DNA from: Nitrosospira sp. Nl5
GTDB taxonomy: Bacteria; Pseudomonadota; Gammaproteobacteria; Burkholderiales; Nitrosomonadaceae
DNA: 64,000 nucleotides
Assembly: GCF_900102495.1 (NCBI RefSeq)
Contig: NZ_FMVQ01000007.1
Span: 1 to 64,000, forward strand
Direction: 5' to 3'
In this document: positions 1 to 64,000 of the stretch, one piece after another
How positions within the stretch are numbered: position 1 is the stretch's first letter
How the letters are laid out: the number at the start of each line of letters is the position of its first letter
Position numbers and translations under genes: made by a program
Notes under the pieces: model-generated
What the model saw: the letters and a program-made list of their open reading frames with translations, nothing else
Database searches by the model: none
What the model was told of the DNA's origin: nothing

Positions 1-153
1 ACGGGAGATCAGGTCGTCCAGATCGGCTTTCAGGTTGGAGAGCTCGTCGCTGGCGGCTTCGCCTGCCTTGCGTGTCGCCCTGCCTGCATGATTCACCGCG
101 TTTCTTGCCTCAGCTTGTGCCTCACCCGTTTTGTTGGTGGTATCAGTTGCCAT
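1..153 (-). CDS. DUF883 (ElaB/YqjD-like) protein, N-terminal part
   Basis: The reverse strand reads from an ATG at 153 to the window edge without a stop, giving 51 residues. The peptide is rich in Ala, Glu, Asp and Lys and starts MATDTTNKTGEAQAEARNAV, followed by an amphipathic stretch with AASDELSNLKADLDDLISR. This matches the N-terminal helical half of DUF883 proteins, which in E. coli (ElaB, YqjD, YgaM) are stationary-phase proteins anchored to the inner membrane by a C-terminal segment. That segment would lie outside the window. A strong Shine-Dalgarno (AAGGAG) sits 6 nt before the start. A GTGTGTC..CGTACA-like motif lies in the same orientation about 75-90 bp upstream. The family call is by composition and pattern only. 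Confidence 0.7.
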   Translation of the reverse strand, partial: MATDTTNKTGEAQAEARNAVNHAGRATRKAGEAASDELSNLKADLDDLISR

Positions 154-225
154 GGTTCACTCCTTTTTGTCATTGAAAATATGCGTATTTCAGCATCCAG
201 TTTCCCGCAATTGGCAACTGCAGTA

Positions 226-242
226 TGTACGATGACACACAT
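226..242 (-). promoter_or_regulatory. GTGTGTC-N2-CGTACA motif upstream of the DUF883 gene
   Basis: On the minus strand the sequence reads ATGTGTGTCATCGTACA. It differs at only two positions from the motif at 24460-24476 upstream of the Crp/Fnr regulator. Related forms lie at 25809-25825 and 29776-29790. It points in the direction of the DUF883 gene. The binding factor is unknown. Confidence 0.4.
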
Positions 243-340
243 AATCGAGTTGATTTCACTGTTCCGATTATCCACTCTTTATTCTCATTGCAATTTTTAT
301 TTGATAGGCGTGGGGCATGTTGATACTTCAAGCGTTCAAA

Positions 341-370
341 TTGAGCGAGCCGCGGCAAAAATGATATAAT
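341..370 (+). promoter_or_regulatory. Candidate sigma-70 promoter of rpsB-tsf
   Basis: TTGAGC (341-346) and a perfect TATAAT (365-370) are separated by 18 bp. Transcription would start near 377 and give a leader of about 128 nt before rpsB. This fits the strong promoters expected for ribosomal protein genes. Confidence 0.6.
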
Positions 371-444
371 CCAGCGCTAATCCGGACTTACGGCTACTTT
401 CCCGTTACCGTGACCGGATTAAATTCGCAAATCCGTCAATTCCA

Positions 445-491
445 AGGGTGCTCTCCGGTAGAGCGACTATGGCGGATTGAGGCTCAACCCT
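445..491 (+). promoter_or_regulatory. Folded rpsB 5' leader, candidate S2 autoregulatory site
   Basis: The leader just before the rpsB ribosome binding site can fold into a small junction. An outer AGGGT/ACCCT pair (445-449 with 487-491) closes a GCTCT-ccggt-AGAGC hairpin (450-464) and a TTGA-ggc-TCAA hairpin (477-487). The outer and last stems share base 487, so they compete. In E. coli, ribosomal protein S2 represses rpsB-tsf through a structured leader. By analogy this is a candidate site, but I could not compare it to a family alignment. Confidence 0.4.
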
Positions 492-504
492 AGAGGAGAA
501 ATTC

Positions 505-1239
505 ATGTCAGTAACCATGCGACAAATGCTCGAGGCGGGCGTCCATTTTGGACATCAAACCCGTTTCTGGAATCCAAGAATGGCCCAGTATATTTTTGGC
601 CATCGTAACAAGATTCATATCATCAATCTGGAAAAAACCTTGACGATGTATCAGGACGCGATGAAATACGTGCGTCAGCTATCGGCTAACAAGGGCAATA
701 TTCTATTCGTTGGCACCAAGCGGCAGGCGCGCGATATCGTGCGTGAGGAAGCACTCCGCTGCGGTGCGCCCTACGTTGATCAGCGCTGGCTCGGCGGGAT
801 GCTGACCAACTTCAAGACGATAAAACTTTCCGTCAAACGCCTGCATGAAATGGAAGCAATGGCGGAAGATGGCACTCTCGACAAGCTTTCCAAGAAGGAA
901 GCGCTGGATATCCAGCGCGAACTGGAAAAGCTGAATCGCAGCCTGGGCGGTATCAAGGACATGAAGGGAATTCCCGATGCCATGTTCGTGATTGACGTGG
1001 GGTATCAGAAAGGTGCGATCACCGAAGCCAAAAAACTCGGTATTCCGATAATTGGTGTCGTAGATACCAATCATAGTCCTGAGGGATTGGATTACGTAAT
1101 CCCCGGCAATGACGATTCCAGCCAGGCGATACGCTTGTATGCGCGCGGCGTGGCCGATGCCATTCTGGAGGGGCGCAACCAGATTGTCCAGGAAATCGTC
1201 AGAAACGAAGCGGACGAGACTATAGCAGCGGAAGAGTAA
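505..1239 (+). CDS. rpsB: 30S ribosomal protein S2
   Basis: The 244-residue product is full length for S2. It carries the N-terminal block [20 protein letters not shown] (residues 5-24) and the C-terminal signature around [20 protein letters not shown] that precedes [11 protein letters not shown]2 joins the small subunit late and helps dock S1. The ATG at 505 has a GAGGAG ribosome binding site 6 nt upstream. It is the first gene of the conserved rpsB-tsf-pyrH-frr string, and the 126 bp before tsf contain a terminator-like hairpin. The upstream leader is folded, which suggests S2 feedback control as in enterobacteria. Identification is secure. Confidence 0.98.
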
Positions 1240-1307
1240 TCGAATACGCAGCAAGCGCAGATAGGGGTGCATGCATTTTCTTTTTCCAGTCGCGCTGATT
1301 CTACAGA

Positions 1308-1340
1308 GCCTCGCCCGAGCGTGGGTAGCGGAGGCATTTT
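1308..1340 (+). terminator. Hairpin between rpsB and tsf, possible attenuator
   Basis: GCCTCGC (1308-1314) pairs with GCGGAGGC (1328-1335) with one bulge, and ATTTT follows at once. It looks like a weak intrinsic terminator or processing hairpin. Partial termination here would lower tsf output relative to rpsB. Confidence 0.45.
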
Positions 1341-1365
1341 AGCTAATTTTGTATTTGGAGAGAGT

Positions 1366-2274
1366 ATGGCGGATATTACCGCGCAAATGGTAAAGGAGTT
1401 GCGGGACATGACCGGTCTGGGGATGATGGAGTGCAAAAAAGCGTTGACCGAAACCAGCGGAGACATGAAAGCGGCAGAGGATCTGTTGCGGATCAAGAGC
1501 GGCGCCAAGGCGAGCAAGGCCGCCACGCGCCTGGCGGCGGAGGGCATGATAGGAGCGTATGTCGCACCTGATGGCAAGAGCGGAGCGTTGGTGGAAGTCA
1601 ATTGCGAAACCGACTTCGTTGCCCGAAACGAGGATTTTATCAATTTCACCCGCGACCTCGCAAAGTTGGTGGCAATGAAAAGTCCGACGGATACGGAAGG
1701 ATTGGGCGTCGCTACCTTGCCAAATGGCAAAAATGTGGATGAGCTTCGAAAAGCCCTGGTAATGAAATTGGGTGAAAATATCAGTATACGCCGCTTCGCG
1801 CGTCATGCGGCCCAGGGACGTCTTGCTTCATACCTGCATGGTGCGAAAATCGGTGTAATGGTTGACTACACCGGCGGTGATGAGACGCTGGGTAAGGATT
1901 TGGCGATGCATGTTGCGGCTAGCAAGCCGATTTGCGTTTCAAGAGAGCAGGTTTCATCCGATCTATTGGCACGTGAGCGACTGATCTATACCGCGCAAGC
2001 GGCGGAAAGCGGAAAGCCTGCCGATATCGTTGCAAAAATGGTAGATGGCCGTATCGCGAAATATCTCGCTGAAGTGACACTGCTCGGCCAGCCTTTTGTC
2101 AAGGACCCGGATCAAACGGTGGAAAAGCTGCTTGCGGCAAAATCCGCCAAAGTTAATGGGTTTACTTTGTTCGTTGTAGGGGAGGGTATTGAAAAGAAGT
2201 CTGGCGACTTCGCTGCCGAGGTAATGGCCCAAGTGAGCCAGATCAAAGAAGACAAGGCCTCGCAATCAAACTAA
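1366..2274 (+). CDS. tsf: Elongation factor Ts
   Basis: The guanine-nucleotide exchange factor for EF-Tu. The open frame begins at 1267, but the real start is the ATG at 1366. It follows a GGAGAGAG ribosome binding site and gives the conserved N-terminus [20 protein letters not shown], an EF-Tu-binding UBA-like domain. The product is 302 residues, slightly longer than the 283 of E. coli. The Thr-Asp-Phe motif that enters EF-Tu is seen in [12 protein letters not shown] near residues 80-91. It lies between rpsB and pyrH as in most proteobacteria and is probably co-transcribed with rpsB through the hairpin at 1308-1340. Confidence 0.97.
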
Positions 2275-2283
2275 AGATATGCC

Positions 2284-3000
2284 ATGACGACCACCGCTTA
2301 TAAACGTATTCTGCTGAAGCTTTCCGGCGAGGCCCTGATGGGTGACGATAGTTACGGCATCAATCGCGTCGTCATTGAGCGAATTGTCACAGAAATCAAG
2401 GAAGTGAGCCAGCTAGGCGTCGAAGTGGCTGTCGTCATCGGCGGGGGCAACATTTTTCGCGGCATGACTTCGGCTGAAGATGGTATGGATAGGGCCACCG
2501 CCGATTATATGGGTATGCTGGCTACAGTCATGAATGCCCTGGCACTGCAGGATGCCATGCGCCGCAGTGGGCTGATAAGTCGGGTTCAATCCGCGCTACG
2601 TATTGATCAAGTGGTGGAACCATATATTCGCGGTAAAGCCATACGCTACCTGGAGGCGGGGAAAGTAGTAATTTTTGCCGCTGGTACCGGCAACCCCTTC
2701 TTTACCACCGATACAGCGGCCGCATTGCGCGGAATGGAGATGAACGTGGATATCGTGCTCAAGGCGACCAAGGTGGACGGCGTATACACTACTGATCCCA
2801 AGATAAATCCAAACGCCATTCGCTATCAGAACCTGTCATTTGATATGGCTATCGCTCAGAACCTGAAGGTGATGGATGCTACCGCATTGACTTTGTGCCG
2901 CGATCAGAAGCTGCCGCTCAATGTATTCAGCATCTTCAAGGCCGGCGCATTGAAACGGGTAGTGATGGGTGAAGACGAGGGGACGCTGGTGCAGGTTTGA
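2284..3000 (+). CDS. pyrH: Uridylate kinase (UMP kinase)
   Basis: A 238-residue amino-acid-kinase-fold enzyme that phosphorylates UMP to UDP. Conserved blocks are KLSGEAL (12-18), [10 protein letters not shown] (51-60) and [16 protein letters not shown] (134-149), the last covering the nucleotide site. The length equals that of the E. coli enzyme. The gene starts 9 bp after tsf, so it is probably in the same transcript; the ribosome binding site is weak and an alternative upstream ATG at 2279 is out of frame. In E. coli the enzyme is hexameric, activated by GTP and inhibited by UTP. Confidence 0.98.
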
Positions 3001-3087
3001 ATTTCTCTTGCCGTCTTAAATTTTAACAAAGAAGAATCTGTGCGTTCATTTCGCCTTTTTTGTCGTCAGTACATTTTCCTGAATCTG

Positions 3088-3106
3088 GCGGTCGACCGCT
3101 CATTTT
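3088..3106 (+). terminator. Weak hairpin after pyrH
   Basis: The perfect palindrome GCGGTCGACCGC (3088-3099) is followed by TCATTTTT. The stem is only 4-5 bp with a tetraloop, so it may be a weak intrinsic terminator before frr. A promoter for frr may follow, but no convincing -35/-10 pair was picked. Confidence 0.3.
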
Positions 3107-3171
3107 TCAATTTGGTGTTATGATTTAATAAGACTTTTGCGTCATCCCGTCCAACTTCCGGATTTAGGATT

Positions 3172-3729
3172 ATGATCGCCGATATTAAGAAGTCCACTGA
3201 ACAAAAAATGCAGAAAAGCCTGGAGGCACTGAAACTGGATCTGGGCAAGGTACGAACCGGCCGGGCGCACACCGGTCTGCTGGACCATATCACGGTCGAC
3301 TATTATGGCGCCCCCACGCTCATAAATCAGTTGGCCAATGTGAACTTGGCGGATGCTCGAACTATCACGGTTGCGCCTTGGGAAAAAAAGATGCTGAGCG
3401 CGATTGAAAAAGCGATTCGCAATTCCGACCTGGGATTGAACCCCGTAACCGTGGGCGAGATGATTCGGATACCCATGCCACCACTTACCGAGGAACGCCG
3501 CCGCGACTTAACTAAAATAGTGAAGCATGAAGCTGAAACCGCCCGTATAGCGATGCGCAATGTACGCCGCGACGCGAATGCCCATTTGAAGGAGTTACTC
3601 AAGGAGAAAAAGATCGCGGAGGATGACGAACGCCGTGGCCAGGATGAGATTCAGAAACTTACCGACCGTCACATCGCGGAGATAGACAAGCTGCTGCAAA
3701 CCAAGGAAGCAGAATTGATGGCAATCTGA
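3172..3729 (+). CDS. frr: Ribosome recycling factor
   Basis: With EF-G this protein splits post-termination ribosomes. The product has 185 residues, the family length. It shows the N-terminal helix [20 protein letters not shown], the domain with [17 protein letters not shown], and the block [20 protein letters not shown]. An AGGA precedes the ATG. It is 171 bp from pyrH and about 230 bp before uppS; that second gap holds only short frames without support. Confidence 0.98.
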
Positions 3730-3957
3730 TGTCAGGCGTCCGGCTACCAATCCAGCTGTCCTCCCGGCAAAGGCGTTGGCGCTCGTCCGCCGACTCGCTC
3801 CCGACGGAGGTGGGCAAAAAATATACCGCAGATACTTGTTTAAAAATTATTTCTGGGAAAACGAAGTACTTGCAACAACGCTGGGTAAAGCAGCTACTCG
3901 CGAAGCGGATATCCGCAATTTTAGATTTGAGACGCTCTTAACTCAACTGAACCTTCC

Positions 3958-4755
3958 ATGCCTCTTACCACCAGCTCAACGCGCGAAATACCCGAAACCG
4001 GCATGATTCCCCGGCACATTGCCATCATCATGGATGGCAATGGCCGCTGGGCGAAAAACCGCTTCATGCCCCGCGTGGCAGGGCATAAACGCGGGGTGGA
4101 GACGGTGCGAACCGCTATCAAGGCCTGTGTTGAGCGCGGTGTGGAGTATCTTACTTTATTCGCTTTCAGCAGCGAAAACTGGCGCAGGCCGGCAGATGAA
4201 GTCACTTTTCTCATGCAACTTTTCATCACCGTCCTAGAGCAGGAGGTTGCCAAGCTGCACGAGAACGGTATCTGCTTCAAAGTAATCGGTGACTTGTCAA
4301 AATTCGAGCCTAATATCGTCGAATTTATTCGTAAAGGAGAGACGCTGACTGCGGCTAACACGCGGTTTACACTAACCATCGCAGCCAATTACGGCGGACG
4401 ATGGGATATCATGCAAGCGATTCGCAAAATGCTGGGACAGCGCCCTGAATTGGCAACCTGTTTCGACGAAAAAGACTTGATGCCATATTTTGCATTGAAC
4501 TATGCTCCCGAGCCTGATCTGTTTATCCGCACCGGTGGTGAAAAGCGCATCAGCAATTTTCTACTATGGCAATTGGCCTATACGGAGCTGTATTTTACCG
4601 ATACCCTGTGGCCGGATTTTGATGACCGCGCACTTAACCTCGCCATTCAATCCTATCAGAAACGAGAGCGCCGTTTTGGACGCACCAGTGAACAGCTTCA
4701 AATAGTACAGCCTCCCCATGAGGGAAGAGAAATTGCCGCCAAAAGAACGGCGTAG
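3958..4755 (+). CDS. uppS: Undecaprenyl diphosphate synthase
   Basis: A cis-prenyltransferase that condenses isopentenyl diphosphate onto farnesyl diphosphate to make the C55 lipid carrier for peptidoglycan and O-antigen. The 265-residue product shows [13 protein letters not shown], with the catalytic Asp at about residue 26, plus FSSENWRRP and [20 protein letters not shown], all diagnostic. No clear ribosome binding site precedes the ATG at 3958, and an in-frame ATG at 4003 could be used instead. The last 15 or so codons are not conserved. It begins the isoprenoid and phospholipid block with cdsA and dxr. Confidence 0.96.
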
Positions 4756-4764
4756 CAGTTTGTC

Positions 4765-4935
4765 GGACTCGAAGGAAATCGGCTGTAAAAGCATCTGGCC
4801 GCTCCATGTTTCACCGCTTTTCCAGCTAATAGAACAACTATTAGCCTTTCAAAACCCTCAGAACCGATCCTCTCCCAGTCAACTTTTCGCTTCGATTCTT
4901 CAAGTCCGAGAGGTTCCCGGCTTCTATAATTTCCT
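4765..4935. repeat. Diverged dispersed repeat, copy A
   Basis: The spacer between uppS and cdsA shares colinear blocks with 23316-23475. The best are AGGAAATCGGCT (4773-4784 and 23326-23337), CTTTTCGCTTCG (4883-4894 and 23422-23433), and GATTCTTCAAGTCC here against GGTTCTTCAGGTCC there. Block spacing differs by about 14 bp, so there are indels. Both copies lie in intergenic DNA on the same strand. The nature of the element is unknown. Confidence 0.55.
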
Positions 4936-4970
4936 CCCCGGTAATATTTTTTGCCCAGACTTTTCCCGTC

Positions 4971-5792
4971 ATGCTTAAGACCCGGATTCTTACCGCCGCC
5001 ACCTTGTTATTCTTTTTTTTGGCAGCATTGTTTTACTTATCGGCAATTTTCTGGATGGTATTGCTACTTGCGCTGGCAGTGGCTGGCTCACGGGAATGGA
5101 GCACGCTTGCAAAATTTTCCACTCCCTACACTATCGCTTATCTGCTATTAACCGTAATACTGGGAGGAGAACTTCTATTCTTATTGAGCGAAAAAGTTTT
5201 GGCCGATCCATATAGCAGGTCATTTCTGTGGCTTTATGCCGGTTCGCTGGCCTTCTGGATGCTGGTCGTCCCCTTTTTTTTGAAATCAAACCGCCCACTC
5301 AAGAACCCGGTCTTACTGGCGTTAACGGGCTGGCTACTGCTATTGCCGACCTGCCTCGCCCTGTACCAGTTGCGAGCCATTAATCCGCTACTCCTGCTAG
5401 GTTTCATGGCTACCATTTGGATTTCGGATACTGCCGCGTATTTTACCGGGCGCGCGCTGGGGAAACATAAGCTTGCGCCGAGTATCAGCCCCGGCAAGAC
5501 TTGGGAGGGTGTAGCGGGAGCGCTAGTCGCGGTTTCTATTTATGCGCTGGCATGGAGTCTCGTCGTCGGAGAAGAGGCGCGCATCACGTTACTGGCGCCA
5601 TTGCTGCTGGTGCTTGCGATGATGGGCATTATTGGCGATTTATTCGAATCCCTCATGAAACGCCATGCCGGGGTAAAGGATAGCGGAAATATTTTGCCCG
5701 GCCACGGTGGTATACTTGATCGTATCGATGCGCTCACCTCAACCCTGCCTATCGCTGTTTTGTCACTTCTATTTTTACAGACTCAACTATGA
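4971..5792 (+). CDS. cdsA: Phosphatidate cytidylyltransferase (CDP-diglyceride synthase)
   Basis: An inner-membrane enzyme that makes CDP-diacylglycerol from phosphatidic acid and CTP, the precursor for all phospholipids including the substrate of the Psd pathway. The 273-residue product is highly hydrophobic with about eight membrane segments. It ends with the family signature running through [20 protein letters not shown] and GILDRIDAL. No ribosome binding site is obvious before the ATG. Its last four bases overlap the dxr start (ATGA), which indicates translational coupling. Confidence 0.96.
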
Positions 5793-6976
5793 AAGCCGTT
5801 CGTCATCTCACCATTCTTGGTTCTACCGGTACCATCGGCGTGAATACGCTGGATGTGGTTGCACGTCATCCTGACCGGTTTCATGTTGTTGCCCTGACCG
5901 CCAATAACAATGCAAAAAAAATACTGGAACAATGCCGTCGCTTCCAACCGCGCTATGCGGTAATGCTGGATGCAGCAGGCGCCGAATGGCTACAGGCAGA
6001 AATTCGCACGGCCGGCCTTGCCACTGAAGTGCTATCCGGTATCGAGTCGCTGGAGAAAGTGGCGTCGCTTCCCGAGGTGGATACGGTGATGGCGGCGATT
6101 GTCGGAGCCGCCGGTATACGTCCTACGTTTGCTGCCGCTGGCGCAGGGAAGCGTGTGCTCCTTGCCAACAAGGAAACGATGGTTATGGCCGGGCGGATTT
6201 TTATGGATGTGGTCAAACACAATCGGTCCACTTTGCTGCCGATAGACAGCGAACACAATGCTATCTTCCAGTCGCTGCCGCAGAACTTTTCAGGGGATCT
6301 GGGAGCGGTCGGGGTACGCCGCATTCTGTTGACCGCGTCAGGCGGGCCATTCCGGCAATTATCGTTAAGCTCGCTGGGAGAAGTAACGCCGGGACAGGCT
6401 TGCGCCCACCCCAATTGGGTCATGGGGCGGAAGATTTCGGTGGACTCGGCCACAATGATGAACAAGGGTTTGGAAGTCATCGAAGCACATTGGCTATTTG
6501 ATGCCGCTCCCGATCAAATCCAGGTAATCATCCATCCGCAGAGCATTATTCATTCCATGGTTGAATATGTGGATGGTTCGGTGTTGGCACAACTTGGCAA
6601 TCCTGATATGCGAACCCCAATTGCGCATGCCCTAGGTTTTCCGGAGCGAATCGAAACTGGAGTGGCGTCGCTGGATATGTTCAAAGTGGCCCGGCTCGAT
6701 TTCGAAGCACCCGATTTTAAGCGCTTTCCATGTCTGAGGCTTGCATACCAGGCGTTGGCCGCCGGGGGTAGCGCGCCGGCAATACTCAATGCAGCAAATG
6801 AAGTGGCGGTGGAATCTTTTCTCAAATGCCGGATGCCATTTACCGCGATTCCAGCCATGATTGAAGAAGTCATGCGAACAGTTTTCCGCAAGGAAATCGC
6901 CACGCTTAACGATGTATTGACAGCGGATAGCGAAGCGCGTGAAGCCGCCCATGAATGGCTGGCATGCTTGGTATAA
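5789..6976 (+). CDS. dxr: 1-deoxy-D-xylulose 5-phosphate reductoisomerase
   Basis: The second enzyme of the MEP isoprenoid pathway, making 2-C-methyl-erythritol 4-phosphate with NADPH. The 395-residue product begins with the Rossmann motif [13 protein letters not shown] (11-23). It contains NKETMVMAG, the metal-binding [17 protein letters not shown] and [20 protein letters not shown]. It overlaps cdsA by 4 bp and supplies precursors for UppS two genes upstream. Family length and motifs are complete. Confidence 0.97.
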
Positions 6977-7385
6977 ATTGCCGGAATCATTGGCCTTCGG
7001 ACGCGCCATCGGCGCCCGCTACCAGCCGTTGCATATAATCCGTCCAACTGCCGGATGCGGAATGGATACCTTGCAGGCCAAAAACAAGGTGGTGGGGCGA
7101 CGTGGACGTAACCCAAACCGTGGCAAGGATTTCAAGCGCAATATACCTTCTCTCGCCGTGTGCGACCATGACTGATATCAGGAGCAGCGGGCGGAATGCC
7201 CGCAAGCGGCTGGTAAATTCATCGCAACTGGTCTACACGCCCTTGCTCGCGCCATACTCGATAGCCCAGTTGACCGTTTCTTCCCGTCTCTGCTGTTTTG
7301 ATCTCCTTCTTCACGAGAGGACAACGCATATCGTCAATTTGCTGAAACCCCTTTTGGCTCACGATTGCAGACATGGGGCAACGGT
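6977..7385 (+). other. 409-bp spacer between dxr and rseP
   Basis: These genes are usually adjacent; here about 410 bp intervene. Open frames on both strands (for example minus 6987-7205) have no convincing start signal and no recognisable sequence. No repeat or terminator with a T-run was seen. It may hold a promoter for the rseP-bamA group. Confidence 0.5.
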
Positions 7386-8753
7386 ATGACATTCTTTTTT
7401 ACAATAATTGCTTTTGTGGTGGCTTTGGGTGTGCTGATTGTATTTCACGAATTCGGCCATTATCTGGTGGCACGCTGGTGTGGAGTCAAGGTGCTGCGTT
7501 TTTCAGTCGGGTTTGGCCGACCTTTGTTGAGCAAGCGCTGGGGAAAAGATCAAACCGAATGGGTGGTTGCTGCCGTTCCCTTTGGCGGTTACGTCAAAAT
7601 GCTGGATGAGCGTGAAGATGCAGTCCCGCCCGAGGATTTGATGCGATCATTCAACCGCAAGCCGGTTGCACCTCGGTTCGCAATCGTCGCGGCAGGTCCA
7701 ATTGCTAATTTTTTGTTGGCAATTGTGCTTTATTGGTTGCTATTCATGGTGGGTGTCAGCGGTATGAAGCCGATTCTGGGGCCGGTAACTCCCGCAACAC
7801 CCGCCGCCTTTGCGGCTTTCGAGATGGGCGAGACCATAACAAAAATCGGAACCGAACCTATTGCGTCGTGGCAGGACGTCCGCTGGCTGCTATTGTCGCA
7901 TGCGGTGGACAGATCGCCCGCCGTTACCGTGGAAGCTCTTGGCCAGAGCGGAGAAACAATCCGGCATCAGCTGGATTTAAGCCGCATTGATGCTGACGAC
8001 CTGGATGGAGATTTTCTGAAGAAGATCGGCCTGAGCAGTTATCTGCCACCAATAAAACCCATTATTGCTCAAGTCATTCCTAATAGCGCCGGCAGCCGCG
8101 CCGGTTTGCTGGCGGGGGATGAGATCCTGGCGATAAACGGTAGGGAGATTACTCTTTGGGAAGAGCTGGTAGAGAAGATAAAAGCCAGTCCCGGAATCCC
8201 ATTAGTGCTGGAGATTCAACGTGACAAAACGGCTATCGACATCGAGGTGATTCCCGATACGATTAACGAAAATGGAGAAAAGACCGGAAAAATCGGGATT
8301 GGGCCGCAAATTGATCATGATGAACTGGAAAAACTCCTGATAGAAGTCAACTATCCAGCCGGCACGGCCATGATCCTGGCAATCAAGAAAACATGGGAAA
8401 CTTCTGTATTCACGCTGCGGATGCTATGGAAAATGGTGGCGGGGGAAGTTTCATGGAAGAATGTGAGCGGGCCTATTACAATCGCCGACTATGCGGGTAA
8501 GTCGGCGCAAATGGGGCTTGCTTCTTATCTCGGATTTCTTGCGCTCATCAGCATCAGTCTTGGAGTGCTGAATTTGTTGCCCATCCCCATACTGGACGGA
8601 GGGCATTTAATGTATTATGTGGTCGAAATTGTCAAAGGCAGTCCGCTTTCTTCCAGAGCCACCGAGATTGGCCAGCAGGTCGGGATGGTATTGTTATTTA
8701 CCCTGATGGCTTTCGCCATATATAACGATGTCAGTCGGCTCATCTCCGGTTAA
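7386..8753 (+). CDS. rseP: RIP metalloprotease RseP (site-2 protease)
   Basis: An inner-membrane zinc protease that cleaves the anti-sigma factor RseA after DegS and also removes signal-peptide remnants. The zinc motif HEFGH is at residues 21-25 in the first membrane helix, and the third ligand lies in the C-terminal LPIPILDGGHL helix. Two PDZ-like domains lie between, the second around NSAGSRAGLLAGDEILAING. The open frame begins at 7365, but the ATG at 7386 gives the family N-terminus MTFFFTIIAFVVALGVLIVF; the product is 455 residues. It is followed after 6 bp by bamA, the usual envelope-stress and assembly neighbour. Confidence 0.96.
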   Translation: MTFFFTIIAFVVALGVLIVFHEFGHYLVARWCGVKVLRFSVGFGRPLLSKRWGKDQTEWVVAAVPFGGYVKMLDEREDAVPPEDLMRSFNRKPVAPRFAIVAAGPIANFLLAIVLYWLLFMVGVSGMKPILGPVTPATPAAFAAFEMGETITKIGTEPIASWQDVRWLLLSHAVDRSPAVTVEALGQSGETIRHQLDLSRIDADDLDGDFLKKIGLSSYLPPIKPIIAQVIPNSAGSRAGLLAGDEILAINGREITLWEELVEKIKASPGIPLVLEIQRDKTAIDIEVIPDTINENGEKTGKIGIGPQIDHDELEKLLIEVNYPAGTAMILAIKKTWETSVFTLRMLWKMVAGEVSWKNVSGPITIADYAGKSAQMGLASYLGFLALISISLGVLNLLPIPILDGGHLMYYVVEIVKGSPLSSRATEIGQQVGMVLLFTLMAFAIYNDVSRLISG

Positions 8754-8759
8754 GTATGA

Positions 8760-11051
8760 ATGTCAAGTATGAAAGTCAAATATCTCGTGGCGCTTGCTGC
8801 TGTCTTATGCGCTTCGGTGTCATGGGCGCGCGAGCCGTTCGTAGTTAAGGACATTCGGGTGGAGGGCATACAACGCACCGAAGCGGGAACGGTGTTCAAT
8901 TATTTACCGGTGAAGGTGGGGGACGTGCTCGACGACGAAAAGGCCGCGGCTTCCATCAAGGCCCTCTATGCTACCGGCTTTTTCAAGGATGTGCGGCTGG
9001 AATCCGAAAATGGCGTGCTTCTTGTGGTGGTGGAAGAACGCCCGGCTATCGCCCAGATCACCATTGTCGGAGCCAAGGAATTCGAGAAGGATAAACTGAA
9101 AGAAGGTTTGAAGCAGGCCGGCCTGGCGGAATCACGCATCTTTGACCGCTCCATGCTGGACAAGGCCGAGCAGGAATTGAAGCAGCAGTACCTGAGCCGC
9201 GGCAAATACGCGGTAAAAATCACCACTACGACGACACCGCTTGACCGTAATCGCGTGGGAATCAACTTTCAGGTGGATGAAGGAAAAACCGCCAAGATTC
9301 GCAAGATCAATATCGTTGGCAATGAAGCTTTCAAGGAAAAGGACCTGCTGAGCGCGTTCGTATTGAGAACGCCTGGGTTATTGACCTGGTTCACCAAGGA
9401 AGATCAATATTCGAAGCAGAAGTTATCCGCCGATCTGGAGTCGCTGCGCACCTATTACCTCAATCGCGGCCACCTGGAATTCAGCATTGAATCCAGCCAG
9501 GTATCAATCACTCCCGACATGCAGGATATTTACATCACGGTAAATATTGTCGAGGGACCTCAATACAAGGTTTCCGACATCAAGCTTGCGGGTGAACTGC
9601 TGTTGCCCGAAGAGGAGTTGCGCAAGCTCATAAAACTGGGATCCGGGGACGTCTTCTCACGGGAGCGGTTGACTGAATCCGTCAAGCTCATTACCGACCG
9701 CCTTGGCGATGATGGCTATGCGTTTGCCAATGTCAATGCGTCGCCGCAACTGGACAAAGAAAAACAACAAGTAGGGTTTACGTTTTTTATCGATCCCGGC
9801 CGCCGTGTTTATGTAAGGCGCATTCACATCACCGGCAATAATCGCACTCGCGACGAGGTGATTCGCCGGGAAATGCGTCAGTTCGAAGGGGGGTGGTATT
9901 CAACCTCCAAGATCAACCGTTCCAAACTACGCATAGACAGGCTGAATTATTTTCTCGCTGTCGACGTGGAAACGCCAGCCGTTCCCAATACCACCGATCA
10001 AATTGACGTCAATGTCCAGGTCAAGGAAAAGGCCACCGGTGCTGTAATGTTTGGCGCGGGCTACTCCAACATGGAAGGTATAATATTGAGCGGTTCGGTC
10101 GCCCAGGACAACATATTCGGCACTGGCAAATTTGTCAACCTTATGGTCAATACCGGCCGCGTTAACAAGGTTTATTCACTATCGTATACCGACCCTTATT
10201 TTACCCGTCATGGAGTAACGGGAGGATTCGATATTTACAAGCGCGTTCTTAACACAAGTTCACTGCAGTCGGTGATGAACTTTAATACCGATACCACCGG
10301 CGCCAATTTCCGCGTCGGCATTCCGCTTAACGAAAATGATAGTGTCCAGGTCGGGCTGGGAGCCGAAAATACGGTCATCGAACTTGGTCCCAACAGTCCG
10401 CAACGTAATATCGATTTTGTAAATAAATTCGGAGAAAGTACCAACAATATACCTTTAACGGTCAGTTGGCGGCGCGACGGCCGTGACAGCGCTATCTGGA
10501 CGACCTCAGGCCATACGCAGAGAGTATTTGCCGAAGCGGGCATGCCTGGCGTCGATCTCACTTATTACAAAGTGAGTTATGACCACAGTTGGTATTATCC
10601 TCTCTCGGATACTTTCACTCTTATGTTGAAAGGGGAGTTGGGATACGGGGATGGTTATAACGGAAAAGAGCTGCCGTTCTTCAAGAACTTCTTTGCCGGT
10701 GGCAATACCTCGGTTCGCGGCTACAGGATCAGCTCGCTAGGTCCTCGTGACGATAATAATAGAGCGCTGGGAGGCAATATACGCACAGTGGGCAATGTCG
10801 AGATACTGTTCCCCATGCCCGGCATGAAGAATGACAGATCAGTGCGGCTGAGCACCTTTCTGGACGGTGGCACGGTATGGGGCAGTGGCGGGGCAAGACC
10901 GGAGCAGGAAGGGATGCGCTATTCCGCAGGAATCGCTGTGACCTGGATTTCTCCAATGGGGCCGCTCAAAGTCAGCGTCGCACAACCGATCAACAACCAG
11001 CCTGGCGACAATTTACAACGATTTCAGTTTCAGTTTGGGCAGCAGTTCTAA
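8760..11051 (+). CDS. bamA: Outer membrane protein assembly factor BamA
   Basis: The essential Omp85 insertase. The 763-residue product has a signal peptide ending about SVSWA-REPF, five POTRA domains (first VVKDIRVEGIQRTEAGTVF, fifth with FTFFIDPGRRVYVRRIHITG) and a C-terminal 16-strand barrel. The loop-6 motif VRGYRISSLGPRD is present and the last residue is Phe, as outer-membrane barrels require. Start codons at 8760 and 8769 are both possible and neither has a clear ribosome binding site; translation is probably coupled to rseP. Skp follows after 23 bp. Confidence 0.97.
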   Translation: MSSMKVKYLVALAAVLCASVSWAREPFVVKDIRVEGIQRTEAGTVFNYLPVKVGDVLDDEKAAASIKALYATGFFKDVRLESENGVLLVVVEERPAIAQITIVGAKEFEKDKLKEGLKQAGLAESRIFDRSMLDKAEQELKQQYLSRGKYAVKITTTTTPLDRNRVGINFQVDEGKTAKIRKINIVGNEAFKEKDLLSAFVLRTPGLLTWFTKEDQYSKQKLSADLESLRTYYLNRGHLEFSIESSQVSITPDMQDIYITVNIVEGPQYKVSDIKLAGELLLPEEELRKLIKLGSGDVFSRERLTESVKLITDRLGDDGYAFANVNASPQLDKEKQQVGFTFFIDPGRRVYVRRIHITGNNRTRDEVIRREMRQFEGGWYSTSKINRSKLRIDRLNYFLAVDVETPAVPNTTDQIDVNVQVKEKATGAVMFGAGYSNMEGIILSGSVAQDNIFGTGKFVNLMVNTGRVNKVYSLSYTDPYFTRHGVTGGFDIYKRVLNTSSLQSVMNFNTDTTGANFRVGIPLNENDSVQVGLGAENTVIELGPNSPQRNIDFVNKFGESTNNIPLTVSWRRDGRDSAIWTTSGHTQRVFAEAGMPGVDLTYYKVSYDHSWYYPLSDTFTLMLKGELGYGDGYNGKELPFFKNFFAGGNTSVRGYRISSLGPRDDNNRALGGNIRTVGNVEILFPMPGMKNDRSVRLSTFLDGGTVWGSGGARPEQEGMRYSAGIAVTWISPMGPLKVSVAQPINNQPGDNLQRFQFQFGQQF

Positions 11052-11074
11052 AAACGAACAATCGGGAGATAAAA

Positions 11075-11602
11075 GTGAAACACAAGTTTCAATGGCGACG
11101 AACCTTAACGGCGGCCTGCATCGTTCTTGCGTCCGTTAGCGGGTCCTTTGGCGCCTACGCAAATGATATCAAGATCGGTGTTGTCGATACCGAGAGAATT
11201 CTCGCCGAATCGGCGCCGGCAGTCAGGGCATTGAAAAAAATAGAAAAGGAATTCCTCCCGCGGGATAAGGAAATCAAGGAGATGGCTTCGCAGGCGAAGG
11301 CCCTTCAGGAGTTGCTGGAAAAAGACGGCAAGACCATGCCGGAAGCGGATCGGCGCAACAAGGAGCGCGATCTAGCCAATCTTAATCGCGAATACCAGCG
11401 TGCCCAACGGCAGATGCGCGAAGATCTGAGCCTGCGCCAGAACGATGAAGTTGCCACGCTGCAACTGAGCGCCAGCAAAGCGATTCAGATCATCGCAGAA
11501 GCAGAGAAATACGATCTGATACTGCCGCTGCGGGACCTGGTATACCGCAGTCAGCGCATGGATATTACCGACAAGGTTATCAAGGCGCTGGCCGATAAGT
11601 AG
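11075..11602 (+). CDS. skp: Periplasmic chaperone Skp/OmpH
   Basis: A trimeric jellyfish-shaped chaperone that holds unfolded outer-membrane proteins on the way to BamA. The start is GTG at 11075, chosen because a GGGAG ribosome binding site lies just upstream and a signal peptide follows (hydrophobic LTAACIVLASVSGSFGAYA, then ND). The mature part starts IKIGVVDTERILAESAPAV and continues as a long Lys/Glu-rich coiled coil, as in the family. The product is 175 residues. The longer in-frame extension to 10877 lies inside bamA and is not real. The usual next gene, lpxD, is absent. Confidence 0.92.
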   Translation: MKHKFQWRRTLTAACIVLASVSGSFGAYANDIKIGVVDTERILAESAPAVRALKKIEKEFLPRDKEIKEMASQAKALQELLEKDGKTMPEADRRNKERDLANLNREYQRAQRQMREDLSLRQNDEVATLQLSASKAIQIIAEAEKYDLILPLRDLVYRSQRMDITDKVIKALADK

Positions 11603-11699
11603 CAATACCCTTCATGTTCAAGGTAATTGTCCGCGAAAGACGTAATTACTGCCTGCACATAATGATAGAAAAAGATATCAAAGATTAAAGGAAGAAATC

Positions 11700-12149
11700 G
11701 TGAACACCATGGATATCCACGAAATTCTGAAATATTTGCCTCATCGTTATCCTTTCCTGCTGGTAGACCGGGTTCTATCCTGTGAACCAGGAAAAAATAT
11801 CGCCGCGCTCAAGAATGTGACCATTAACGAGCCTTTCTTTGCCGGTCATTTTCCTCATCATCCGGTTATGCCGGGCGTACTGATTATTGAAGCACTGGCG
11901 CAGGCCGCGGCGATTTTAACTCTCAAAACCATGAATATGAAAGCCGATGAAAATTCCATATATTATTTTGTCGGCATAGATCGGGCGCGTTTCAAGCAGC
12001 CGGTACAGGCAGGGGACCAGTTGATACTCAAGGCAACAATAGAGCGGCAGCGAATCGGAATCTGGAAATACTCCACTCAGGCGGAAGTGGAAGGCCGCAT
12101 CGTTACCGAGGCCGAGTTGATGTGCACCGTGCGAAGCAAGCAGCCGTAG
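11700..12149 (+). CDS. fabZ: 3-hydroxyacyl-ACP dehydratase FabZ
   Basis: Dehydrates 3-hydroxyacyl-ACP in fatty-acid elongation and competes with LpxA/LpxD for 3-hydroxymyristoyl-ACP. The 149-residue hot-dog-fold protein contains [13 protein letters not shown] and [20 protein letters not shown], with catalytic His at residue 50 and Glu at 64. The GTG start at 11700 is preceded by AAGGAAG at good spacing; ATG at 11709 is an alternative. In most beta- and gammaproteobacteria it lies between lpxD and lpxA; here it is followed by rnhB, so the lipid A genes have been lost or moved. Confidence 0.96.
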
Positions 12150-12250
12150 CCGGATTAAGCGCCACGGCAATCGTTCACATAAGTTAGGACGCCAGCAGTC
12201 TTTCACGTGTTAAAGCGCTGCAATCAGAGATCGAAAATGGGGAGTCAGGA

Positions 12251-12841
12251 ATGCCGGTCGAGGGGTTTACCTGGATTTGCGGTGTGGATGAGTCTGGCAG
12301 AGGACCGCTAGCAGGACCGGTATTCGCTGCCTGCGTGGTGCTCAATCCGGACTATAAAATTGAGGGGCTGGCGGATTCGAAAACACTCAGCGAGGATAAG
12401 CGCAATAGCCTGACCCTTGCCATCAAGACATATTCGGTGGCGTGGGCCATCGCCTCAGCATCGGTTAGAGAAATCGACCGGTTAAATATCCTGCAGGCGA
12501 GCTTGCTGGCGATGAAACGCGCGGTCGAACGCCTGTCATTTATTCCCGACAGAATACTGGTGGACGGAAATCATCGTCCTCGCCTGAAGTTTCCCGTAAG
12601 CACTATTGTCAGAGGCGATAGCCTGATACCGGAAATTTCAGCCGCTTCCATTATTGCAAAGACGGCGCGGGACGCTGAAATGGTGGCATTGCATAAGCGC
12701 TTCCCACACTATGGCTTTGACCGGCACAAAGGGTATTCGACGGAGCAACACATTGCGGCATTACGTGTTCACGGCGCGTCGGTCGTGCATCGGCGCAGTT
12801 TTGCACCCGTCCGGGATGTGATGCCCAATGGTAAAGTTTAA
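12251..12841 (+). CDS. rnhB: Ribonuclease HII
   Basis: Cuts RNA in RNA-DNA hybrids and starts removal of misincorporated ribonucleotides. The 196-residue product has the catalytic block [18 protein letters not shown] (Asp13, Glu14) and ILVDGNHRP (third acid), with [11 protein letters not shown] downstream. The ATG at 12251 has a GGAG-type ribosome binding site. It keeps its usual place at the end of the bamA-skp-fabZ block even though lpxA and lpxB are missing. Confidence 0.96.
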
Positions 12842-13022
12842 TCCCTTATGTGGGAAGGAACTTTATTCCCTTTCATCATTACTAATGTAATAATGCTTGC
12901 CCCCAGTCATTGAAATTCCCCCAGCGAAACTGTGAGTCCGGCGGTGTGTTGAAAACAATACAAGAAATGTTTAGGCTGATCGTGACGATTATTGCAATAA
13001 CTTAAATTACAGATTGAATATT

Positions 13023-13502
13023 ATGCGTATCGAAAAAGACATGGTGGTGTCACTCAGCTACGAGTTGTCGGACTCGGCTGGTAAAGTCATGGAGAAACCC
13101 AGTTCACCGATCAGCTATTTGCACGGTGGTTATGACGGAATCTTTCCAATGGTGGAAGAGAAGCTGCATAACAGGGAGGTCGGCTATAGTTGCTCCGTTT
13201 ACATGGAGCCGGAAAACACTTTTGGCGAGTATGACAGTCAACTCGTACGCGTGGAGCCGCGCGATGCCTTCCCGGACGACGTCGTGGTCGGAATGCAGTT
13301 TGAAGGTGGTGAGGAAGGCTCCGATGAGGTCTTAATCTTCACGATAACCGATATCGCCGAAGACAAAGTGGTGGTGGACGGCAATCATCCGCTTGCCGGC
13401 ATGACCTTGCGTTTCGATTGTACGGTTACCGAGGTACGTCCCGCTACCGCAGAGGAGCTTTCCCACGGTCATGCTCACGGGGCTCATGGGCATGAACATT
13501 GA
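13023..13502 (+). CDS. slyD: SlyD-like FKBP-type peptidyl-prolyl isomerase
   Basis: A cytoplasmic prolyl isomerase and chaperone. The 159-residue product has the split FKBP fold: VVSLSYELSDSAGKVMEK, then the inserted-flap domain with EPENTFGEYDSQLVRVEPRD, then DGNHPLAGMTLRFDCTVTEV. The C-terminus is short and His-rich (HGHAHGAHGHEH), consistent with nickel or zinc binding as in SlyD, although E. coli SlyD has a longer tail. The ATG at 13023 is preferred over an in-frame TTG at 13014; no strong ribosome binding site is visible for either. It is transcribed alone and converges on mutS. Confidence 0.85.
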   Translation: MRIEKDMVVSLSYELSDSAGKVMEKPSSPISYLHGGYDGIFPMVEEKLHNREVGYSCSVYMEPENTFGEYDSQLVRVEPRDAFPDDVVVGMQFEGGEEGSDEVLIFTITDIAEDKVVVDGNHPLAGMTLRFDCTVTEVRPATAEELSHGHAHGAHGHEH

Positions 13503-13616
13503 TTTCCCCGGACCTCTGCTGTAACTCCTTCTTGCTTGCTTCAACCACCCGGTAATTTAAAGCGGATAGATGGATTCGCGATCGTGGCGGCGTAACGCAG
13601 GGATTGCCGCTGCGGG

Positions 13617-16241
13617 CTATTCTTTCCCAACCGAGTTTTTCAGTACGTAGAGTTTTTCCAGCGCTTGTTTCGGGCTTAATTCGTCCGGCTCGATTGCGCG
13701 CAACAGCGTCAGAACGGTGTGCTCTTGTGAGGTTTCTTTCGTCATGTGGGCTGCTTCTGAAAACAAATCCCGTTGCGGCTGCCTGTCCACGCTTTCCTGC
13801 TCAAGTTTCACCAGGTATTTTCTTGCTGCTTTGATCGCCGGCTCTGGTATACCGGCCAGCGCTGCTACCTGGAGGCCGTAGCTTTGACTTGCGGGTCCCT
13901 CATTGACCGCATGCAGGAATACAATATGGTGTTTGTGTTCCACCGCTTGCAAATGCACGTTCACTGCCTGCGCGAATTCCTCGACCAGCCTCGTCAGTTC
14001 AAAGTAATGGGTCGCGAATAATGTATAGCTGCGATTCTTTTCCAGCAAATGGCGGGCAATTCCGAATGCCAGCGCCAGACCGTCGAAGGTGGAAGTGCCG
14101 CGTCCTACTTCATCCATCAGTACCAGGCTTTGCGCAGTGGCGTTGTGCAGGATATTGGCAGACTCGGTCATTTCCATCATGAAAGTCGAGCGTCCTCCGG
14201 CAAGGTCATCGGATGCGCCGATACGGGTAAAAATCTGATCCAGCTGGCCAATGCGCATCCTTTTTGCAGGAACGAAACTCCCACAGTGGGCGAGTAGCGC
14301 GATTAGCGCGACTTGACGCATATAAGTGGATTTCCCCCCCATATTGGGGCCGGTAATAACGAGCATTTGCCGCCTGCGATCACTGCCAGAGTCGCATGCG
14401 CCGAGCCGTGCATCGTTGGCGATGAAATTCTCCACCTGTTTTTCAACCACCGGGTGACGCCCTGCCTCAATCTCGATAAGGGGTTCGCCGGTAAAAATCG
14501 GTGAGATGTAATCGAGCGTGAGCGCGCGTTCGGCGAACGCAGCCAGAACGTCCAGTTCAGCGACACTCCGGGCAACTTGTTGCAAATGGCCGATGTACGG
14601 CGATAGAAGGTTCAGTAGCGCATTGTATAAAAATTTCTCTCGTTCCAGCGCGCGCTCCTGAGCGGACAGCGCCTTGTCCTCGAAAGCCTTGAGTTCCGGC
14701 GTAATATAGCGTTCAGCATTCTTCAGCGTCTGTCTTCTGCGATAGTCATCGGGGATTTTTTCACTGTGAGCGTGGGTGACTTCAATATAAAAACCATGCA
14801 AACGGTTATATTCCACTTTGAGATTCGAGATGCCGGTGCGCGTTTTTTCGCGCGCTTCGAGCGCCAGCAGAAATTCGCCGCAATTATTCTGGATGGCGCG
14901 TAGATCATCCAGCTCGCCGTCATAGCCATCGGCAATCACTCCTCCCCCGCGCAGCACAACTCCTGGCTCTTCGCGCAACGATGCCTCCAGAAGTCCGACA
15001 AGCGCCGTATCCGGCACCATCAGCCGTGCCAGCGCAGCAATATGCTCGCTGGCTGGCGCGCCAATGGCGGCAATTGCATCGGGCAACCGCTTCAGGCTGT
15101 CACGCAATCCCGATAAATCCCTGGGACGGGCGGACGCCAGCGCGATACGGGCAGTGATGCGCTCGATGTCGGCCACATGCCTCAGGGATTCGCGCACCGG
15201 CCGGTACGGCTCCAATCCAGCTTCCCCGATTAAGAACGATACGCCATCGAGCCGCTTTTGAATGGTCACGCGGTCGCGCAGCGGATGATGTAGCCAGTGC
15301 CGCAGCAAACGGCTACCCATGTTGGTTGAACACGTATCAAGCAGCGATAGCAAAGTGGGCGATGTTGCGCCAAGTATGGTTTCGGAAATTTCCAGGTTGC
15401 GGCGGGTGGCCGCATCCATGCGCACGTAAGCACTGTCCCGCTCCACCTGTAGCGCCTTGATATGGACGATACCTGTGCCCTGCGTGAGGCGAGCATATTC
15501 CAGCAGCGCGCCCGCTGCGCCGAGTGATGCATGCAAACCGTCGCAGCCGAACCCTGAAAGATCACGGGTTTCAAATTGCCGGGAGAGAATGTGAACAGCG
15601 GCATGAACATCGAACTGCCATGCTGGTAAACGCTTAAGGGGCAATTTTTGAAGCGTGCCCCCATCATTGAGACCGGCAAGCGTGTCCAGCGATTCCGGCA
15701 AAAGAATTTCCGCAGGTTTCAGACGTTCGAGCTCTGCCGCCAGATTAGCGGGCGAAGTCTCCATCACGCTGAATTGCCCCGCCGCTAGGTTGAGCCACGC
15801 CAATCCCAGCGTTGTTTCATGCACGAGCAACGCAAGCAAAACGCTTTCGCGCTTTTCTTCCAGCAGCGCCGCATCGGTCAGCGTCCCTGGCGTGATAATG
15901 CGGGTGACCCGGCGCTCCACGGGACCCTTGGCAGTAGCGGGATCGCCAATCTGCTCGCAGATTGCCACTGATTCCCCAAGCCCGACGAGTTTTGCCAAAT
16001 ACTGTTCGGCAGAATGGTAAGGCACGCCGGCCATCTTGATCGGTTCCCCCGCCGACGTGCCCCGCCGCGTCAATGTAATATCCAGCAGCCTGGCCGCTTT
16101 TTCCGCATCCTCAAAGAATAGTTCGTAGAAGTCTCCCATGCGGTAAAACATCAGCATGCCGGAATGCTGCGCCTTGATGCGCAGGTATTGCTGCATCATG
16201 GGAGTATGATCTTTGTTCAAGAAACTTCCTTCTGACTGCAT
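13617..16241 (-). CDS. mutS: DNA mismatch repair protein MutS
   Basis: Recognises mispairs and recruits MutL. The open frame extends to 16448, but the ATG at 16241 places the conserved [14 protein letters not shown] at the expected distance and gives 874 residues. The mismatch-reading motif is seen in [15 protein letters not shown]. The Walker A motif is [13 protein letters not shown], and Walker B and the signature lie in [13 protein letters not shown] through [20 protein letters not shown]. The C-terminal dimerisation and beta-clamp region follows. No good ribosome binding site is seen at the chosen start. It lies in a minus-strand group with a GH63-like gene upstream; the two share no obvious function. 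Confidence 0.96.
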
Positions 16242-16348
16242 GATTGTTCGCGATCTGATGAGGGTGCCAGCGATATCCATTACCTGCTTTATCAAGTACC
16301 GCTGCGGTAGCAGTAAATGATTTACGGAGAGCGCTTGTGGCCGGGCCG

Positions 16349-19051
16349 CTATGATTCCGATATGTGGATAGCCTCTTGCTGCCTCCAGAATTCCGGAATG
16401 TTCTGATGGTAGCGGCGCATCACCAGGTTTGCCACTAGCCCGCTCCACCCCGTTTGATGGGAAGCTCCCAGGCCCTGCCCGGTTTCACCGTGAAAATATT
16501 CATGGAATAGCAGCAGTTCCCGCCAATGCGGGTCGGTCTGATGCGGACTATCTGCAGGAAAGGCCGGGATCAAGTCGGATTCGTCGCGCCGGAAAATATC
16601 CGCGAGCCGCTCGGCCAACAGCGTGGCCGCGTATTTTAGATTTATCTCGTAGCCGTTCAGGCACGGCGCCGGAAAAGTAAATGCGTCCCCCAGGTAGCGA
16701 TGCATCTTTTCGATAGACTGAACCAGCAAATAATTGGTTGGCATCCATACCGGCCCGCGCCAGTTGGAGTTGCCGCCAAACAGGGGCGAGTGGGATTCTC
16801 CCGGTACATACCGGATGAAGGCGTTGCCGATTCCGGGGATATGTTCCGCATTGTGGTTTGTCGCATGGTGCTTGGAGACGCTGCGTATGCCGTGGGGAGA
16901 TAAGAACTCCTCTTCGTCGAAAATACGCGGCAGCATTTTCAGGAGCATGGGGGCAGTTACCAGCGACAGCAGATGTTCGCCACGCTCATTGGTATGCACC
17001 GGACACGCGCATATGACGCTCCCATCAAACATGCCACCCTTGTGTTCCTGGAGCAGGGCGTTAAAGCGCGGACAATTCGCGAGCAATCGCTTATCCACCA
17101 CCTCGCAGGCAAACAGCGGAATAATGCCGACCCAGGAATAAACATCGATGCGGTTTTCCGTGCCATCCGGGTTGACCAGGAGATCCTTAAAGAAGCCATC
17201 CCTGCGGTCCCAAAGCGATGCGCCCGCACCGGTATGCCCGGCAATGGCGTTGCCAATCGCCAGGAATTGGTCGTAGCTCTGGATAGCAATGTCTTCATAG
17301 GCCGGGTCTTCAACGGCGATTTCGAGCGCAATGACGGTAAGTTGCAGGGAAAACATCGCCATCCAGCCGGTAGCGTCGGCCTGCTTCAACGAATAGCCAG
17401 GCGGCAGCGGCTGCGAGCGGTCATATACCGAGATGTTGTCGAGCCCGAGAAAACCGCCTTCAAACACATTCGTGCCGTTGGCATCCTTGCGATTGATCCA
17501 CCAGGTGTGATTCAACAGCAGTTTGTGCAGCACACGCTTGAGAAAAGCGATATCGCCCTTGCCACGTTGCACGCGCTCCGCACGGAACACCTTGAGGACC
17601 CCCATCGCGTGCACCGGTGGATTCACGTCGCCGAATGCCCACTCACAGGCCGGAATCTGTCCGTTGGGGTGCAAATAATTTTCATGCAGCAGCAGTTCGA
17701 TTTGATCCTTGGCGAAATCCACGTCGATGAGCGCAAGCGCGGCACAATGGAAAGCCAGATCCCAGGCGGCAAACCAGGGAAATTCCCAAGTGTCCGGCAT
17801 CGAAATCACATGGCTCGCCTTGAGATGGCGCCAATTGTGGTTGCGCCCATGTTTTCTCGATGGTGGTGGAGGCACCCGGTCACCCTTCAGCCACGCGGAC
17901 ACATCATAGTGAAAGAACTGCTTATTCCAGATCATGCCCGCCAATGCCTGGCGCAGGATATGCTGATCCTCTGCAGCAGCCTCCGGTAGCAGGCCCAAAA
18001 AAAAGGCATCGGCTTCCGAGAGGCGCTGGGCAAAGACCTGTTCGTGATGGATGAATGGTTGAGCCAGGGGCGTGGCCGATAAAACCAGTTCAATCGTGCC
18101 GGTCTGCCCCGATGCAACCGTGAGCTGGTGGGCAGCGCCAAATTTGGTTCCCTGCAGATCCGGATTCACCGCTGCCTGCTCGCCATTGACAAGGTAGCGA
18201 TGAAATGCGTCTTTGACATAAGGTCCGTCGTTGGGCAAGCCCCACAATCGGGAGCTGTTGCTCTCATTCTCGGTATAGAGCACGCCGGCCCGCTGCTGCC
18301 CATAGAGACTATATGTCCCCAGCACCGGGTGCCTTGCAGCAACCGCCCACGCGGCGCCGCAAGGGGCGGCTATGGCGTGCAGAAATGGTTTCCTGGCGCC
18401 TTTCTCCGACCACGACCACGTATTGCGGAACCAGAGCTGCGGCAATAGCCATAATGTAGCGTCGTTTTGCCCTCGATTGCTGACGACGATACGGATGTGC
18501 AATTCTTCGGGTAATGCCTTCGCATAAAGTATTTCCACGTCCCAATAGCTTCCCCCGGCGAAAGCCCCGCTATCGATCAGGCCAAACGGCGGGTCTTGAC
18601 GCGAGCGGCGCGCGTTCTCCTCCATTAACCGGGCATAAGGAAACGCGGACTGGGGATACTTGTAGAGATAATGAAGCCAGGCGTGCGAAGGGGTGGCGTC
18701 ACGATAGAAATAGTATTCTTTCACATCCTCGCCGCGGTTACCCTGATTGCCGGTGAGACCGAAAGCGCGTTCTTTGAGAATGGGGTCCTTACCGTTCCAC
18801 AGCGCCAGCCCGAAACAGAGTTGCTGTGTCTTGTCCGAGATGCCGCCCAATCCGTCCTCATTCCAGCGATAGGCGCGAGAACGGGATTGATCGTGATCAA
18901 AGTATTCCCAGGCATTGCCGTCCGGACTGTAATCTTCGCGCACGGTTCCCCATGCACGCTCGGACAGATATGGTCCCCATAAATGCCAATCTTCTGTGGC
19001 GAGCCGCTGGTTTTCCAGCCGCTGCTGCTCCGCATCCGGTTGGTTGGACAT
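16349..19051 (-). CDS. GH63-like glucosidase/glycoside hydrolase
   Basis: A 900-residue protein with no signal peptide, so cytoplasmic. The N-terminal half is a beta-rich domain (from [20 protein letters not shown] onward). The C-terminal half is an (alpha/alpha)6 toroid with repeated Trp-rich segments such as [29 protein letters not shown] and [20 protein letters not shown]. This architecture matches the GH63/MGH1-like large bacterial glucosidases. The substrate cannot be read from sequence; mannosyl- or glucosylglycerate and alpha-glucans are known for relatives. The start has a GAGGAG ribosome binding site. The spacer upstream (19052-19318) holds no other gene. It may be co-transcribed with suhB. 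Confidence 0.75.
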
Positions 19052-19318
19052 GTCATTACTCCTCTTTTTCTTTTGCCCTTGCTGCGTCTCCGAAGCCGGA
19101 CGTGCTTCACATCAGGTCGCCGATGACAAAGCATCAGCGGTCCAGCCGGAACGATTCAAGATAAACAAACCCGGACGGTTCAACCGCACCGCTGCCAGCA
19201 ACTGGTTAACGGCGGCCGGCCTGTAGCGGACCGCAACAGATTGCACGATCGAAACCGACGAAATCCGGCAGTTCTGTTTGCCGACTATGTCGGACTGCTC
19301 CCATGAATGGGGCCGTTC

Positions 19319-20128
19319 TCAGTTTGTTTTTAGCTCTCGTGTCAGGTGCGGTGCAATCACTTGCAGCAGTTGTCCAAATATTTTTGGATTGCCGGCAAGC
19401 AGATTGCCGCTATCCATATACGTGGCGTTGCCCTCCAGATCGCCTAACAGTCCGCCCGCTTCAGTAATGAGGAGGCAACCGGCAGCGATGTCCCACGGCG
19501 ATAGACCCATTTCCCAGAAACCGTCGTAGCGTCCCGCGGCGAGGTAGGCCAGGTCCAGCGCTGCCGAACCGGGACGACGAATGCCGGCGACCCTGGGCAT
19601 GATGTCCTTGAACATGGCGAGATAGGCCTCCGCATGCGAAAATTCACGAAACGGGAAACCGGTGCCGATCAGGCAGTCTGCGAGTTGCGTCCGCTTGCTT
19701 ACGCGCAGCCGGTGATCGTTGAGATAAGCACCGCGTCCGCGGCTGGCGGTGAATAATTCATTGGCGGAGGGGTCATATACGACTGCCTGGACCGGTATGT
19801 TTTTATGCATCAGCGCGATCGACACCGAGTACTGGGGAAAGCCGTGAAGAAAATTGGTGGTGCCGTCGAGCGGGTCGATAATCCATTGGTATTCGGAATT
19901 TCCCGGATCACCTTGAGCACCACTTTCTTCTGCTAGAATCGAATGGTTGGGGTAGGCATCCAGCAGCACTTTGATGATGGCATCTTCCGCCGCGCCATCC
20001 ACCTCACTGACGAAATCATTATGCGCCTTGCGCGAAACGTGCAACAAATCGAGGTTCTGCGCGGCACGATTGATAATTCCGCCTGCGCGGCGCGCGGCTT
20101 TGACCGCTGTGGTGAGCATAGGATGCAT
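19319..20128 (-). CDS. suhB: Inositol-1-monophosphatase family protein SuhB
   Basis: A Mg2+-dependent, Li+-sensitive phosphatase that in E. coli also joins the NusA/NusG rRNA antitermination complex. The 269-residue product has [16 protein letters not shown], the metal triad block [20 protein letters not shown], and the C-terminal [15 protein letters not shown]. It is transcribed away from trmJ, a neighbourhood (suhB/trmJ/iscR) conserved in many proteobacteria. Motifs are complete. Confidence 0.95.
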
Positions 20129-20353
20129 TTTGTGGATTCAGAATTAGGAGAGTGCGATTTTAACCCAGATAATCCATCAGGACGCGAGATGATGGCGAGG
20201 CAGTCTACAAGACGGTTTTTGTTGGTCGGGAGAAGTCTATCGCCCGCTCTATGGAGGCCGGACAAACGGCAAAAATGGCCGCAAGCTGGCCGTACTCGGG
20301 CAGGCTTGAGGAGCCGCTGCATGGATTATTTCTGATGGATATCCGGGTTTAAT

Positions 20354-21079
20354 ATGAACCCCTCCTGCCCCCTTGATAACGTCCGCGTGGTGTTAAGCCA
20401 TCCCAGCCATCCCGGTAATATCGGCGCAACGGCGCGGGCAATGAAAACGATGGGGCTGTGCTCGCTCTATCTGGTGAACCCCAAGTCATTTCCCGACAAG
20501 GAAGCGGAAGTACGCGCTGCCGGAGCGTGGGATGTGTTGAACAATACGAAAGTTTGCGCAAATCTTGACGAGGCTTTGCGTGATACGGTTCTGGCGGCGG
20601 CAGTTACCGCTCGTCCGCGCGATCTCTCCCATGAAGTTTTTGATGCACGCCACGGGGCAGTGGAATTGATCGATCATGCGCGGCAATATCCGGTAGCTCT
20701 GGTTTTCGGTACGGAAATGTCCGGCCTCACCACGATGGAAGTGAGCAAGTGCCAAATTGTTGTGCATATTCCCGCCAACCCAAACTACTCCTCCCTTAAT
20801 CTCGCCAGCGCCGTGCAGGTAATGGCGTATGAATTACGCATGGCCCTGCCGGAACCCGGATCTGTTTCTCCAGCGTTAAACAAGCCGGCAAGTTTCAATG
20901 AGATTGAATTATTTCACCATCATCTGGAACGGGTTGCGATTCGTAGTGGTTTTCTGGATCCGCGGGAACCCAAACGATTTACGCAGCGGATGCGGCGGTT
21001 GTTTGCCCGTGCCCGATTGGAAAAAGAAGAAGTGAATGTACTTCGAGGCGTCTTGAGCACCCTTGAAAAATGGATGTAA
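20354..21079 (+). CDS. trmJ: tRNA (cytidine/uridine-32-2'-O)-methyltransferase TrmJ
   Basis: A SPOUT-fold enzyme that methylates position 32 of tRNA. The 241-residue product starts with VRVVLSHPSHPGNIGATARAM. It contains the knot-forming VALVFGTEMSGLTTMEVSKC and IPANPNYSSLNLASAVQVMAYELR, which bind S-adenosylmethionine. It ends in a helical extension typical of TrmJ rather than the shorter SpoU enzymes. It is divergent from suhB and upstream of iscR as in E. coli. Confidence 0.94.
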   Translation: MNPSCPLDNVRVVLSHPSHPGNIGATARAMKTMGLCSLYLVNPKSFPDKEAEVRAAGAWDVLNNTKVCANLDEALRDTVLAAAVTARPRDLSHEVFDARHGAVELIDHARQYPVALVFGTEMSGLTTMEVSKCQIVVHIPANPNYSSLNLASAVQVMAYELRMALPEPGSVSPALNKPASFNEIELFHHHLERVAIRSGFLDPREPKRFTQRMRRLFARARLEKEEVNVLRGVLSTLEKWM

Positions 21080-21179
21080 CCTCACTCTCTCCGGGGATGA
21101 ATTTTAAGCGCCGGCTGCATGCGCATGAGTCCACTTCTTGAATCGTAGGGATGCGTTCGATCCCGGCCACTGGAACAAA

Positions 21180-21232
21180 ATAGTTGACCGAGTTAAAGGG
21201 ACTTTATATACTTGACCAACATTGTCGGGTAT
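21180..21232 (+). promoter_or_regulatory. iscR promoter with two IscR type-1-like sites
   Basis: TTGACC (21184-21189) and TATACT (21207-21212) are 17 bp apart and form a good promoter. A 25-bp site at 21208-21232 (ATACTTGACC...TGTCGGGTAT) matches the E. coli IscR type 1 consensus at about 22 of 25 positions and covers the -10. A second, half-conserved site begins 28 bp upstream at 21180 (ATAGTTGACC) and covers the -35. The same arrangement precedes the second iscR. Autorepression by [2Fe-2S]-IscR is inferred. Confidence 0.75.
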
Positions 21233-21288
21233 TAACTACGATGATTCAGCAAATTTGAACGAGATATTAATTCTGTTGGGAGCAAAAA

Positions 21289-21759
21289 ATGCGATTGACG
21301 ACCAAGGGGCGTTTTGCGGTAACGGCGATGATTGATCTCGCCTTGCACAGTGGAGAAGGGCCTGTTACGTTGGCGGGCATCAGCGAACGCCAAAAGATTT
21401 CACTATCTTATCTGGAGCAATTATTCGGAAAACTGCGACGCAATAAATTGGTAGGCAGCGTGCGTGGTCCAGGTGGTGGTTACTGTCTCGCGAAACCAAT
21501 GAGTGAAGTATCTGTCGTTGATATTATTCTGGCGGTGGATGAGCCAATTGATGCGACCCAATGCGGGGGCAAGGAAAACTGCCACAATGACCAGCGTTGC
21601 ATGACGCACGATTTGTGGGCCAGTCTCAATGCCCGGATACGTGATTACCTGGCGCTGGTCACCCTGGAGCAACTGGTGGCAAGCCCTAAGGTGAAGGATA
21701 TTGCGGTATTGCAAGACATGAGAGCATACAAGCGACCAGAAGAAACGGCGCTGGCTTAA
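21289..21759 (+). CDS. iscR: Fe-S cluster regulator IscR (copy 1)
   Basis: An Rrf2-family [2Fe-2S] regulator. The 156-residue product has the winged helix MRLTTKGRFAVTAMIDLALH with RQKISLSYLEQLFGKLR, and the cluster ligands Cys92, Cys98, Cys104 and His107 in QCGGKENCHNDQRCMTHDLW. These sit at exactly the E. coli positions. A GGGAG ribosome binding site precedes the ATG. It is followed by a cysteine desulfurase but not by iscU, iscA, hscBA or fdx. A paralogue with the same ligands is at 52031 before the SUF operon. Confidence 0.96.
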   Translation: MRLTTKGRFAVTAMIDLALHSGEGPVTLAGISERQKISLSYLEQLFGKLRRNKLVGSVRGPGGGYCLAKPMSEVSVVDIILAVDEPIDATQCGGKENCHNDQRCMTHDLWASLNARIRDYLALVTLEQLVASPKVKDIAVLQDMRAYKRPEETALA

Positions 21760-21868
21760 CCTGAGTGCGAGTGCGAGGTTTCATTGCCGATAGCGTATCG
21801 AGAGTTGGATTTTCTTTGGAATCGAGGCGCGCCAAAGAATGGCATTCCGCGAGAATGAAGAATAAGTG

Positions 21869-23023
21869 ATGCACGTATATTTCGACCATAATGCTACAAC
21901 CGCAGTCGATGACCTGGTGCTGGATGCGATGCTGCCGTATTTTCAAAAGGAGTCCGGCAATCCTTCCAGCCGCCATGCTAGCGGCATGACGGCCCGCCAG
22001 GCGGTGAACCAGGCGCGGGAGCAGGTGGCGGACGCGATTGGCGTGCAGCCCGCACAAGTGGTTTTTACCAGTGGCGGGTCGGAGGCGAATAATTTGTTCA
22101 TCCACGGGGCGGCAGGCTACCTGAAACCGGCGAGCGTTGTCGTTAGTGCGGTTGAGCATCCGTGTGTCATGCGGGCGGCGCAGGAATTGGCACGCAACGC
22201 AAACGGGAGGTGGAACTTGCGGCGCCTGGCGGTCGATAATCTGGGCCGGGTGAATCTGGCTGACGCCGATGACGCCATGAGGGAGCAACAGCCTGGCCTG
22301 GTGTCGGTGATGCTGGCGAACAATGAAACCGGTGTCATTCAGGACGTGTCCGCAGTTGCAGAGAAAGCCAGGGGACGCGGGGCATGGATGCACACCGATG
22401 CGGTACAGGCATTTGGCAAAATCCCGGTGGATTTCACCTCGCTCAAGGTACACGCCATGACGCTGTCCGCCCACAAGATTTATGGTCCCAAAGGCGCAGC
22501 AGCACTGATCATGGACAAGCGGCTATTGTTGAAACCGCTGATTTACGGGGGTGGCCATGAGAACGGGTTGCGCTCCGGTACCGAAAATGTTCCCGCCATA
22601 GTGGGATTCGGTGTCGCTTGCGGATTAGCTAAAACGCGGTTAGCGGAAAGGACTGCGCGTATTGTGGCCATGCGTTCGCGGTTGGAACAGGGCTTGGTTG
22701 AAATGGGCGCTGTTATTTTCGGTTCTGGCGCGACACGTCTTCCCAATACGTGCTACTTCGCGTTGCCGGGCATCGAAGGTGATACGCTGGTGGTTCGTCT
22801 CGACAAGGCCGGTTTCGCAGTAGCGAGCGGCGCCGCCTGCTCCAGCGTGAATCCTGGCCAAAGCCACGTGCTGGAAGCGATGGGAGTGGAGCCGATGTTG
22901 GCGCGTTGTGCGGTCCGGGTCAGCCTGGGCAGTAATAATTCCCTGGCGCAAGTGGAAACTTTTCTTAAAGCCCTGAGCAGCGTGGCGGACGAGTTGAAAC
23001 GGATGAATCTGGTTACAATTTGA
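21869..23023 (+). CDS. NifS/IscS-family cysteine desulfurase
   Basis: A PLP enzyme that removes sulfur from cysteine for Fe-S clusters, thiamine and tRNA thiolation. The 384-residue product begins MHVYFDHNATTAVDD. It carries VFTSGGSEANNLFI, SVMLANNETGVIQ, the PLP lysine in LSAHKIYGPKGAAAL, and a mobile-loop cysteine in VASGAACSSVNPGQSHVLEA. The loop differs from the SGSACTSAS-type loop of classical IscS, so this is a group II-like divergent NifS/IscS. ATG at 21869 is chosen over the GTG immediately before it. It lies about 110 bp behind iscR, probably in the same IscR-controlled transcript, and has no scaffold partner nearby. Confidence 0.9.
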   Translation: MHVYFDHNATTAVDDLVLDAMLPYFQKESGNPSSRHASGMTARQAVNQAREQVADAIGVQPAQVVFTSGGSEANNLFIHGAAGYLKPASVVVSAVEHPCVMRAAQELARNANGRWNLRRLAVDNLGRVNLADADDAMREQQPGLVSVMLANNETGVIQDVSAVAEKARGRGAWMHTDAVQAFGKIPVDFTSLKVHAMTLSAHKIYGPKGAAALIMDKRLLLKPLIYGGGHENGLRSGTENVPAIVGFGVACGLAKTRLAERTARIVAMRSRLEQGLVEMGAVIFGSGATRLPNTCYFALPGIEGDTLVVRLDKAGFAVASGAACSSVNPGQSHVLEAMGVEPMLARCAVRVSLGSNNSLAQVETFLKALSSVADELKRMNLVTI

Positions 23024-23586
23024 ATAAAGGAGTACATGCCAAAACGGGATCTTCAGTCCATGTATGCATCCAGCAGAGTCTTCGGTCTGCAGGATGGTGC
23101 ACAGATGGTGAAAGCGGTGTAGAAGCTGAATGGTCGTGCACTCAAGTTACCGCTTCTGATACGTCAAGGTTTGATTCAATGGTTTCAATCATGCATGCCC
23201 AGCGGTTTTCATATCTCCTGCAATGGTTTTCCAAGCTGCCGCACCCCTGGTAAAAGTTGCAATCTTTTCCACCATGTGATGAAATTTGAGGGCGGTATTT
23301 GTTATCTGGCAGCCTTTCCGACTTAAGGAAATCGGCTACAAAAACGCTTGACCGGTCCCTATTGCGTTTTTTTCACCAGATTGACCAGCAAGATCGTCAG
23401 AATCTATCTTCGTCCGCTCGTCTTTTCGCTTCGGTTCTTCAGGTCCAGCAAGCTGCTGGCCTGTCTGGATACTCATTTTGTTCTGACGATTTAATCTTTA
23501 TGTGTAGAATCACCTTAAAGAATCCTTTCTCGAAAATTTTTCACATCGAGAATCTCTCTTAAGAATCTCTCTAAAAGGGGTATAAG
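23024..23586 (+). other. 563-bp spacer with repeat copy B
   Basis: No gene was recognised. From about 23110 to 23325 one plus-strand frame is open without an ATG or ribosome binding site, which could be a decayed gene but resembles nothing known. The right part carries the dispersed repeat also found at 4765-4935. The last 80 bp are AT-rich and include the leader of the small TTG-start gene. Confidence 0.5.
23316..23475. repeat. Diverged dispersed repeat, copy B
   Basis: Colinear with 4765-4935 through AGGAAATCGGCT, a TTTCACC-N-CCAG stretch, CTTTTCGCTTCG and TTCTTCA-GTCC blocks, with substitutions and short indels between. Both copies translate to related short peptides (LFASVLQV here, LFASILQV there), but neither has a start signal, so they are more likely a non-coding or relic element. 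Confidence 0.55.
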
Positions 23587-23757
23587 TTGGCACAACCTAA
23601 TTTTCAATATGAGAAACGTCAAAGGGACTTAATTAAAAAGAAGAAACAAGAAGAAAAAAGGCAGCGTAAGCTTGATAAAGCCAAGATACAGTCCGATGAG
23701 AACACGGATCAGCCTCTGAATACGGCGGATACGGAAGATGCAGGAAAAACCGGATGA
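23587..23757 (+). CDS. Small basic conserved protein with TTG start
   Basis: A 56-codon gene. The TTG start is preceded by AAAGGGG at 6-nt spacing. The product begins (M)AQPNFQYEKRQRDLIKKK and continues with a Lys/Arg/Gln/Glu-rich helix (KQEEKRQRKLDKAK), then an acidic tail. From memory, proteins starting M-A-K/Q-P-N-F-x-(F/Y)-EKRQR-(E/D)L are widespread small hypotheticals in beta- and gammaproteobacteria, often with TTG starts. The function is unknown; the charge suggests RNA or ribosome contact, which is speculation. It lies alone, about 90 bp before a DUF4870-like gene. Confidence 0.8.
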   Translation: MAQPNFQYEKRQRDLIKKKKQEEKRQRKLDKAKIQSDENTDQPLNTADTEDAGKTG

Positions 23758-23844
23758 ATTCCCAGCGCGCTGCCGGACGGCGGATGGGAGGTTAGATTGT
23801 CGGAAAATCCGGCAGGGCTGGCGTAGAAGTAGAGGTATAAGGGA

Positions 23845-24252
23845 ATGCTCGAAAGCAATTCACGCATTGTATCTGTCGTCCCTCAGCGCGGCCTCGTTCG
23901 TCTCACGCATATTATTTATCTGCTGCACGGTTTCAGTGTCTTGATGGGAATTCTCGGACCGGCGCTTATTATTACAACTTTCCTCACCGGCTGGCCTTCC
24001 ATCATTGCGGTAATCATTAACTACGCAAAGCGCGATGACGTGCGTGGCACCTATCTCGATTCCCATTTCGGCTGGCAGATCCGCACATTCTGGTATACGT
24101 TGTTTTGGCTGGTGATTGCAGCGATTCTTTTCGTCACCGTGATTGGCATCATATTTGCCTACATTCTGGCTGTGGGCGCCGGTCTCTGGGTGTTCTACCG
24201 CATTATCCGCGGCTGGACCGCACTCAATGACGGCAAGTCTATGCCGGCCTGA
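23845..24252 (+). CDS. DUF4870-like small membrane protein
   Basis: A 135-residue protein with about three membrane segments. The first is in IIYLLHGFSVLMGILGPALI, the second in WYTLFWLVIAAILFVTVIGI and the third in IIFAYILAVGAGLWVFYRII. Between them a hydrophilic loop reads INYAKRDDVRGTYLDSHFGW, and the C-terminus has RGWTALNDGKSM. These are the conserved features of DUF4870-type membrane proteins found next to many proteobacterial genes. No biochemical role is known. It is not clearly linked to its neighbours. Confidence 0.75.
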   Translation: MLESNSRIVSVVPQRGLVRLTHIIYLLHGFSVLMGILGPALIITTFLTGWPSIIAVIINYAKRDDVRGTYLDSHFGWQIRTFWYTLFWLVIAAILFVTVIGIIFAYILAVGAGLWVFYRIIRGWTALNDGKSMPA

Positions 24253-24761
24253 ACGACAGGCTGTCAGCGCCGTTCCCGTAATCCATCACATTTCGTCGTC
24301 ATTTCCTATACGGCTTGATTGCAGCCTGCCAGGGACATGGTCCCGAATATCGGGATATTTTCATTCGTCATTGAGACTGTTGATTTCTCTCATTCGTATC
24401 CGCGACTAGCACTCCTGCTTTTCCATTGGCGAGCAGGCATAAACCGACTTCTTCGCCTTATGTGTGTCGCCGTACAGTCTTGAGTAATCGCGCTTATTAA
24501 TATGACACGATCTTCAGCCACTTTTTAAGTGGAGGTAGTTCCAGAACGTCAACCTGTCGCACATACTTGAACAGGCGCAGGGGGAACGGAAGCGTAAGCT
24601 CGTACGCTGCGAGTGGAAGGTCGGCAGCGGCTAGAATAGTTAGGCCGGGTGGTAAGAGAAAAGGTGAGTCGCCTCCTTTTTTTACCGATCTTCGACGAAG
24701 AAGATTCATGGATAAAAAAAGAGTCTGAAGCGCTGCTAGTGCTGATATTGAGAGGTCCGTC
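24253..24761 (+). other. 509-bp spacer upstream of the Crp/Fnr regulator
   Basis: It holds the GTGTGTC-CGTACA motif at 24460-24476 but no gene I can support. A minus-strand 88-codon frame (24497-24763) lacks a ribosome binding site and known motifs. A long untranslated leader for the downstream regulator is possible. Confidence 0.5.
24460..24476 (+). promoter_or_regulatory. GTGTGTC-N2-CGTACA motif upstream of the Crp/Fnr regulator
   Basis: ATGTGTGTCGCCGTACA reads toward the regulator at 24762 and matches the motif before the DUF883 gene at 15 of 17 positions. It lies about 285 bp before the start codon, so it would sit upstream of a long leader. Confidence 0.4.
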
Positions 24762-25577
24762 ATGTCCCTGTCCCAAAATCCGAGACAAAGCCCGAAGCAG
24801 AACAGGATACTTGCAGCACTATCCCTTGGCGACTATACGCGCCTATTACCTCTTCTTGAATTTGTGCACTTGCCGGTAGGCCATGCGATCTACGAGCCCG
24901 GCCTTCCGATTAATCATTTGTATTTTCCCGCCAGTTGTATTGCCGTGCGCCTGTATGAGATGGAAGACGGGTCATCCACACAAATTGGAGTCATTGGCAA
25001 CGAGGGCTTGGTCGGTATCCCTTTTCTCCTTGGTAGCGAAACCAGTCCGGCACGCGTGATCGTGCAAAGCGCAGGCAATGCTTACCGCATTAAGGCAAGT
25101 TTTCTCAAAAAGGAATTTGAGGCAAGTGGAGAGTTACGGCGGCTTCTTTTGCGGTTCGCACAGGCGCTGATAATCCAAACAGAGCAGATTGCGGTTGGTA
25201 ACCGATACCATACCATCGACCAACAGTTGAGCTATTTCCTGCTGATGAATCTGGATCGCCTGTCCGGTAACGAACTTCATGTCACGCACGAACAAGTTGC
25301 AATTATGCTTGGTGTCCGCCGGGAAAGCATAACGGTAGCCGCAAATAAATTACAAATGGCCGGCGCGATCCGTTGCAGGCGCGGTCATCTTGCGGTAGTG
25401 GACCGCCGCCAGCTGGAAGCTAGCGCAGGCGAGAGTTATATGCTGGTAAGGAAGGAGTACGAGCGCTTGCTGGGGCCTTTCCCCTCGGCTATCAACATTG
25501 CTTCCGACGACGTTTCGCAAAAAACGACCGAAGGATATTTTCAAGAAACCAGGCAGAGCTCTTTAATCAAAACCTGA
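24762..25577 (+). CDS. Crp/Fnr-family transcription regulator
   Basis: The 271-residue product has an N-terminal cyclic-nucleotide-binding-like beta barrel (about 25-145; VGHAIYEPGLPINHLYFPAS is the start of the barrel). A long dimer helix and a C-terminal helix-turn-helix follow (HVTHEQVAIMLGVRRESITV). It lacks the N-terminal cysteines of FNR, so it is not a classical oxygen sensor. The barrel does not show a clear cAMP-binding Arg-x-Ser. GAGAGG precedes the ATG. It belongs to the large group of stand-alone stress-type Crp regulators. The next gene, a peroxidase-like cytochrome 370 bp downstream, is a possible target. Confidence 0.85.
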   Translation: MSLSQNPRQSPKQNRILAALSLGDYTRLLPLLEFVHLPVGHAIYEPGLPINHLYFPASCIAVRLYEMEDGSSTQIGVIGNEGLVGIPFLLGSETSPARVIVQSAGNAYRIKASFLKKEFEASGELRRLLLRFAQALIIQTEQIAVGNRYHTIDQQLSYFLLMNLDRLSGNELHVTHEQVAIMLGVRRESITVAANKLQMAGAIRCRRGHLAVVDRRQLEASAGESYMLVRKEYERLLGPFPSAINIASDDVSQKTTEGYFQETRQSSLIKT

Positions 25578-25946
25578 TGCCATTGCAGATGGTTCCGATT
25601 ATTTTCTTCTGAGTCAGAAGCCTGCCGCAAATTGCTGCAAAGCGCCAGTACCCGTCCTTTTGACCGATAGAGTCCTATTGCTCTCCAAAATCCTTAATTC
25701 TCCTCATTCCGTCGTTTTTTGTTAATTCGCTGTCGGCGGGGCTAGCCCTGCCATTTTCCCACGCTGCTTCATTTCCCAGCCGCGATCGGGGAAATATTCG
25801 GGCCTAGTGTGTGCGGTGTCGTACAGATATGTCTCCATTAATGAGGAAGAATATGTAGTCGGCGTTACCAGCCGGATACCTGTAGCCGGATACCCATTTG
25901 GACATTATCCAAAAGTTGAAATACCAAGTCGATAATGGAGACCATG
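25578..25946 (+). other. Spacer before the di-haem cytochrome gene
   Basis: No gene is seen. It contains the recurring CGTACA motif (25809-25825) and a short direct repeat, CCGGATACC twice with a 5-bp gap near 25872-25894. Either could be a control site for the cytochrome gene. Confidence 0.5.
25809..25825 (+). promoter_or_regulatory. GCGGTGTCGTACA motif upstream of the di-haem cytochrome
   Basis: The sequence reads GTGTGCGGTGTCGTACA toward the cytochrome gene, about 120 bp before its start. It shares GCGGTGT and CGTACA with 29776-29790 (minus) and CGTACA with the other two copies. Confidence 0.35.
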
Positions 25947-27491
25947 ATGAAAAAGATGAATGTTCTGATACTAGGTTTGGGGCTGGTCAGTTTTGGCGCG
26001 GGAATGAACAGCGCCACGGCCCAGAACGACGACGAAGCGCGCTCGGCAAGCGCCCAATCGCGCGACGCTGTCGTCAGGGCTCAGACAGTGCGCGAGACCT
26101 CCGTGACGCGGCCCGAACAGAAGAAGAGCGAACACGACCGTTCCAACGTCTTTGCCGCGCCGAATGCGATGCCTTCTTCCCCCGCTTTTGAGAATCAGCC
26201 TGATGATGGAAAAATACTAGGATTCGATTTTTATCGTGATCCCTTGAATGCCAAGAAACCGATGCAAACGTTTGAAGAGACCATGAAAGCCGACGTGGCA
26301 GAGCGTGCCAAGGTCATGAAAACGCAGCATCAGCTACTGTTACGCCGATATGATCTGACACCAAGGCTTGATCCGGAGGCAAAGATGTCGCGCGGGAAGC
26401 CTTTGGCCGTGGGACCCACTGCTCGTCTAGCAGCCGGGATGAGCTGGGAAAAGCTGGCCAGTATGTCTCCGTCGGACATACGTAGCCAGAAGGTATTTCC
26501 ATACCCCTCATTGCCTCATCCTAAACAATCGCCCGGCGGACAGGTTTTCCCTCAAGTTCAGGTTAATATGTTCCCGCGGCTGGAGCGGTTTGACGTCGAG
26601 TTTGATTTGCCCGACGCGTTCCTGCCCGAGTTTCCGCCCGCTATTTTTCTTCAAACCCGGCCTGAGCTGGGAGATGTTTCGCGCGGAGAGATTGTCTCGA
26701 TCAACAATTTTTACCGTTTGTTCAAGGATATTCTGACGCCTGTGCAGTTGGACGGCCTGAGAATGCTGCTGACCCCTTTTCCACAAGAAGAGTTTAACCC
26801 TACCGATGATCGTAAAAGTAAGGAACCCAGCCTGGGGGTTACCTGTTTTGACTGCCATGTGAACGGCCATACGACGGGACAGTTCCATCTAAACCCTGAT
26901 AACAGACCGGAGCAACGACGTTTCCGGCTGGATACCACCAGCCTGCGCGGACTGTATAACCAGCAGATTCATGGTTCGAAGCGCAGCTTGCGCTCGGTGG
27001 AGGACTTCACCGAGTTTGAGTTCCGCACAGCCTATTTCAATGGTGATCCAATTCATGCCATGAAAAAGGGTTTCACGATTTTCGATCGAATCCATGTGAG
27101 CCATATGGCACAGCTGCAGAACATGCTGGATTTCCCCCCCGCGCCAAAACTGGATAGCCAAGGGCGGCTCGATCCGGCCAAGGCAAACGAGAAGGAACTC
27201 CGCGGCGAGAAACTCTTTTTCGGGAAAGGCCAGTGTGCGGGTTGCCATAAGCCGCCCGCTTTCCTTGACCATCAAATGCATGATCTGAAGCTTGAGCGTT
27301 TTGTTAATGAGCCGGGTGACGGGCCAATGAAAACTTTCACCTTGCGGGGCATTAAAGACAGTCCCCCTTATCTGCACGATGGCCGTTTATTAACCCTCGA
27401 AGATACCGTTGAGTTCTTCAATCTGGTGTTGCAACTGAAGCTTACCGACGAGGAGAAGTCTGATCTTGTCGCCTACATGCGGCAATTATGA
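25947..27491 (+). CDS. Di-haem c-type cytochrome, peroxidase/MauG-like, with long N-terminal domain
   Basis: A secreted protein of about 514 residues. A signal peptide (MKKMNVLILGLGLVSFGAGM, then NSATA) is followed by roughly 270 residues without a haem motif. Then come two CXXCH sites: CFDCH at about 300-304 and CAGCH at about 430-434. The C-terminal part (ELRGEKLFFGKGQCAGCHKP, FTLRGIKDSPPYLHDGRL, LTDEEKSDLVAYMR) is typical of bacterial cytochrome c peroxidases and MauG-like enzymes. The substrate is unknown. ATG triplets at 25935, 25944 and 25947 are all possible; the last has GGAG at 6-nt spacing. galU follows after 83 bp. The N-terminal domain, rich in Pro and charged residues, is unusual for a peroxidase. 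Confidence 0.85.
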   Translation: MKKMNVLILGLGLVSFGAGMNSATAQNDDEARSASAQSRDAVVRAQTVRETSVTRPEQKKSEHDRSNVFAAPNAMPSSPAFENQPDDGKILGFDFYRDPLNAKKPMQTFEETMKADVAERAKVMKTQHQLLLRRYDLTPRLDPEAKMSRGKPLAVGPTARLAAGMSWEKLASMSPSDIRSQKVFPYPSLPHPKQSPGGQVFPQVQVNMFPRLERFDVEFDLPDAFLPEFPPAIFLQTRPELGDVSRGEIVSINNFYRLFKDILTPVQLDGLRMLLTPFPQEEFNPTDDRKSKEPSLGVTCFDCHVNGHTTGQFHLNPDNRPEQRRFRLDTTSLRGLYNQQIHGSKRSLRSVEDFTEFEFRTAYFNGDPIHAMKKGFTIFDRIHVSHMAQLQNMLDFPPAPKLDSQGRLDPAKANEKELRGEKLFFGKGQCAGCHKPPAFLDHQMHDLKLERFVNEPGDGPMKTFTLRGIKDSPPYLHDGRLLTLEDTVEFFNLVLQLKLTDEEKSDLVAYMRQL

Positions 27492-27574
27492 GACCGCTTT
27501 TACGACCAGCCGGATCTTTGCAGTTCAATGATGGCGTCATCCGATCAAAAGACGAAATAACCAAGGAGATATTT

Positions 27575-28615
27575 ATGAGCATTTCCGCGACACCAGCACC
27601 GATAAACCGGAAGGAAGCACTTTCATTGAATGGCTCGTCTTTTCGCAAGCCCGTGAAAGCGGTACGTAAGGCAGTATTTCCGGTCGCGGGACTGGGTACC
27701 CGCTTTCTGCCCGCGACAAAGGCAATCGCTAAAGAAATGTTGCCCATCGTGGACCGCCCGCTCATTCAGTATGCTGTGGACGAAGCGGCGGCGGCTGGTA
27801 TTGAAGAGATAATTTTTGTAACGCATCGCAGCAAGCGCGCCATCGAGGACCACCTGCATCGCGCAGTGGAACTTGAAGGCGAGCTAACGTCGCAGGGAAA
27901 ATTTGCTTCATTGAAAATGTTACGGCAGTTAATACCGTGTGGTATTAAGTTCAGTTTTGTCCGCCAGGAAGAGCCCAGAGGACTGGGGCATGCAATTCTT
28001 TGCGCACGGCATCTGATTGGTGACGAGCCTTTTGCCGTGCTGCTTCCGGATGATCTGATTAATGGCCAGCCCCCGGCACTGGCACAGATGATTTCCCAGT
28101 ATGAACGAGTGCCGAACAGCTTGGTGGCTATCCGATCGGTACCTCGCGAAGATACCCGCCGCTATGGTATTGTTGACGCGGTCCACCCGGATGCGGAAAG
28201 TTTTAGTACGAGGATTCGCAGCGTGGTGGAAAAACCTTCTCCTGACACAGCGCCATCGACCATGGCTATCGTAGGACGCTATGTTCTTTCACCCGCAATT
28301 TTCGAATGCATTGCAAATCTGGACCCAGGGATTGGAGGAGAAATTCAGCTCACGGACGGAATTTCACGTCTTCTGAAATCGGAACCGGTGATGACTTACC
28401 GCTATCAGGGTAAACATTATGACTGCGGGAGTAAAGCAGGCTTCCTGGAAGCGACGATGGCATACGGCTTGCAGCATCCGGAGGTAGGCAGGGAATTTCG
28501 TGAAACATTGCTGCGCGTCGCGCAACAACTCATTAGCGAGACTTCGTGTTCCTCTGATTCCGTAAGTAAAAACGAGCTGGATACGCGGCCGGCTGCAATG
28601 TTAAAGAGTGCCTGA
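27575..28615 (+). CDS. galU: UTP-glucose-1-phosphate uridylyltransferase
   Basis: Makes UDP-glucose for polysaccharide and lipopolysaccharide synthesis. The 346-residue product has the nucleotide motif FPVAGLGTRFLPATKAIAKE followed by MLPIVDRPLIQYAVDEA, and QEEPRGLGHAIL, GEIQLTDGI and KHYDCGSKAGFLEA. The open frame begins earlier, but an AAGGAG ribosome binding site fixes the ATG at 27575. A 25-residue N-terminal extension precedes the family core. It may be co-transcribed with the di-haem cytochrome. A hairpin follows at 28653. Confidence 0.95.
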   Translation: MSISATPAPINRKEALSLNGSSFRKPVKAVRKAVFPVAGLGTRFLPATKAIAKEMLPIVDRPLIQYAVDEAAAAGIEEIIFVTHRSKRAIEDHLHRAVELEGELTSQGKFASLKMLRQLIPCGIKFSFVRQEEPRGLGHAILCARHLIGDEPFAVLLPDDLINGQPPALAQMISQYERVPNSLVAIRSVPREDTRRYGIVDAVHPDAESFSTRIRSVVEKPSPDTAPSTMAIVGRYVLSPAIFECIANLDPGIGGEIQLTDGISRLLKSEPVMTYRYQGKHYDCGSKAGFLEATMAYGLQHPEVGREFRETLLRVAQQLISETSCSSDSVSKNELDTRPAAMLKSA

Positions 28616-28652
28616 CTATAACGATGTTGTGCCAAATGTTCTGGACAAGCAT

Positions 28653-28679
28653 GATCTGCCATAGGGTTATAGGCAGGTC
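28653..28679. terminator. Hairpin between convergent galU and psd
   Basis: GATCTGCC (28653-28660) pairs with GGCAGGTC (28672-28679) with one G-U pair, and the loop can extend the stem. There is no T-run on either side, so it is at best a factor-assisted bidirectional terminator. Confidence 0.35.
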
Positions 28680-28705
28680 CCATTGACTACTTCCAGTTGA
28701 CTATC

Positions 28706-28739
28706 TGTAGGCGGGTGAAGCGAGTAGCGTACCCCATGC
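28706..28739. repeat. REP-like palindrome, copy 1
   Basis: TGTAGGCGGGTGAAGCGA followed by GTAGCGTACCCCATGC is a diverged form of the palindrome at 59079-59110 read on the other strand (TGTAGGATGGGTAAAGCGA, then AGCGTAACCCATC). Elements of this TAGGATGGG..AAGCG..ACCCATC type are common intergenic repeats in proteobacteria. Confidence 0.5.
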
Positions 28740-28785
28740 TGCGCTCATAAGGGCGTGTAAATAGAAATGGTTCGCTCGACCGGCT

Positions 28786-29652
28786 TTAACCGTTCCCCCC
28801 GGTCTTCGCGCCCATCGCTTCACCAAAGCGAACCGTTCGCCCAGGCGTCCAGCGCGGGTTAAACGCCATTTCGTTTTTGGGGAATAACATTACCACTGTC
28901 GAACCTAGCTGAAATCGGCCCATTTCATCGCCTTTTTTGAACATCAAAGCTTGTGAATCATATCGCCACTCCCGAACCTTGCGTCTACCGGGGGAATGTC
29001 GAGGATTGACCACGCCATGCCACACAGTGGATATGCTTCCTACAATAGTGGCTCCCACCAGTACTAATACAAACGGGCCGGAGGCCGATTCAAACACGCA
29101 AACCACCCGCTCGTTGCGCGCGAATAGCCCGGGCACGCCCCGGACCGTTCCAGGATTCACTGAAAATAACGTGCCGGGAATGTAAATCATCCGCGTCAAC
29201 CGGCCGGCACATGGCATGTGAACCCGGTGATAATCCTTCGGACTCAAATACAGGGTCGCGAAGCTGCCGTCATAAAATTTTTCGGCCAATTCGCTGTCGC
29301 CGCCTATCAGGGCAATAGTGGAGTAATTATGCCCTTTAGCCTGAATTATCTGATTGCTGCGAATCACCCCTAATTGGCTTATGGCCCCGTCAATGGGGCA
29401 AATATAGCTCGCATCGGCAATGGGACGCTTTTCCGGTAACAACGCGCGCGTAAAAAAGTCATTAAACGTGCGATAGCTATGGATATCAGGATTAACCGCT
29501 TCGTCCATGTCAACCCTGTAATGCCTGACGAAACGGCGAATGGCAAATGTGGTAAGCCGGCCGGCATTGGCTTTGGCAAATTTGCCCGCCAACTCGGTGA
29601 TTGCCTGCTTGGGTAGCAGATATTGAGGAAATACTGAAAGAGCAGTGAACAC
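28786..29652 (-). CDS. psd: Phosphatidylserine decarboxylase
   Basis: Converts phosphatidylserine to phosphatidylethanolamine at the inner membrane. The 288-residue proenzyme has YRTFNDFFTRALLPEKRPI, the catalytic His block YLSPKDYHRVHMPCAGRL, and the self-cleavage motif FQLGSTVVMLF. In that motif the Ser after LG becomes the pyruvoyl group. It is convergent with galU and transcribed alone. A CGTACA-type motif lies about 125 bp upstream in its orientation. Confidence 0.96.
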   Translation of the reverse strand: MFTALSVFPQYLLPKQAITELAGKFAKANAGRLTTFAIRRFVRHYRVDMDEAVNPDIHSYRTFNDFFTRALLPEKRPIADASYICPIDGAISQLGVIRSNQIIQAKGHNYSTIALIGGDSELAEKFYDGSFATLYLSPKDYHRVHMPCAGRLTRMIYIPGTLFSVNPGTVRGVPGLFARNERVVCVFESASGPFVLVLVGATIVGSISTVWHGVVNPRHSPGRRKVREWRYDSQALMFKKGDEMGRFQLGSTVVMLFPKNEMAFNPRWTPGRTVRFGEAMGAKTGGNG

Positions 29653-29775
29653 GTTGGGATACCTGAAGCAAAAATAGTGGGGAATTATAATAGCTTGCGT
29701 TAATTAAGTCTTAATATGATTGAAATGATCATGCCTGCCGGTTTACGAATATAAAACCGATCAAATCGGAACTTG

Positions 29776-29790
29776 TGTACGACACACCGC
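29776..29790 (-). promoter_or_regulatory. GCGGTGTGTCGTACA motif upstream of psd
   Basis: On the minus strand the sequence is GCGGTGTGTCGTACA, close to the copy at 25809-25825. It lies in the divergent spacer between psd and the CheB-CheR hybrid and faces psd. Either gene could be the target. Confidence 0.35.
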
Positions 29791-29912
29791 GTTGATTCGA
29801 ATGTCTAACGTTTTTGCTTGCACGTGCTACACTGTTTTTTTGTACCGCCTTAAGTATCGTGCTGTCGGGCTATCGGGCAGTTAGGCTATCAGCTGCTATA
29901 GGTTATTTCTCT

Positions 29913-32900
29913 ATGACAGAAGCTGACGACAAAAAATCCCTCCAAATTGCCAACATTCCAGGCAATTCTCCAATGGAAAGTTGCCTTCCAGATACCCAGT
30001 CGAGCGACAGATCTACGGGGAACGAGCCCAGACCATTTCCAGTAGTAGGAGTGGGAGCCTCGGCGGGGGGTGTGGAGGCTCTGCAAAGATTGTTCAAGTC
30101 TCTCCCTTCGACCCGTGGCATTGCTTACATTGTGGTAGTGCATCTTGCCCCGGCTCATCCCAGCCGCTTGGCCGATATTCTGGCAAAGAGTACTTCAATG
30201 CCGGTTATCCAGGTTCTCGGCGATATAACCGTTGAGCCTGACCGCGTTTACGTCATTCCGCCCAATCATTATCTTACTTTGGATAGCGGATTTCTACGTC
30301 TTCAGCGGATGCCTCAGCCACGTCCTTTGCCCAAGGCTATCGATTGCTTATTCACGTCGCTTGCGGAAGAACAGCAGGAACGGGCCATTTGTATCGTCCT
30401 TACCGGTGCTGATCATGATGGCACTGTGGGCCTCAAAGCCATCAAGGCAGCGGGTGGAATGGTTATGGCGCAGTTGCCTGAGACGGCCCAGCATCCCAGC
30501 ATGCCGGAAAGTGCGGTACATACCGGTCTGGTCGACTATGTGTTGCCGATCGAAGAGATGGGGCAGACGCTTGCGCAATATATCGACAATTCCTCTTTAT
30601 GGAAGTTTGAGCTCTCCGCGGCGCCGACGGACGAGGAAGTGCATGCGCTGAGGGAAATCGTTGCGCTGCTATGCACGCATGGAGGCGGGGATTTTCGGGG
30701 GTATAAAGAGGGAATGCTCATGCGCCGCACGAAGCGGCGCATGGCATTGCAGGGACTGACCAGCCTGGACGCTTATGCCGATTACCTGCGGAACGCTCCC
30801 CCCGAAATTGTGGCATTGGGCGCGGATTTTCTGATTAAAGTCACCGAATTCTTCCGCGAACCGCAGGCATGGCAAGCATTCGCGCAACAGGTTTTGCCAA
30901 AGGTTATCGAAACTCTTGTTCCCGGCGAAGCGCTACGCGCGTGGGTAGCTGGTTGTGCCACGGGAGAAGAAGCCTATAGCATGGGTATCGCCTTGCTTGA
31001 ATTGATGGGCAAGGGTGGTTTGCGCATAAAACTGAATATCATCGGTTCCGATCTCGACCATGCATCCCTGGAGATTGCCCGGGCCGGCAGGTATCCGGAA
31101 AGCATTAGCAGGGTATTAAAACCCGAGTTGCTGGCTCGCTACTTTATCAGGAGCGAAGATGGCCAGTTCATGGTCCGCAAGGCACTGCGAGAATCTGTTA
31201 TGTTTTCGCAGCATAATTTATTGGCCGATCCGCCGTTTTCGCACATGCACCTGGTGAGCTGCCGGAATCTTCTGATTTACATGAAGCCTGAAGTGCAAGA
31301 CAAGCTTCTGCGGATGTTTCACTTCGCGCTAAACCCGGAAGGCTACCTGTTTCTTGGAAAGTCCGAAACAGTTGGCGAGCACCATGAGCTATTTACGCCG
31401 GTCGATAAGCAACACCGTCTTTATCGCTGTTTACCTACCGAGCGGAAGATGCCGGTCAAGCTCCCATTGGTACCTGACACCTTAACGACACGGCTAGGCT
31501 CAAATCTGGGGACGGGGCAGCCGCAGCGGGCGGCTCACGCCGAACTGGTGCGGGAGCTTCTGCTAAGGCAGCGCTCCGCCACTGCGGTGTTGATCGACCG
31601 GGACTCTCAAGTATTATATTTTTACGGACCTACCCAGGAATTCATATGGCAGCCGGAAGGCGCTACAACACGGAACCTGCTGGCTATGGTATCGGATGAG
31701 ATGCGCAGCGCGCTACGAGCGGTGATCCATGCGGTTCGCAACGAAGGGAAGACGGGGGAAATCATACTGCCCTCGCAACCGGGAGGAAACCGCCAGTTAC
31801 GTATCAGGGCCATCAAAGCTGGAGATGAGAACACCGGGCTTGTGCTCATTTCGTTCGAGCATGAGGCACTCGGCAACGAGCCGGACCGGGCAGTGGCCGA
31901 TGCCGAATCGTGGGCGAAACGCCAGCTGGAGGACGACCTGCGCACCACGCGCCTGGATCTTGAAGCCTCGATTCAAGCGCTCGAAGCGAACAATGTCGAA
32001 CTTCGCATTGCCAACGAAGAGGCGATGTCGATGAACGAGGAGCTTCAATCCGCTAATGAGGAATTGGAGACTTCCAAGGAAGAACTGCAGTCGGTGAATG
32101 AAGAACTGAGTACCGTCAATAATGATCTGGAGCGGACCGTCAACGAACTACGCGTGGCGAACGATGACCTTGCTAATTTGCTGGCCGGCAGCGACCTGCC
32201 TACCCTGTTCCTCGACCGCGAACTTCGCATCAAGCGCTTCACGCCCGCGTCCTGCAGGCTTTTTAGCCTTATTCCATCCGACCTGGGCCGCCCGATCAGC
32301 GATTTTGCATCCAGGCTCGAGCCAGCTGATCTGATAACGGTGGCGGAGCAGGTTCAGAACTCGGGGTCGGTGGCCGAAAACGAAGTCCGTGCCGCCGAGG
32401 GAAATTTTTACCTGCGCCGTGTGTTGCCTTACCGCATTGAAGAAAATCGTATTGAAGGGGTGGTGGTTACCTTTGTCCCGATTGATGCGCTCAAACGTGC
32501 GGAACAGGAAGTTCGGGAGAGCGAGAAACGTTTTCGCACGCTTGCCGACAATGCTCCCGTATTTATCTGGATCAGCGGCCTCGGGGGCAAGCTCGAATTC
32601 GTCAATCGCCGTTTTGTGGACGAGACAGGGCGAGCCACTGAAGATCTGCTCGGAACGGAATGGCAGAGCCTCGTCCACCCTGACGACCTGATGGGTTACC
32701 TGGCTGTTCTCGCCAGCGCGGAAACCGCGTGCAAGGGCTACGATCATGAATTGAGATTGCGCAAGGCGGATGGCGCCTATAACTGGATGCAATTTGTCGG
32801 TGAGCCACGGTTTGAACGGGAGCGGCTGGCTGGCTTTGTCGGTTCGAGTGTCGATATCCAATATCACAAGAATGCCGAGGAACAACTGCGCAATGCCGAC

Positions 32901-34004
32901 CGGCGCAAGGATGAATTTCTTGCCATACTGGGGCACGAGCTCAGGAATCCGCTCTCGCCCATACGTAACGCCGCTCAGGCGCTGCAGTTTGTTGATTCAG
33001 GCGATAAACGCCTTGTATGGGCAAGGGAAACCATTACGCGGCAAGTGGATCATATGGCGCGTCTGGTGGACGATTTGCTTGACATTGCCAGGCTCACCCG
33101 GGGCACCTTGACGCTCCGGAAGGAAACCGTAGATATGGCGGTTGTCGTGCATCATGCGGTGGAATCGACGAAGACGCTGCTTGATGTGCGGGGACACGAT
33201 TTAACAGTCACAGTCGGGGATGAGCCGCTTTTTGTCAATGGCGATCCTGTCCGCCTTATCCAGATCGTGGAGAATCTGCTCACCAATGCCGCGAAATTCA
33301 CCGAAGAAGGCGGCAAAATTTCGCTGGATGCCTGCCGTGAAGGGAATGAGTTTCTCATGTCGATCAAGGATAACGGTATCGGCATATCTCCACGTATGCT
33401 GACAAAAATATTTACGCTTTTCATGCAGGAAGAACGCGCTATCAGAAAATCAAGCAGTGGGCTCGGTATTGGTCTTTCGCTGGTGTTCCAGCTCGCTGCC
33501 CTGCATGGCGGTTCCATCAAGGCGTCGAGCAAAGGGCTCGGCCAAGGGAGCGAGTTTGTGCTTCGGCTTCCCCTCGTTGATTTCGTGACTGCTCCAGCCG
33601 CGGTAACAAGCGTGGCGCCTGAGTCGGCAGACAAGGAACGCATCCTGATCGTCGACGATAATATAGACAGCGCGGATTCAATCAGCATGCTGATGACTAC
33701 GTACGGATATGAGGTTCGCACGGCCTACGACTTCAGATCGGCCCTGCGAGAGGCAGCTTCCTTCGTCCCGCATGTCGCGCTGCTTGATTTGAGCAAGCCG
33801 GAACCTGATGGATTAGAGCTGGCGGGCCAATTTCAGAAAATGGCCGAGACGCAGAAGACCGTACTGATTGCGTTCAGCGGCTACGGACAGCCTGATGATC
33901 TGGAGCGAACCAGGAATGCGGGGTTCATACATCATCTGGTGAAACCGGTTGACGCTGAGTCAATCCATAAGCTCGTGAAATCGATGAAGTTGAATGATGG
34001 TTAA
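29913..34004 (+). CDS. CheB-CheR-PAS-histidine kinase-receiver hybrid protein
   Basis: A soluble 1363-residue signalling protein. Domains in order by position: CheB methylesterase (about 30030-30590), with catalytic Ser in VGVGASAGGVEAL, His in HLAPAHPSRL and Asp in LTGADHDGTVGL; CheR methyltransferase (30620-31440), with AWVAGCATGEEAYSMGIAL and LVSCRNLLIYM; a linker; a coiled coil rich in NEEL repeats (31890-32170); two PAS domains (32170-32880); HisKA with the phospho-His in LGHELRNPLSPI; HATPase with NLLTNAAKFTEEG and GLGIGLSL; and a C-terminal receiver (33640-33990) with LIVDDN and the acceptor Asp in ALLDLSKPEPDG. The ATG at 29913 is chosen; an in-frame TTG at 29814 would add 33 residues. 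No chemoreceptor or CheA gene is nearby, so it is an orphan. Its stop overlaps the stop of the convergent ABC exporter. Confidence 0.93.
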   Translation: MTEADDKKSLQIANIPGNSPMESCLPDTQSSDRSTGNEPRPFPVVGVGASAGGVEALQRLFKSLPSTRGIAYIVVVHLAPAHPSRLADILAKSTSMPVIQVLGDITVEPDRVYVIPPNHYLTLDSGFLRLQRMPQPRPLPKAIDCLFTSLAEEQQERAICIVLTGADHDGTVGLKAIKAAGGMVMAQLPETAQHPSMPESAVHTGLVDYVLPIEEMGQTLAQYIDNSSLWKFELSAAPTDEEVHALREIVALLCTHGGGDFRGYKEGMLMRRTKRRMALQGLTSLDAYADYLRNAPPEIVALGADFLIKVTEFFREPQAWQAFAQQVLPKVIETLVPGEALRAWVAGCATGEEAYSMGIALLELMGKGGLRIKLNIIGSDLDHASLEIARAGRYPESISRVLKPELLARYFIRSEDGQFMVRKALRESVMFSQHNLLADPPFSHMHLVSCRNLLIYMKPEVQDKLLRMFHFALNPEGYLFLGKSETVGEHHELFTPVDKQHRLYRCLPTERKMPVKLPLVPDTLTTRLGSNLGTGQPQRAAHAELVRELLLRQRSATAVLIDRDSQVLYFYGPTQEFIWQPEGATTRNLLAMVSDEMRSALRAVIHAVRNEGKTGEIILPSQPGGNRQLRIRAIKAGDENTGLVLISFEHEALGNEPDRAVADAESWAKRQLEDDLRTTRLDLEASIQALEANNVELRIANEEAMSMNEELQSANEELETSKEELQSVNEELSTVNNDLERTVNELRVANDDLANLLAGSDLPTLFLDRELRIKRFTPASCRLFSLIPSDLGRPISDFASRLEPADLITVAEQVQNSGSVAENEVRAAEGNFYLRRVLPYRIEENRIEGVVVTFVPIDALKRAEQEVRESEKRFRTLADNAPVFIWISGLGGKLEFVNRRFVDETGRATEDLLGTEWQSLVHPDDLMGYLAVLASAETACKGYDHELRLRKADGAYNWMQFVGEPRFERERLAGFVGSSVDIQYHKNAEEQLRNADRRKDEFLAILGHELRNPLSPIRNAAQALQFVDSGDKRLVWARETITRQVDHMARLVDDLLDIARLTRGTLTLRKETVDMAVVVHHAVESTKTLLDVRGHDLTVTVGDEPLFVNGDPVRLIQIVENLLTNAAKFTEEGGKISLDACREGNEFLMSIKDNGIGISPRMLTKIFTLFMQEERAIRKSSSGLGIGLSLVFQLAALHGGSIKASSKGLGQGSEFVLRLPLVDFVTAPAAVTSVAPESADKERILIVDDNIDSADSISMLMTTYGYEVRTAYDFRSALREAASFVPHVALLDLSKPEPDGLELAGQFQKMAETQKTVLIAFSGYGQPDDLERTRNAGFIHHLVKPVDAESIHKLVKSMKLNDG

Positions 34005-35857
34005 GTTTTGGAAGCGATAGCGGTTGTCGCTACCATGATATCGGGTTTCCGCTCCTGATCGTCCGCCAGTTGCAACCGCGTCTGCTCTTCCTGCTGTTGA
34101 AGTTCCCACATATGCGCATAGGTACCGTTTGCCGCAAGAAGCTCCCGATGCGTGCCGCGTTCAATAATGCTGCCCTTGTTCATGACCAGGATCTGGTCGG
34201 CATCGGCGATGGTGGACAGCCGGTGGGCGATAGTAAGCGTGGTGCGATTGACGGCGATACGTTTTAGTTCCGCCTGGATGGCTTTTTCCGATTTCGAGTC
34301 CAGCGCCGAGGTGGCTTCGTCAAAGATCAGTATTGCAGGGTTTTTCAGAATCGCGCGCGCGATGGCGACACGTTGCTTTTCTCCCCCGGAAAGTTTTAAT
34401 CCGCGTTCTCCTACCATGGTTTCGTACTTTTCCGGCAGGCTCTCGATGAAATCGTGAATGTGCGCTGATCTGGCAGCTTCGAATACCTCTTCATGACTCG
34501 CATCCGGGCGCCCGTAAGCGATATTGTAATAAATGCTATCGTTAAACAGGACTGTGTCCTGCGGGACGATACCCACGGCCTTACGCAGACTTTGCTGCGT
34601 TACATCGGCGATATGCTGGCCGTTGATCAGAATTCGGCCGGAGGTGACATCGTAAAAGCGGAATAGCAGCCGTGCGAGTGTGGACTTTCCGGAGCCGCTA
34701 TGTCCCACTACGGCAATATTACGTCCGGCCGGGATATCGAAGCTTACATCAAACAGAATCTGGCGATTGAGTTCGTAGCTAAAACTGACTCCCTCGAAGC
34801 GCACCGCCGCACCTCCCGGGATGAGGCTGGCCGCACCCGGCTTGTCTTTGATTTCTTCATTCTCGGCGAGTAATTTGAACATCTTTTCCATGTCCGCCAA
34901 GGAGTGCTTGATTTCCCGGTAGACAAACCCAAGAAAATGCAATGGCATGTATAGCTGCAGCATGAAAGCATTGACCAGCACCAGATCACCCAGAGTCATG
35001 CTGCCTTTGATCACGCCGTCAGCCGCAAGCCACAATAGCAACGTTACGCCTATCGCGATAATGGCGCTTTGTCCGGAGTTGAGCGCGGCGAGCGAAGTCT
35101 GGTTGCGCACCGCCGCGGCCTCCCACTTCTGCATATGTTCGTCGTAACGCCGCGCTTCCCAGGCCTCATTGCCGAAATATTTGACCGTTTCGTAGTTCAA
35201 CAAGCTGTCGATAGCCTGAGTATTGGCTTTTGAGTCCATGTCATTCATGGTTCGGCGGAAAATCATGCGCCACTCCGTAACGATCAGCGTGAGCGCAATG
35301 TAGGCAACCAGTGTCACAAGGATGACCACCGAAAACAAGATGTCATACCTGGAAAGGAGAATAACCGCTACCAAGCCGATTTCCAGCAATGTCGGCAGGA
35401 TGTTGAATAGCATGAAATTAAGTAGAAAGGAGATGCCGCGCGTTCCGCGCTCGATGTCGCGCGACACACCACCGGTCTGGCGCTCCAGGTGAAAGCGCAA
35501 GGATAACGCGTGTAAATGACCAAATACCTTAATCGCTACCCGCCGGATCGCGCGCTGTGTCACCTTGGCAAATACCGCATCGCGCAACTCCCCAAACAGC
35601 GTGCTGCAAAGGCGTAGCATGCCGTAACCAACAAGCAGCAGAACGGGCAGGGCCATCAGGGCGCGAGGCTGATCGAGTGCGTCGATAATTTCTTTGAGAA
35701 CCAATGGCACGGCGACGTTGGCAAGCTTGGCCATCACCAGGAGCGCCAAAGCAATAATTACCCGGCCTTTAAATTCCCAGAGATAGGGCAGCAAGGAGCG
35801 GATAGTCTGCCAGTCGTTACGATTGGCTAAAGGTTTCTCCAAGCGGGTGGGGCGCAT
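34001..35857 (-). CDS. Atm1-type ABC exporter (ABCB7/HMT1 family)
   Basis: A 618-residue half-transporter with membrane and ATPase domains fused; it works as a homodimer in the inner membrane. About six membrane helices lie in residues 30-320, and the family block NYETVKYFGNEAWEARRYDE is present. The ATPase has Walker A GHSGSGKST, signature LSGGEKQR and Walker B ILIFDEATSALD. Mitochondrial Atm1 and bacterial relatives export glutathione-linked sulfur or metal conjugates; the substrate here is unknown. It is downstream of the cbbLSX operon on the same strand but separated by a large hairpin element, and its 3' end overlaps the hybrid kinase. Confidence 0.9.
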   Translation of the reverse strand: MRPTRLEKPLANRNDWQTIRSLLPYLWEFKGRVIIALALLVMAKLANVAVPLVLKEIIDALDQPRALMALPVLLLVGYGMLRLCSTLFGELRDAVFAKVTQRAIRRVAIKVFGHLHALSLRFHLERQTGGVSRDIERGTRGISFLLNFMLFNILPTLLEIGLVAVILLSRYDILFSVVILVTLVAYIALTLIVTEWRMIFRRTMNDMDSKANTQAIDSLLNYETVKYFGNEAWEARRYDEHMQKWEAAAVRNQTSLAALNSGQSAIIAIGVTLLLWLAADGVIKGSMTLGDLVLVNAFMLQLYMPLHFLGFVYREIKHSLADMEKMFKLLAENEEIKDKPGAASLIPGGAAVRFEGVSFSYELNRQILFDVSFDIPAGRNIAVVGHSGSGKSTLARLLFRFYDVTSGRILINGQHIADVTQQSLRKAVGIVPQDTVLFNDSIYYNIAYGRPDASHEEVFEAARSAHIHDFIESLPEKYETMVGERGLKLSGGEKQRVAIARAILKNPAILIFDEATSALDSKSEKAIQAELKRIAVNRTTLTIAHRLSTIADADQILVMNKGSIIERGTHRELLAANGTYAHMWELQQQEEQTRLQLADDQERKPDIMVATTAIASKT

Positions 35858-35874
35858 TGTTAATTCGGAGAGTT

Positions 35875-35964
35875 AGAAAAATAGGGGACAGACCACGGTT
35901 TCCCTAGACCTCCTGACAATTTATCTGAGGTGTAGGGAAACCGTGGTCTGTCCCCTATTTTTCT
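35875..35964. repeat. 90-bp element with 32-bp perfect inverted repeat
   Basis: The arm 35875-35906, containing AATAGGGGACAGACCACGG, is the exact reverse complement of 35933-35964. One mismatch and five more pairs (ACCTC/GAGGT) extend the stem around a loop of about 15 nt. It lies between the end of cbbX and the start of the ABC exporter and would make a very stable hairpin in the cbb transcript, ending in a short T-run. GGGGACAGACC-type palindromes are common dispersed repeats, often linked to REP-associated (Y1) transposases; no transposase is in the window. Confidence 0.85.
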
Positions 35965-36032
35965 TTTTCTACTTTTCTATTTTTCTTGCCGGTTAGCGGA
36001 ATCTGTATTTTTTCCGCATGAATATGCCGAAG

Positions 36033-37004
36033 TCAGCTGTTCGATAATACCTCGTTCGCACCTTCATCGCCGTCCAGGTCAACTGCACCTTCTTTGAACA
36101 CACGGCTCGCGCGGATGTCCTCGGCCTCGATGGTCATCAAGTCGGTACGCGATAGATTCTTTTTTGCTCCCTCGAACAAGCGGTTGGCCTGTCGCAACCG
36201 TGACCGGTCAAGGGCATTGCGAATCGAGCGCGCGTTGGCGAAGTGCTCCAGCTTCATCCGTAGCCGGATATAGTCGCCGAATGCTTCTTCGCCCTCGCGG
36301 CTGAAGCGATAATTCTGCGCGGCCAGCATTAGTTTGGCGATTGCAAGCAGCTCATCGGCGCTGTAATCGGGGAAGTCGATGTGATGGGCGATACGCGAAC
36401 GCATGCCGGGATTGCTGTGGAAGAATTTGTCCATCCGGTCTTTGTAGCCTGCCAGAATTACAACCAGATCTTCACGATTATTCTCCATCGCTTGCAAAAG
36501 GATTTCTATGGATTCCGCCCCGTAATCCCGTTCATTCTCCGGCTTGTAAAGGTAATAGGCTTCATCAATGAACAGGACGCCGCCCATTGCCTTCTTCAAT
36601 ACTTCCTTGGTTTTAGGCGCGGTGTGGCCGATGTACTGACCCACCAGGTCGTCACGCGTGACGGAAACGAGGTGTCCTTCCCGCACGTAGCCCAAGCGAT
36701 GCAGAATCTCGGACATGCGCAGCGCCACAGTGGTTTTTCCGGTACCGGGGTTGCCGGTGAAACACATGTGCAGACTTGGGGCACCGGCGGTCAGCCCCAA
36801 CTTCTTGCGCACACGATCGACGAGCAGCAGCGCGGCAGTCTCACGGATGCGGGTTTTCACAGGCTTCAAACCGATCAATTCAAGGTCAAGTTTATCCAGC
36901 ACCTCCTTGATGTTGGAAGCGCGAAATTCGGCGTCCAGATCGACTGAACTATTATCGGAGGGGGCGAGCTCTTGGGAAGTTTTTTTCACGATTGATCCAC
37001 GCAT
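36033..37004 (-). CDS. cbbX: Red-type RuBisCO activase CbbX
   Basis: An AAA+ hexamer that pulls on the C-terminus of red-type RuBisCO large subunits to release inhibitory sugar phosphates. It is activated by RuBP and ATP. The 323-residue product has Walker A GNPGTGKT (84-91), Walker [12 protein letters not shown] (143-153), the pore-loop region VGQYIGHTA, and an arginine-rich sensor area [18 protein letters not shown]. The N-terminal 20 residues are not conserved, and a GTG five codons in could be the true start. It is the third gene of cbbLSX, separated from cbbS by a G/C hairpin. Confidence 0.96.
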
Positions 37005-37138
37005 AAAGCACGTGAGGTTATTAGTACGTGCCTTAACTATATTCTGATTTGTAAATGAGTGGGCTTAACACCGAATTCAGGATCGGCTGCAGTTGAATGA
37101 GGATATCCAACTCACCGCTTTGTATCCCGCCCAATCGG

Positions 37139-37161
37139 CCCCTCCCCTGAAAGGGGAGGGG
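37139..37161 (-). promoter_or_regulatory. Perfect 9-bp GC hairpin between cbbS and cbbX
   Basis: CCCCTCCCC and GGGGAGGGG flank a 5-base loop, beginning 7 nt after the cbbS stop codon. There is no T-run, so it is less likely to be a terminator than an mRNA-stabilising 3' structure that keeps cbbLS mRNA abundant over cbbX. Confidence 0.5.
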
Positions 37162-37168
37162 AACCTAG

Positions 37169-37603
37169 TTAATACCGTTCGGTTTCCGGTTTGTCAGTTG
37201 CATAGGAATGAACGGTGTAGCGAATGCTACGGCCTTCCCCTTCCTGGCGTATCAAGCCAAAGCCCGGTTCTGTCTTTGGACGGTTGACAATGTACGACAT
37301 GGTCGGACTTTCCACCCCTCGTGTCGAGTTGAATGCCGTTACCCGGATATAATGATTCGGATAGGTTTTGCGGCAGTCGTTGATCTCCGAGAGGATGCCG
37401 GCGGGGTCTTTCAGGTCAAACATCGGATTGCCGAACATTTCCCAATAGGTGTTGCGCGGATGCGGGTCGTCGGTATACTCGACACCTATGGCCCAGCCAT
37501 TCTTCAGCGCGTATTTGATTTGCGCCGAGATTTGCTTATCCGTCAACGGGGGCAGGAAAGAGAACTGCCCTTGCGTGACACGATTTCCTACATTGGTCAT
37601 CAT
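37169..37603 (-). CDS. cbbS: RuBisCO small subunit, red type (form IC)
   Basis: The small subunit of the L8S8 enzyme. The 144-residue product shows TQGQFSFLPPLTDKQISAQI, DPHPRNTYWEMFGNPMFDL and YPNHYIRVTAFNSTRGVES. It has the C-terminal extension (from about residue 110, ending SYATDKPETERY) that forms a beta-hairpin in red-type holoenzymes and is absent from green-type small subunits. AAGGAG lies 8 nt before the first of two ATG codons. It follows cbbL after 21 bp. Confidence 0.97.
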   Translation of the reverse strand: MMTNVGNRVTQGQFSFLPPLTDKQISAQIKYALKNGWAIGVEYTDDPHPRNTYWEMFGNPMFDLKDPAGILSEINDCRKTYPNHYIRVTAFNSTRGVESPTMSYIVNRPKTEPGFGLIRQEGEGRSIRYTVHSYATDKPETERY

Positions 37604-37624
37604 AATGATTTCTCCTTGAAGTGA

Positions 37625-39190
<1,566 letters not shown>

Positions 39191-39236
39191 CGTTTACCTT
39201 ATATATCATTACGCAAAAAATTGGTTCCGCAGGACG

Positions 39237-40169
39237 ATGCTGCATATTACGCTAAGACAGCTAAAAGTTTTTGAATCAGTTGCCCGCCATCTGAGTTTCT
39301 CGCGCGCTGCAGAAGAACTCTATCTGACTCAACCCGCTGTGTCCATGCAAATCAAACAATTAGAAAGCAACATCGGCTTGCCCCTGTTCGAGCAGATGGG
39401 TAAGAAGATCTTTTTGACCGATAGCGGGCGCGAGCTCCATCATTACAGCCGGGCGATTTCACGGCAACTGGCCGATATGGAGCTTGCACTGGATGAGTTG
39501 AAAGGTCTCGAACGGGGCAAGCTCAATATTTCGGTGGTCAGTACTGCCAACTACTTTGCTCCTCACCTGCTGGCCAGGTTTTGCCAGCGCTATAGCGGCA
39601 TTACCGTCAGCCTTAACGTCTCTAACCGGGAGACGGTACTCAAGCAATTGTCCGACAATGTGATCGATCTGGCGATTATGGGCCAGCCGCCGGATGACCT
39701 GGATATCGCTACCGAATCGTTCATGGAAAATCCACTGGTAGTGATCGCTCCGCCCACGCATCCCCTATGCAAGCTTCGCCGAATTCCCGTAAAAAGACTG
39801 GAGCAGGAAACATTCCTGGTACGCGAGCCCGGCTCCGGCACGCGCGGCGCAATGGAGCGCTTTTTTGCGGCGCATCACATCTCCATTCACAGAGGCATGG
39901 AAACAGATACCAGCGAGGCGATCAAACAGGCGGTCCAAGCGGGAATGGGGCTTGGCATCATGTCATTGCACACCGCGGAGCTGGAGCTGGAGACGAAACG
40001 GTTGAAGATTCTGGATGTGCAGGACTTTCCCATCATGCGTCATTGGCATGTGGTGCATCGAAGAAACAAGCGTCTTTCAAGCGTCGCGCAGGCGTTCAGA
40101 AAATTCCTGCTGAAGGAAGCACCCGGGTTGATGCCTGGAATACAGGAGCGAAAGACCGAAGAAGCGTAA
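39237..40169 (+). CDS. cbbR: LysR-type regulator CbbR
   Basis: Activator of the divergent RuBisCO operon. The 310-residue product has the N-terminal winged helix MLHITLRQLKVFESVARHLS with SRAAEELYLTQPAVSMQIKQ, and a two-lobed periplasmic-binding-like effector domain (about 95-300). Known CbbRs sense NADPH, RuBP or other cycle intermediates. AGGA precedes the ATG. It lies 142 bp from cbbL in divergent orientation, the standard cbbR arrangement. The identity rests on both sequence type and position. Confidence 0.93.
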   Translation: MLHITLRQLKVFESVARHLSFSRAAEELYLTQPAVSMQIKQLESNIGLPLFEQMGKKIFLTDSGRELHHYSRAISRQLADMELALDELKGLERGKLNISVVSTANYFAPHLLARFCQRYSGITVSLNVSNRETVLKQLSDNVIDLAIMGQPPDDLDIATESFMENPLVVIAPPTHPLCKLRRIPVKRLEQETFLVREPGSGTRGAMERFFAAHHISIHRGMETDTSEAIKQAVQAGMGLGIMSLHTAELELETKRLKILDVQDFPIMRHWHVVHRRNKRLSSVAQAFRKFLLKEAPGLMPGIQERKTEEA

Positions 40170-40279
40170 TTCTTAATCCTCCATGCGGTCTTCAACTAGG
40201 AGTAAAGCGCACCCATCATTCGGCTTATTATTTCCATTCCATCAAACCCATTTTATCCAATCCCATCGCTTGACTGCAA

Positions 40280-40520
40280 TCATGCTGTTTCCTGTTGCAC
40301 ATTTTCGGCTGGTTTGTCTGCATGCTTGCGCGTAAGCCAGGTAAAGAACAGAGGGATGAAGATGGTCGCGACGAACGTGGCGAGCAGCATGCCGCCAAAT
40401 GCGCCGGTACCAAGGAACGGCGGGCAGCCGCTCCGCGCCCAAGTGGCGACGCCCAGCACAAACGCCATGGAAGTCATGACGATTGGACGAAAGCGCAAGC
40501 GCGCGGCTTCAACCGCCTGC
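40280..40520 (-). pseudogene. Decayed copy of the 3' end of RND2
   Basis: About 240 bp are nearly identical to the last part of the RND2 gene (46514-46770), translating to VEAARLRFRPIVMTSMAFVLG and then FVATIFIPLFFTWLTRKHAD. A deletion of about 15 bp and a local frame shift remove IVPLVIATGAGAAARRSM and replace it with an unrelated stretch. Homology stops exactly at the gene end, and it runs into the 3' end of RND1 in a different frame. It has no start of its own. It is a remnant of duplication or recombination between the two pump genes. Confidence 0.9.
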
Positions 40521-40529
40521 GGATCTCCA

Positions 40530-43500
40530 TTACGATTTTTCTTTTGTAGAAGAGGACTCATCAGCCGCAGTTCCCCGGGTCTCGGCCACTGAGCGCTTGG
40601 TTCGTCGCGCAATCTTTCCAATTACCACAAAAAAGAGCGGCACAAAAAAGATCGCTAGAAATGTGGCTGCCAACATTCCCCCGAACACTCCAGTGCCGAT
40701 GGAATTCCGGCTCGCTGCGCCAGCCCCCGAGGCTATTACAAGAGGAAATACCCCAAGAATAAAGGCCATGGAGGTCATGATGATAGGCCGGAAACGAAGA
40801 CGTGCAGCCTCGAGCGCAGCATAAGCCAACGAAGCACCCTCAGCGTATCGTTGATTGGCAAACTCGACGATCAGGATCGCATTTTTAGCGGCCAGCCCGA
40901 TTAACGTCACTAACCCGATCTGAAAATAAATGTCATTGGTCAGTTCCCGCGTCCAGATGGCCAGGAGTGCGCCTAAAATTCCAAAGGGTATCGAAAGGAT
41001 GACCGCAAAGGGAACTGACCAGCTTTCATACAGGGCGGCCAGTACCAGAAAAACCATGAGAAGAGCAAAAGCGAATACCAGGCTCGACTGTCCTCCAGCT
41101 TGCCGTTCCTGAAACGATATGCCGCTCCAGTCGATTGCATAACCTTTGGGGACGAGAACTTCATTTGCTATTTGCTCCAGTGCGTCCAGCGCTTGCCCTG
41201 AACTATACCCTGGTGCGGCGCCTCCCAATACCAGCGCCGCATTGAACCCATTGAAATGGGTGACCGGGTCCGGTCCGCTGGTAAACTTGGTGGTAACGAC
41301 TGAATCCAGTGGAATCATGGTGCTACCCGCATTGTTTTTCGCTCGTACATAGACTTTGCTGATATCTTCCGGACGGGACCGGTACTCCGGCAGGGCCTCC
41401 GTTTGCACGCGATAGACACGGCCGAATTTCACGAAATCGTTGACATACAGGTTCCCAAAGTAAGCCTGCATGGTATCGAAGACTTCCGAAATGGGTACGC
41501 CCAGCGCTTTGGCCCGCTCCCGGTCCACCTGGGCATAGAGCCGGGGCGTGCTCACACGAAAATTCGTGCTCGCCGTTGCGATTGCGGGGTGTTCGACAGC
41601 CATGGCCACGAATTCCTGAGCCACTGCCGCGAACTCGGCGAAGTCACCCCCGCTCGGGTCCTGTAACTGCACTGAAAACCCGCCGGTGGAGCCTAGGCCC
41701 TGGATAGAGGGCGCGTTAAACGCCAGGATCAACGCTTCAGGGATTTTGGCAAATTCCTCAAATGCCGCAGCAATAAGGCCGGAAACTTGTTCGCCGGGAT
41801 TTGTGCGGGTATCCCAGTGCTGCAGCGGTACAAACATCGTTGCCTGATTTGCCCCCCGGGTTCCAAATACAAAATTTTGCCCCGCCAGAGCATCCGTCGA
41901 GTGGACTGCCGGAATCGATTGGAAGTAGCTTTCTATCTTACTCAGAACCTCAATTGTCCGCGCCTTGGAAGCACCTTCCGGCAGTTGGACAACGGTAATA
42001 AAATAGCCTTGATCTTCTTCCGGCAAAAAACTGCCCGGAATGGTTTTAAATAAACCAATGATGACAAATATCAGAATGCCGAAGATGGCGAGAGCGATCG
42101 CAGAGCGTCTCAGGATGGCTCTCACAGCGCCAACATAGCGCGTCTGAGTCCAGTCGAACGACCGGTTGAAAATTTTCCAGCCCTTCCAGCTTTTGTGGGC
42201 CATGCCGTGGCCAGGTTTGAGGACGAGGGCGCAAAGGGCAGGACTGAGAGTAAGCGCCACGAAACCGGAAATGGCGACAGACAGGGCAATGGTAATTGCA
42301 AATTGCTTGTACAATTCCCCGGTGATCCCTCCCAGAAACGCAACAGGCACAAACACGGCGCCCAGCACAAGGACGATCGCTATCACCGGCCCGGCCACCT
42401 CATCCATGGCCCTTTTCGCCGCATCCCTGGCCGAAAGCCCGCCTTTGGTCATGTGGCGCTCGACATTTTCTACAACGACAATTGCATCGTCCACCACGAT
42501 GCCGATGGCCAGAACCATTCCAAACAGGGTCAGGGTATTGATCGAAAACCCCAACGCTTCCATCCCCGCTAGCGTTCCAATCAGTGAGATGGGAACAGCG
42601 ACCGCTGGAATGAGGGTCGCGCGCCAGTTTTGCAGGAAAACAAAAACGACCAGAATGACAAGGAGTGTCGCTTCAGCGAGAGTCTTCACAACCTCCTTGA
42701 TGGAGACATCAATGAACGTAGTCGTGTCATAGGGAATATCGTAGGATACCCCTGCCGGAAAGCTCCTGGCCAGTTTGTCCATTTCCTGCCGGACCTGCTG
42801 GACCGTATCGAGCGCATTGGCTCCAGGCGAAAGAAAAGTCAGCAAAAATGTATTGGGTTTTCCATTCCACCGGCCTTCAAGATCGTAAGATTGCGCACCC
42901 AACTCCACCCGCGCGACGTCCCGCATCCTTACCATGGAACCGTCCGGATAAGCTCGAACGATCATATCCTCGAACTCCTTGACCTCGCTCATCCTGCCGC
43001 TCGTAATGACCGGGATAGTGAGCTCCGTACCGTGCGCTGTCGGTTCGCGGCCTATCCTTCCAGCAGGGAAATCCCGGTTTTGCTCGCGAACGACAGCCGC
43101 AATCTCGGTCGGCGTGAGGTCGAGTTGCGCCATGCGGACGGGGTCGAGAATTAACCGCATCGAATAATTCTGGGCGCCAAAGATGATGGCGTCACCGACA
43201 CCGGGAAGGCGCTTGATACTGTCAAGGACTCGAATCAGGGCATAATTGGAGAGGAAAATCGTGTCGTGCCTGGGATCCGTCGAGCTCAGCGCGATGACCG
43301 CCAGTAAATCCGGTGACGTTTTCTTCACGGTTACACCCTGACGTATGACTTCGTCTGGCAGTTGGGGCTCCGCAAGGCGCTGCCGGTTCTGCGTCTGGAC
43401 CTGTGCGATATCCACGTCAGTCCCGATTTCGAACGTGAGCCGCATCGTCATGTGTCCGTCGTTCGTGCTTGTGGAGTCGTAATACAGAAGGTTATCGATT

Positions 43501-43715
43501 CCCGGAAGCTGCACCTCGATGGGACGCGCCACCGCTTCCGCTACAACTTCTGCGCTGGCCCCCGGATAATCCGCGTCAATCTGCACCATCGGCGGCGTGA
43601 TCTGGGGAAATTGCGCGATCGGCAGGGCTTTCAATGAGACCAGGCCAACGACAACAATAACGATGGACAGGACTGACGCGAAAATTGGCCGATCAATAAA
43701 AAAATGGAAGTTCAT
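40530..43715 (-). CDS. RND efflux pump, inner-membrane transporter (HAE1 family), RND1
   Basis: A 1061-residue proton-driven drug exporter with 12 membrane helices and two large periplasmic loops. The N-terminus is FFIDRPIFASVLSIVIVV. The proton-relay Asp pair is in GIVVDDAIVVVENVERHM and the relay Lys in AAKNAILIVEFANQR. It overlaps its adaptor (MFP1) by 4 bp, so the two are translationally coupled. It is related to, but clearly distinct from, RND2 in the same array. Its stop codon lies next to the RND2-derived remnant. Substrates cannot be read from sequence. Confidence 0.93.
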   Translation of the reverse strand: MNFHFFIDRPIFASVLSIVIVVVGLVSLKALPIAQFPQITPPMVQIDADYPGASAEVVAEAVARPIEVQLPGIDNLLYYDSTSTNDGHMTMRLTFEIGTDVDIAQVQTQNRQRLAEPQLPDEVIRQGVTVKKTSPDLLAVIALSSTDPRHDTIFLSNYALIRVLDSIKRLPGVGDAIIFGAQNYSMRLILDPVRMAQLDLTPTEIAAVVREQNRDFPAGRIGREPTAHGTELTIPVITSGRMSEVKEFEDMIVRAYPDGSMVRMRDVARVELGAQSYDLEGRWNGKPNTFLLTFLSPGANALDTVQQVRQEMDKLARSFPAGVSYDIPYDTTTFIDVSIKEVVKTLAEATLLVILVVFVFLQNWRATLIPAVAVPISLIGTLAGMEALGFSINTLTLFGMVLAIGIVVDDAIVVVENVERHMTKGGLSARDAAKRAMDEVAGPVIAIVLVLGAVFVPVAFLGGITGELYKQFAITIALSVAISGFVALTLSPALCALVLKPGHGMAHKSWKGWKIFNRSFDWTQTRYVGAVRAILRRSAIALAIFGILIFVIIGLFKTIPGSFLPEEDQGYFITVVQLPEGASKARTIEVLSKIESYFQSIPAVHSTDALAGQNFVFGTRGANQATMFVPLQHWDTRTNPGEQVSGLIAAAFEEFAKIPEALILAFNAPSIQGLGSTGGFSVQLQDPSGGDFAEFAAVAQEFVAMAVEHPAIATASTNFRVSTPRLYAQVDRERAKALGVPISEVFDTMQAYFGNLYVNDFVKFGRVYRVQTEALPEYRSRPEDISKVYVRAKNNAGSTMIPLDSVVTTKFTSGPDPVTHFNGFNAALVLGGAAPGYSSGQALDALEQIANEVLVPKGYAIDWSGISFQERQAGGQSSLVFAFALLMVFLVLAALYESWSVPFAVILSIPFGILGALLAIWTRELTNDIYFQIGLVTLIGLAAKNAILIVEFANQRYAEGASLAYAALEAARLRFRPIIMTSMAFILGVFPLVIASGAGAASRNSIGTGVFGGMLAATFLAIFFVPLFFVVIGKIARRTKRSVAETRGTAADESSSTKEKS

Positions 43716-44950
43716 GGTGCCTTCTGCGTCATTTCTTTTGCAGACTGGCTATTCGCAGACGCTTCTTGATTCCGGTACGGGACGGGCTTTACCTGAACTC
43801 CTGGCTGGATCCGGTGAAACCCTTCCACGACCACGCGCTCTCCTGGATGAAGACCCGATTCGATCAGCCACTTATCCCCATGCCATGTGCTGGCCTGAAT
43901 CAGGCGAAGCTCCGCTTTGTCGCCGCTATCAATCACGTAGACAAACGACCCCTTGGGTCCCTGTTGCACGGCGCGTTGGGGGACGAGGATCGCGTCAGTC
44001 CGGATATAACCCCTGAGGCGAATCTTGACGAACTGCCCAGGATAAAAATAGGACTGCCCGGGAGAAAAGCCGCCTTCGGGGTTGGGAAATGTGAATCGCG
44101 CCTGCAATGTCCCCGTCTCAGGCCGTAGGGCGACGTTCGCAAAATCCAGCGTTCCTTCTTCCGGATAGACGCTGCCGTCCGAAAAGGTCATCACACCCGT
44201 TAACTTAAAAATATCGGGCCGCTGGACCTTATGCTCTGTGAGTTCGCGGCGCCGCCGGAGCAGGTAGGTTTCAGGAACGCTCACATTCACATACATGGGG
44301 TCCAGTTGGTCGATGGTGGTCAGAAGCGTTGTCTGAGCGGAGACCAGTCTTCCTTCATAGAACTGGCTGCGACCGATTCGGCCGTTCACTGGTGCGGTGA
44401 TCAGCGTGTTGTCCAGATCAAACTTCGCTTTTACCAGATCGCTTTGCGCGGCTTCAAGTGCGGCTTTAGCTCCCGACATTCCGGCTACGGCATCATCGAC
44501 ATCTTTTCTGCTGACGGCTTGTTGCTCGAGAAGCGGCTTCACCCGGGCCAAATCTTGCTCCGCCTGTATCAGCCGGGCCTGAGCCTCGGCCACTCTGGCC
44601 TTGCCGCTGAGATAGACTGCTTTGAAGGGTACAGGGTCAATCAGGTACAGCCGATCATTTTTCTTGACATTCCGGCCTTCGGTAAAAAAAACCTCCTTGA
44701 TAATCCCGGTTACCTGTGACCGAATTTCCACTGGGCGAAAGGCCTCCGTCTGCCCGATAAATTCCGGTTCGTCCGGGACGGTTTGCGTGGTGACGGTCAT
44801 GAACTCCACTTCGTGGGGAAGAGGAGGCGGGCTGGTGGGGGGCTTCTCCACGCAACCGGCAAGCAGGATCAGGATGAGTCCGCCCCTTATGCAAGCAGCG
44901 ACGGTTCCTTCAATGATGAATGCTTCCAACGATCGGATTATTGAAGTCAT
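43712..44950 (-). CDS. RND efflux periplasmic adaptor lipoprotein, MFP1
   Basis: A membrane-fusion protein linking RND1 to the outer-membrane channel. The 412-residue product has a lipoprotein signal (LILILLAGC) after a basic N-terminus. Then come the split lipoyl domain (IRSQVTGIIKEVFFTEGRNV and LITAPVNGRIGRSQFYEG), an alpha-hairpin between them, and a beta-barrel domain (VNVSVPETYLLRRRREL). The hairpin is short, as in AcrA-type adaptors. It starts 166 bp after the OMF gene and may have its own promoter in that gap. Confidence 0.92.
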   Translation of the reverse strand: MTSIIRSLEAFIIEGTVAACIRGGLILILLAGCVEKPPTSPPPLPHEVEFMTVTTQTVPDEPEFIGQTEAFRPVEIRSQVTGIIKEVFFTEGRNVKKNDRLYLIDPVPFKAVYLSGKARVAEAQARLIQAEQDLARVKPLLEQQAVSRKDVDDAVAGMSGAKAALEAAQSDLVKAKFDLDNTLITAPVNGRIGRSQFYEGRLVSAQTTLLTTIDQLDPMYVNVSVPETYLLRRRRELTEHKVQRPDIFKLTGVMTFSDGSVYPEEGTLDFANVALRPETGTLQARFTFPNPEGGFSPGQSYFYPGQFVKIRLRGYIRTDAILVPQRAVQQGPKGSFVYVIDSGDKAELRLIQASTWHGDKWLIESGLHPGERVVVEGFHRIQPGVQVKPVPYRNQEASANSQSAKEMTQKAP

Positions 44951-45116
44951 ATGCTTGATTTTGATTATCCTGAAGACGACGGGAATATCCTAATCTCCTC
45001 CGTCATATCTTCTATCGCTTGCTGCGTCGTAAATTGACCACGCATTATGCGTAATGCCCGCTTCCGGGGCAGGATTAGTTATTGAAGATTACAGGCAACC
45101 AAGGTTTTTGCCAGAA

Positions 45117-46514
45117 TCACTCCGGTTGCCATCCGCCTCCCAGCGCTTTATAAAGCTGAACGACAGACACCAGGTGAAAGCGGTGCGTGGCTGTAAGGGC
45201 AAATTCGGCACTGAACAGATTTCGCTTGGCAAGAAGCACATCCACGTAGCTCGTAATACCCCCGTGGTAGCGAAGGTCGGATACATGCAAAGCTGAGCGC
45301 AGCGCTTCGACCTGCTGCTGCTGGGCCTTGCGTTGCTCACTAACGGTGCGAATCGCCACCAGGGCATCTTCGACCTCTTTGAATGCCACAAGGATGGTTT
45401 GCTCGTATTGGGCCAGTACCTGTCGTGCCTGGGCTTCCGCGGCACGCTGCTCGAAACCCAGGCTTTGCGCATTGAGCAGTGGTCCAGCCAACCCGAGTCC
45501 GCCTGCCCCAAATTCGCTTCCGGAGAGCAGCAGCTTCGACAGCGCCGGGCTGGCCACCCCTAGAAAACCGGTGATCGAGAGCTTTGGAAACCGGGCCGCC
45601 TTGGCCATTCCGATTCTCGCCGTCGCGGCTGCCAGCGTCTGTTCCGCCTGGAGAATATCGGGGCGCCGCTGCAGCAGTTCGGAAGGAAGACCGGCCGGCA
45701 CGTCGGGCGGCATAAGCTGCTCCGTCAGAACGCTGCCTCGCTGGATCGGAACTGAATTTTTCCCTAACAGCACGCTCAGTTCATTTTCCTTTTGCGCCAT
45801 TTGCCGTTCGAGTTCCGCCACTCTGGTGGCCGCATTGGCTCGCTCCGCCTCAAACTGATCCAGGTCGAGCCTGGAAATCAATCCTCCCCGCAGTCGCGCC
45901 TGGGCAATGGCGACCGATTCTTCCCACGATGACAGGGCACGTCGCGCAATATCCAGCTGCATGTCAAACTGTAAAAGATCGAAATAGGATTGTGCTACCG
46001 AGCTCACTAACGTAAGCACCACCGCCCGGCGATTCTCTTCACGGGCCATCAGTTCGGCAAGGGCCGCCTGGTTGGAGCGGCGGATCCTGCCCCAGATATC
46101 CAGTTCCCAGTTCAGATTGGCGTGCCCGAAATAACTGTAAGGCGTCGGGAATCCGCGGATAAGGAACCCGCCAAGGGTACCGAACGCCGGGGCGTTGGCG
46201 TTCACCTCGAATTTGGGAAGGAAATCCAGGCTTGCGATGGTGCTGCGCGCCTGGAGCTCTTCTACACTTGCCACCGCTTGCTTGAGATCTTTATTTTCGG
46301 CCAAAGCCTGGTGGATGAGCCGCTGCAGTTCTTCGTCGCGCAGGAGTTCCCACCAGGGGAGATTGGCGATGGATTGCCCTTCCATTTGCGTCATGCGAAA
46401 CTTTTCGGACGTCTCGATCGGAGGGCGGATATAGTCTGGCCCCATGGCGCAGGACGCGATCAGCAGGGTTGAGAGCAATGATAGTGTTCTGATCCACGCG
46501 TTATAGTGTCGCAT
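45117..46514 (-). CDS. Outer-membrane efflux channel lipoprotein (NodT/OprM family)
   Basis: A TolC-like trimeric channel. The 465-residue product carries a lipobox (LLIASC, then AMGPDYIRPP), and NLPWWELLRDEELQRLI starts the first repeat. Two homologous coiled-coil halves follow, the second introduced by LPSELLQRRPDILQAEQTL. It lies between the two pumps and overlaps RND2 by one base. As the only OMF gene in the array it probably serves both RND1 and RND2. A GGCAACC/GGTTGCC inverted repeat (45094-45130) surrounds its stop codon. Confidence 0.93.
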   Translation of the reverse strand: MRHYNAWIRTLSLLSTLLIASCAMGPDYIRPPIETSEKFRMTQMEGQSIANLPWWELLRDEELQRLIHQALAENKDLKQAVASVEELQARSTIASLDFLPKFEVNANAPAFGTLGGFLIRGFPTPYSYFGHANLNWELDIWGRIRRSNQAALAELMAREENRRAVVLTLVSSVAQSYFDLLQFDMQLDIARRALSSWEESVAIAQARLRGGLISRLDLDQFEAERANAATRVAELERQMAQKENELSVLLGKNSVPIQRGSVLTEQLMPPDVPAGLPSELLQRRPDILQAEQTLAAATARIGMAKAARFPKLSITGFLGVASPALSKLLLSGSEFGAGGLGLAGPLLNAQSLGFEQRAAEAQARQVLAQYEQTILVAFKEVEDALVAIRTVSEQRKAQQQQVEALRSALHVSDLRYHGGITSYVDVLLAKRNLFSAEFALTATHRFHLVSVVQLYKALGGGWQPE

Positions 46515-49500
46515 TATGCTGTTTCCTGTTGCACATTTTCGGCTGGTTTGTCTGCATGCTTGCGCGTAAGCCAGGTAAAGAACAGAGGGATGAAGATGGT
46601 CGCGACGAACGTGGCGAGCAGCATGCCGCCAAATACGCCGGTACCCATGGAACGGCGGGCAGCCGCTCCGGCCCCGGTGGCGATGACCAGCGGCACGATC
46701 CCCAGCACAAACGCCATGGAAGTCATGACGATTGGACGAAAGCGCAAGCGCGCGGCTTCAACCGCCGCTTGCGCAACCGGCATTCCCTCCCGCATTTTCT
46801 GGCTGGCGAACTCCACGATCAAAATGGCGTTCTTCGCGGCCAGGCCGATCAGCGTGATCAAGCCCACCTGGAAGTAGATATCATTGGGCATTCCACGCAC
46901 CAAAATGGCAAGCAACGCGCCTGTCAGCGCAAAGGGCACAGCCATGATCACGGCCAGCGGAAGTCCCCAGGTTTCAAATTGCGCGGCCAGGATGAGAAAT
47001 ACCATAATGATGGCGAAACTGAAAGCAAGGATGGCCGCGGAACCGGTGCGTTTTTCCTGATAGGCCTGTGCTGTCCAGGCAATCTGGTAGTTCCCGGGCA
47101 AATTCTTTGCCGCAATCTCTTCCACCAGCTTGATGGCCTCGCCCGAGCTTACCCCCGGTGCCCCGCTCCCCATTATTTTTGCGGAAAGAAGCCCGTTATA
47201 ACGCTCAAGCTGCTCGGCACCGACGATAGTGCTCATGGTGCTCACCGCCGACAGGGGCACCATCGCTCCGGACTGGGAACGTACGTACACCCTGCCGAGA
47301 TCTTCCGGTTGCATGCGGTATCGGGATTCCGCCTGCAATTGCACGCGGTAGGTTCTGCCGGCCTTATTGAAATCGTTGATATAGAGTGAACCCATGGTGC
47401 TTTGCAAAGTCGCGTACAGATCAGCGATCAACACGCCTTGCGAAATCGCCTTTGCTTCATCCACTTCAATAAAGAATTGCGGTACCGTCGGGCGGAAGAA
47501 AGTGTTGATGCCGGCAAGACGCGGCTCCTGGTTCAGGGCTTCGATGAGATGGTTCACGGCATCCGATAATTGCAGGGGATCCGAGCCGCCGCGGGCTTGC
47601 ACATAAACTTCAAAACCACCCGCGGTCCCCAGACCGCGAATAGCGGGCGGATTAAATGCTATCGCTATGCCGTCGGGCTGCTGCATGCCGATACCGAACA
47701 GCTTGTTGACGATATCTTCGGCTGTAGCGGTACGCTCGGACCAGTCTTTGAATGTCACGAACATGGTTGCCGAGCTGGTTTTATTGCCGCCGCCGATCAG
47801 ATCGAAACCGTTCACCACGAACTGGTGGGAGACCGCCGGATCTTCCGCAATGGCGGCACGCACGGCTTCAGCCGTTTTGGTTGTTCGGGCCAGCGTTGCC
47901 CCATCGGGCAGGATTGTTGCGGCAACCACATACCCTTGATCTTCAGGCGGCACGAAGCTATCGGGCACGGTTTTAATCAGATAGGCGGCGAGGCCGACGA
48001 TTGCCGCGAACGCGAAGGTGCCGATAATGGTATGACGCAAGGTGAGGCTGACCGTCTCGGTATAGAAATTGGTCAACCGCCGGAACCCCTTGTTGAACGC
48101 ACGAAAGAACGCGGATTCGCCATGCGTGGTTTTCAGTATGATGGCGCACAGCGCCGGCGTGAGCGTCAGCGCCACAATACCGGAAATGACCACCGCGACG
48201 GCAACAGTCACGGCAAACTGGCGATAGAGCTCGCCGGCAATGCCGCCCATGAAGGCCACCGGCACAAACACCGCGCACAACACCAACACAATCGCGACCA
48301 CGGCACGCGAAACCTGCTCCATGGACTTAATGGCGGCTTTCATCGGCGACAGATTTTCTTCGTCCATCAAACGCTCGATGTTTTCCAGCACGACAATCGC
48401 ATCGTCCACCACAATGCCGATGGACAGCACCATGGCAAAGAGCGTGAGCGTATTGATGGAGAAGCCAAATAGCCACAAGCCGGCAAAGGTGCCAATCAGG
48501 GAAATGGGTACCGCGACAATGGGAATCAGCGTAGCGCGCCAGCTTTGCAGAAACAGGTAGACCACCAGTATGACCAGGATCATCGCCTCGCCGAGAGTTT
48601 TGACCACCTCCCACATGGAGGCTTTGACGAAAAGGCTGGTATCGTAAGGCACAACATAATCCATCCCTTCAGGGAAATATGCCTTCAACTCATCCATCTT
48701 TGCGACGAGAGCGTCCGCCGTCTCCAACGCATTGGCGCCGGGCTGCAGAAAGATGGGAATCCCCGCGCCGGGCTGACCGTTAAGCGCAGTGCGAACGTCA
48801 TAACTTTGCGCCCCAAGTTCAATACGCGCGACATCCTTGAGATAAAGAGCGCCTTCCGGCCCGTCGGCACGCAGGATGATATTGCCGAATTGCTCAGGTT
48901 CCAGCAGCCGGCCCCTGGCGTTGACCGTATAAACCAGTTGCTGATGGGCCGGTGCCGGTTCCTGGCCTATCTTGCCTGCCGCATACTGCGCATTTTGCGA
49001 TCGAATAGCCGCAGCAATATCTGTTGTGGTGACTCCTAACTGCGCCATGCGATCAGGGCGCAGCCAGATACGCATGGAATAATCCATTCCTCCGAAAACC
49101 ATCGCCTCGCCGACGCCTTTGACGCGTTTCAGTTCATCCAGTACGTTAAGCGTGGCGTAGTTGCTGAGAAACAGGGGATCATATTTCCCCTTCTCCTTGG
49201 AGACGAGCATAAAGACAAGAAGAATATCGTTGGAACGCTTTTGTATGATCAGGCCGGTTCGCCGGACCTCATCCGGCAAGCGTGGCAGCGCAATATTCAC
49301 GCGGTTACTGACATTGAAAGTCGCCTGATCGACATCCGTACCAACTTCAAAGGTCGCGGTAATCGTCAACGTGCCGCTCGAGTCGGCGCTGGAACTGAAA
49401 TAAAGCAGGTCTTCAACGCCGCTTAATTGTTCTTCAATCGGCGCCGCCACGGTCTTAGCCAGGGTATCGGCGCTCGCCCCCGGAAAAGTGGCGGTTATCA

Positions 49501-49630
49501 GGACAGTCGGAGGCGCGATCTGCGGATACTGGGCAATGGGCAGCTGCATCGCTGCCGCCAACCCGGCCAGAACGATGATAATGGAGACGACCGACGCAAA
49601 AATTGGCCGCGTGATAAAGAACCTGGTCAT
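46514..49630 (-). CDS. RND efflux pump, inner-membrane transporter (HAE1 family), RND2
   Basis: A 1038-residue AcrB-like transporter. The N-terminus is MTRFFITRPIFASVVSIIIV, the proton-relay pair is in GIVVDDAIVVLENIERLM, and the Lys is in AAKNAILIVEFASQK. The C-terminus ends FTWLTRKHADKPAENVQQET. It overlaps MFP2 by 4 bp and the OMF gene by 1 bp. Its last 250 bp are duplicated in decayed form at 40280-40520. With MFP2 and the divergent TetR gene it resembles acrAB/acrR or mexAB-oprM systems. Confidence 0.94.
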   Translation of the reverse strand: MTRFFITRPIFASVVSIIIVLAGLAAAMQLPIAQYPQIAPPTVLITATFPGASADTLAKTVAAPIEEQLSGVEDLLYFSSSADSSGTLTITATFEVGTDVDQATFNVSNRVNIALPRLPDEVRRTGLIIQKRSNDILLVFMLVSKEKGKYDPLFLSNYATLNVLDELKRVKGVGEAMVFGGMDYSMRIWLRPDRMAQLGVTTTDIAAAIRSQNAQYAAGKIGQEPAPAHQQLVYTVNARGRLLEPEQFGNIILRADGPEGALYLKDVARIELGAQSYDVRTALNGQPGAGIPIFLQPGANALETADALVAKMDELKAYFPEGMDYVVPYDTSLFVKASMWEVVKTLGEAMILVILVVYLFLQSWRATLIPIVAVPISLIGTFAGLWLFGFSINTLTLFAMVLSIGIVVDDAIVVLENIERLMDEENLSPMKAAIKSMEQVSRAVVAIVLVLCAVFVPVAFMGGIAGELYRQFAVTVAVAVVISGIVALTLTPALCAIILKTTHGESAFFRAFNKGFRRLTNFYTETVSLTLRHTIIGTFAFAAIVGLAAYLIKTVPDSFVPPEDQGYVVAATILPDGATLARTTKTAEAVRAAIAEDPAVSHQFVVNGFDLIGGGNKTSSATMFVTFKDWSERTATAEDIVNKLFGIGMQQPDGIAIAFNPPAIRGLGTAGGFEVYVQARGGSDPLQLSDAVNHLIEALNQEPRLAGINTFFRPTVPQFFIEVDEAKAISQGVLIADLYATLQSTMGSLYINDFNKAGRTYRVQLQAESRYRMQPEDLGRVYVRSQSGAMVPLSAVSTMSTIVGAEQLERYNGLLSAKIMGSGAPGVSSGEAIKLVEEIAAKNLPGNYQIAWTAQAYQEKRTGSAAILAFSFAIIMVFLILAAQFETWGLPLAVIMAVPFALTGALLAILVRGMPNDIYFQVGLITLIGLAAKNAILIVEFASQKMREGMPVAQAAVEAARLRFRPIVMTSMAFVLGIVPLVIATGAGAAARRSMGTGVFGGMLLATFVATIFIPLFFTWLTRKHADKPAENVQQETA

Positions 49631-50850
49631 GAGGATTCATGCCTCTGTCCGCTTGCCTGCTGATCCGCTTTCGGTGGAGCGGGGGATTCGGCGGGCGCTT
49701 CTCCCGGCGCATGGGGTGATACGAGGGTACCAGGGCGAAGTTTGATAATATTATCGACGATCACTTTATCGCCAGGTTTCAATCCGTCAAGAATTACCCA
49801 GTCTTTGCCGATCCAGCGACCAGCTGTGACCGTGCGTATCGTCGCCTCGTTCTTTTCGTTGATGACATAGACATTTTTGCCAAGATCAGAGGTCTGCACC
49901 GCAACCTGGGGGACGAGGAAAACGCCGTCGCGTTGCCCCGTGGTGACGCGCGCACGCACGAATTGCCCTGGCAGCAAGCGCTGATCCGGATTATCGAATG
50001 TTGCGCGTAATTGCTGCGTGCCAAGCGTGGGGTCGATTTTACTGGCGGCAAAATTCAGTTCCCCTGCTTTTTCATACTCCGTGCCATCCGCCAATATCAA
50101 CGTTACCAGCTTTACCCTTTGCTCATTCAGGGGGCCGCCGATCTGCGCCAGTTCGTTATCGGAAAGGCTGAAGCGCACCCATATGGGTGATAGCTGGACA
50201 AGCGTCGTCAACAGGCTGTTATACGCTTCCACCAGTGCCCCTTCAGAGAACTGAAAGCGGCCTGATATGCCATTCACAGGCGCTGTTACGGTGGTATATG
50301 AAAGATTAAGCTCGGCGTCGCGTACCCGAACTTCAGCCTGCTGCAGCGCCGCCGTGGCGATCGCATTATCAGAGGCGGCATTGTCGTATTCCCGTTGACT
50401 GATAGCTTGCGTGTCGAGCAGATCGCGCAAGCGGTTTTCCTCGCGCTCCGTCTGTACGATGCGGGCTTTCTGCTCGGCGAGCTGTGCCTTTGCTTGGGCG
50501 AGGGCATTCTGATAGGGCACGGGGTCGATCAGAAACATGGGCTGCCCTGCTTTTACCGCGGCCCCCTCATCGTACAGGCGTCTGAGCAAAATACCGCCCA
50601 CCCTGGGCCGTATTTCGACCTCCTTGGCGCCTTCGGTTTGCGCAACCGCTTCGGCACTAATCGGCACGCTGGTCGGTTTTACTTCGATTATGCTGACGGG
50701 AAGAGCCATGCCGCCGGGGGGCTGATCCGGCGCTTGGTCGTTTTTGCCACACGCGCCCAATACAGCGCTTATAATCAGTGCAATAGTTGCTTTCGAATAG
50801 ATAATCGCGGATAAATCCCGAAGTTTGTTTTTATATCTGGCAACTGCCAT
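49627..50850 (-). CDS. RND efflux periplasmic adaptor lipoprotein, MFP2
   Basis: The first gene of the pump array. The 407-residue product has a basic N-terminus, a hydrophobic segment ending LGAC (lipobox), a lipoyl domain (EVEIRPRVGGILLRRLYDEG and TVTAPVNGISGRFQFSEG), a coiled-coil hairpin, a beta-barrel (RFSLSDNELAQIGG) and a Pro/Ala-rich C-terminal tail. It is AcrA/MexA-like. An AcrR-type operator lies just upstream, so a TetR repressor probably controls the whole five-gene array. Confidence 0.93.
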   Translation of the reverse strand: MAVARYKNKLRDLSAIIYSKATIALIISAVLGACGKNDQAPDQPPGGMALPVSIIEVKPTSVPISAEAVAQTEGAKEVEIRPRVGGILLRRLYDEGAAVKAGQPMFLIDPVPYQNALAQAKAQLAEQKARIVQTEREENRLRDLLDTQAISQREYDNAASDNAIATAALQQAEVRVRDAELNLSYTTVTAPVNGISGRFQFSEGALVEAYNSLLTTLVQLSPIWVRFSLSDNELAQIGGPLNEQRVKLVTLILADGTEYEKAGELNFAASKIDPTLGTQQLRATFDNPDQRLLPGQFVRARVTTGQRDGVFLVPQVAVQTSDLGKNVYVINEKNEATIRTVTAGRWIGKDWVILDGLKPGDKVIVDNIIKLRPGTLVSPHAPGEAPAESPAPPKADQQASGQRHESS

Positions 50851-50897
50851 TTTTTAACTCCAATACCGGTAAGCAAAACAGCTCTGGACGAAAGAAC

Positions 50898-50923
50898 TTG
50901 CATACATTCTTGTATGTATGTAA
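50898..50923. promoter_or_regulatory. AcrR-like operator in the MFP2/TetR spacer
   Basis: CATACAT (50901-50907) and ATGTATG (50914-50920) flank six bases, with TT and AA extending the symmetry. The E. coli AcrR site has the same ACATACAT and ATGTATGT halves. Its position between the divergent pump array and the tetR gene supports repression of both. Confidence 0.7.
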
Positions 50924-50975
50924 ATTATATACAAAAGATGATCGATGTAAATAGCGGATAAGGACTATTTAAACG

Positions 50976-51593
50976 GTGGTTCGAAAAACTAAAGAAAATG
51001 CGGAGTTAACCCGGCAACGTCTTATCGAAGCGGCACGCCAGGTTTTTCTGACGCGAGGCGTCAGCCGCACTACGATGGAACATATTGCCTGTCAGGCCGG
51101 TGTCACGCGTGGCGCAATTTATTGGCATTTCAACAATAAAATCGATCTGTTTCAAGCGATGCGCGAACAGGTGTTCCTGTCATTGATTGATCGCATGGAC
51201 GATACTTTGCTGATTGAAGGTTCCGAAGACCCGCTGACATGTATCGAGAATTTCTTGTGCGGCACCATCCAGTTACTCACCGAGAGTATGGAGACCCGGC
51301 AGATTTACGAAATCATGATGATCAAGTGCGAATACGTAGACGAGTTCGCCGCCGTCCTGCAGCAAATTTTATTGAATTGCTCCGGCATTGAAGAAAAGCT
51401 GAAACTGGTTTATGAGCGTGCAAAAGCGCAAGAGCAGCTACATCTTTCCCACGAACCCTCTCAGTTAGCCACGGATACGCATCTATTCTTTATCGGCCTG
51501 CTGCATATGTGGGTGAAAGATACGGATGGCAACCGGTTTCGTTACCAGGCGATTAAATTGGTTAAAGCACATATGCGGCTTCGCCATCGCTAG
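50976..51593 (+). CDS. TetR/AcrR-family repressor of the RND array
   Basis: A 205-residue regulator. The N-terminal helix-turn-helix (TRQRLIEAARQVFLTRGVSR and IACQAGVTRGAIYWHFNNKI) is close to AcrR/TtgR. The C-terminal helical domain would bind drugs. The start is GTG, giving MVRKTKENAE, much like AcrR MARKTKQEA. It is divergent from MFP2 with an AcrR-like palindrome between. Ligand-dependent derepression of the pumps is inferred from the family. Confidence 0.92.
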   Translation: MVRKTKENAELTRQRLIEAARQVFLTRGVSRTTMEHIACQAGVTRGAIYWHFNNKIDLFQAMREQVFLSLIDRMDDTLLIEGSEDPLTCIENFLCGTIQLLTESMETRQIYEIMMIKCEYVDEFAAVLQQILLNCSGIEEKLKLVYERAKAQEQLHLSHEPSQLATDTHLFFIGLLHMWVKDTDGNRFRYQAIKLVKAHMRLRHR

Positions 51594-52030
51594 CCTCATG
51601 GCGGACTTAAAGAATCGGGGAAAGAAACGAGGGCGACGCGGATTTTGAAGAAAACGCATATTCTTCCTCCTGGCGTCCAGGACCGAACGCCTCGAGATAT
51701 GAACGCGCAGCTCTTTTGCAGCTGATTCTCCTCCAAGTCCGACAGTTGTCGGCCGGCTCTTCAATTCAAATCATCATTCAAGTTTGCGTTCGTTGATTTG
51801 CCCGACGGCGATACTTGCAACTTCGCGCTTGCTTCGCGGCATAAATCGCGGTGATAGCAATACTCATTGCGTTTTCGATTACTTGAAAACCCGTTGCTTG
51901 CCCCCTTTTTATAGTTGACTAAATCGATCAAGTATCTTATAGTTGACCAAATCAGTCGTGTATTAACTGTCTGGTCTTTATTTTAATATCTCTATTCCAT
52001 TGAAACTACGAGAGTGAAGAGGAGTTTATC
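51594..52030 (+). other. 437-bp spacer between tetR and the SUF operon
   Basis: The left 300 bp hold no gene I can support; a CCGAC-AGTT-GTCGG hairpin lies near 51739-51752. The right part contains the IscR-controlled promoter (51911-51963) and the iscR leader. Confidence 0.6.
51911..51963 (+). promoter_or_regulatory. iscR2-suf promoter with tandem IscR type 1 sites
   Basis: Two 25-bp sites at 51911-51935 (ATAGTTGACT...TCAAGTAT) and 51939-51963 (ATAGTTGACC...GTCGTGTAT) each match the E. coli IscR type 1 consensus at about 23 positions. They are 28 bp apart. TTGACT (51915-51920) and TATAGT (51938-51943) form a promoter with a 17-bp spacer, so one site covers the -35 and the other starts in the -10. 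Confidence 0.85.
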
Positions 52031-52534
52031 ATGAGGTTAACCACCAAAGGACGATTTGCAGTAACGGCGCTGTTGGATCTTGCGATGCAGCGCAGCCCTC
52101 ACCCCGTGACGCTTGCCGAGATTAGCCGGCGTCAGCAAATCTCGCTATCTTATCTTGAACAACTATTCGCAAAGCTGCGCCAGCGCTCGCTTGTGGACAG
52201 CGTACGCGGGCCGGGAGGCGGTTATTGCCTTGCCAAGGATATGGCGCAAGTGTCGATTGCCGAGATTATCCTTGCGGTTGATGAACCGATCGACTCAACG
52301 CAATGCAGTGGAAAGGAAAATTGCAACAACGACAAAAAATGCATGACTCACGACTTGTGGGTAAAGCTGAATGATCTTATTTTCGATCACCTTGGCGCCA
52401 TAACGCTGAAACAGCTGGTTGACGACCAGAAGGCAAGGCAAAGCGGCGTAGTGCAGATGCTGGATATGCGGAAGGTCATGCCCGAACTTGAACGTGTCAT
52501 GCCCGAACGTGAACACCGTGCAGTTTCGGCCTGA
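52031..52534 (+). CDS. iscR: Fe-S cluster regulator IscR (copy 2), SUF-linked
   Basis: A 167-residue paralogue of the protein at 21289. It is about 70% identical by eye in the first 110 residues, with the same DNA-binding helices and ligands Cys92, Cys98, Cys104 and His107 (QCSGKENCNNDKKCMTHDLW). The C-terminal 40 residues differ. A GAGGAG ribosome binding site precedes the ATG. It opens the SUF operon. Because both copies keep all ligands and both promoters carry type 1 sites, cross-regulation is likely. Confidence 0.96.
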   Translation: MRLTTKGRFAVTALLDLAMQRSPHPVTLAEISRRQQISLSYLEQLFAKLRQRSLVDSVRGPGGGYCLAKDMAQVSIAEIILAVDEPIDSTQCSGKENCNNDKKCMTHDLWVKLNDLIFDHLGAITLKQLVDDQKARQSGVVQMLDMRKVMPELERVMPEREHRAVSA

Positions 52535-52610
52535 TCGACCCAGTAATTGATACAGATTGCCCACGCTTATTTCGATCACTCCAAGTGTAAATCGTAACAG
52601 GAGAACAGTG

Positions 52611-52952
52611 ATGGCGATAACATTAACCGAAAATGCGGCAAAACAGATCCGGAAGCAGTTAGCGAAGCGCGGCAAGGGATTGGCCTTGCGCATCGGCGTG
52701 AAGAAGGTCGGTTGCTCTGGTTTTGCCTACACGTTCGATTACGCCGACGAAGTTCGAGCGGGCGATCAGATGTTCGTCTCCTATAACGCCAACGTGATAA
52801 CCGACGCCGGCAGCTTGCCGTTCCTCGATGGCTCACGCGTGGATTTTATCAGGGAAGGGCTCAACGAGTCCTTCAGGTTCGATAATCCTAACGTCGATAA
52901 CACATGCGGCTGTGGCGAAAGTTTTAGTCTGAAGGAACCAGCGAAGGTATAG
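52611..52952 (+). CDS. sufA: A-type Fe-S carrier SufA/IscA
   Basis: A 113-residue HesB/IscA-family carrier that takes clusters from the SufBCD scaffold to target enzymes. It starts [17 protein letters not shown] and has the three conserved cysteines: Cys35 (VGCSGF) and Cys99/Cys101 (TCGCGESF). The ATG at 52611 follows AGGAG; the in-frame extension upstream is rejected. It lies between iscR and sufB, the usual place of sufA. Confidence 0.92.
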
Positions 52953-53077
52953 CTGGTCAAGGCAAAAAGGATAAAACGAGGTGTGAGGGTGGGGGTAGGA
53001 GAACGAAAGATGTAAAAGAATCTCGGGCAATGAGTTCAAGGTTCTTCTTCGACGTGAACGATACTGGAGTAAATCTA

Positions 53078-54514
53078 ATGAGCGCAGTATTACAAAATCT
53101 GGTCAACCAGCCTTATAAACACGGTTTCGTTACCGAGATCGAGTCTGATGTTGCGCCAAGAGGATTGAGTGAAGATACCATCCGGCTGATTTCGGCCAAG
53201 AAAAATGAACCTGGGTGGCTGCTTGAATTCCGGCTCAAGGCATATCAGCAATGGCTCAAGATGGAAGAACCGAAATGGCCGAACGTTAAATACCCGAAGA
53301 TTGATTTTCAGGCCATCAGTTATTACTCGGCGCCAAAGCCGAAGCAGAAGTTGAGCAGCATGGACGAAGTCGATCCCGAGCTGCTGCGTACCTTCGAGAA
53401 ACTTGGTGTGCCGATGCATGAACGGGCCGCCCTTGCGGGTGTCGCGGTCGATGTGATTTTTGACAGCGTCTCGGTGGCAACCACGTATAAGCAGAAGCTT
53501 GCCGAGGTCGGCATTACTTTCTGTTCGATTTCGGAGGCCGTCCAGATGCATCCCGACCTGGTGAGACAGTATCTTGGCACGGTGGTGCCGGTAGGCGACA
53601 ATTACTATGCCGCGCTCAACTCGGCGGTCTTCACCGACGGGACGTTCTGCTTCATTCCTAAAGGCGTCAAATGTCCCATGGATCTGTCAACTTACTTTCG
53701 CATCAATACCGAGGAATCGGGACAGTTCGAGCGCACTCTGATCATTGCCGAGGACGGAGCATCGGTCTCGTATCTCGAAGGCTGTACCGCGCCCAAGTTC
53801 GACACCAACCAATTGCATGCGGCGGTGGTCGAATTGATCGCGCTGGACAACGCCGACATCAAGTATTCGACAGTGCAGAACTGGTATGCAGGTGACGAAA
53901 ATGGCTTGGGCGGGATCTACAATTTTGTCACGAAGCGCGGCTTGGCCAAGGGCATTAATTCGCGTATTTCATGGACTCAGGTTGAAACCGGTTCGGCAAT
54001 CACCTGGAAATACCCATCCTGCGTGCTGCAGGGCGAAAACTCGGTCGGCGAATTCTATTCGGTGGCAGTCACCAACAATTACCAGCAGGCCGACACCGGT
54101 ACCAAGATGATCCACATCGGTAAAAATACGCGCAGCACTATCGTCAGCAAAGGTATCTCGGCCGGTCATTCCAATAACAGTTATCGAGGGCTGGTCAGAA
54201 TTGCCCCCACTGCCACCGGCGCGCGGAATTATTCGCAATGCGATTCCATGCTGATTGGCGACAAGTGCAGCGCCAGCACCTTTCCCTATATTCAGGTTCG
54301 TAACCAAGGCGCCAAAGTCGAGCATGAAGCGTCAACGTCAAAGATCGGCGAAGACCAGTTGTTCTACTTTGCGCAACGCGGCATTGACAGTGAGGAAGCG
54401 GTATCAATGATTATTAACGGATTCTGCAAGGACGTATTTCAACAGTTGCCGATGGAGTTCGCGGTCGAGGCGACCAAACTGCTGGGCTTCAAGCTCGAAG
54501 GGAGCGTCGGATGA
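53078..54514 (+). CDS. sufB: Fe-S assembly scaffold SufB
   Basis: The core scaffold subunit of SufBC2D. The 478-residue product contains [40 protein letters not shown] and the C-terminal [20 protein letters not shown] (beta-helix). The cysteines near CDSM and DKCSAS lie in the region linked to cluster assembly in E. coli. The ATG at 53078 has GGAG at 8 nt and gives a family-like N-terminus, better than the upstream ATG at 53030. It overlaps sufC by 4 bp. Confidence 0.97.
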
Positions 54515-55299
54515 TTTATCAGGACAGCAAGACGTTGCTTGACGTACACGGATTGCGAGCGAGCGTTAACGGCATCGAGATACTCAAAGGGATCAATCTG
54601 ACGGTCAGAAGCGGTGAAGTGCATGCAATCATGGGAACGAACGGCTCGGGTAAAAGCACGTTCGCCAAAGTGCTTGCGGGCCACAACGCTTATAAAGTGA
54701 CCGGGGGTTCAGTGACGTTCGAAGGCAACAACCTATTCGATCTCGAACCGGAGGAACGCGCACGTGCCGGCGTATTTCTCGCTTTTCAGTATCCGATCGA
54801 AATACCTGGTGTCGCAAACAGTCATTTTCTGCGTCTTGCTTACAATACCACGCAGGCGCAACGTGGCAAGGACGAGCTTGACCCGCTGGAGTTTGAAGAT
54901 TTTGTACGCGAAAAAATGAAATTGCTTGAAATGAATCCGGATTTTCTGGATCGAGGCGTCAACGAAGGTTTTTCCGGTGGAGAGAAGAAACGAAACGAGA
55001 TATTGCAGATGGCGCTGCTTGAGCCAAAACTGGCAATTCTCGATGAGACTGACTCCGGTCTTGATATCGATGCGCTCAGAATTGTAACAAAGGGCGTGAA
55101 CCAGCTTGCCACCAAGGACAATGCGATCATATTGGTGACGCACTATCAACGTCTGCTCAATTATATCGAGCCGGACTACGTGCACGTAATGGCAGGGGGC
55201 CGCATTATCAAGACCGGCGGCAAAGAACTCGCGCTCGATCTTGAAACGCGGGGCTACGATTGGGTCAGCATCGAGCAACGTGCTGCAGCCAGAGCATGA
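54511..55299 (+). CDS. sufC: Fe-S assembly ATPase SufC
   Basis: The ABC-type ATPase of SufBC2D. The 262-residue product has Walker [17 protein letters not shown], signature [14 protein letters not shown] (the SufC form of LSGGQ) and Walker [17 protein letters not shown]. It is cytoplasmic with no membrane domain. It overlaps both sufB and sufD by 4 bp, implying coupled translation of the complex. Confidence 0.97.
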
Positions 55300-56612
55300 G
55301 CGTGAGCATGGTGACCGGCGGCAGCTACCTCGAAAGCTTGCTTCAAGGGCAGCCGCAACTGCCATCAAGTCCATCGGCGTGGCTTAATCAGTTGCGGGCC
55401 GATGCGGTCGACCGTGTCGGTGCGCTGAAAGTGCCAACTACGCGTGACGAAGAATGGCGTTTCACCGATATTTCGCCGCTCGCCAAGCTGTCGTTCCAGC
55501 CGGTGCGCGCTGTATCATCCTTGCAAACCGCGGATGTCGAGCGTTTCTATCTGGAAGAAGCTGCAACTCGGCTCGTATTCGTCGACGGCGCGTATGCGCC
55601 GCAATTGTCCACGCAACCGGATGAAGCCACAGACTCAGGTCTCATAGTTTCAAATCTGTCGACAGCGCTGTCAGCGCATGCAACAGCGATAGAGCCGCAT
55701 CTCGGTCGTCATGCCGGGTTCCGGGATAATGTGTTCGCCGCGCTCAATACCGCATTCCTGCAGGATGGAGCGCTGATCATCGCGCCGCGCAATGCTGTCG
55801 CCGAGAAGCCGGTGCATCTGCTGTTTGTTGCGACGCAACGAGAGGCGGCAAGCCATCCGCGCTGTCTATTGATTGCGGAATCCGGTAGTGCGATAACGGT
55901 CGTCGAGGATTACGTTGCATTGCAGGAAGACGCTTATGTAACGAACGCGGTGACTGAAATCGCGCTAGCCGACAATGCACAGGTCAACCATATCCGGGTT
56001 CAGCGCGACAGTACGGAGGCGTTTCACATTGCAAACTGTGCAGTGTCGACGGGCCGTGCAAGTCGTTATCGATCGGTCAGTGTCGCGCTTGGCGCACGCA
56101 TTTCGCGCTATAACCTGAACACCCTGCTCGCGGCCGAGGAAGCCGAATGCGCAATTGACGGACTGGCATTGATCACCGGTCGCCAGCTCGCCGATACGCA
56201 TACCTGCATTGACCATGCAAAGCCCCATGGCATCAGCCGTCAGTCACATAAATGCATTGTCGACGGGGCCGCGCACGCGGTGTTTAACGGTAAGATCCTG
56301 GTGCGTCCGAATGCACAACGCACTGACTCGTCGCAATCGAGCCGCAATTTGCTGCTGAACGCCAAGGCGCGCGTCGATACCAAACCGCAACTGGAAATTT
56401 TCGCGGACGACGTGAAATGCGCACACGGAGCAACCGTTGGCCAACTCGACAATGATGAAGTATTTTATCTCAAGAGCCGAGGATTATCCGAAATCACGGC
56501 ACGCAATCTACTTACGTACGCGTTCGGCGCCGAAATTATCGACCGCATATCCGTTGCCTCACTCAAACACCGGCTTGAGCAGGCAGTGCTCGAGCAAACC
56601 CAGAGAAACTGA
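55296..56612 (+). CDS. sufD: Fe-S assembly protein SufD
   Basis: A SufB paralogue in the SufBC2D complex, needed for iron entry. The 438-residue product has the N-terminal helical part ([20 protein letters not shown]) and the beta-helix with the C-terminal block [20 protein letters not shown]. The His in that block is conserved in SufD. The ATG at 55296 overlaps the sufC stop (ATGA). Divergence from E. coli SufD is high outside these blocks, as is normal. Confidence 0.95.
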
Positions 56613-56615
56613 ATC

Positions 56616-57875
56616 ATGAAGCTGATAGAGTCTGATTTGAAACCTCAATTCGCGCCGATGTTCGATGTCGAGCATATTCGTGCTGATTTCCCGATCCTCA
56701 AACTCCAGGTCAACGACAGGCCCCTGGTTTATCTTGATAATGCGGCGTCCAGCCAGATGCCGCAGCCGGTGATCGATCGTCTGGTGCGCTACCAGGCCAC
56801 GCAACATGCCAATATCAACCGTGGCGTGCATTATTTATCAGAAACGGCTACCGCCGAATACGAGGATTCGCGCCGCAAACTCCAGTACTTCATCAATGCG
56901 CGCGAAGATAGGGAAGTCATCTTCACCAGCGGCACTACAGATGCGATCAATCTGGTGATGCATGGTTATGGCCGCAAGTTCATCGGCGGGGGTGACGAAA
57001 TCATCCTTACCACGCTCGAGCATCATTCAAACATTGTGCCATGGCAGATGCTGGCGGAGGAGAAAGGCGCAAAGATCCGTGTCGTCCCCATCAACGACGC
57101 GGGCGAACTTCTTGTCGACGAGTATGAGAAGCTGTTTAATGAGCGCACGAAATTCGTCGGCGTGCTGCACGTATCGAACGCGTTGGGCACTGTCAACCCG
57201 ATCAAATCGATGATTGAGTTCGCGCATAAACGCGGAGTGCCGGTGCTTATTGATGGGGCGCAGGCGGTACCGCATATGAAAGTCGATGTGCAGGATCTCG
57301 ATTGCGATTTTTATGCTTTTTCGGGCCACAAGCTGTGCGGCCCGACAGGGATCGGCATCCTGTATGGCAAGGCTGAGCTGCTCGAACGCATGCAGCCATT
57401 CAAAGGCGGCGGGGATATGATTTTGTCGGTGACGTTTGAAAAAACGACCTACAATACCATCCCGCACAAATTCGAAGCCGGTACGCCTCCAATTGCGGCT
57501 GCCATCGGGCTCGGTGCCGCGGTTGATTATCTATTGGGGATCGGCATGGATGCAATCGCGGCGCATGAGCTTGATCTGCTCAACTATGCGACTGAGCAGA
57601 TACGCCATTTGCCGGGGGTGCGTATCATCGGCACCGCCCCAGTGAAGACCGCAGTGCTGTCGTTCGAGGTCAAAGGCGTCCATCCGCATGATATTGGCAC
57701 GCTTCTGAATCAGGAAGGGGTCGCGGTGCGTACTGGTCACCATTGCGTGCAGCCGGTGATGCTGCGTCTCAAGGTGCCGGCAACGACGCGCGCCTCATTT
57801 GCGTTTTACAACACGATGGCCGAAGTGGATACATTTATCACGGGCCTTCGCACAGTGCAGAAAGTTTTCACGTAA
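56616..57875 (+). CDS. sufS: Group II cysteine desulfurase SufS
   Basis: The PLP enzyme that donates sulfur to the SUF scaffold. The 419-residue product contains YLDNAASSQMPQPVID, VIFTSGTTDAINLV, LEHHSNIVPWQ, the PLP Lys in YAFSGHKLCGPTGIG, and the catalytic Cys in AVRTGHHCVQPVM (RxGHHCAQP type). It begins 4 bp after sufD and overlaps sufU by one base. The partner is the downstream SufU instead of SufE. Confidence 0.97.
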   Translation: MKLIESDLKPQFAPMFDVEHIRADFPILKLQVNDRPLVYLDNAASSQMPQPVIDRLVRYQATQHANINRGVHYLSETATAEYEDSRRKLQYFINAREDREVIFTSGTTDAINLVMHGYGRKFIGGGDEIILTTLEHHSNIVPWQMLAEEKGAKIRVVPINDAGELLVDEYEKLFNERTKFVGVLHVSNALGTVNPIKSMIEFAHKRGVPVLIDGAQAVPHMKVDVQDLDCDFYAFSGHKLCGPTGIGILYGKAELLERMQPFKGGGDMILSVTFEKTTYNTIPHKFEAGTPPIAAAIGLGAAVDYLLGIGMDAIAAHELDLLNYATEQIRHLPGVRIIGTAPVKTAVLSFEVKGVHPHDIGTLLNQEGVAVRTGHHCVQPVMLRLKVPATTRASFAFYNTMAEVDTFITGLRTVQKVFT

Positions 57876-58357
57876 TGAATACCAAGTCGCTCTATCAAGA
57901 GGTTATCCTCGATCACAATAAAAAGCCCCGCAATTACGGCACGCTCGACAAGGCAAGCCATCAAGCCGTCGGTCATAACCCGCTGTGCGGCGATCATCTC
58001 AATATCGCGCTAAATCTAGACCGGGATCTCATTGACAGCATTGCGTTTCACGGTGAGTCATGTGCGATCTGCAAGGCATCAGCCTCAATGATGACTACTG
58101 TCGTTAAAGGAAAGACGCGTAGCGATGCCGAAACGCTGATTCAGGAATTTCGCGATATGGCAATGGGCAAGCTTGACCTTGACAGTCCTCACCATCTTGG
58201 GCGGTTGACGGTATTTGCCGGAGTACGTGATCTTCCAACGCGTGTCAAATGTGCGATTCTGCCGTGGCACACGCTGCATGCGGCGCTCAATTCCGTCACC
58301 ACTACCTCGACGGAGGCTGCTGATGATCCAATGCACGCCACCATTGGCGATGCCTGA
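57875..58357 (+). CDS. sufU: Sulfur-transfer protein SufU (IscU-like)
   Basis: The zinc-dependent sulfur acceptor of SufS in SUF systems that lack SufE. The 160-residue product begins MNTKSLYQEVILDHNKKPRN. It has three conserved Cys in NPLCGDHL, GESCAICKAS and TRVKCAILPW, plus the long insert (SDAETLIQEFRDM) that separates SufU from IscU. The start at 57875 overlaps the sufS stop by one base; the longer in-frame ORF starting at 57743 would overlap sufS and is rejected. Confidence 0.94.
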   Translation: MNTKSLYQEVILDHNKKPRNYGTLDKASHQAVGHNPLCGDHLNIALNLDRDLIDSIAFHGESCAICKASASMMTTVVKGKTRSDAETLIQEFRDMAMGKLDLDSPHHLGRLTVFAGVRDLPTRVKCAILPWHTLHAALNSVTTTSTEAADDPMHATIGDA

Positions 58358-58373
58358 CTGATGGGAAGAGAAA

Positions 58374-58934
58374 ATGCCAAAAATTTCTGAAATAGAGGGT
58401 ACCCCGAATCGGAATGCGTTGAAATTCATCCTCAAGGAACCTTTGACTTGGGGTGTGACGCACTCCTATGATAATGCTGAGCAAGCGAAGGACGATCCAC
58501 TCGCCGCGGCGTTGTTTGACATCGATCATGTGACCAATGTATTTTATGTCGACCGCTGGATCACGATCACCCAGGACGGGGGGGCAGACTGGCAGGATCT
58601 GGCGCGCGAGGTCGCCGACCCGATCCGCGCCGCGCCTGGGGCGGGTGCCCAATCGGACGCCGCTGTGGCAGCGGCGAACACCGCCATCGCCGGGTTAAGT
58701 CCCGAGGATCAGCAGCGGCTCGACACCATCAACGCATTGCTCGACGAGGAGATACGGCCCTATCTGCAGAACGACGGCGGCGATCTCCATGTGCTCGGCC
58801 TCGAAGGTAACAAGCTCAGCGTGCACTACCAGGGTGCCTGCGGCACTTGTCCGAGCTCAATCTCGGGTACGCTCAGGGGTATCCAGAATATGCTGAGGTC
58901 GATAGAGCCGGATCTTGAGGTTGTCGCAATGTAG
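58374..58934 (+). CDS. Nfu-type Fe-S carrier (Nfu_N plus NifU C-terminal domain)
   Basis: The 186-residue product has an N-terminal Nfu_N domain (about 10-90; NALKFILKEPLTWGVTHSYD) and a C-terminal NifU-like domain (about 115-186) with the cluster-binding CGTC at 156-159 in YQGACGTCPSSISGTLRG. It ends the SUF operon 16 bp after sufU. This domain order is like mitochondrial Nfu1 and unlike E. coli NfuA, whose N-terminal domain is A-type. It probably delivers clusters made by SUF. Confidence 0.93.
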   Translation: MPKISEIEGTPNRNALKFILKEPLTWGVTHSYDNAEQAKDDPLAAALFDIDHVTNVFYVDRWITITQDGGADWQDLAREVADPIRAAPGAGAQSDAAVAAANTAIAGLSPEDQQRLDTINALLDEEIRPYLQNDGGDLHVLGLEGNKLSVHYQGACGTCPSSISGTLRGIQNMLRSIEPDLEVVAM

Positions 58935-58942
58935 TGATGCGG

Positions 58943-58968
58943 AACCTGACATTCGCCGAACGTCAGTT
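58943..58968 (+). terminator. Hairpin after the SUF operon
   Basis: AACCTGACATTCG and CGAACGTCAGTT pair with one bulge and one mismatch, 8 nt after the nfu stop. The T-run is weak, so termination is only likely. Confidence 0.35.
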
Positions 58969-59078
58969 GCGCAACGCGTTTCCCAGCTTATTGCACACCT
59001 TCAGGATGCAGTTCGGCAACCGGCGCGAAAACGCTGACTGATGCACGGTCAGCGGCCAGGTAAGCGGTATTGCGAATT

Positions 59079-59110
59079 GATGGGTTACGCTTCGCTTTAC
59101 CCATCCTACA
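59079..59110. repeat. REP-like palindrome, copy 2
   Basis: GATGGGT (59079-59085) pairs with ACCCATC (59099-59105) around an ACGCTTCGCT-containing loop, and CCTACA follows. Read on the other strand it aligns with 28706-28739. This is a common dispersed repeat type in proteobacteria. Confidence 0.6.
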
Positions 59111-59151
59111 TAAACGCCAAACCGCGGAATGATTGATAAGTCTATCCCCTT

Positions 59152-59505
59152 CTACTGAAACGTCTCCAGGTACTCCTTCAACACCACCGCGTTGTTGTGG
59201 TGGAGTTCTTTCGAGCCGAAGAGAAGCGTGGTGTTTCCGCGTCCAATTTTTGCCACGAGTTCCTTTACCGCCACGGTATTGCTCTTAAGCTCATCCAGGT
59301 ATCGGCGCCGGAATTCGGGCCACTTCCCCAGCTCATGTTGATACCAGTGCCGTAACGCATTCGATGGGGCGACTTCCTTGGCCCAGAACTCGACTTTAGC
59401 TTCGGCCTTCGAAAGGCCGCGCGGCCACAGACGATCGACAAGGATGCGTAACCCATCCGAGTCCTTGGGTGGGTCGTAGGCGCGTTTCAGTTCAAGCTTC
59501 ATCAT
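59152..59505 (-). CDS. DUF488 family protein
   Basis: A 117-residue protein with the DUF488 pattern KRAYDPPKDSDGLRILVDRL followed by WPRGLSKAEA, then WAKEVAPSNALRHWY, and LLFGSKELHHNNAVVLKEYL at the C-terminus. Members are small cytosolic proteins of unknown function, some found near stress genes. The E. coli relative YeaO is uncharacterised. It stands alone between two small repeats. Confidence 0.9.
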   Translation of the reverse strand: MMKLELKRAYDPPKDSDGLRILVDRLWPRGLSKAEAKVEFWAKEVAPSNALRHWYQHELGKWPEFRRRYLDELKSNTVAVKELVAKIGRGNTTLLFGSKELHHNNAVVLKEYLETFQ

Positions 59506-59815
59506 CGCCTGTCACTACAATAGTGAATAGTGAATACAGTAATTAGGCAATACCACGTAACAGTAGTCAACCACAATTTAACCTATTCCTGAGAACGTTC
59601 CTTGGGTTTCTGAAACGGCTCGGGGACAAGCCCGAAGCAATCTCAATTCTTCCGCTGATACTGATCGGCTATACTATTATGAATAATTCAGAGAATCTCT
59701 GGATTCCCGCTTTCGCGGGAAAGACGATGACTTGGTGGGGAGTTTATTGCGTGTCAGCGTGATGCCATGGCATGGCGTCGATGAATGATCTATCGCTTCT
59801 CCTTAAAAAAATCAG
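59506..59815 (+). other. 310-bp spacer between DUF488 and hemJ
   Basis: No gene is seen. It contains a TAGTGAA direct repeat near 59521 and a dRS3-like hairpin at 59704-59721 upstream of hemJ. Confidence 0.55.
59704..59721. repeat. TTCCCGC-N4-GCGGGAA hairpin (dRS3-like)
   Basis: TTCCCGC and GCGGGAA pair perfectly around TTTC. The sequence ATTCCCGCTTTCGCGGGAA is one base short of the Neisseria dRS3 pattern (ATTCCC-N8-GGGAAT) and of similar small repeats in many proteobacteria. Confidence 0.5.
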
Positions 59816-60229
59816 ATGCTCTGGATAAAATCGCTGCACATAATTTTCATGGTAACGTGGTTCGCCGGACTGTTTTATTTGCCGCGCCTGTTCGTCTATC
59901 ATGCCATGAGCAATGACCCGCCAGGGGTCGAGCGTTTTAAGGTGATGGAACGCAAGCTCTATTATGGCATCATGACGCCCGGGGCAGTGTTGACCATCTT
60001 TTTCGGCCTGTGGCTCTGGCTGGGTTATGGCATCTCCGGCGGGTGGCTGCATGCGAAACTTGCGCTGGTAATCGGGTTGATCGGGTATCACCTCTACTGC
60101 GGCAGACTGCTCGTTGATTTCAAGCATGATCGAAACCGGCATAGCCACGTTTATTATCGCTGGTTCAATGAAATTCCAGTGGTATTGTTGATTTCCGTGG
60201 TAATACTGGTGGTAGTGAAACCATTCTAA
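59816..60229 (+). CDS. hemJ: Protoporphyrinogen IX oxidase HemJ
   Basis: The membrane enzyme that oxidises protoporphyrinogen IX in bacteria lacking HemG and HemY. The 137-residue product has four membrane segments, with the conserved His in IKSLHIIFMVTWFAGLFYLP, Arg-Leu in LPRLFVYH, and KLYYGIMTPGAVLTIFFGLW. It is the right length for HemJ. hemE, an earlier step of the pathway, is 2.6 kb downstream on the same strand. The ribosome binding site is weak. Confidence 0.9.
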   Translation: MLWIKSLHIIFMVTWFAGLFYLPRLFVYHAMSNDPPGVERFKVMERKLYYGIMTPGAVLTIFFGLWLWLGYGISGGWLHAKLALVIGLIGYHLYCGRLLVDFKHDRNRHSHVYYRWFNEIPVVLLISVVILVVVKPF

Positions 60230-60305
60230 GAATCACGTCACTCCTCATTCCACAAAGTCGAAGCCTATCGATCTTGCCAAGTCTTGGTAATTCAGGAGAG
60301 GCGAG

Positions 60306-60323
60306 ATGGCTTTGAATCAATAA
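60306..60323 (+). other. Possible 5-codon leader ORF before aroB
   Basis: ATG GCT TTG AAT CAA TAA follows a CAGGAGAGG ribosome binding site and ends 6 nt before the aroB start, whose own ribosome binding site is poor. It could feed ribosomes to aroB by re-initiation. Chance is a fair alternative. Confidence 0.25.
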
Positions 60324-60329
60324 AGAAAC

Positions 60330-61430
60330 ATGGAAACAATTACAGTCAATCTTGCTGCAACGCCTGGTGAACGGAGTTATCCGATCCATATCGGCAATGG
60401 TATTCTGAGCCAGACAGGAATTATCCTGAATCTCTTGCCGCGGAAGCGGGTTGCAATCGTTACCAACACCACGGTGGCGCCGCTTTATCTGGAAAAATTG
60501 CGTAGTACGCTGGAAAGTCAGGACGTGGTGTCGGTGCCGATCATTCTTCCAGACGGGGAGGAGCACAAGAATTGGCAAACGCTGAATCTTATTTTCGATG
60601 CGCTTCTGACACACCGGTGCGAACGTAGTACTCCCATCATCGCGCTGGGCGGGGGGGTTGTTGGTGACTTGGCCGGGTTCGCCGCGGCGACCTATCTGCG
60701 TGGAGTGCCATTTATGCAATTCCCAACCACGTTGCTGGCGCAGGTTGATTCCTCGGTGGGTGGCAAGACAGGCATCAATCATGTGCTCGGGAAGAATATG
60801 ATCGGAGCCTTCTATCAACCGCGGGTGGTAGTAGCGGATAGTGATACGCTCGATACCTTGCCTGAGAGGGAGTTGCGCGCAGGCATCGCCGAGATCATTA
60901 AATATGGTCTTATCCGCGATCCCAATTTTATGGAGTGGATCGAGCGGAACATGACCGGGCTTCTTGCACGGGATTCCGAAGTGCTGGTTGAAGCAATAAG
61001 GCGCAGTTGCGTGAATAAGGCGGAGATTGTGGAAGCCGATGAACGCGAAAGCGGTGTCCGGGCATTACTCAACCTCGGGCATACATTTGGCCATGCCATT
61101 GAAAACGCAATGGGCTATGGTGTGTGGCTGCATGGCGAAGCTGTTGCGGCAGGTACGGTACTGGCGGCGGAATTGTCGCAACGGATGGGTATGATCGGAA
61201 AGGTTGATGTCGAGCGGATCCGGAATATCTACAGGCAGGCAGGGCTGCCTGTCGCTGCTCCCAGTCTCGGTCCGGAAAAATACTTGCACCTGATGGGGCT
61301 GGACAAGAAGGTGGAAGGGGGCAAAATGCGTTTCATTCTACTCAATCGTATAGGGGAAGCCGTGGTCCGCTCCGATGTACCTGCTGCGGTACTCGCTGAA
61401 ACTCTTCTGGAATGTACCGCAAATGCATGA
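60330..61430 (+). CDS. aroB: 3-dehydroquinate synthase
   Basis: The second enzyme of the shikimate pathway, NAD- and Zn-dependent. The 366-residue product has the NAD-binding [39 protein letters not shown], and zinc ligands around [20 protein letters not shown] and LHGEAVAAG. Its 3' end overlaps dgt by 8 bp. Proteobacterial aroB usually follows aroK; here aroK is not in the window. Confidence 0.97.
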
Positions 61431-62544
61431 GCTGGCGCCTTATGCGGTCTCACAGGAAAATTCTCGCGGCCGCCGCATCGAGGAAGAACCTTCCCCCGGG
61501 CGCACATCCTTCCAGCGTGATCGTGATCGAATTATTCATTCCACGGCCTTCCGCAGGCTTGAATACAAGACGCAGGTTTTCGTGAATCACGAAGGAGACC
61601 TGTTCCGCACACGCTTGACGCACAGCCTGGAAGTGGCCCAGATTGGCCGTTCGATAGCACGTAATTTACATCTTAACGAAGACCTGGTTGAAGCTATTGC
61701 CCTGGCGCACGACTTGGGTCATACGCCATTCGGCCACGCAGGGCAGGATGCGCTGAACGATTGCATGAAAGATTACGGCGGCTTTGAGCACAATTTGCAA
61801 TCCCTGCGCGTGGTGGATGTGCTGGAAGAGCATTATGGCGCGTTTGATGGTCTGAATCTGTGCTTTGAGACTCGCGAAGGCATACTCAAGCATTGCGCGA
61901 AGAAAAATGCGCTGAAACTCGGAGACGTAGGTGAACGTTTCCTCTCAAACCAGCGGCCATCGCTGGAAGCGCAGCTCGCCAATGTTGCTGATGAAATTGC
62001 CTATAACAATCACGATGTGGATGATGGGTTGCGCTCCGGTCTTATCACGCGGGAGCAACTCGAAGAAGTCGGCCTATTCCGTAGGCATTTGGCGATGGCT
62101 AAAAAGCGGTATCCCGACATAACAGGGCGGCGTTTGATTCATGAAACCATACGGCGCATGATCAACACCCTGGTGGGGGATCTGATCAAGCAAAGCGCCA
62201 GGAATATCACCGATGCCCGCCCTGATAGCTTGCCCGCGGTGCGGGCAGCAGCACCGTTGATTGGTTTTAGCGAGAGTATCCAGCAGGAGCAGCAGGAATT
62301 AAAAAAATTCCTGCGGGACCACCTCTACCGGCACTACCAGGTAGCCCGCATGAGTGCCAAGGCACGTCACACCATCGAAAGGCTATTTCATGCATTTTGT
62401 GCGGATATCCGCCTGCTCCCACCGCTGTACCAGATAAAGTATTCTCAGGATGGGCATCAGGCAATCGCCGACTACATCGCCGGCATGACTGACCGCTACG
62501 CTATCCGCGAATATCGGCGCATGTTCGCTATCAAGGAGATCTGA
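61423..62544 (+). CDS. dgt: dGTP triphosphohydrolase-like HD-domain protein
   Basis: A nucleotide triphosphohydrolase that trims dNTP pools. The 373-residue product has the HD signature: His in [20 protein letters not shown], His-Asp in [15 protein letters not shown], and the later Asp in [18 protein letters not shown]. It starts [16 protein letters not shown] at 61423, inside the last codons of aroB, so it is translationally coupled; the frame to 61375 is rejected. The family (dGTPase type 2) often follows aroB in betaproteobacteria. Confidence 0.93.
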
Positions 62545-62792
62545 GTACTACGAAATTCTTCACCTGCACGGAAGCAACAGATAAGTATGAGAACGCTGAC
62601 CCCGCCGGGGTTGGTGATATGCCTCAGAGATAATGTACCCGGAAGTCATTCACTGGTAATATCGGCAGTTCGGTAGAGTGGTAACGTGCTGCAAGCGGCG
62701 ATGGCTATTATCCCGAAAAATGGGAATAAGTTTCCGCAAAGCGCTTTTCCCGCCGGACTTCCGCGTTTACCGCGTTTAAACAGAACAGATCC

Positions 62793-63869
62793 ATGACAAA
62801 ACTGAAAAACGATACATTGCTGCGAGCCCTGCTACGGCAATCTACCGAGTACACACCCGTTTGGCTGATGCGCCAGGCCGGGCGTTATCTGCCCGAATAC
62901 AACCAGACGCGCGCCCGCGCCGGTAATTTCCTTGCGCTATGCAAAAACCCCGATTTTGCCACCGAGGTTACCATGCAGCCCCTGGCACGGTTTCCGCTGG
63001 ATGCCGCGATACTATTTTCGGATATTCTTACGATTCCGGATGCAATGGGCCTCGGGCTTTATTTCTCCGATGGCGAGGGGCCCAAGTTCGAGCGGCCCTT
63101 GCGCGAGGAGTGGGAAATTCGCGCGCTTACAGTACCTGATCCCGCAGTACATTTACGCTATGTGATGGATGCGGTTTCGCAAATTCGCAGGACGCTGGAT
63201 AACCGTATTCCGCTGATCGGTTTTTCCGGCAGCCCATTCACGCTTGCCTGCTATATGGTTGAGGGTTCCGGTGGCACTGATTTCCGTCAAATCAAGACCA
63301 TGTTATACCAGCGGCCCGATCTCCTGCATCATATCCTCAATATTACCGCCCAGGCGGTAACGGCTTATCTGAATGCGCAGATCGAGTCGGGTGCGCAGGC
63401 GGTAATGATTTTTGATACCTGGGGCGGGGCATTGTCGCATGCTGCTTATCAGGAATTTTCTCTACGTTATATCAGTCAAATATTGGCTGGGCTAAAGCGT
63501 GAGCATGGCGGCGGGCGGATTCCCAACATTGTTTTCACAAAGGGCGGCGGGTTATGGCTGGAGAGTATCGCCGACAGCGGTTGTGATGCGGTAGGGCTCG
63601 ATTGGACGGTGGACATAGCCGAAGCGCGCCGGCGCGTCGGCCACAAAGTCGCCCTGCAAGGCAATCTCGATCCCGCCGTGCTGTTCGCGGCACCGGAAGT
63701 CATTGTCGCCGAGGTGGAAAAAATACTGGCAGGTTACGGTAGCGGCGACGGTCACGTGTTCAATCTGGGCCACGGCATCTCCCAATTCACACCGCCGGAA
63801 AGCGCCCTGACACTGGTGGAAGCGGTCCACAGCATCAGCCGGAAGTACCGCCAGCATTCGCCTTTATAA
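62793..63869 (+). CDS. hemE: Uroporphyrinogen decarboxylase
   Basis: Converts uroporphyrinogen III to coproporphyrinogen III in haem synthesis. The 358-residue product begins with the substrate-binding [20 protein letters not shown]. It contains [36 protein letters not shown] and [13 protein letters not shown], all hallmarks. The 248-bp gap before it holds only short hairpins (a CCCC-GCC-GGGG near 62601 and TTATCCC/GGGAATAA near 62709). It supplies the haem branch used by the cytochrome in this window and by HemJ. Confidence 0.97.
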
Positions 63870-63929
63870 ATATAAAGGGTTTAAACTATAGTGCCTGAAT
63901 TAATTTCGAATTTTCCGTAGGGCCATCTC

Positions 63930-64000
63930 GTGCACATACTGATTATTGAAGACGATCCGGCAATAGCCACCAATCTTTATGATTTTCTGGAAGCTCGCGG
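63930..64000 (+). CDS. Response regulator, N-terminal part
   Basis: A GTG at 63930 opens a frame to the window end reading VHILIIEDDPAIATNLYDFL EARG, the first beta strand and helix of a receiver domain. EDD are the acidic pocket residues; the phospho-acceptor lies beyond the window. The pattern is OmpR/PhoB-like. No sensor kinase is visible. Confidence 0.8.
   Translation, partial: MHILIIEDDPAIATNLYDFLEAR

Follow-up and report, generated by a model that had tools for sequence, protein, structure and literature searches.

Nitrosospira is a soil ammonia oxidiser, and the stretch of Nitrosospira sp. Nl5 DNA analysed here (64,000 nucleotides, termed the window) carries two genes for the iron–sulfur repressor IscR, each preceded by two predicted IscR sites that begin 28 bp apart. 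The question raised by these loci is why the sites should be spaced in this way, and what a pair of such repressors would do. Here, we interpret both as negative-feedback Fe–S promoters in which operators and core promoter share letters, and which together would form a closed two-gene loop; taken as a whole, we regard this model as quite likely.

Two iscR loci and their genes

The genes at the two loci are:

20354..21079, + strand, trmJ-like RNA methyltransferase gene, 5′ of iscR1
21289..21759, + strand, iscR1, encoding an IscR above the TIGR02010 cut-off
21869..23023, + strand, gene for a NifS-like cysteine desulfurase, 3′ of iscR1, under both the NifS and the IscS cut-offs
52031..52534, + strand, iscR2, encoding an IscR of 204.8 bits against the TIGR02010 cut-off of 207.55
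52611..58934, + strand, suf cluster: IscA/SufA-type carrier, sufB, sufC, sufD, sufS, sufU and a protein with a NifU C-terminal stretch

IscR1 scores 212.1 bits against TIGR02010, and IscR2 lies slightly below the curated cut-off. The suf genes all pass theirs (bits/cut-off: sufB 638/346, sufC 358/213, sufD 293/222, sufS 585/475, sufU 150/92.5). The earlier note had linked the first iscR to an ISC system, a linkage that the gene content does not support. Neither canonical IscU nor HscA above its cut-off was found in the 25 Nitrosomonadaceae genomes searched, the only NifU_N protein in genome G000 is of the SufU type, and the desulfurase behind iscR1 reaches 288 bits for IscS, which fails the cut-off of 643, and 378 bits for NifS (cut-off 531). 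Placement of iscR1 within an ISC operon is therefore rejected, and the reading of the gene content is corrected to SUF alone plus a separate unit in which iscR1 heads a lone NifS-like desulfurase gene. In a Klebsiella record, trmJ is likewise found upstream of iscR.

Both window proteins carry the ligands C92, C98, C104 and H107, and E. coli IscR has the same residues. Their retention by both proteins, as proposed earlier, extends to 28/28 IscR1 rows (three of which are second copies from the same genomes) and 24/24 IscR2 rows. The recognition helix ISLSYLEQLF is identical in E. coli IscR, IscR1 and IscR2. Of two trees, built from 75 and then 49 of the 144 IscR rows, the second nests IscR1 among ISC-linked IscRs (support 97/94) and rejects a single clade for IscR1 and IscR2 (p-AU 0.034), a modest result for a group chosen after the first tree had been seen and with a long E. 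coli outgroup branch. A recent duplication of iscR within the family is weakened by this result, and IscR1 and IscR2 have the appearance of ancient paralogues. An IscR match at E 1e-30 is present in 124 of 185 genomes of a class sample.

Predicted operators within a probable core promoter

Sites were scored over 25 positions against the E. coli-type type-1 consensus ATASYYGACTRWWWYAGTCRRSTAT, as printed in PMC6599224. The predicted elements are:

21180..21204, + strand, PiscR1 upstream IscR site, 17/25; left half intact (ATAGTTGAC), right half 4/10
21184..21189, + strand, PiscR1 −35 TTGACC, within the upstream site
21207..21212, + strand, PiscR1 −10 TATACT, its final five bases being the start of the downstream site
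21208..21232, + strand, PiscR1 downstream IscR site, 22/25
51911..51935, + strand, Psuf upstream IscR site, 23/25
51915..51920, + strand, Psuf −35 TTGACT, within the upstream site
51938..51943, + strand, Psuf −10 TATAGT, its final five bases being the start of the downstream site
51939..51963, + strand, Psuf downstream IscR site, 23/25

The earlier note had placed one promoter design at 21180–21232 and 51911–51963; these coordinates are exact, and on rescoring the 28-bp offset is the same at both loci. Its estimate of about 23 matches for each SUF-linked site is reproduced. The consensus occurs with at most three mismatches at exactly three places in the 3.03-Mb genome, two in Psuf and one at the downstream site of PiscR1, and a reversed-pattern control at the same threshold gave 0 matches in that genome. 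The hexamer pairs TTGACC-17-TATACT (21184–21212) and TTGACT-17-TATAGT (51915–51943) match at 10/12 positions each and are the sole sigma-70-like matches in their regions; shuffled DNA yields 0.4 and 0.6 such pairs per region, so that the hexamers alone are weak evidence. At both loci, judged by sequence, a predicted 25-bp type-1 site overlaps the core promoter.

The offset can be accounted for by this overlap. The TTGAC of the upstream type-1 site would serve as the −35 element, while the −10 element would be made up of a T plus the opening five letters of the downstream site, ATA(G/C)T. With −35 and −10 embedded in the sites and a 17-bp sigma-70 spacer between them, the sites must start 28 bp apart (28 = 4 + 6 + 17 + 1), and pairs at 29 bp therefore correspond to 18-bp spacers.

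Conservation within the family

That the spacing persists in relatives with both loci was a proposed check, and it does: 28 bp is found in 24/24 suf promoters and in 23/25 iscR1 promoters, the other two being at 29 bp. The 25 are what remains of 27 iscR1 rows, as L064 and L067 duplicate G003 and G017; the iscR1 promoter of G014 was located 460 nt upstream. A T immediately precedes the downstream site in 25/25 iscR1 and 24/24 suf promoters. Across 23 Nitrosospira genomes, all matches with at most three mismatches fall at these two promoters bar one stray in G017, and G018 has no such match; the reversed pattern has 0 matches in 22 of these genomes and one place in G007. For the NifS-like gene of G024, no site scoring at least 19 lies in the 1.4 kb upstream.

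The spacing in other iscR promoters

A wider panel comprised 90 mostly betaproteobacterial iscR promoters, namely 76 named loci (the best 80 of at least 586 IscR1 relatives, less four Nitrosomonadaceae) and 14 same-order loci; it leans towards IscR1-like proteins because only those best 80 were kept. Counts in it refer to the best-scoring pair per promoter, and a few of the 41–42-bp cases also contain a 29-bp pair. Within this panel the best pair lies at 28/29 bp in 32/90 promoters, against an average of 0.0 in 200 shuffles, and 2/90 have no site scoring at least 19. The T immediately 5′ of the downstream site, which is outside the 25-mer, is present in 32/32 of the 28/29-bp promoters versus 10/35 with a single site (Fisher p ~1e-10, for related species that are not independent). 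Sixteen of the 35 single-site promoters show a 4–5 of 6 match to TATAAT 16–18 bp from the TTGAC position, and 19 have no 4-of-6 match at that distance. Among 53 panel pairs, 21 prefer another spacing, so the 28-bp rule is common and not universal; the best spacings found in this set are 25, 27, 28, 29, 30, 31 and 41–42 bp.

What looked like an odd spacing thus becomes a simple rule: TTGAC-bearing sites with T + ATA(G/C)T, in two copies 28/29 bp apart, would themselves make a promoter. With this rule, genuine IscR promoters of betaproteobacteria could be recognised at little cost; spacings of 27–29 are predicted to be workable, and 25 and 42 to need another promoter position. Because 32/90 other promoters have a 28/29-bp best pair, the design is not special to a two-repressor genome. 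Many related bacteria share the layout, which departs only modestly from what is already known.

Comparison with known IscR promoters

Aromatoleum, Thauera, Zoogloea, Sulfuritalea and others share 28/29-bp pairs in which the upstream site contains TTGAC/TTGAT and a TATAGT/TATACT-like −10 lies at the downstream one, but have IscU behind iscR, whereas Nitrosospira has suf and a lone desulfurase. In the betaproteobacterium Comamonas testosteroni S44, iscRSUA also has a pair of putative type I motifs, each of which was bound by IscR in EMSA, and is under negative autoregulation; unlike in Nitrosospira, the sites are 30 bp apart and the operon is iscRSUA, and the excerpts consulted describe no overlap of the motifs with promoter hexamers (PMC4683182). 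In E. coli, iscR likewise follows a tandem of type-1 sites scoring 24 and 22 of 25, and the TTGACC of the downstream site may be a −35; however, these sites are 25 bp apart and, if that −35 is correct, the second site would lie upstream of the promoter with the −10 in no operator. The isc promoter of P. aeruginosa resembles PiscR1 in pairing a strong with a weak type-1 site and in repression by cluster-loaded IscR, but its sites A and B lie at −67 to −43 and about −42 to −18, a 25-bp spacing, with the strong site falling in the interval from −35 to −10 and the weak site farther upstream than −35 (PMC6599224). Owing to the 25-bp spacing, and to a P. aeruginosa downstream site at about −42 to −18, binding behaviour in these two species is not directly transferable.

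PMC8561392 describes repression at every promoter with a known type I site, and binding of such sites by holo-IscR alone; embedding of a −35 in an IscR site has a precedent there for type II sites. PMC6956336 cites a Rhodobacter IscR box predicted at −36 to −19. The excerpts of PMC8593673 and PMC6956336 contain nothing on tandem-site spacing, PMC5343134 does not mention IscR, and no description of the 28-bp rule, or of the cysE overlap discussed below, was found in open-access PMC titles and abstract openings.

Proposed regulation and its alternatives

The observed sites, geometry, conservation and gene content suggest how promoter use, binding, repression, cross-action and relative tightness may be organized. 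Cluster-loaded IscR bound at either site would exclude RNA polymerase; when clusters are scarce, IscR would lose its cluster and quit the type-1 sites, and its departure would derepress the suf genes and iscR1–nifS. Each repressor probably acts on both promoters, as ligands and helix are shared and strong type-1 sites occur only here, and IscR1 and IscR2 would then close a two-gene loop. The cross-regulated two-repressor circuit advanced earlier is therefore plausible as regards cross-recognition, but its promoter design is not particular to such circuits. A division of labour, in which one IscR serves these promoters while the other works chiefly elsewhere or through type-2 sites, would dissolve the cross-regulated pair; it gains from the appearance of old paralogues, with IscR1 among ISC-linked IscRs and a single clade rejected, but ligands and recognition helix are the same in all rows and the genome holds no other type-1 site within three mismatches, and we consider it unlikely. 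The spacing might instead serve cooperation of two IscR dimers on the helix and not the promoter spacer, given that in P. aeruginosa occupancy of the high-affinity site favours binding to the other one (PMC6599224). Against this, the panel spacings of 25, 27–31 and 41–42 bp (best 80 of at least 586 relatives) appear to share no helical phase, and in the same set the T before the downstream site accompanies 28/29-bp pairs, which makes cooperation a very improbable reason for the distance.

The loop as we prefer it has PiscR1 governed by a single complete operator covering the −10 together with a half-site over the −35, and it is this half-site that invites other readings. The earlier note described one good and one decayed site; the scores of 22 and 17 agree, but decay local to this strain does not, since the right half of the upstream site matches at only 3–6 of 10 positions in 23/23 Nitrosospira, which rules out species-specific decay. 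The less tight repression of the isc copy that the note predicted from this decay is not supported as worded, and is to be set against the P. aeruginosa mutation described below. That right half averages 4.9/10 in 21 of the 24 iscR1 promoters (L033, L050 and L051 omitted), where shuffled DNA averages 3.3 and the 24 suf promoters 8.5. Values so near to shuffled DNA would be expected if the upstream ‘site’ were just a −35 with its flanks, its resemblance to a half-site being inherited and unused and the downstream operator doing everything. Sigma-70 would by itself keep TTGAC, and in P. aeruginosa mutation of the weaker upstream site, there located upstream of −35, has only a small effect (PMC6599224). 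However, the AAAATAG ahead of TTGAC varies little or not at all across the 21 promoters, which exceeds the needs of a −35, and family member L066 has a good upstream site of 22/25; we give this reading a little under an even chance. G023, the sister of L066 (98/84), scores 20 at the upstream site and 6 in its right half, comparable to the best Nitrosospira, and relatives favour an ancestral good upstream site, the alternative being a gain in L066. It is also conceivable that the true upstream operator lies 13 bp further upstream, which would put TTGAC into its right half; some Accumulibacter, Azonexus and Dechloromonas show this arrangement. A best pair 41–42 bp apart occurs in 12/90 panel promoters (best 80 of at least 586), and the shifted register scores 14–20 in Nitrosospira with a mean of 17.6/25 against 18.1/25 for the 28-bp register over 25 promoters, a score that is partly built in because the motif halves resemble each other. 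The window itself reaches only 16/25, and such a shift seems improbable.

A probable tail of cysE

The upstream half-site of PiscR1 also overlaps what is probably the remnant of a gene:

21156..21188, + strand, probable remnant of the cysE C-terminus, reading FDPGHWNKIVD

Between trmJ and iscR1 there is no cysE body. CysE ends at iscR loci were located by tblastn, and the end of cysE and the upstream IscR site overlap in many relatives; Nitrosospira is without that cysE, and some of its iscR1 promoters retain a remnant of the last codons. In the comparison of these promoters, the suf-type row L026 was taken at the downstream site. It is likely that in many betaproteobacteria the cysE end is shared with the upstream operator and −35 of the iscR promoter, and that the Nitrosospira tail survives because it is the −35 and operator half-site. 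If so, a gene tail has been preserved as a promoter, the end of a lost gene apparently being kept as regulatory DNA. At the overlap, the end of cysE reads ATA GTT GAC stop, that is, Ile-Val-Asp-stop.

Paired IscR sites at two promoters

The genome carrying the window (3.03 Mb in 34 contigs) has just two IscR matches with an E of 0.001 or lower, which belong to the following genes:

21289-21759: iscR1, with a trmJ-like gene as upstream neighbour and a NifS-like desulfurase gene downstream
52031-52534: iscR2, first gene of an iscA/sufA-sufB-sufC-sufD-sufS-sufU cluster

At both promoters, two type-1-like sites lie 28 bp apart at exactly the coordinates claimed in the earlier note (21180-21204 and 21208-21232 for iscR1; 51911-51935 and 51939-51963 for iscR2). 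They match the E. coli consensus at 17 and 22 of 25 positions before iscR1, and at 23 and 23 before iscR2. At three mismatches or fewer, the consensus occurs in the whole genome at three places only, all within these two promoters, and a reversed-consensus control has no match. Over 23 Nitrosospira genomes there is one stray consensus match beyond the two promoters (in G017) and one place for the reversed control (in G007); G018 has no consensus match at this threshold because iscR2 was not found there and the site at iscR1 departs from the consensus at four positions. The sole sigma-70-like matches are TTGACC-17-TATACT (iscR1) and TTGACT-17-TATAGT (iscR2). Shuffled DNA gives 0.4-0.6 such matches, and it is therefore conservation, not the hexamers, that carries the case. 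A GG--TTTAT block before the iscR1 -10 (21198-21207), kept likewise in other Nitrosospira, is not explained by the IscR consensus.

Conservation in the Nitrosomonadaceae

The genome sample comprised 41 genomes (its own, 22 of the same genus, two of the same family and 16 of the same order), and the promoters compared were 24 of suf type and 24 of iscR1 type together with L066, a named Nitrosomonadaceae bin. The shared 28-bp spacing holds in relatives: it is found in 24/24 suf promoters, with upstream sites at 22-24 and downstream sites at 21-24 of 25, and in 23 of the 25 distinct iscR1 promoters, the other two (G019 and G020) having 29 bp. The downstream iscR1 site scores 20-22; the upstream site ranges over 15-20 among the 23 Nitrosospira and reaches 20 in G023 (same family) and 22 in L066. 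Its left half matches at 9-10 of 10 positions everywhere; its right half matches at 3-6 among Nitrosospira, at 6 in G023 and at 8 in L066. Over 21 iscR1 promoters this right half averages 4.9, where shuffled DNA has 3.3 and suf promoters have 8.5. The 'decayed' site of the earlier note is therefore a feature of the whole genus.

Taken as a whole, the observation is confirmed and well conserved, and IscR repression is predicted at both promoters. Its interpretation was partly right: the shared design and the ligands stand, and decay as a local feature does not. E. coli iscR sites are 25 bp apart, as are sites A and B of P. aeruginosa (PMC6599224), whereas the Nitrosospira spacing is 28 bp; Comamonas differs too, with 30 bp (PMC4683182). 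Judged by sequence, this arrangement represents a betaproteobacterial version of the already known type-1 autorepressed iscR promoter.

Origin of the 28-bp spacing

In these promoters the -35 TTGAC starts with the fifth base of the upstream site, and the predicted -10 starts one base 5' of the downstream site, so that spacing equals 4 + 6 + spacer + 1. This geometry was tested on the T directly before the downstream site, a base outside the 25-mer, in 90 iscR promoters outside the family, mostly labelled betaproteobacteria (76 named ones, drawn from the best 80 of at least 586 IscR1 relatives, and 14 same-order ones), a pair being two sites that both score at least 19. The best pair was spaced by 28 bp in 21 promoters, 29 in 11, 42 in 10 and 30 in four, and more rarely by 25, 31 or 41 (two each) or 27 (one); 35 promoters had a single site and two had none, and no pairs turned up in shuffled promoters. 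The base directly before the downstream site is T in 32/32 pairs at 28 or 29 bp versus 10/35 single-site promoters, where A is commonest (21/35); Fisher p is ~1e-10, for related and so not independent species. T is not confined to these spacings, preceding the downstream site in 16/21 other pairs, as expected wherever the -10 is still able to open a downstream site. In the 29-bp iscR1 promoters of G019 and G020, hexamers of the same kind flank a spacer of 18 bp. Of the 35 single-site promoters, 16 show a -10-like hexamer at a distance of 16-18 bp from where the site has its TTGAC, and 19 show none at that distance. The spacing rule that these sequences suggest is simple and testable.

Twelve of the 90 have their best pair 41-42 bp apart (L082, L083, L091, L097, L101, L102, L106, L113, L120, L131, L132 and L133); in those inspected, the upstream site has TTGAC in its right half.

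A probable cysE remnant upstream of iscR1

The least expected part of the findings is a probable gene remnant:

21156-21188: probable in-frame remnant of a CysE C-terminus, upstream of iscR1, reading FDPGHWNKIVD

A CysE-like ORF ends at most 260 nt upstream of iscR in 61/76 named panel loci, and in 38 of those an IscR site scoring at least 19 contains its stop codon; the tails of the 61 read IVD in 38 and MVD in 14. One such ORF (L108) scores above the CysE cut-off. Among the 14 genomes of the same order whose cysE scores above cut-off (one tail read per genome), IVD ends four of five cysE genes adjoining iscR (G038, G028, G029 and G035, not G032) versus one of nine elsewhere (G030, 68% complete and without an IscR match), so that the tail mostly, though not strictly, tracks the junction. 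Two non-adjoining tails, LNKLVE (G031) and LNKLVDD (G027), are related to it and six are unlike.

No cysE above cut-off was found in the 25 Nitrosomonadaceae genomes; in 23 of them a serine acetyltransferase-like match of lower score lies elsewhere (E 1e-48 or better, or close). Their iscR1 promoters nevertheless read FDSGYLNKIVD-stop in G018, FDSFYLNKIVD in G019 and G020, and little beyond (N/D/S)KIVD in others. Scored out of 7 over the eight codons before IVD, matches to a CysE-tail template have a mean of 3.64 in 25 iscR1 promoters (6 or more in 6/25), against 0.33 for 24 iscR2 promoters and 0.80, with a maximum of 5, for 5000 shuffles. The contrast is a strong description rather than a clean test, because the template was written after the CysE tails had been seen and the promoters are related. 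CysE-tail remnants also occur at L028, L050, L051 and L066, in genomes without that cysE (for L066, the locus only).

The two repressors and their gene content

A careful tree of 49 IscRs groups IscR1 with 16 others in one clade (97/94); of these, 15 have IscU behind iscR and the sixteenth (L070) has a contig that ends too soon; IscR2 lies near SUF-linked IscRs with weak support (81/75). A single IscR1+IscR2 clade, a group chosen after a first tree, is rejected (p-AU 0.034), which offers modest evidence against duplication of iscR within the family. Both proteins keep all four ligands (C92, C98, C104 and H107), as had been proposed, in 28/28 IscR1 and 24/24 IscR2 rows, and all these rows have the E. 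coli helix ISLSYLEQLF; the proposed cross-action of both repressors on both promoters is therefore likely.

The earlier note had read iscR1 as ISC-linked. The desulfurase behind it is NifS-like, under both IscS and NifS cut-offs, and is the sole match of its kind in the genome at E 1e-20. NifU_N (PF01592) has a single match there, SufU of the suf cluster (E 9e-20). Canonical IscU, found by NifU_N in ten same-order genomes at E 4e-52 or better, is absent at such E from all 25 Nitrosomonadaceae genomes, as is HscA above cut-off, which occurs in 8/41 genomes, every one same-order. Fe-S assembly thus appears to rely on SUF only. We conjecture that if this NifS-like protein were needed constitutively, say for tRNA thiolation, a looser regulation of iscR1-nifS could be favoured.

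The last suf-cluster gene (58374-58931) matches a NifU C-terminal stretch, its N-terminal part being without a match. G024 (L176), of the same family, has a single, suf-linked iscR match; its NifS-like gene sits elsewhere, with no IscR site of at least 19 within 1.4 kb upstream. The two Nitrosospira units, iscR1-nifS and iscR2-suf, are found together in other betaproteobacteria, where iscR, nifS-like, iscA-type and sufB genes follow in one stretch (L057, L069, L076, L078, L085, L086, L088, L089, L103, L112 and L128).
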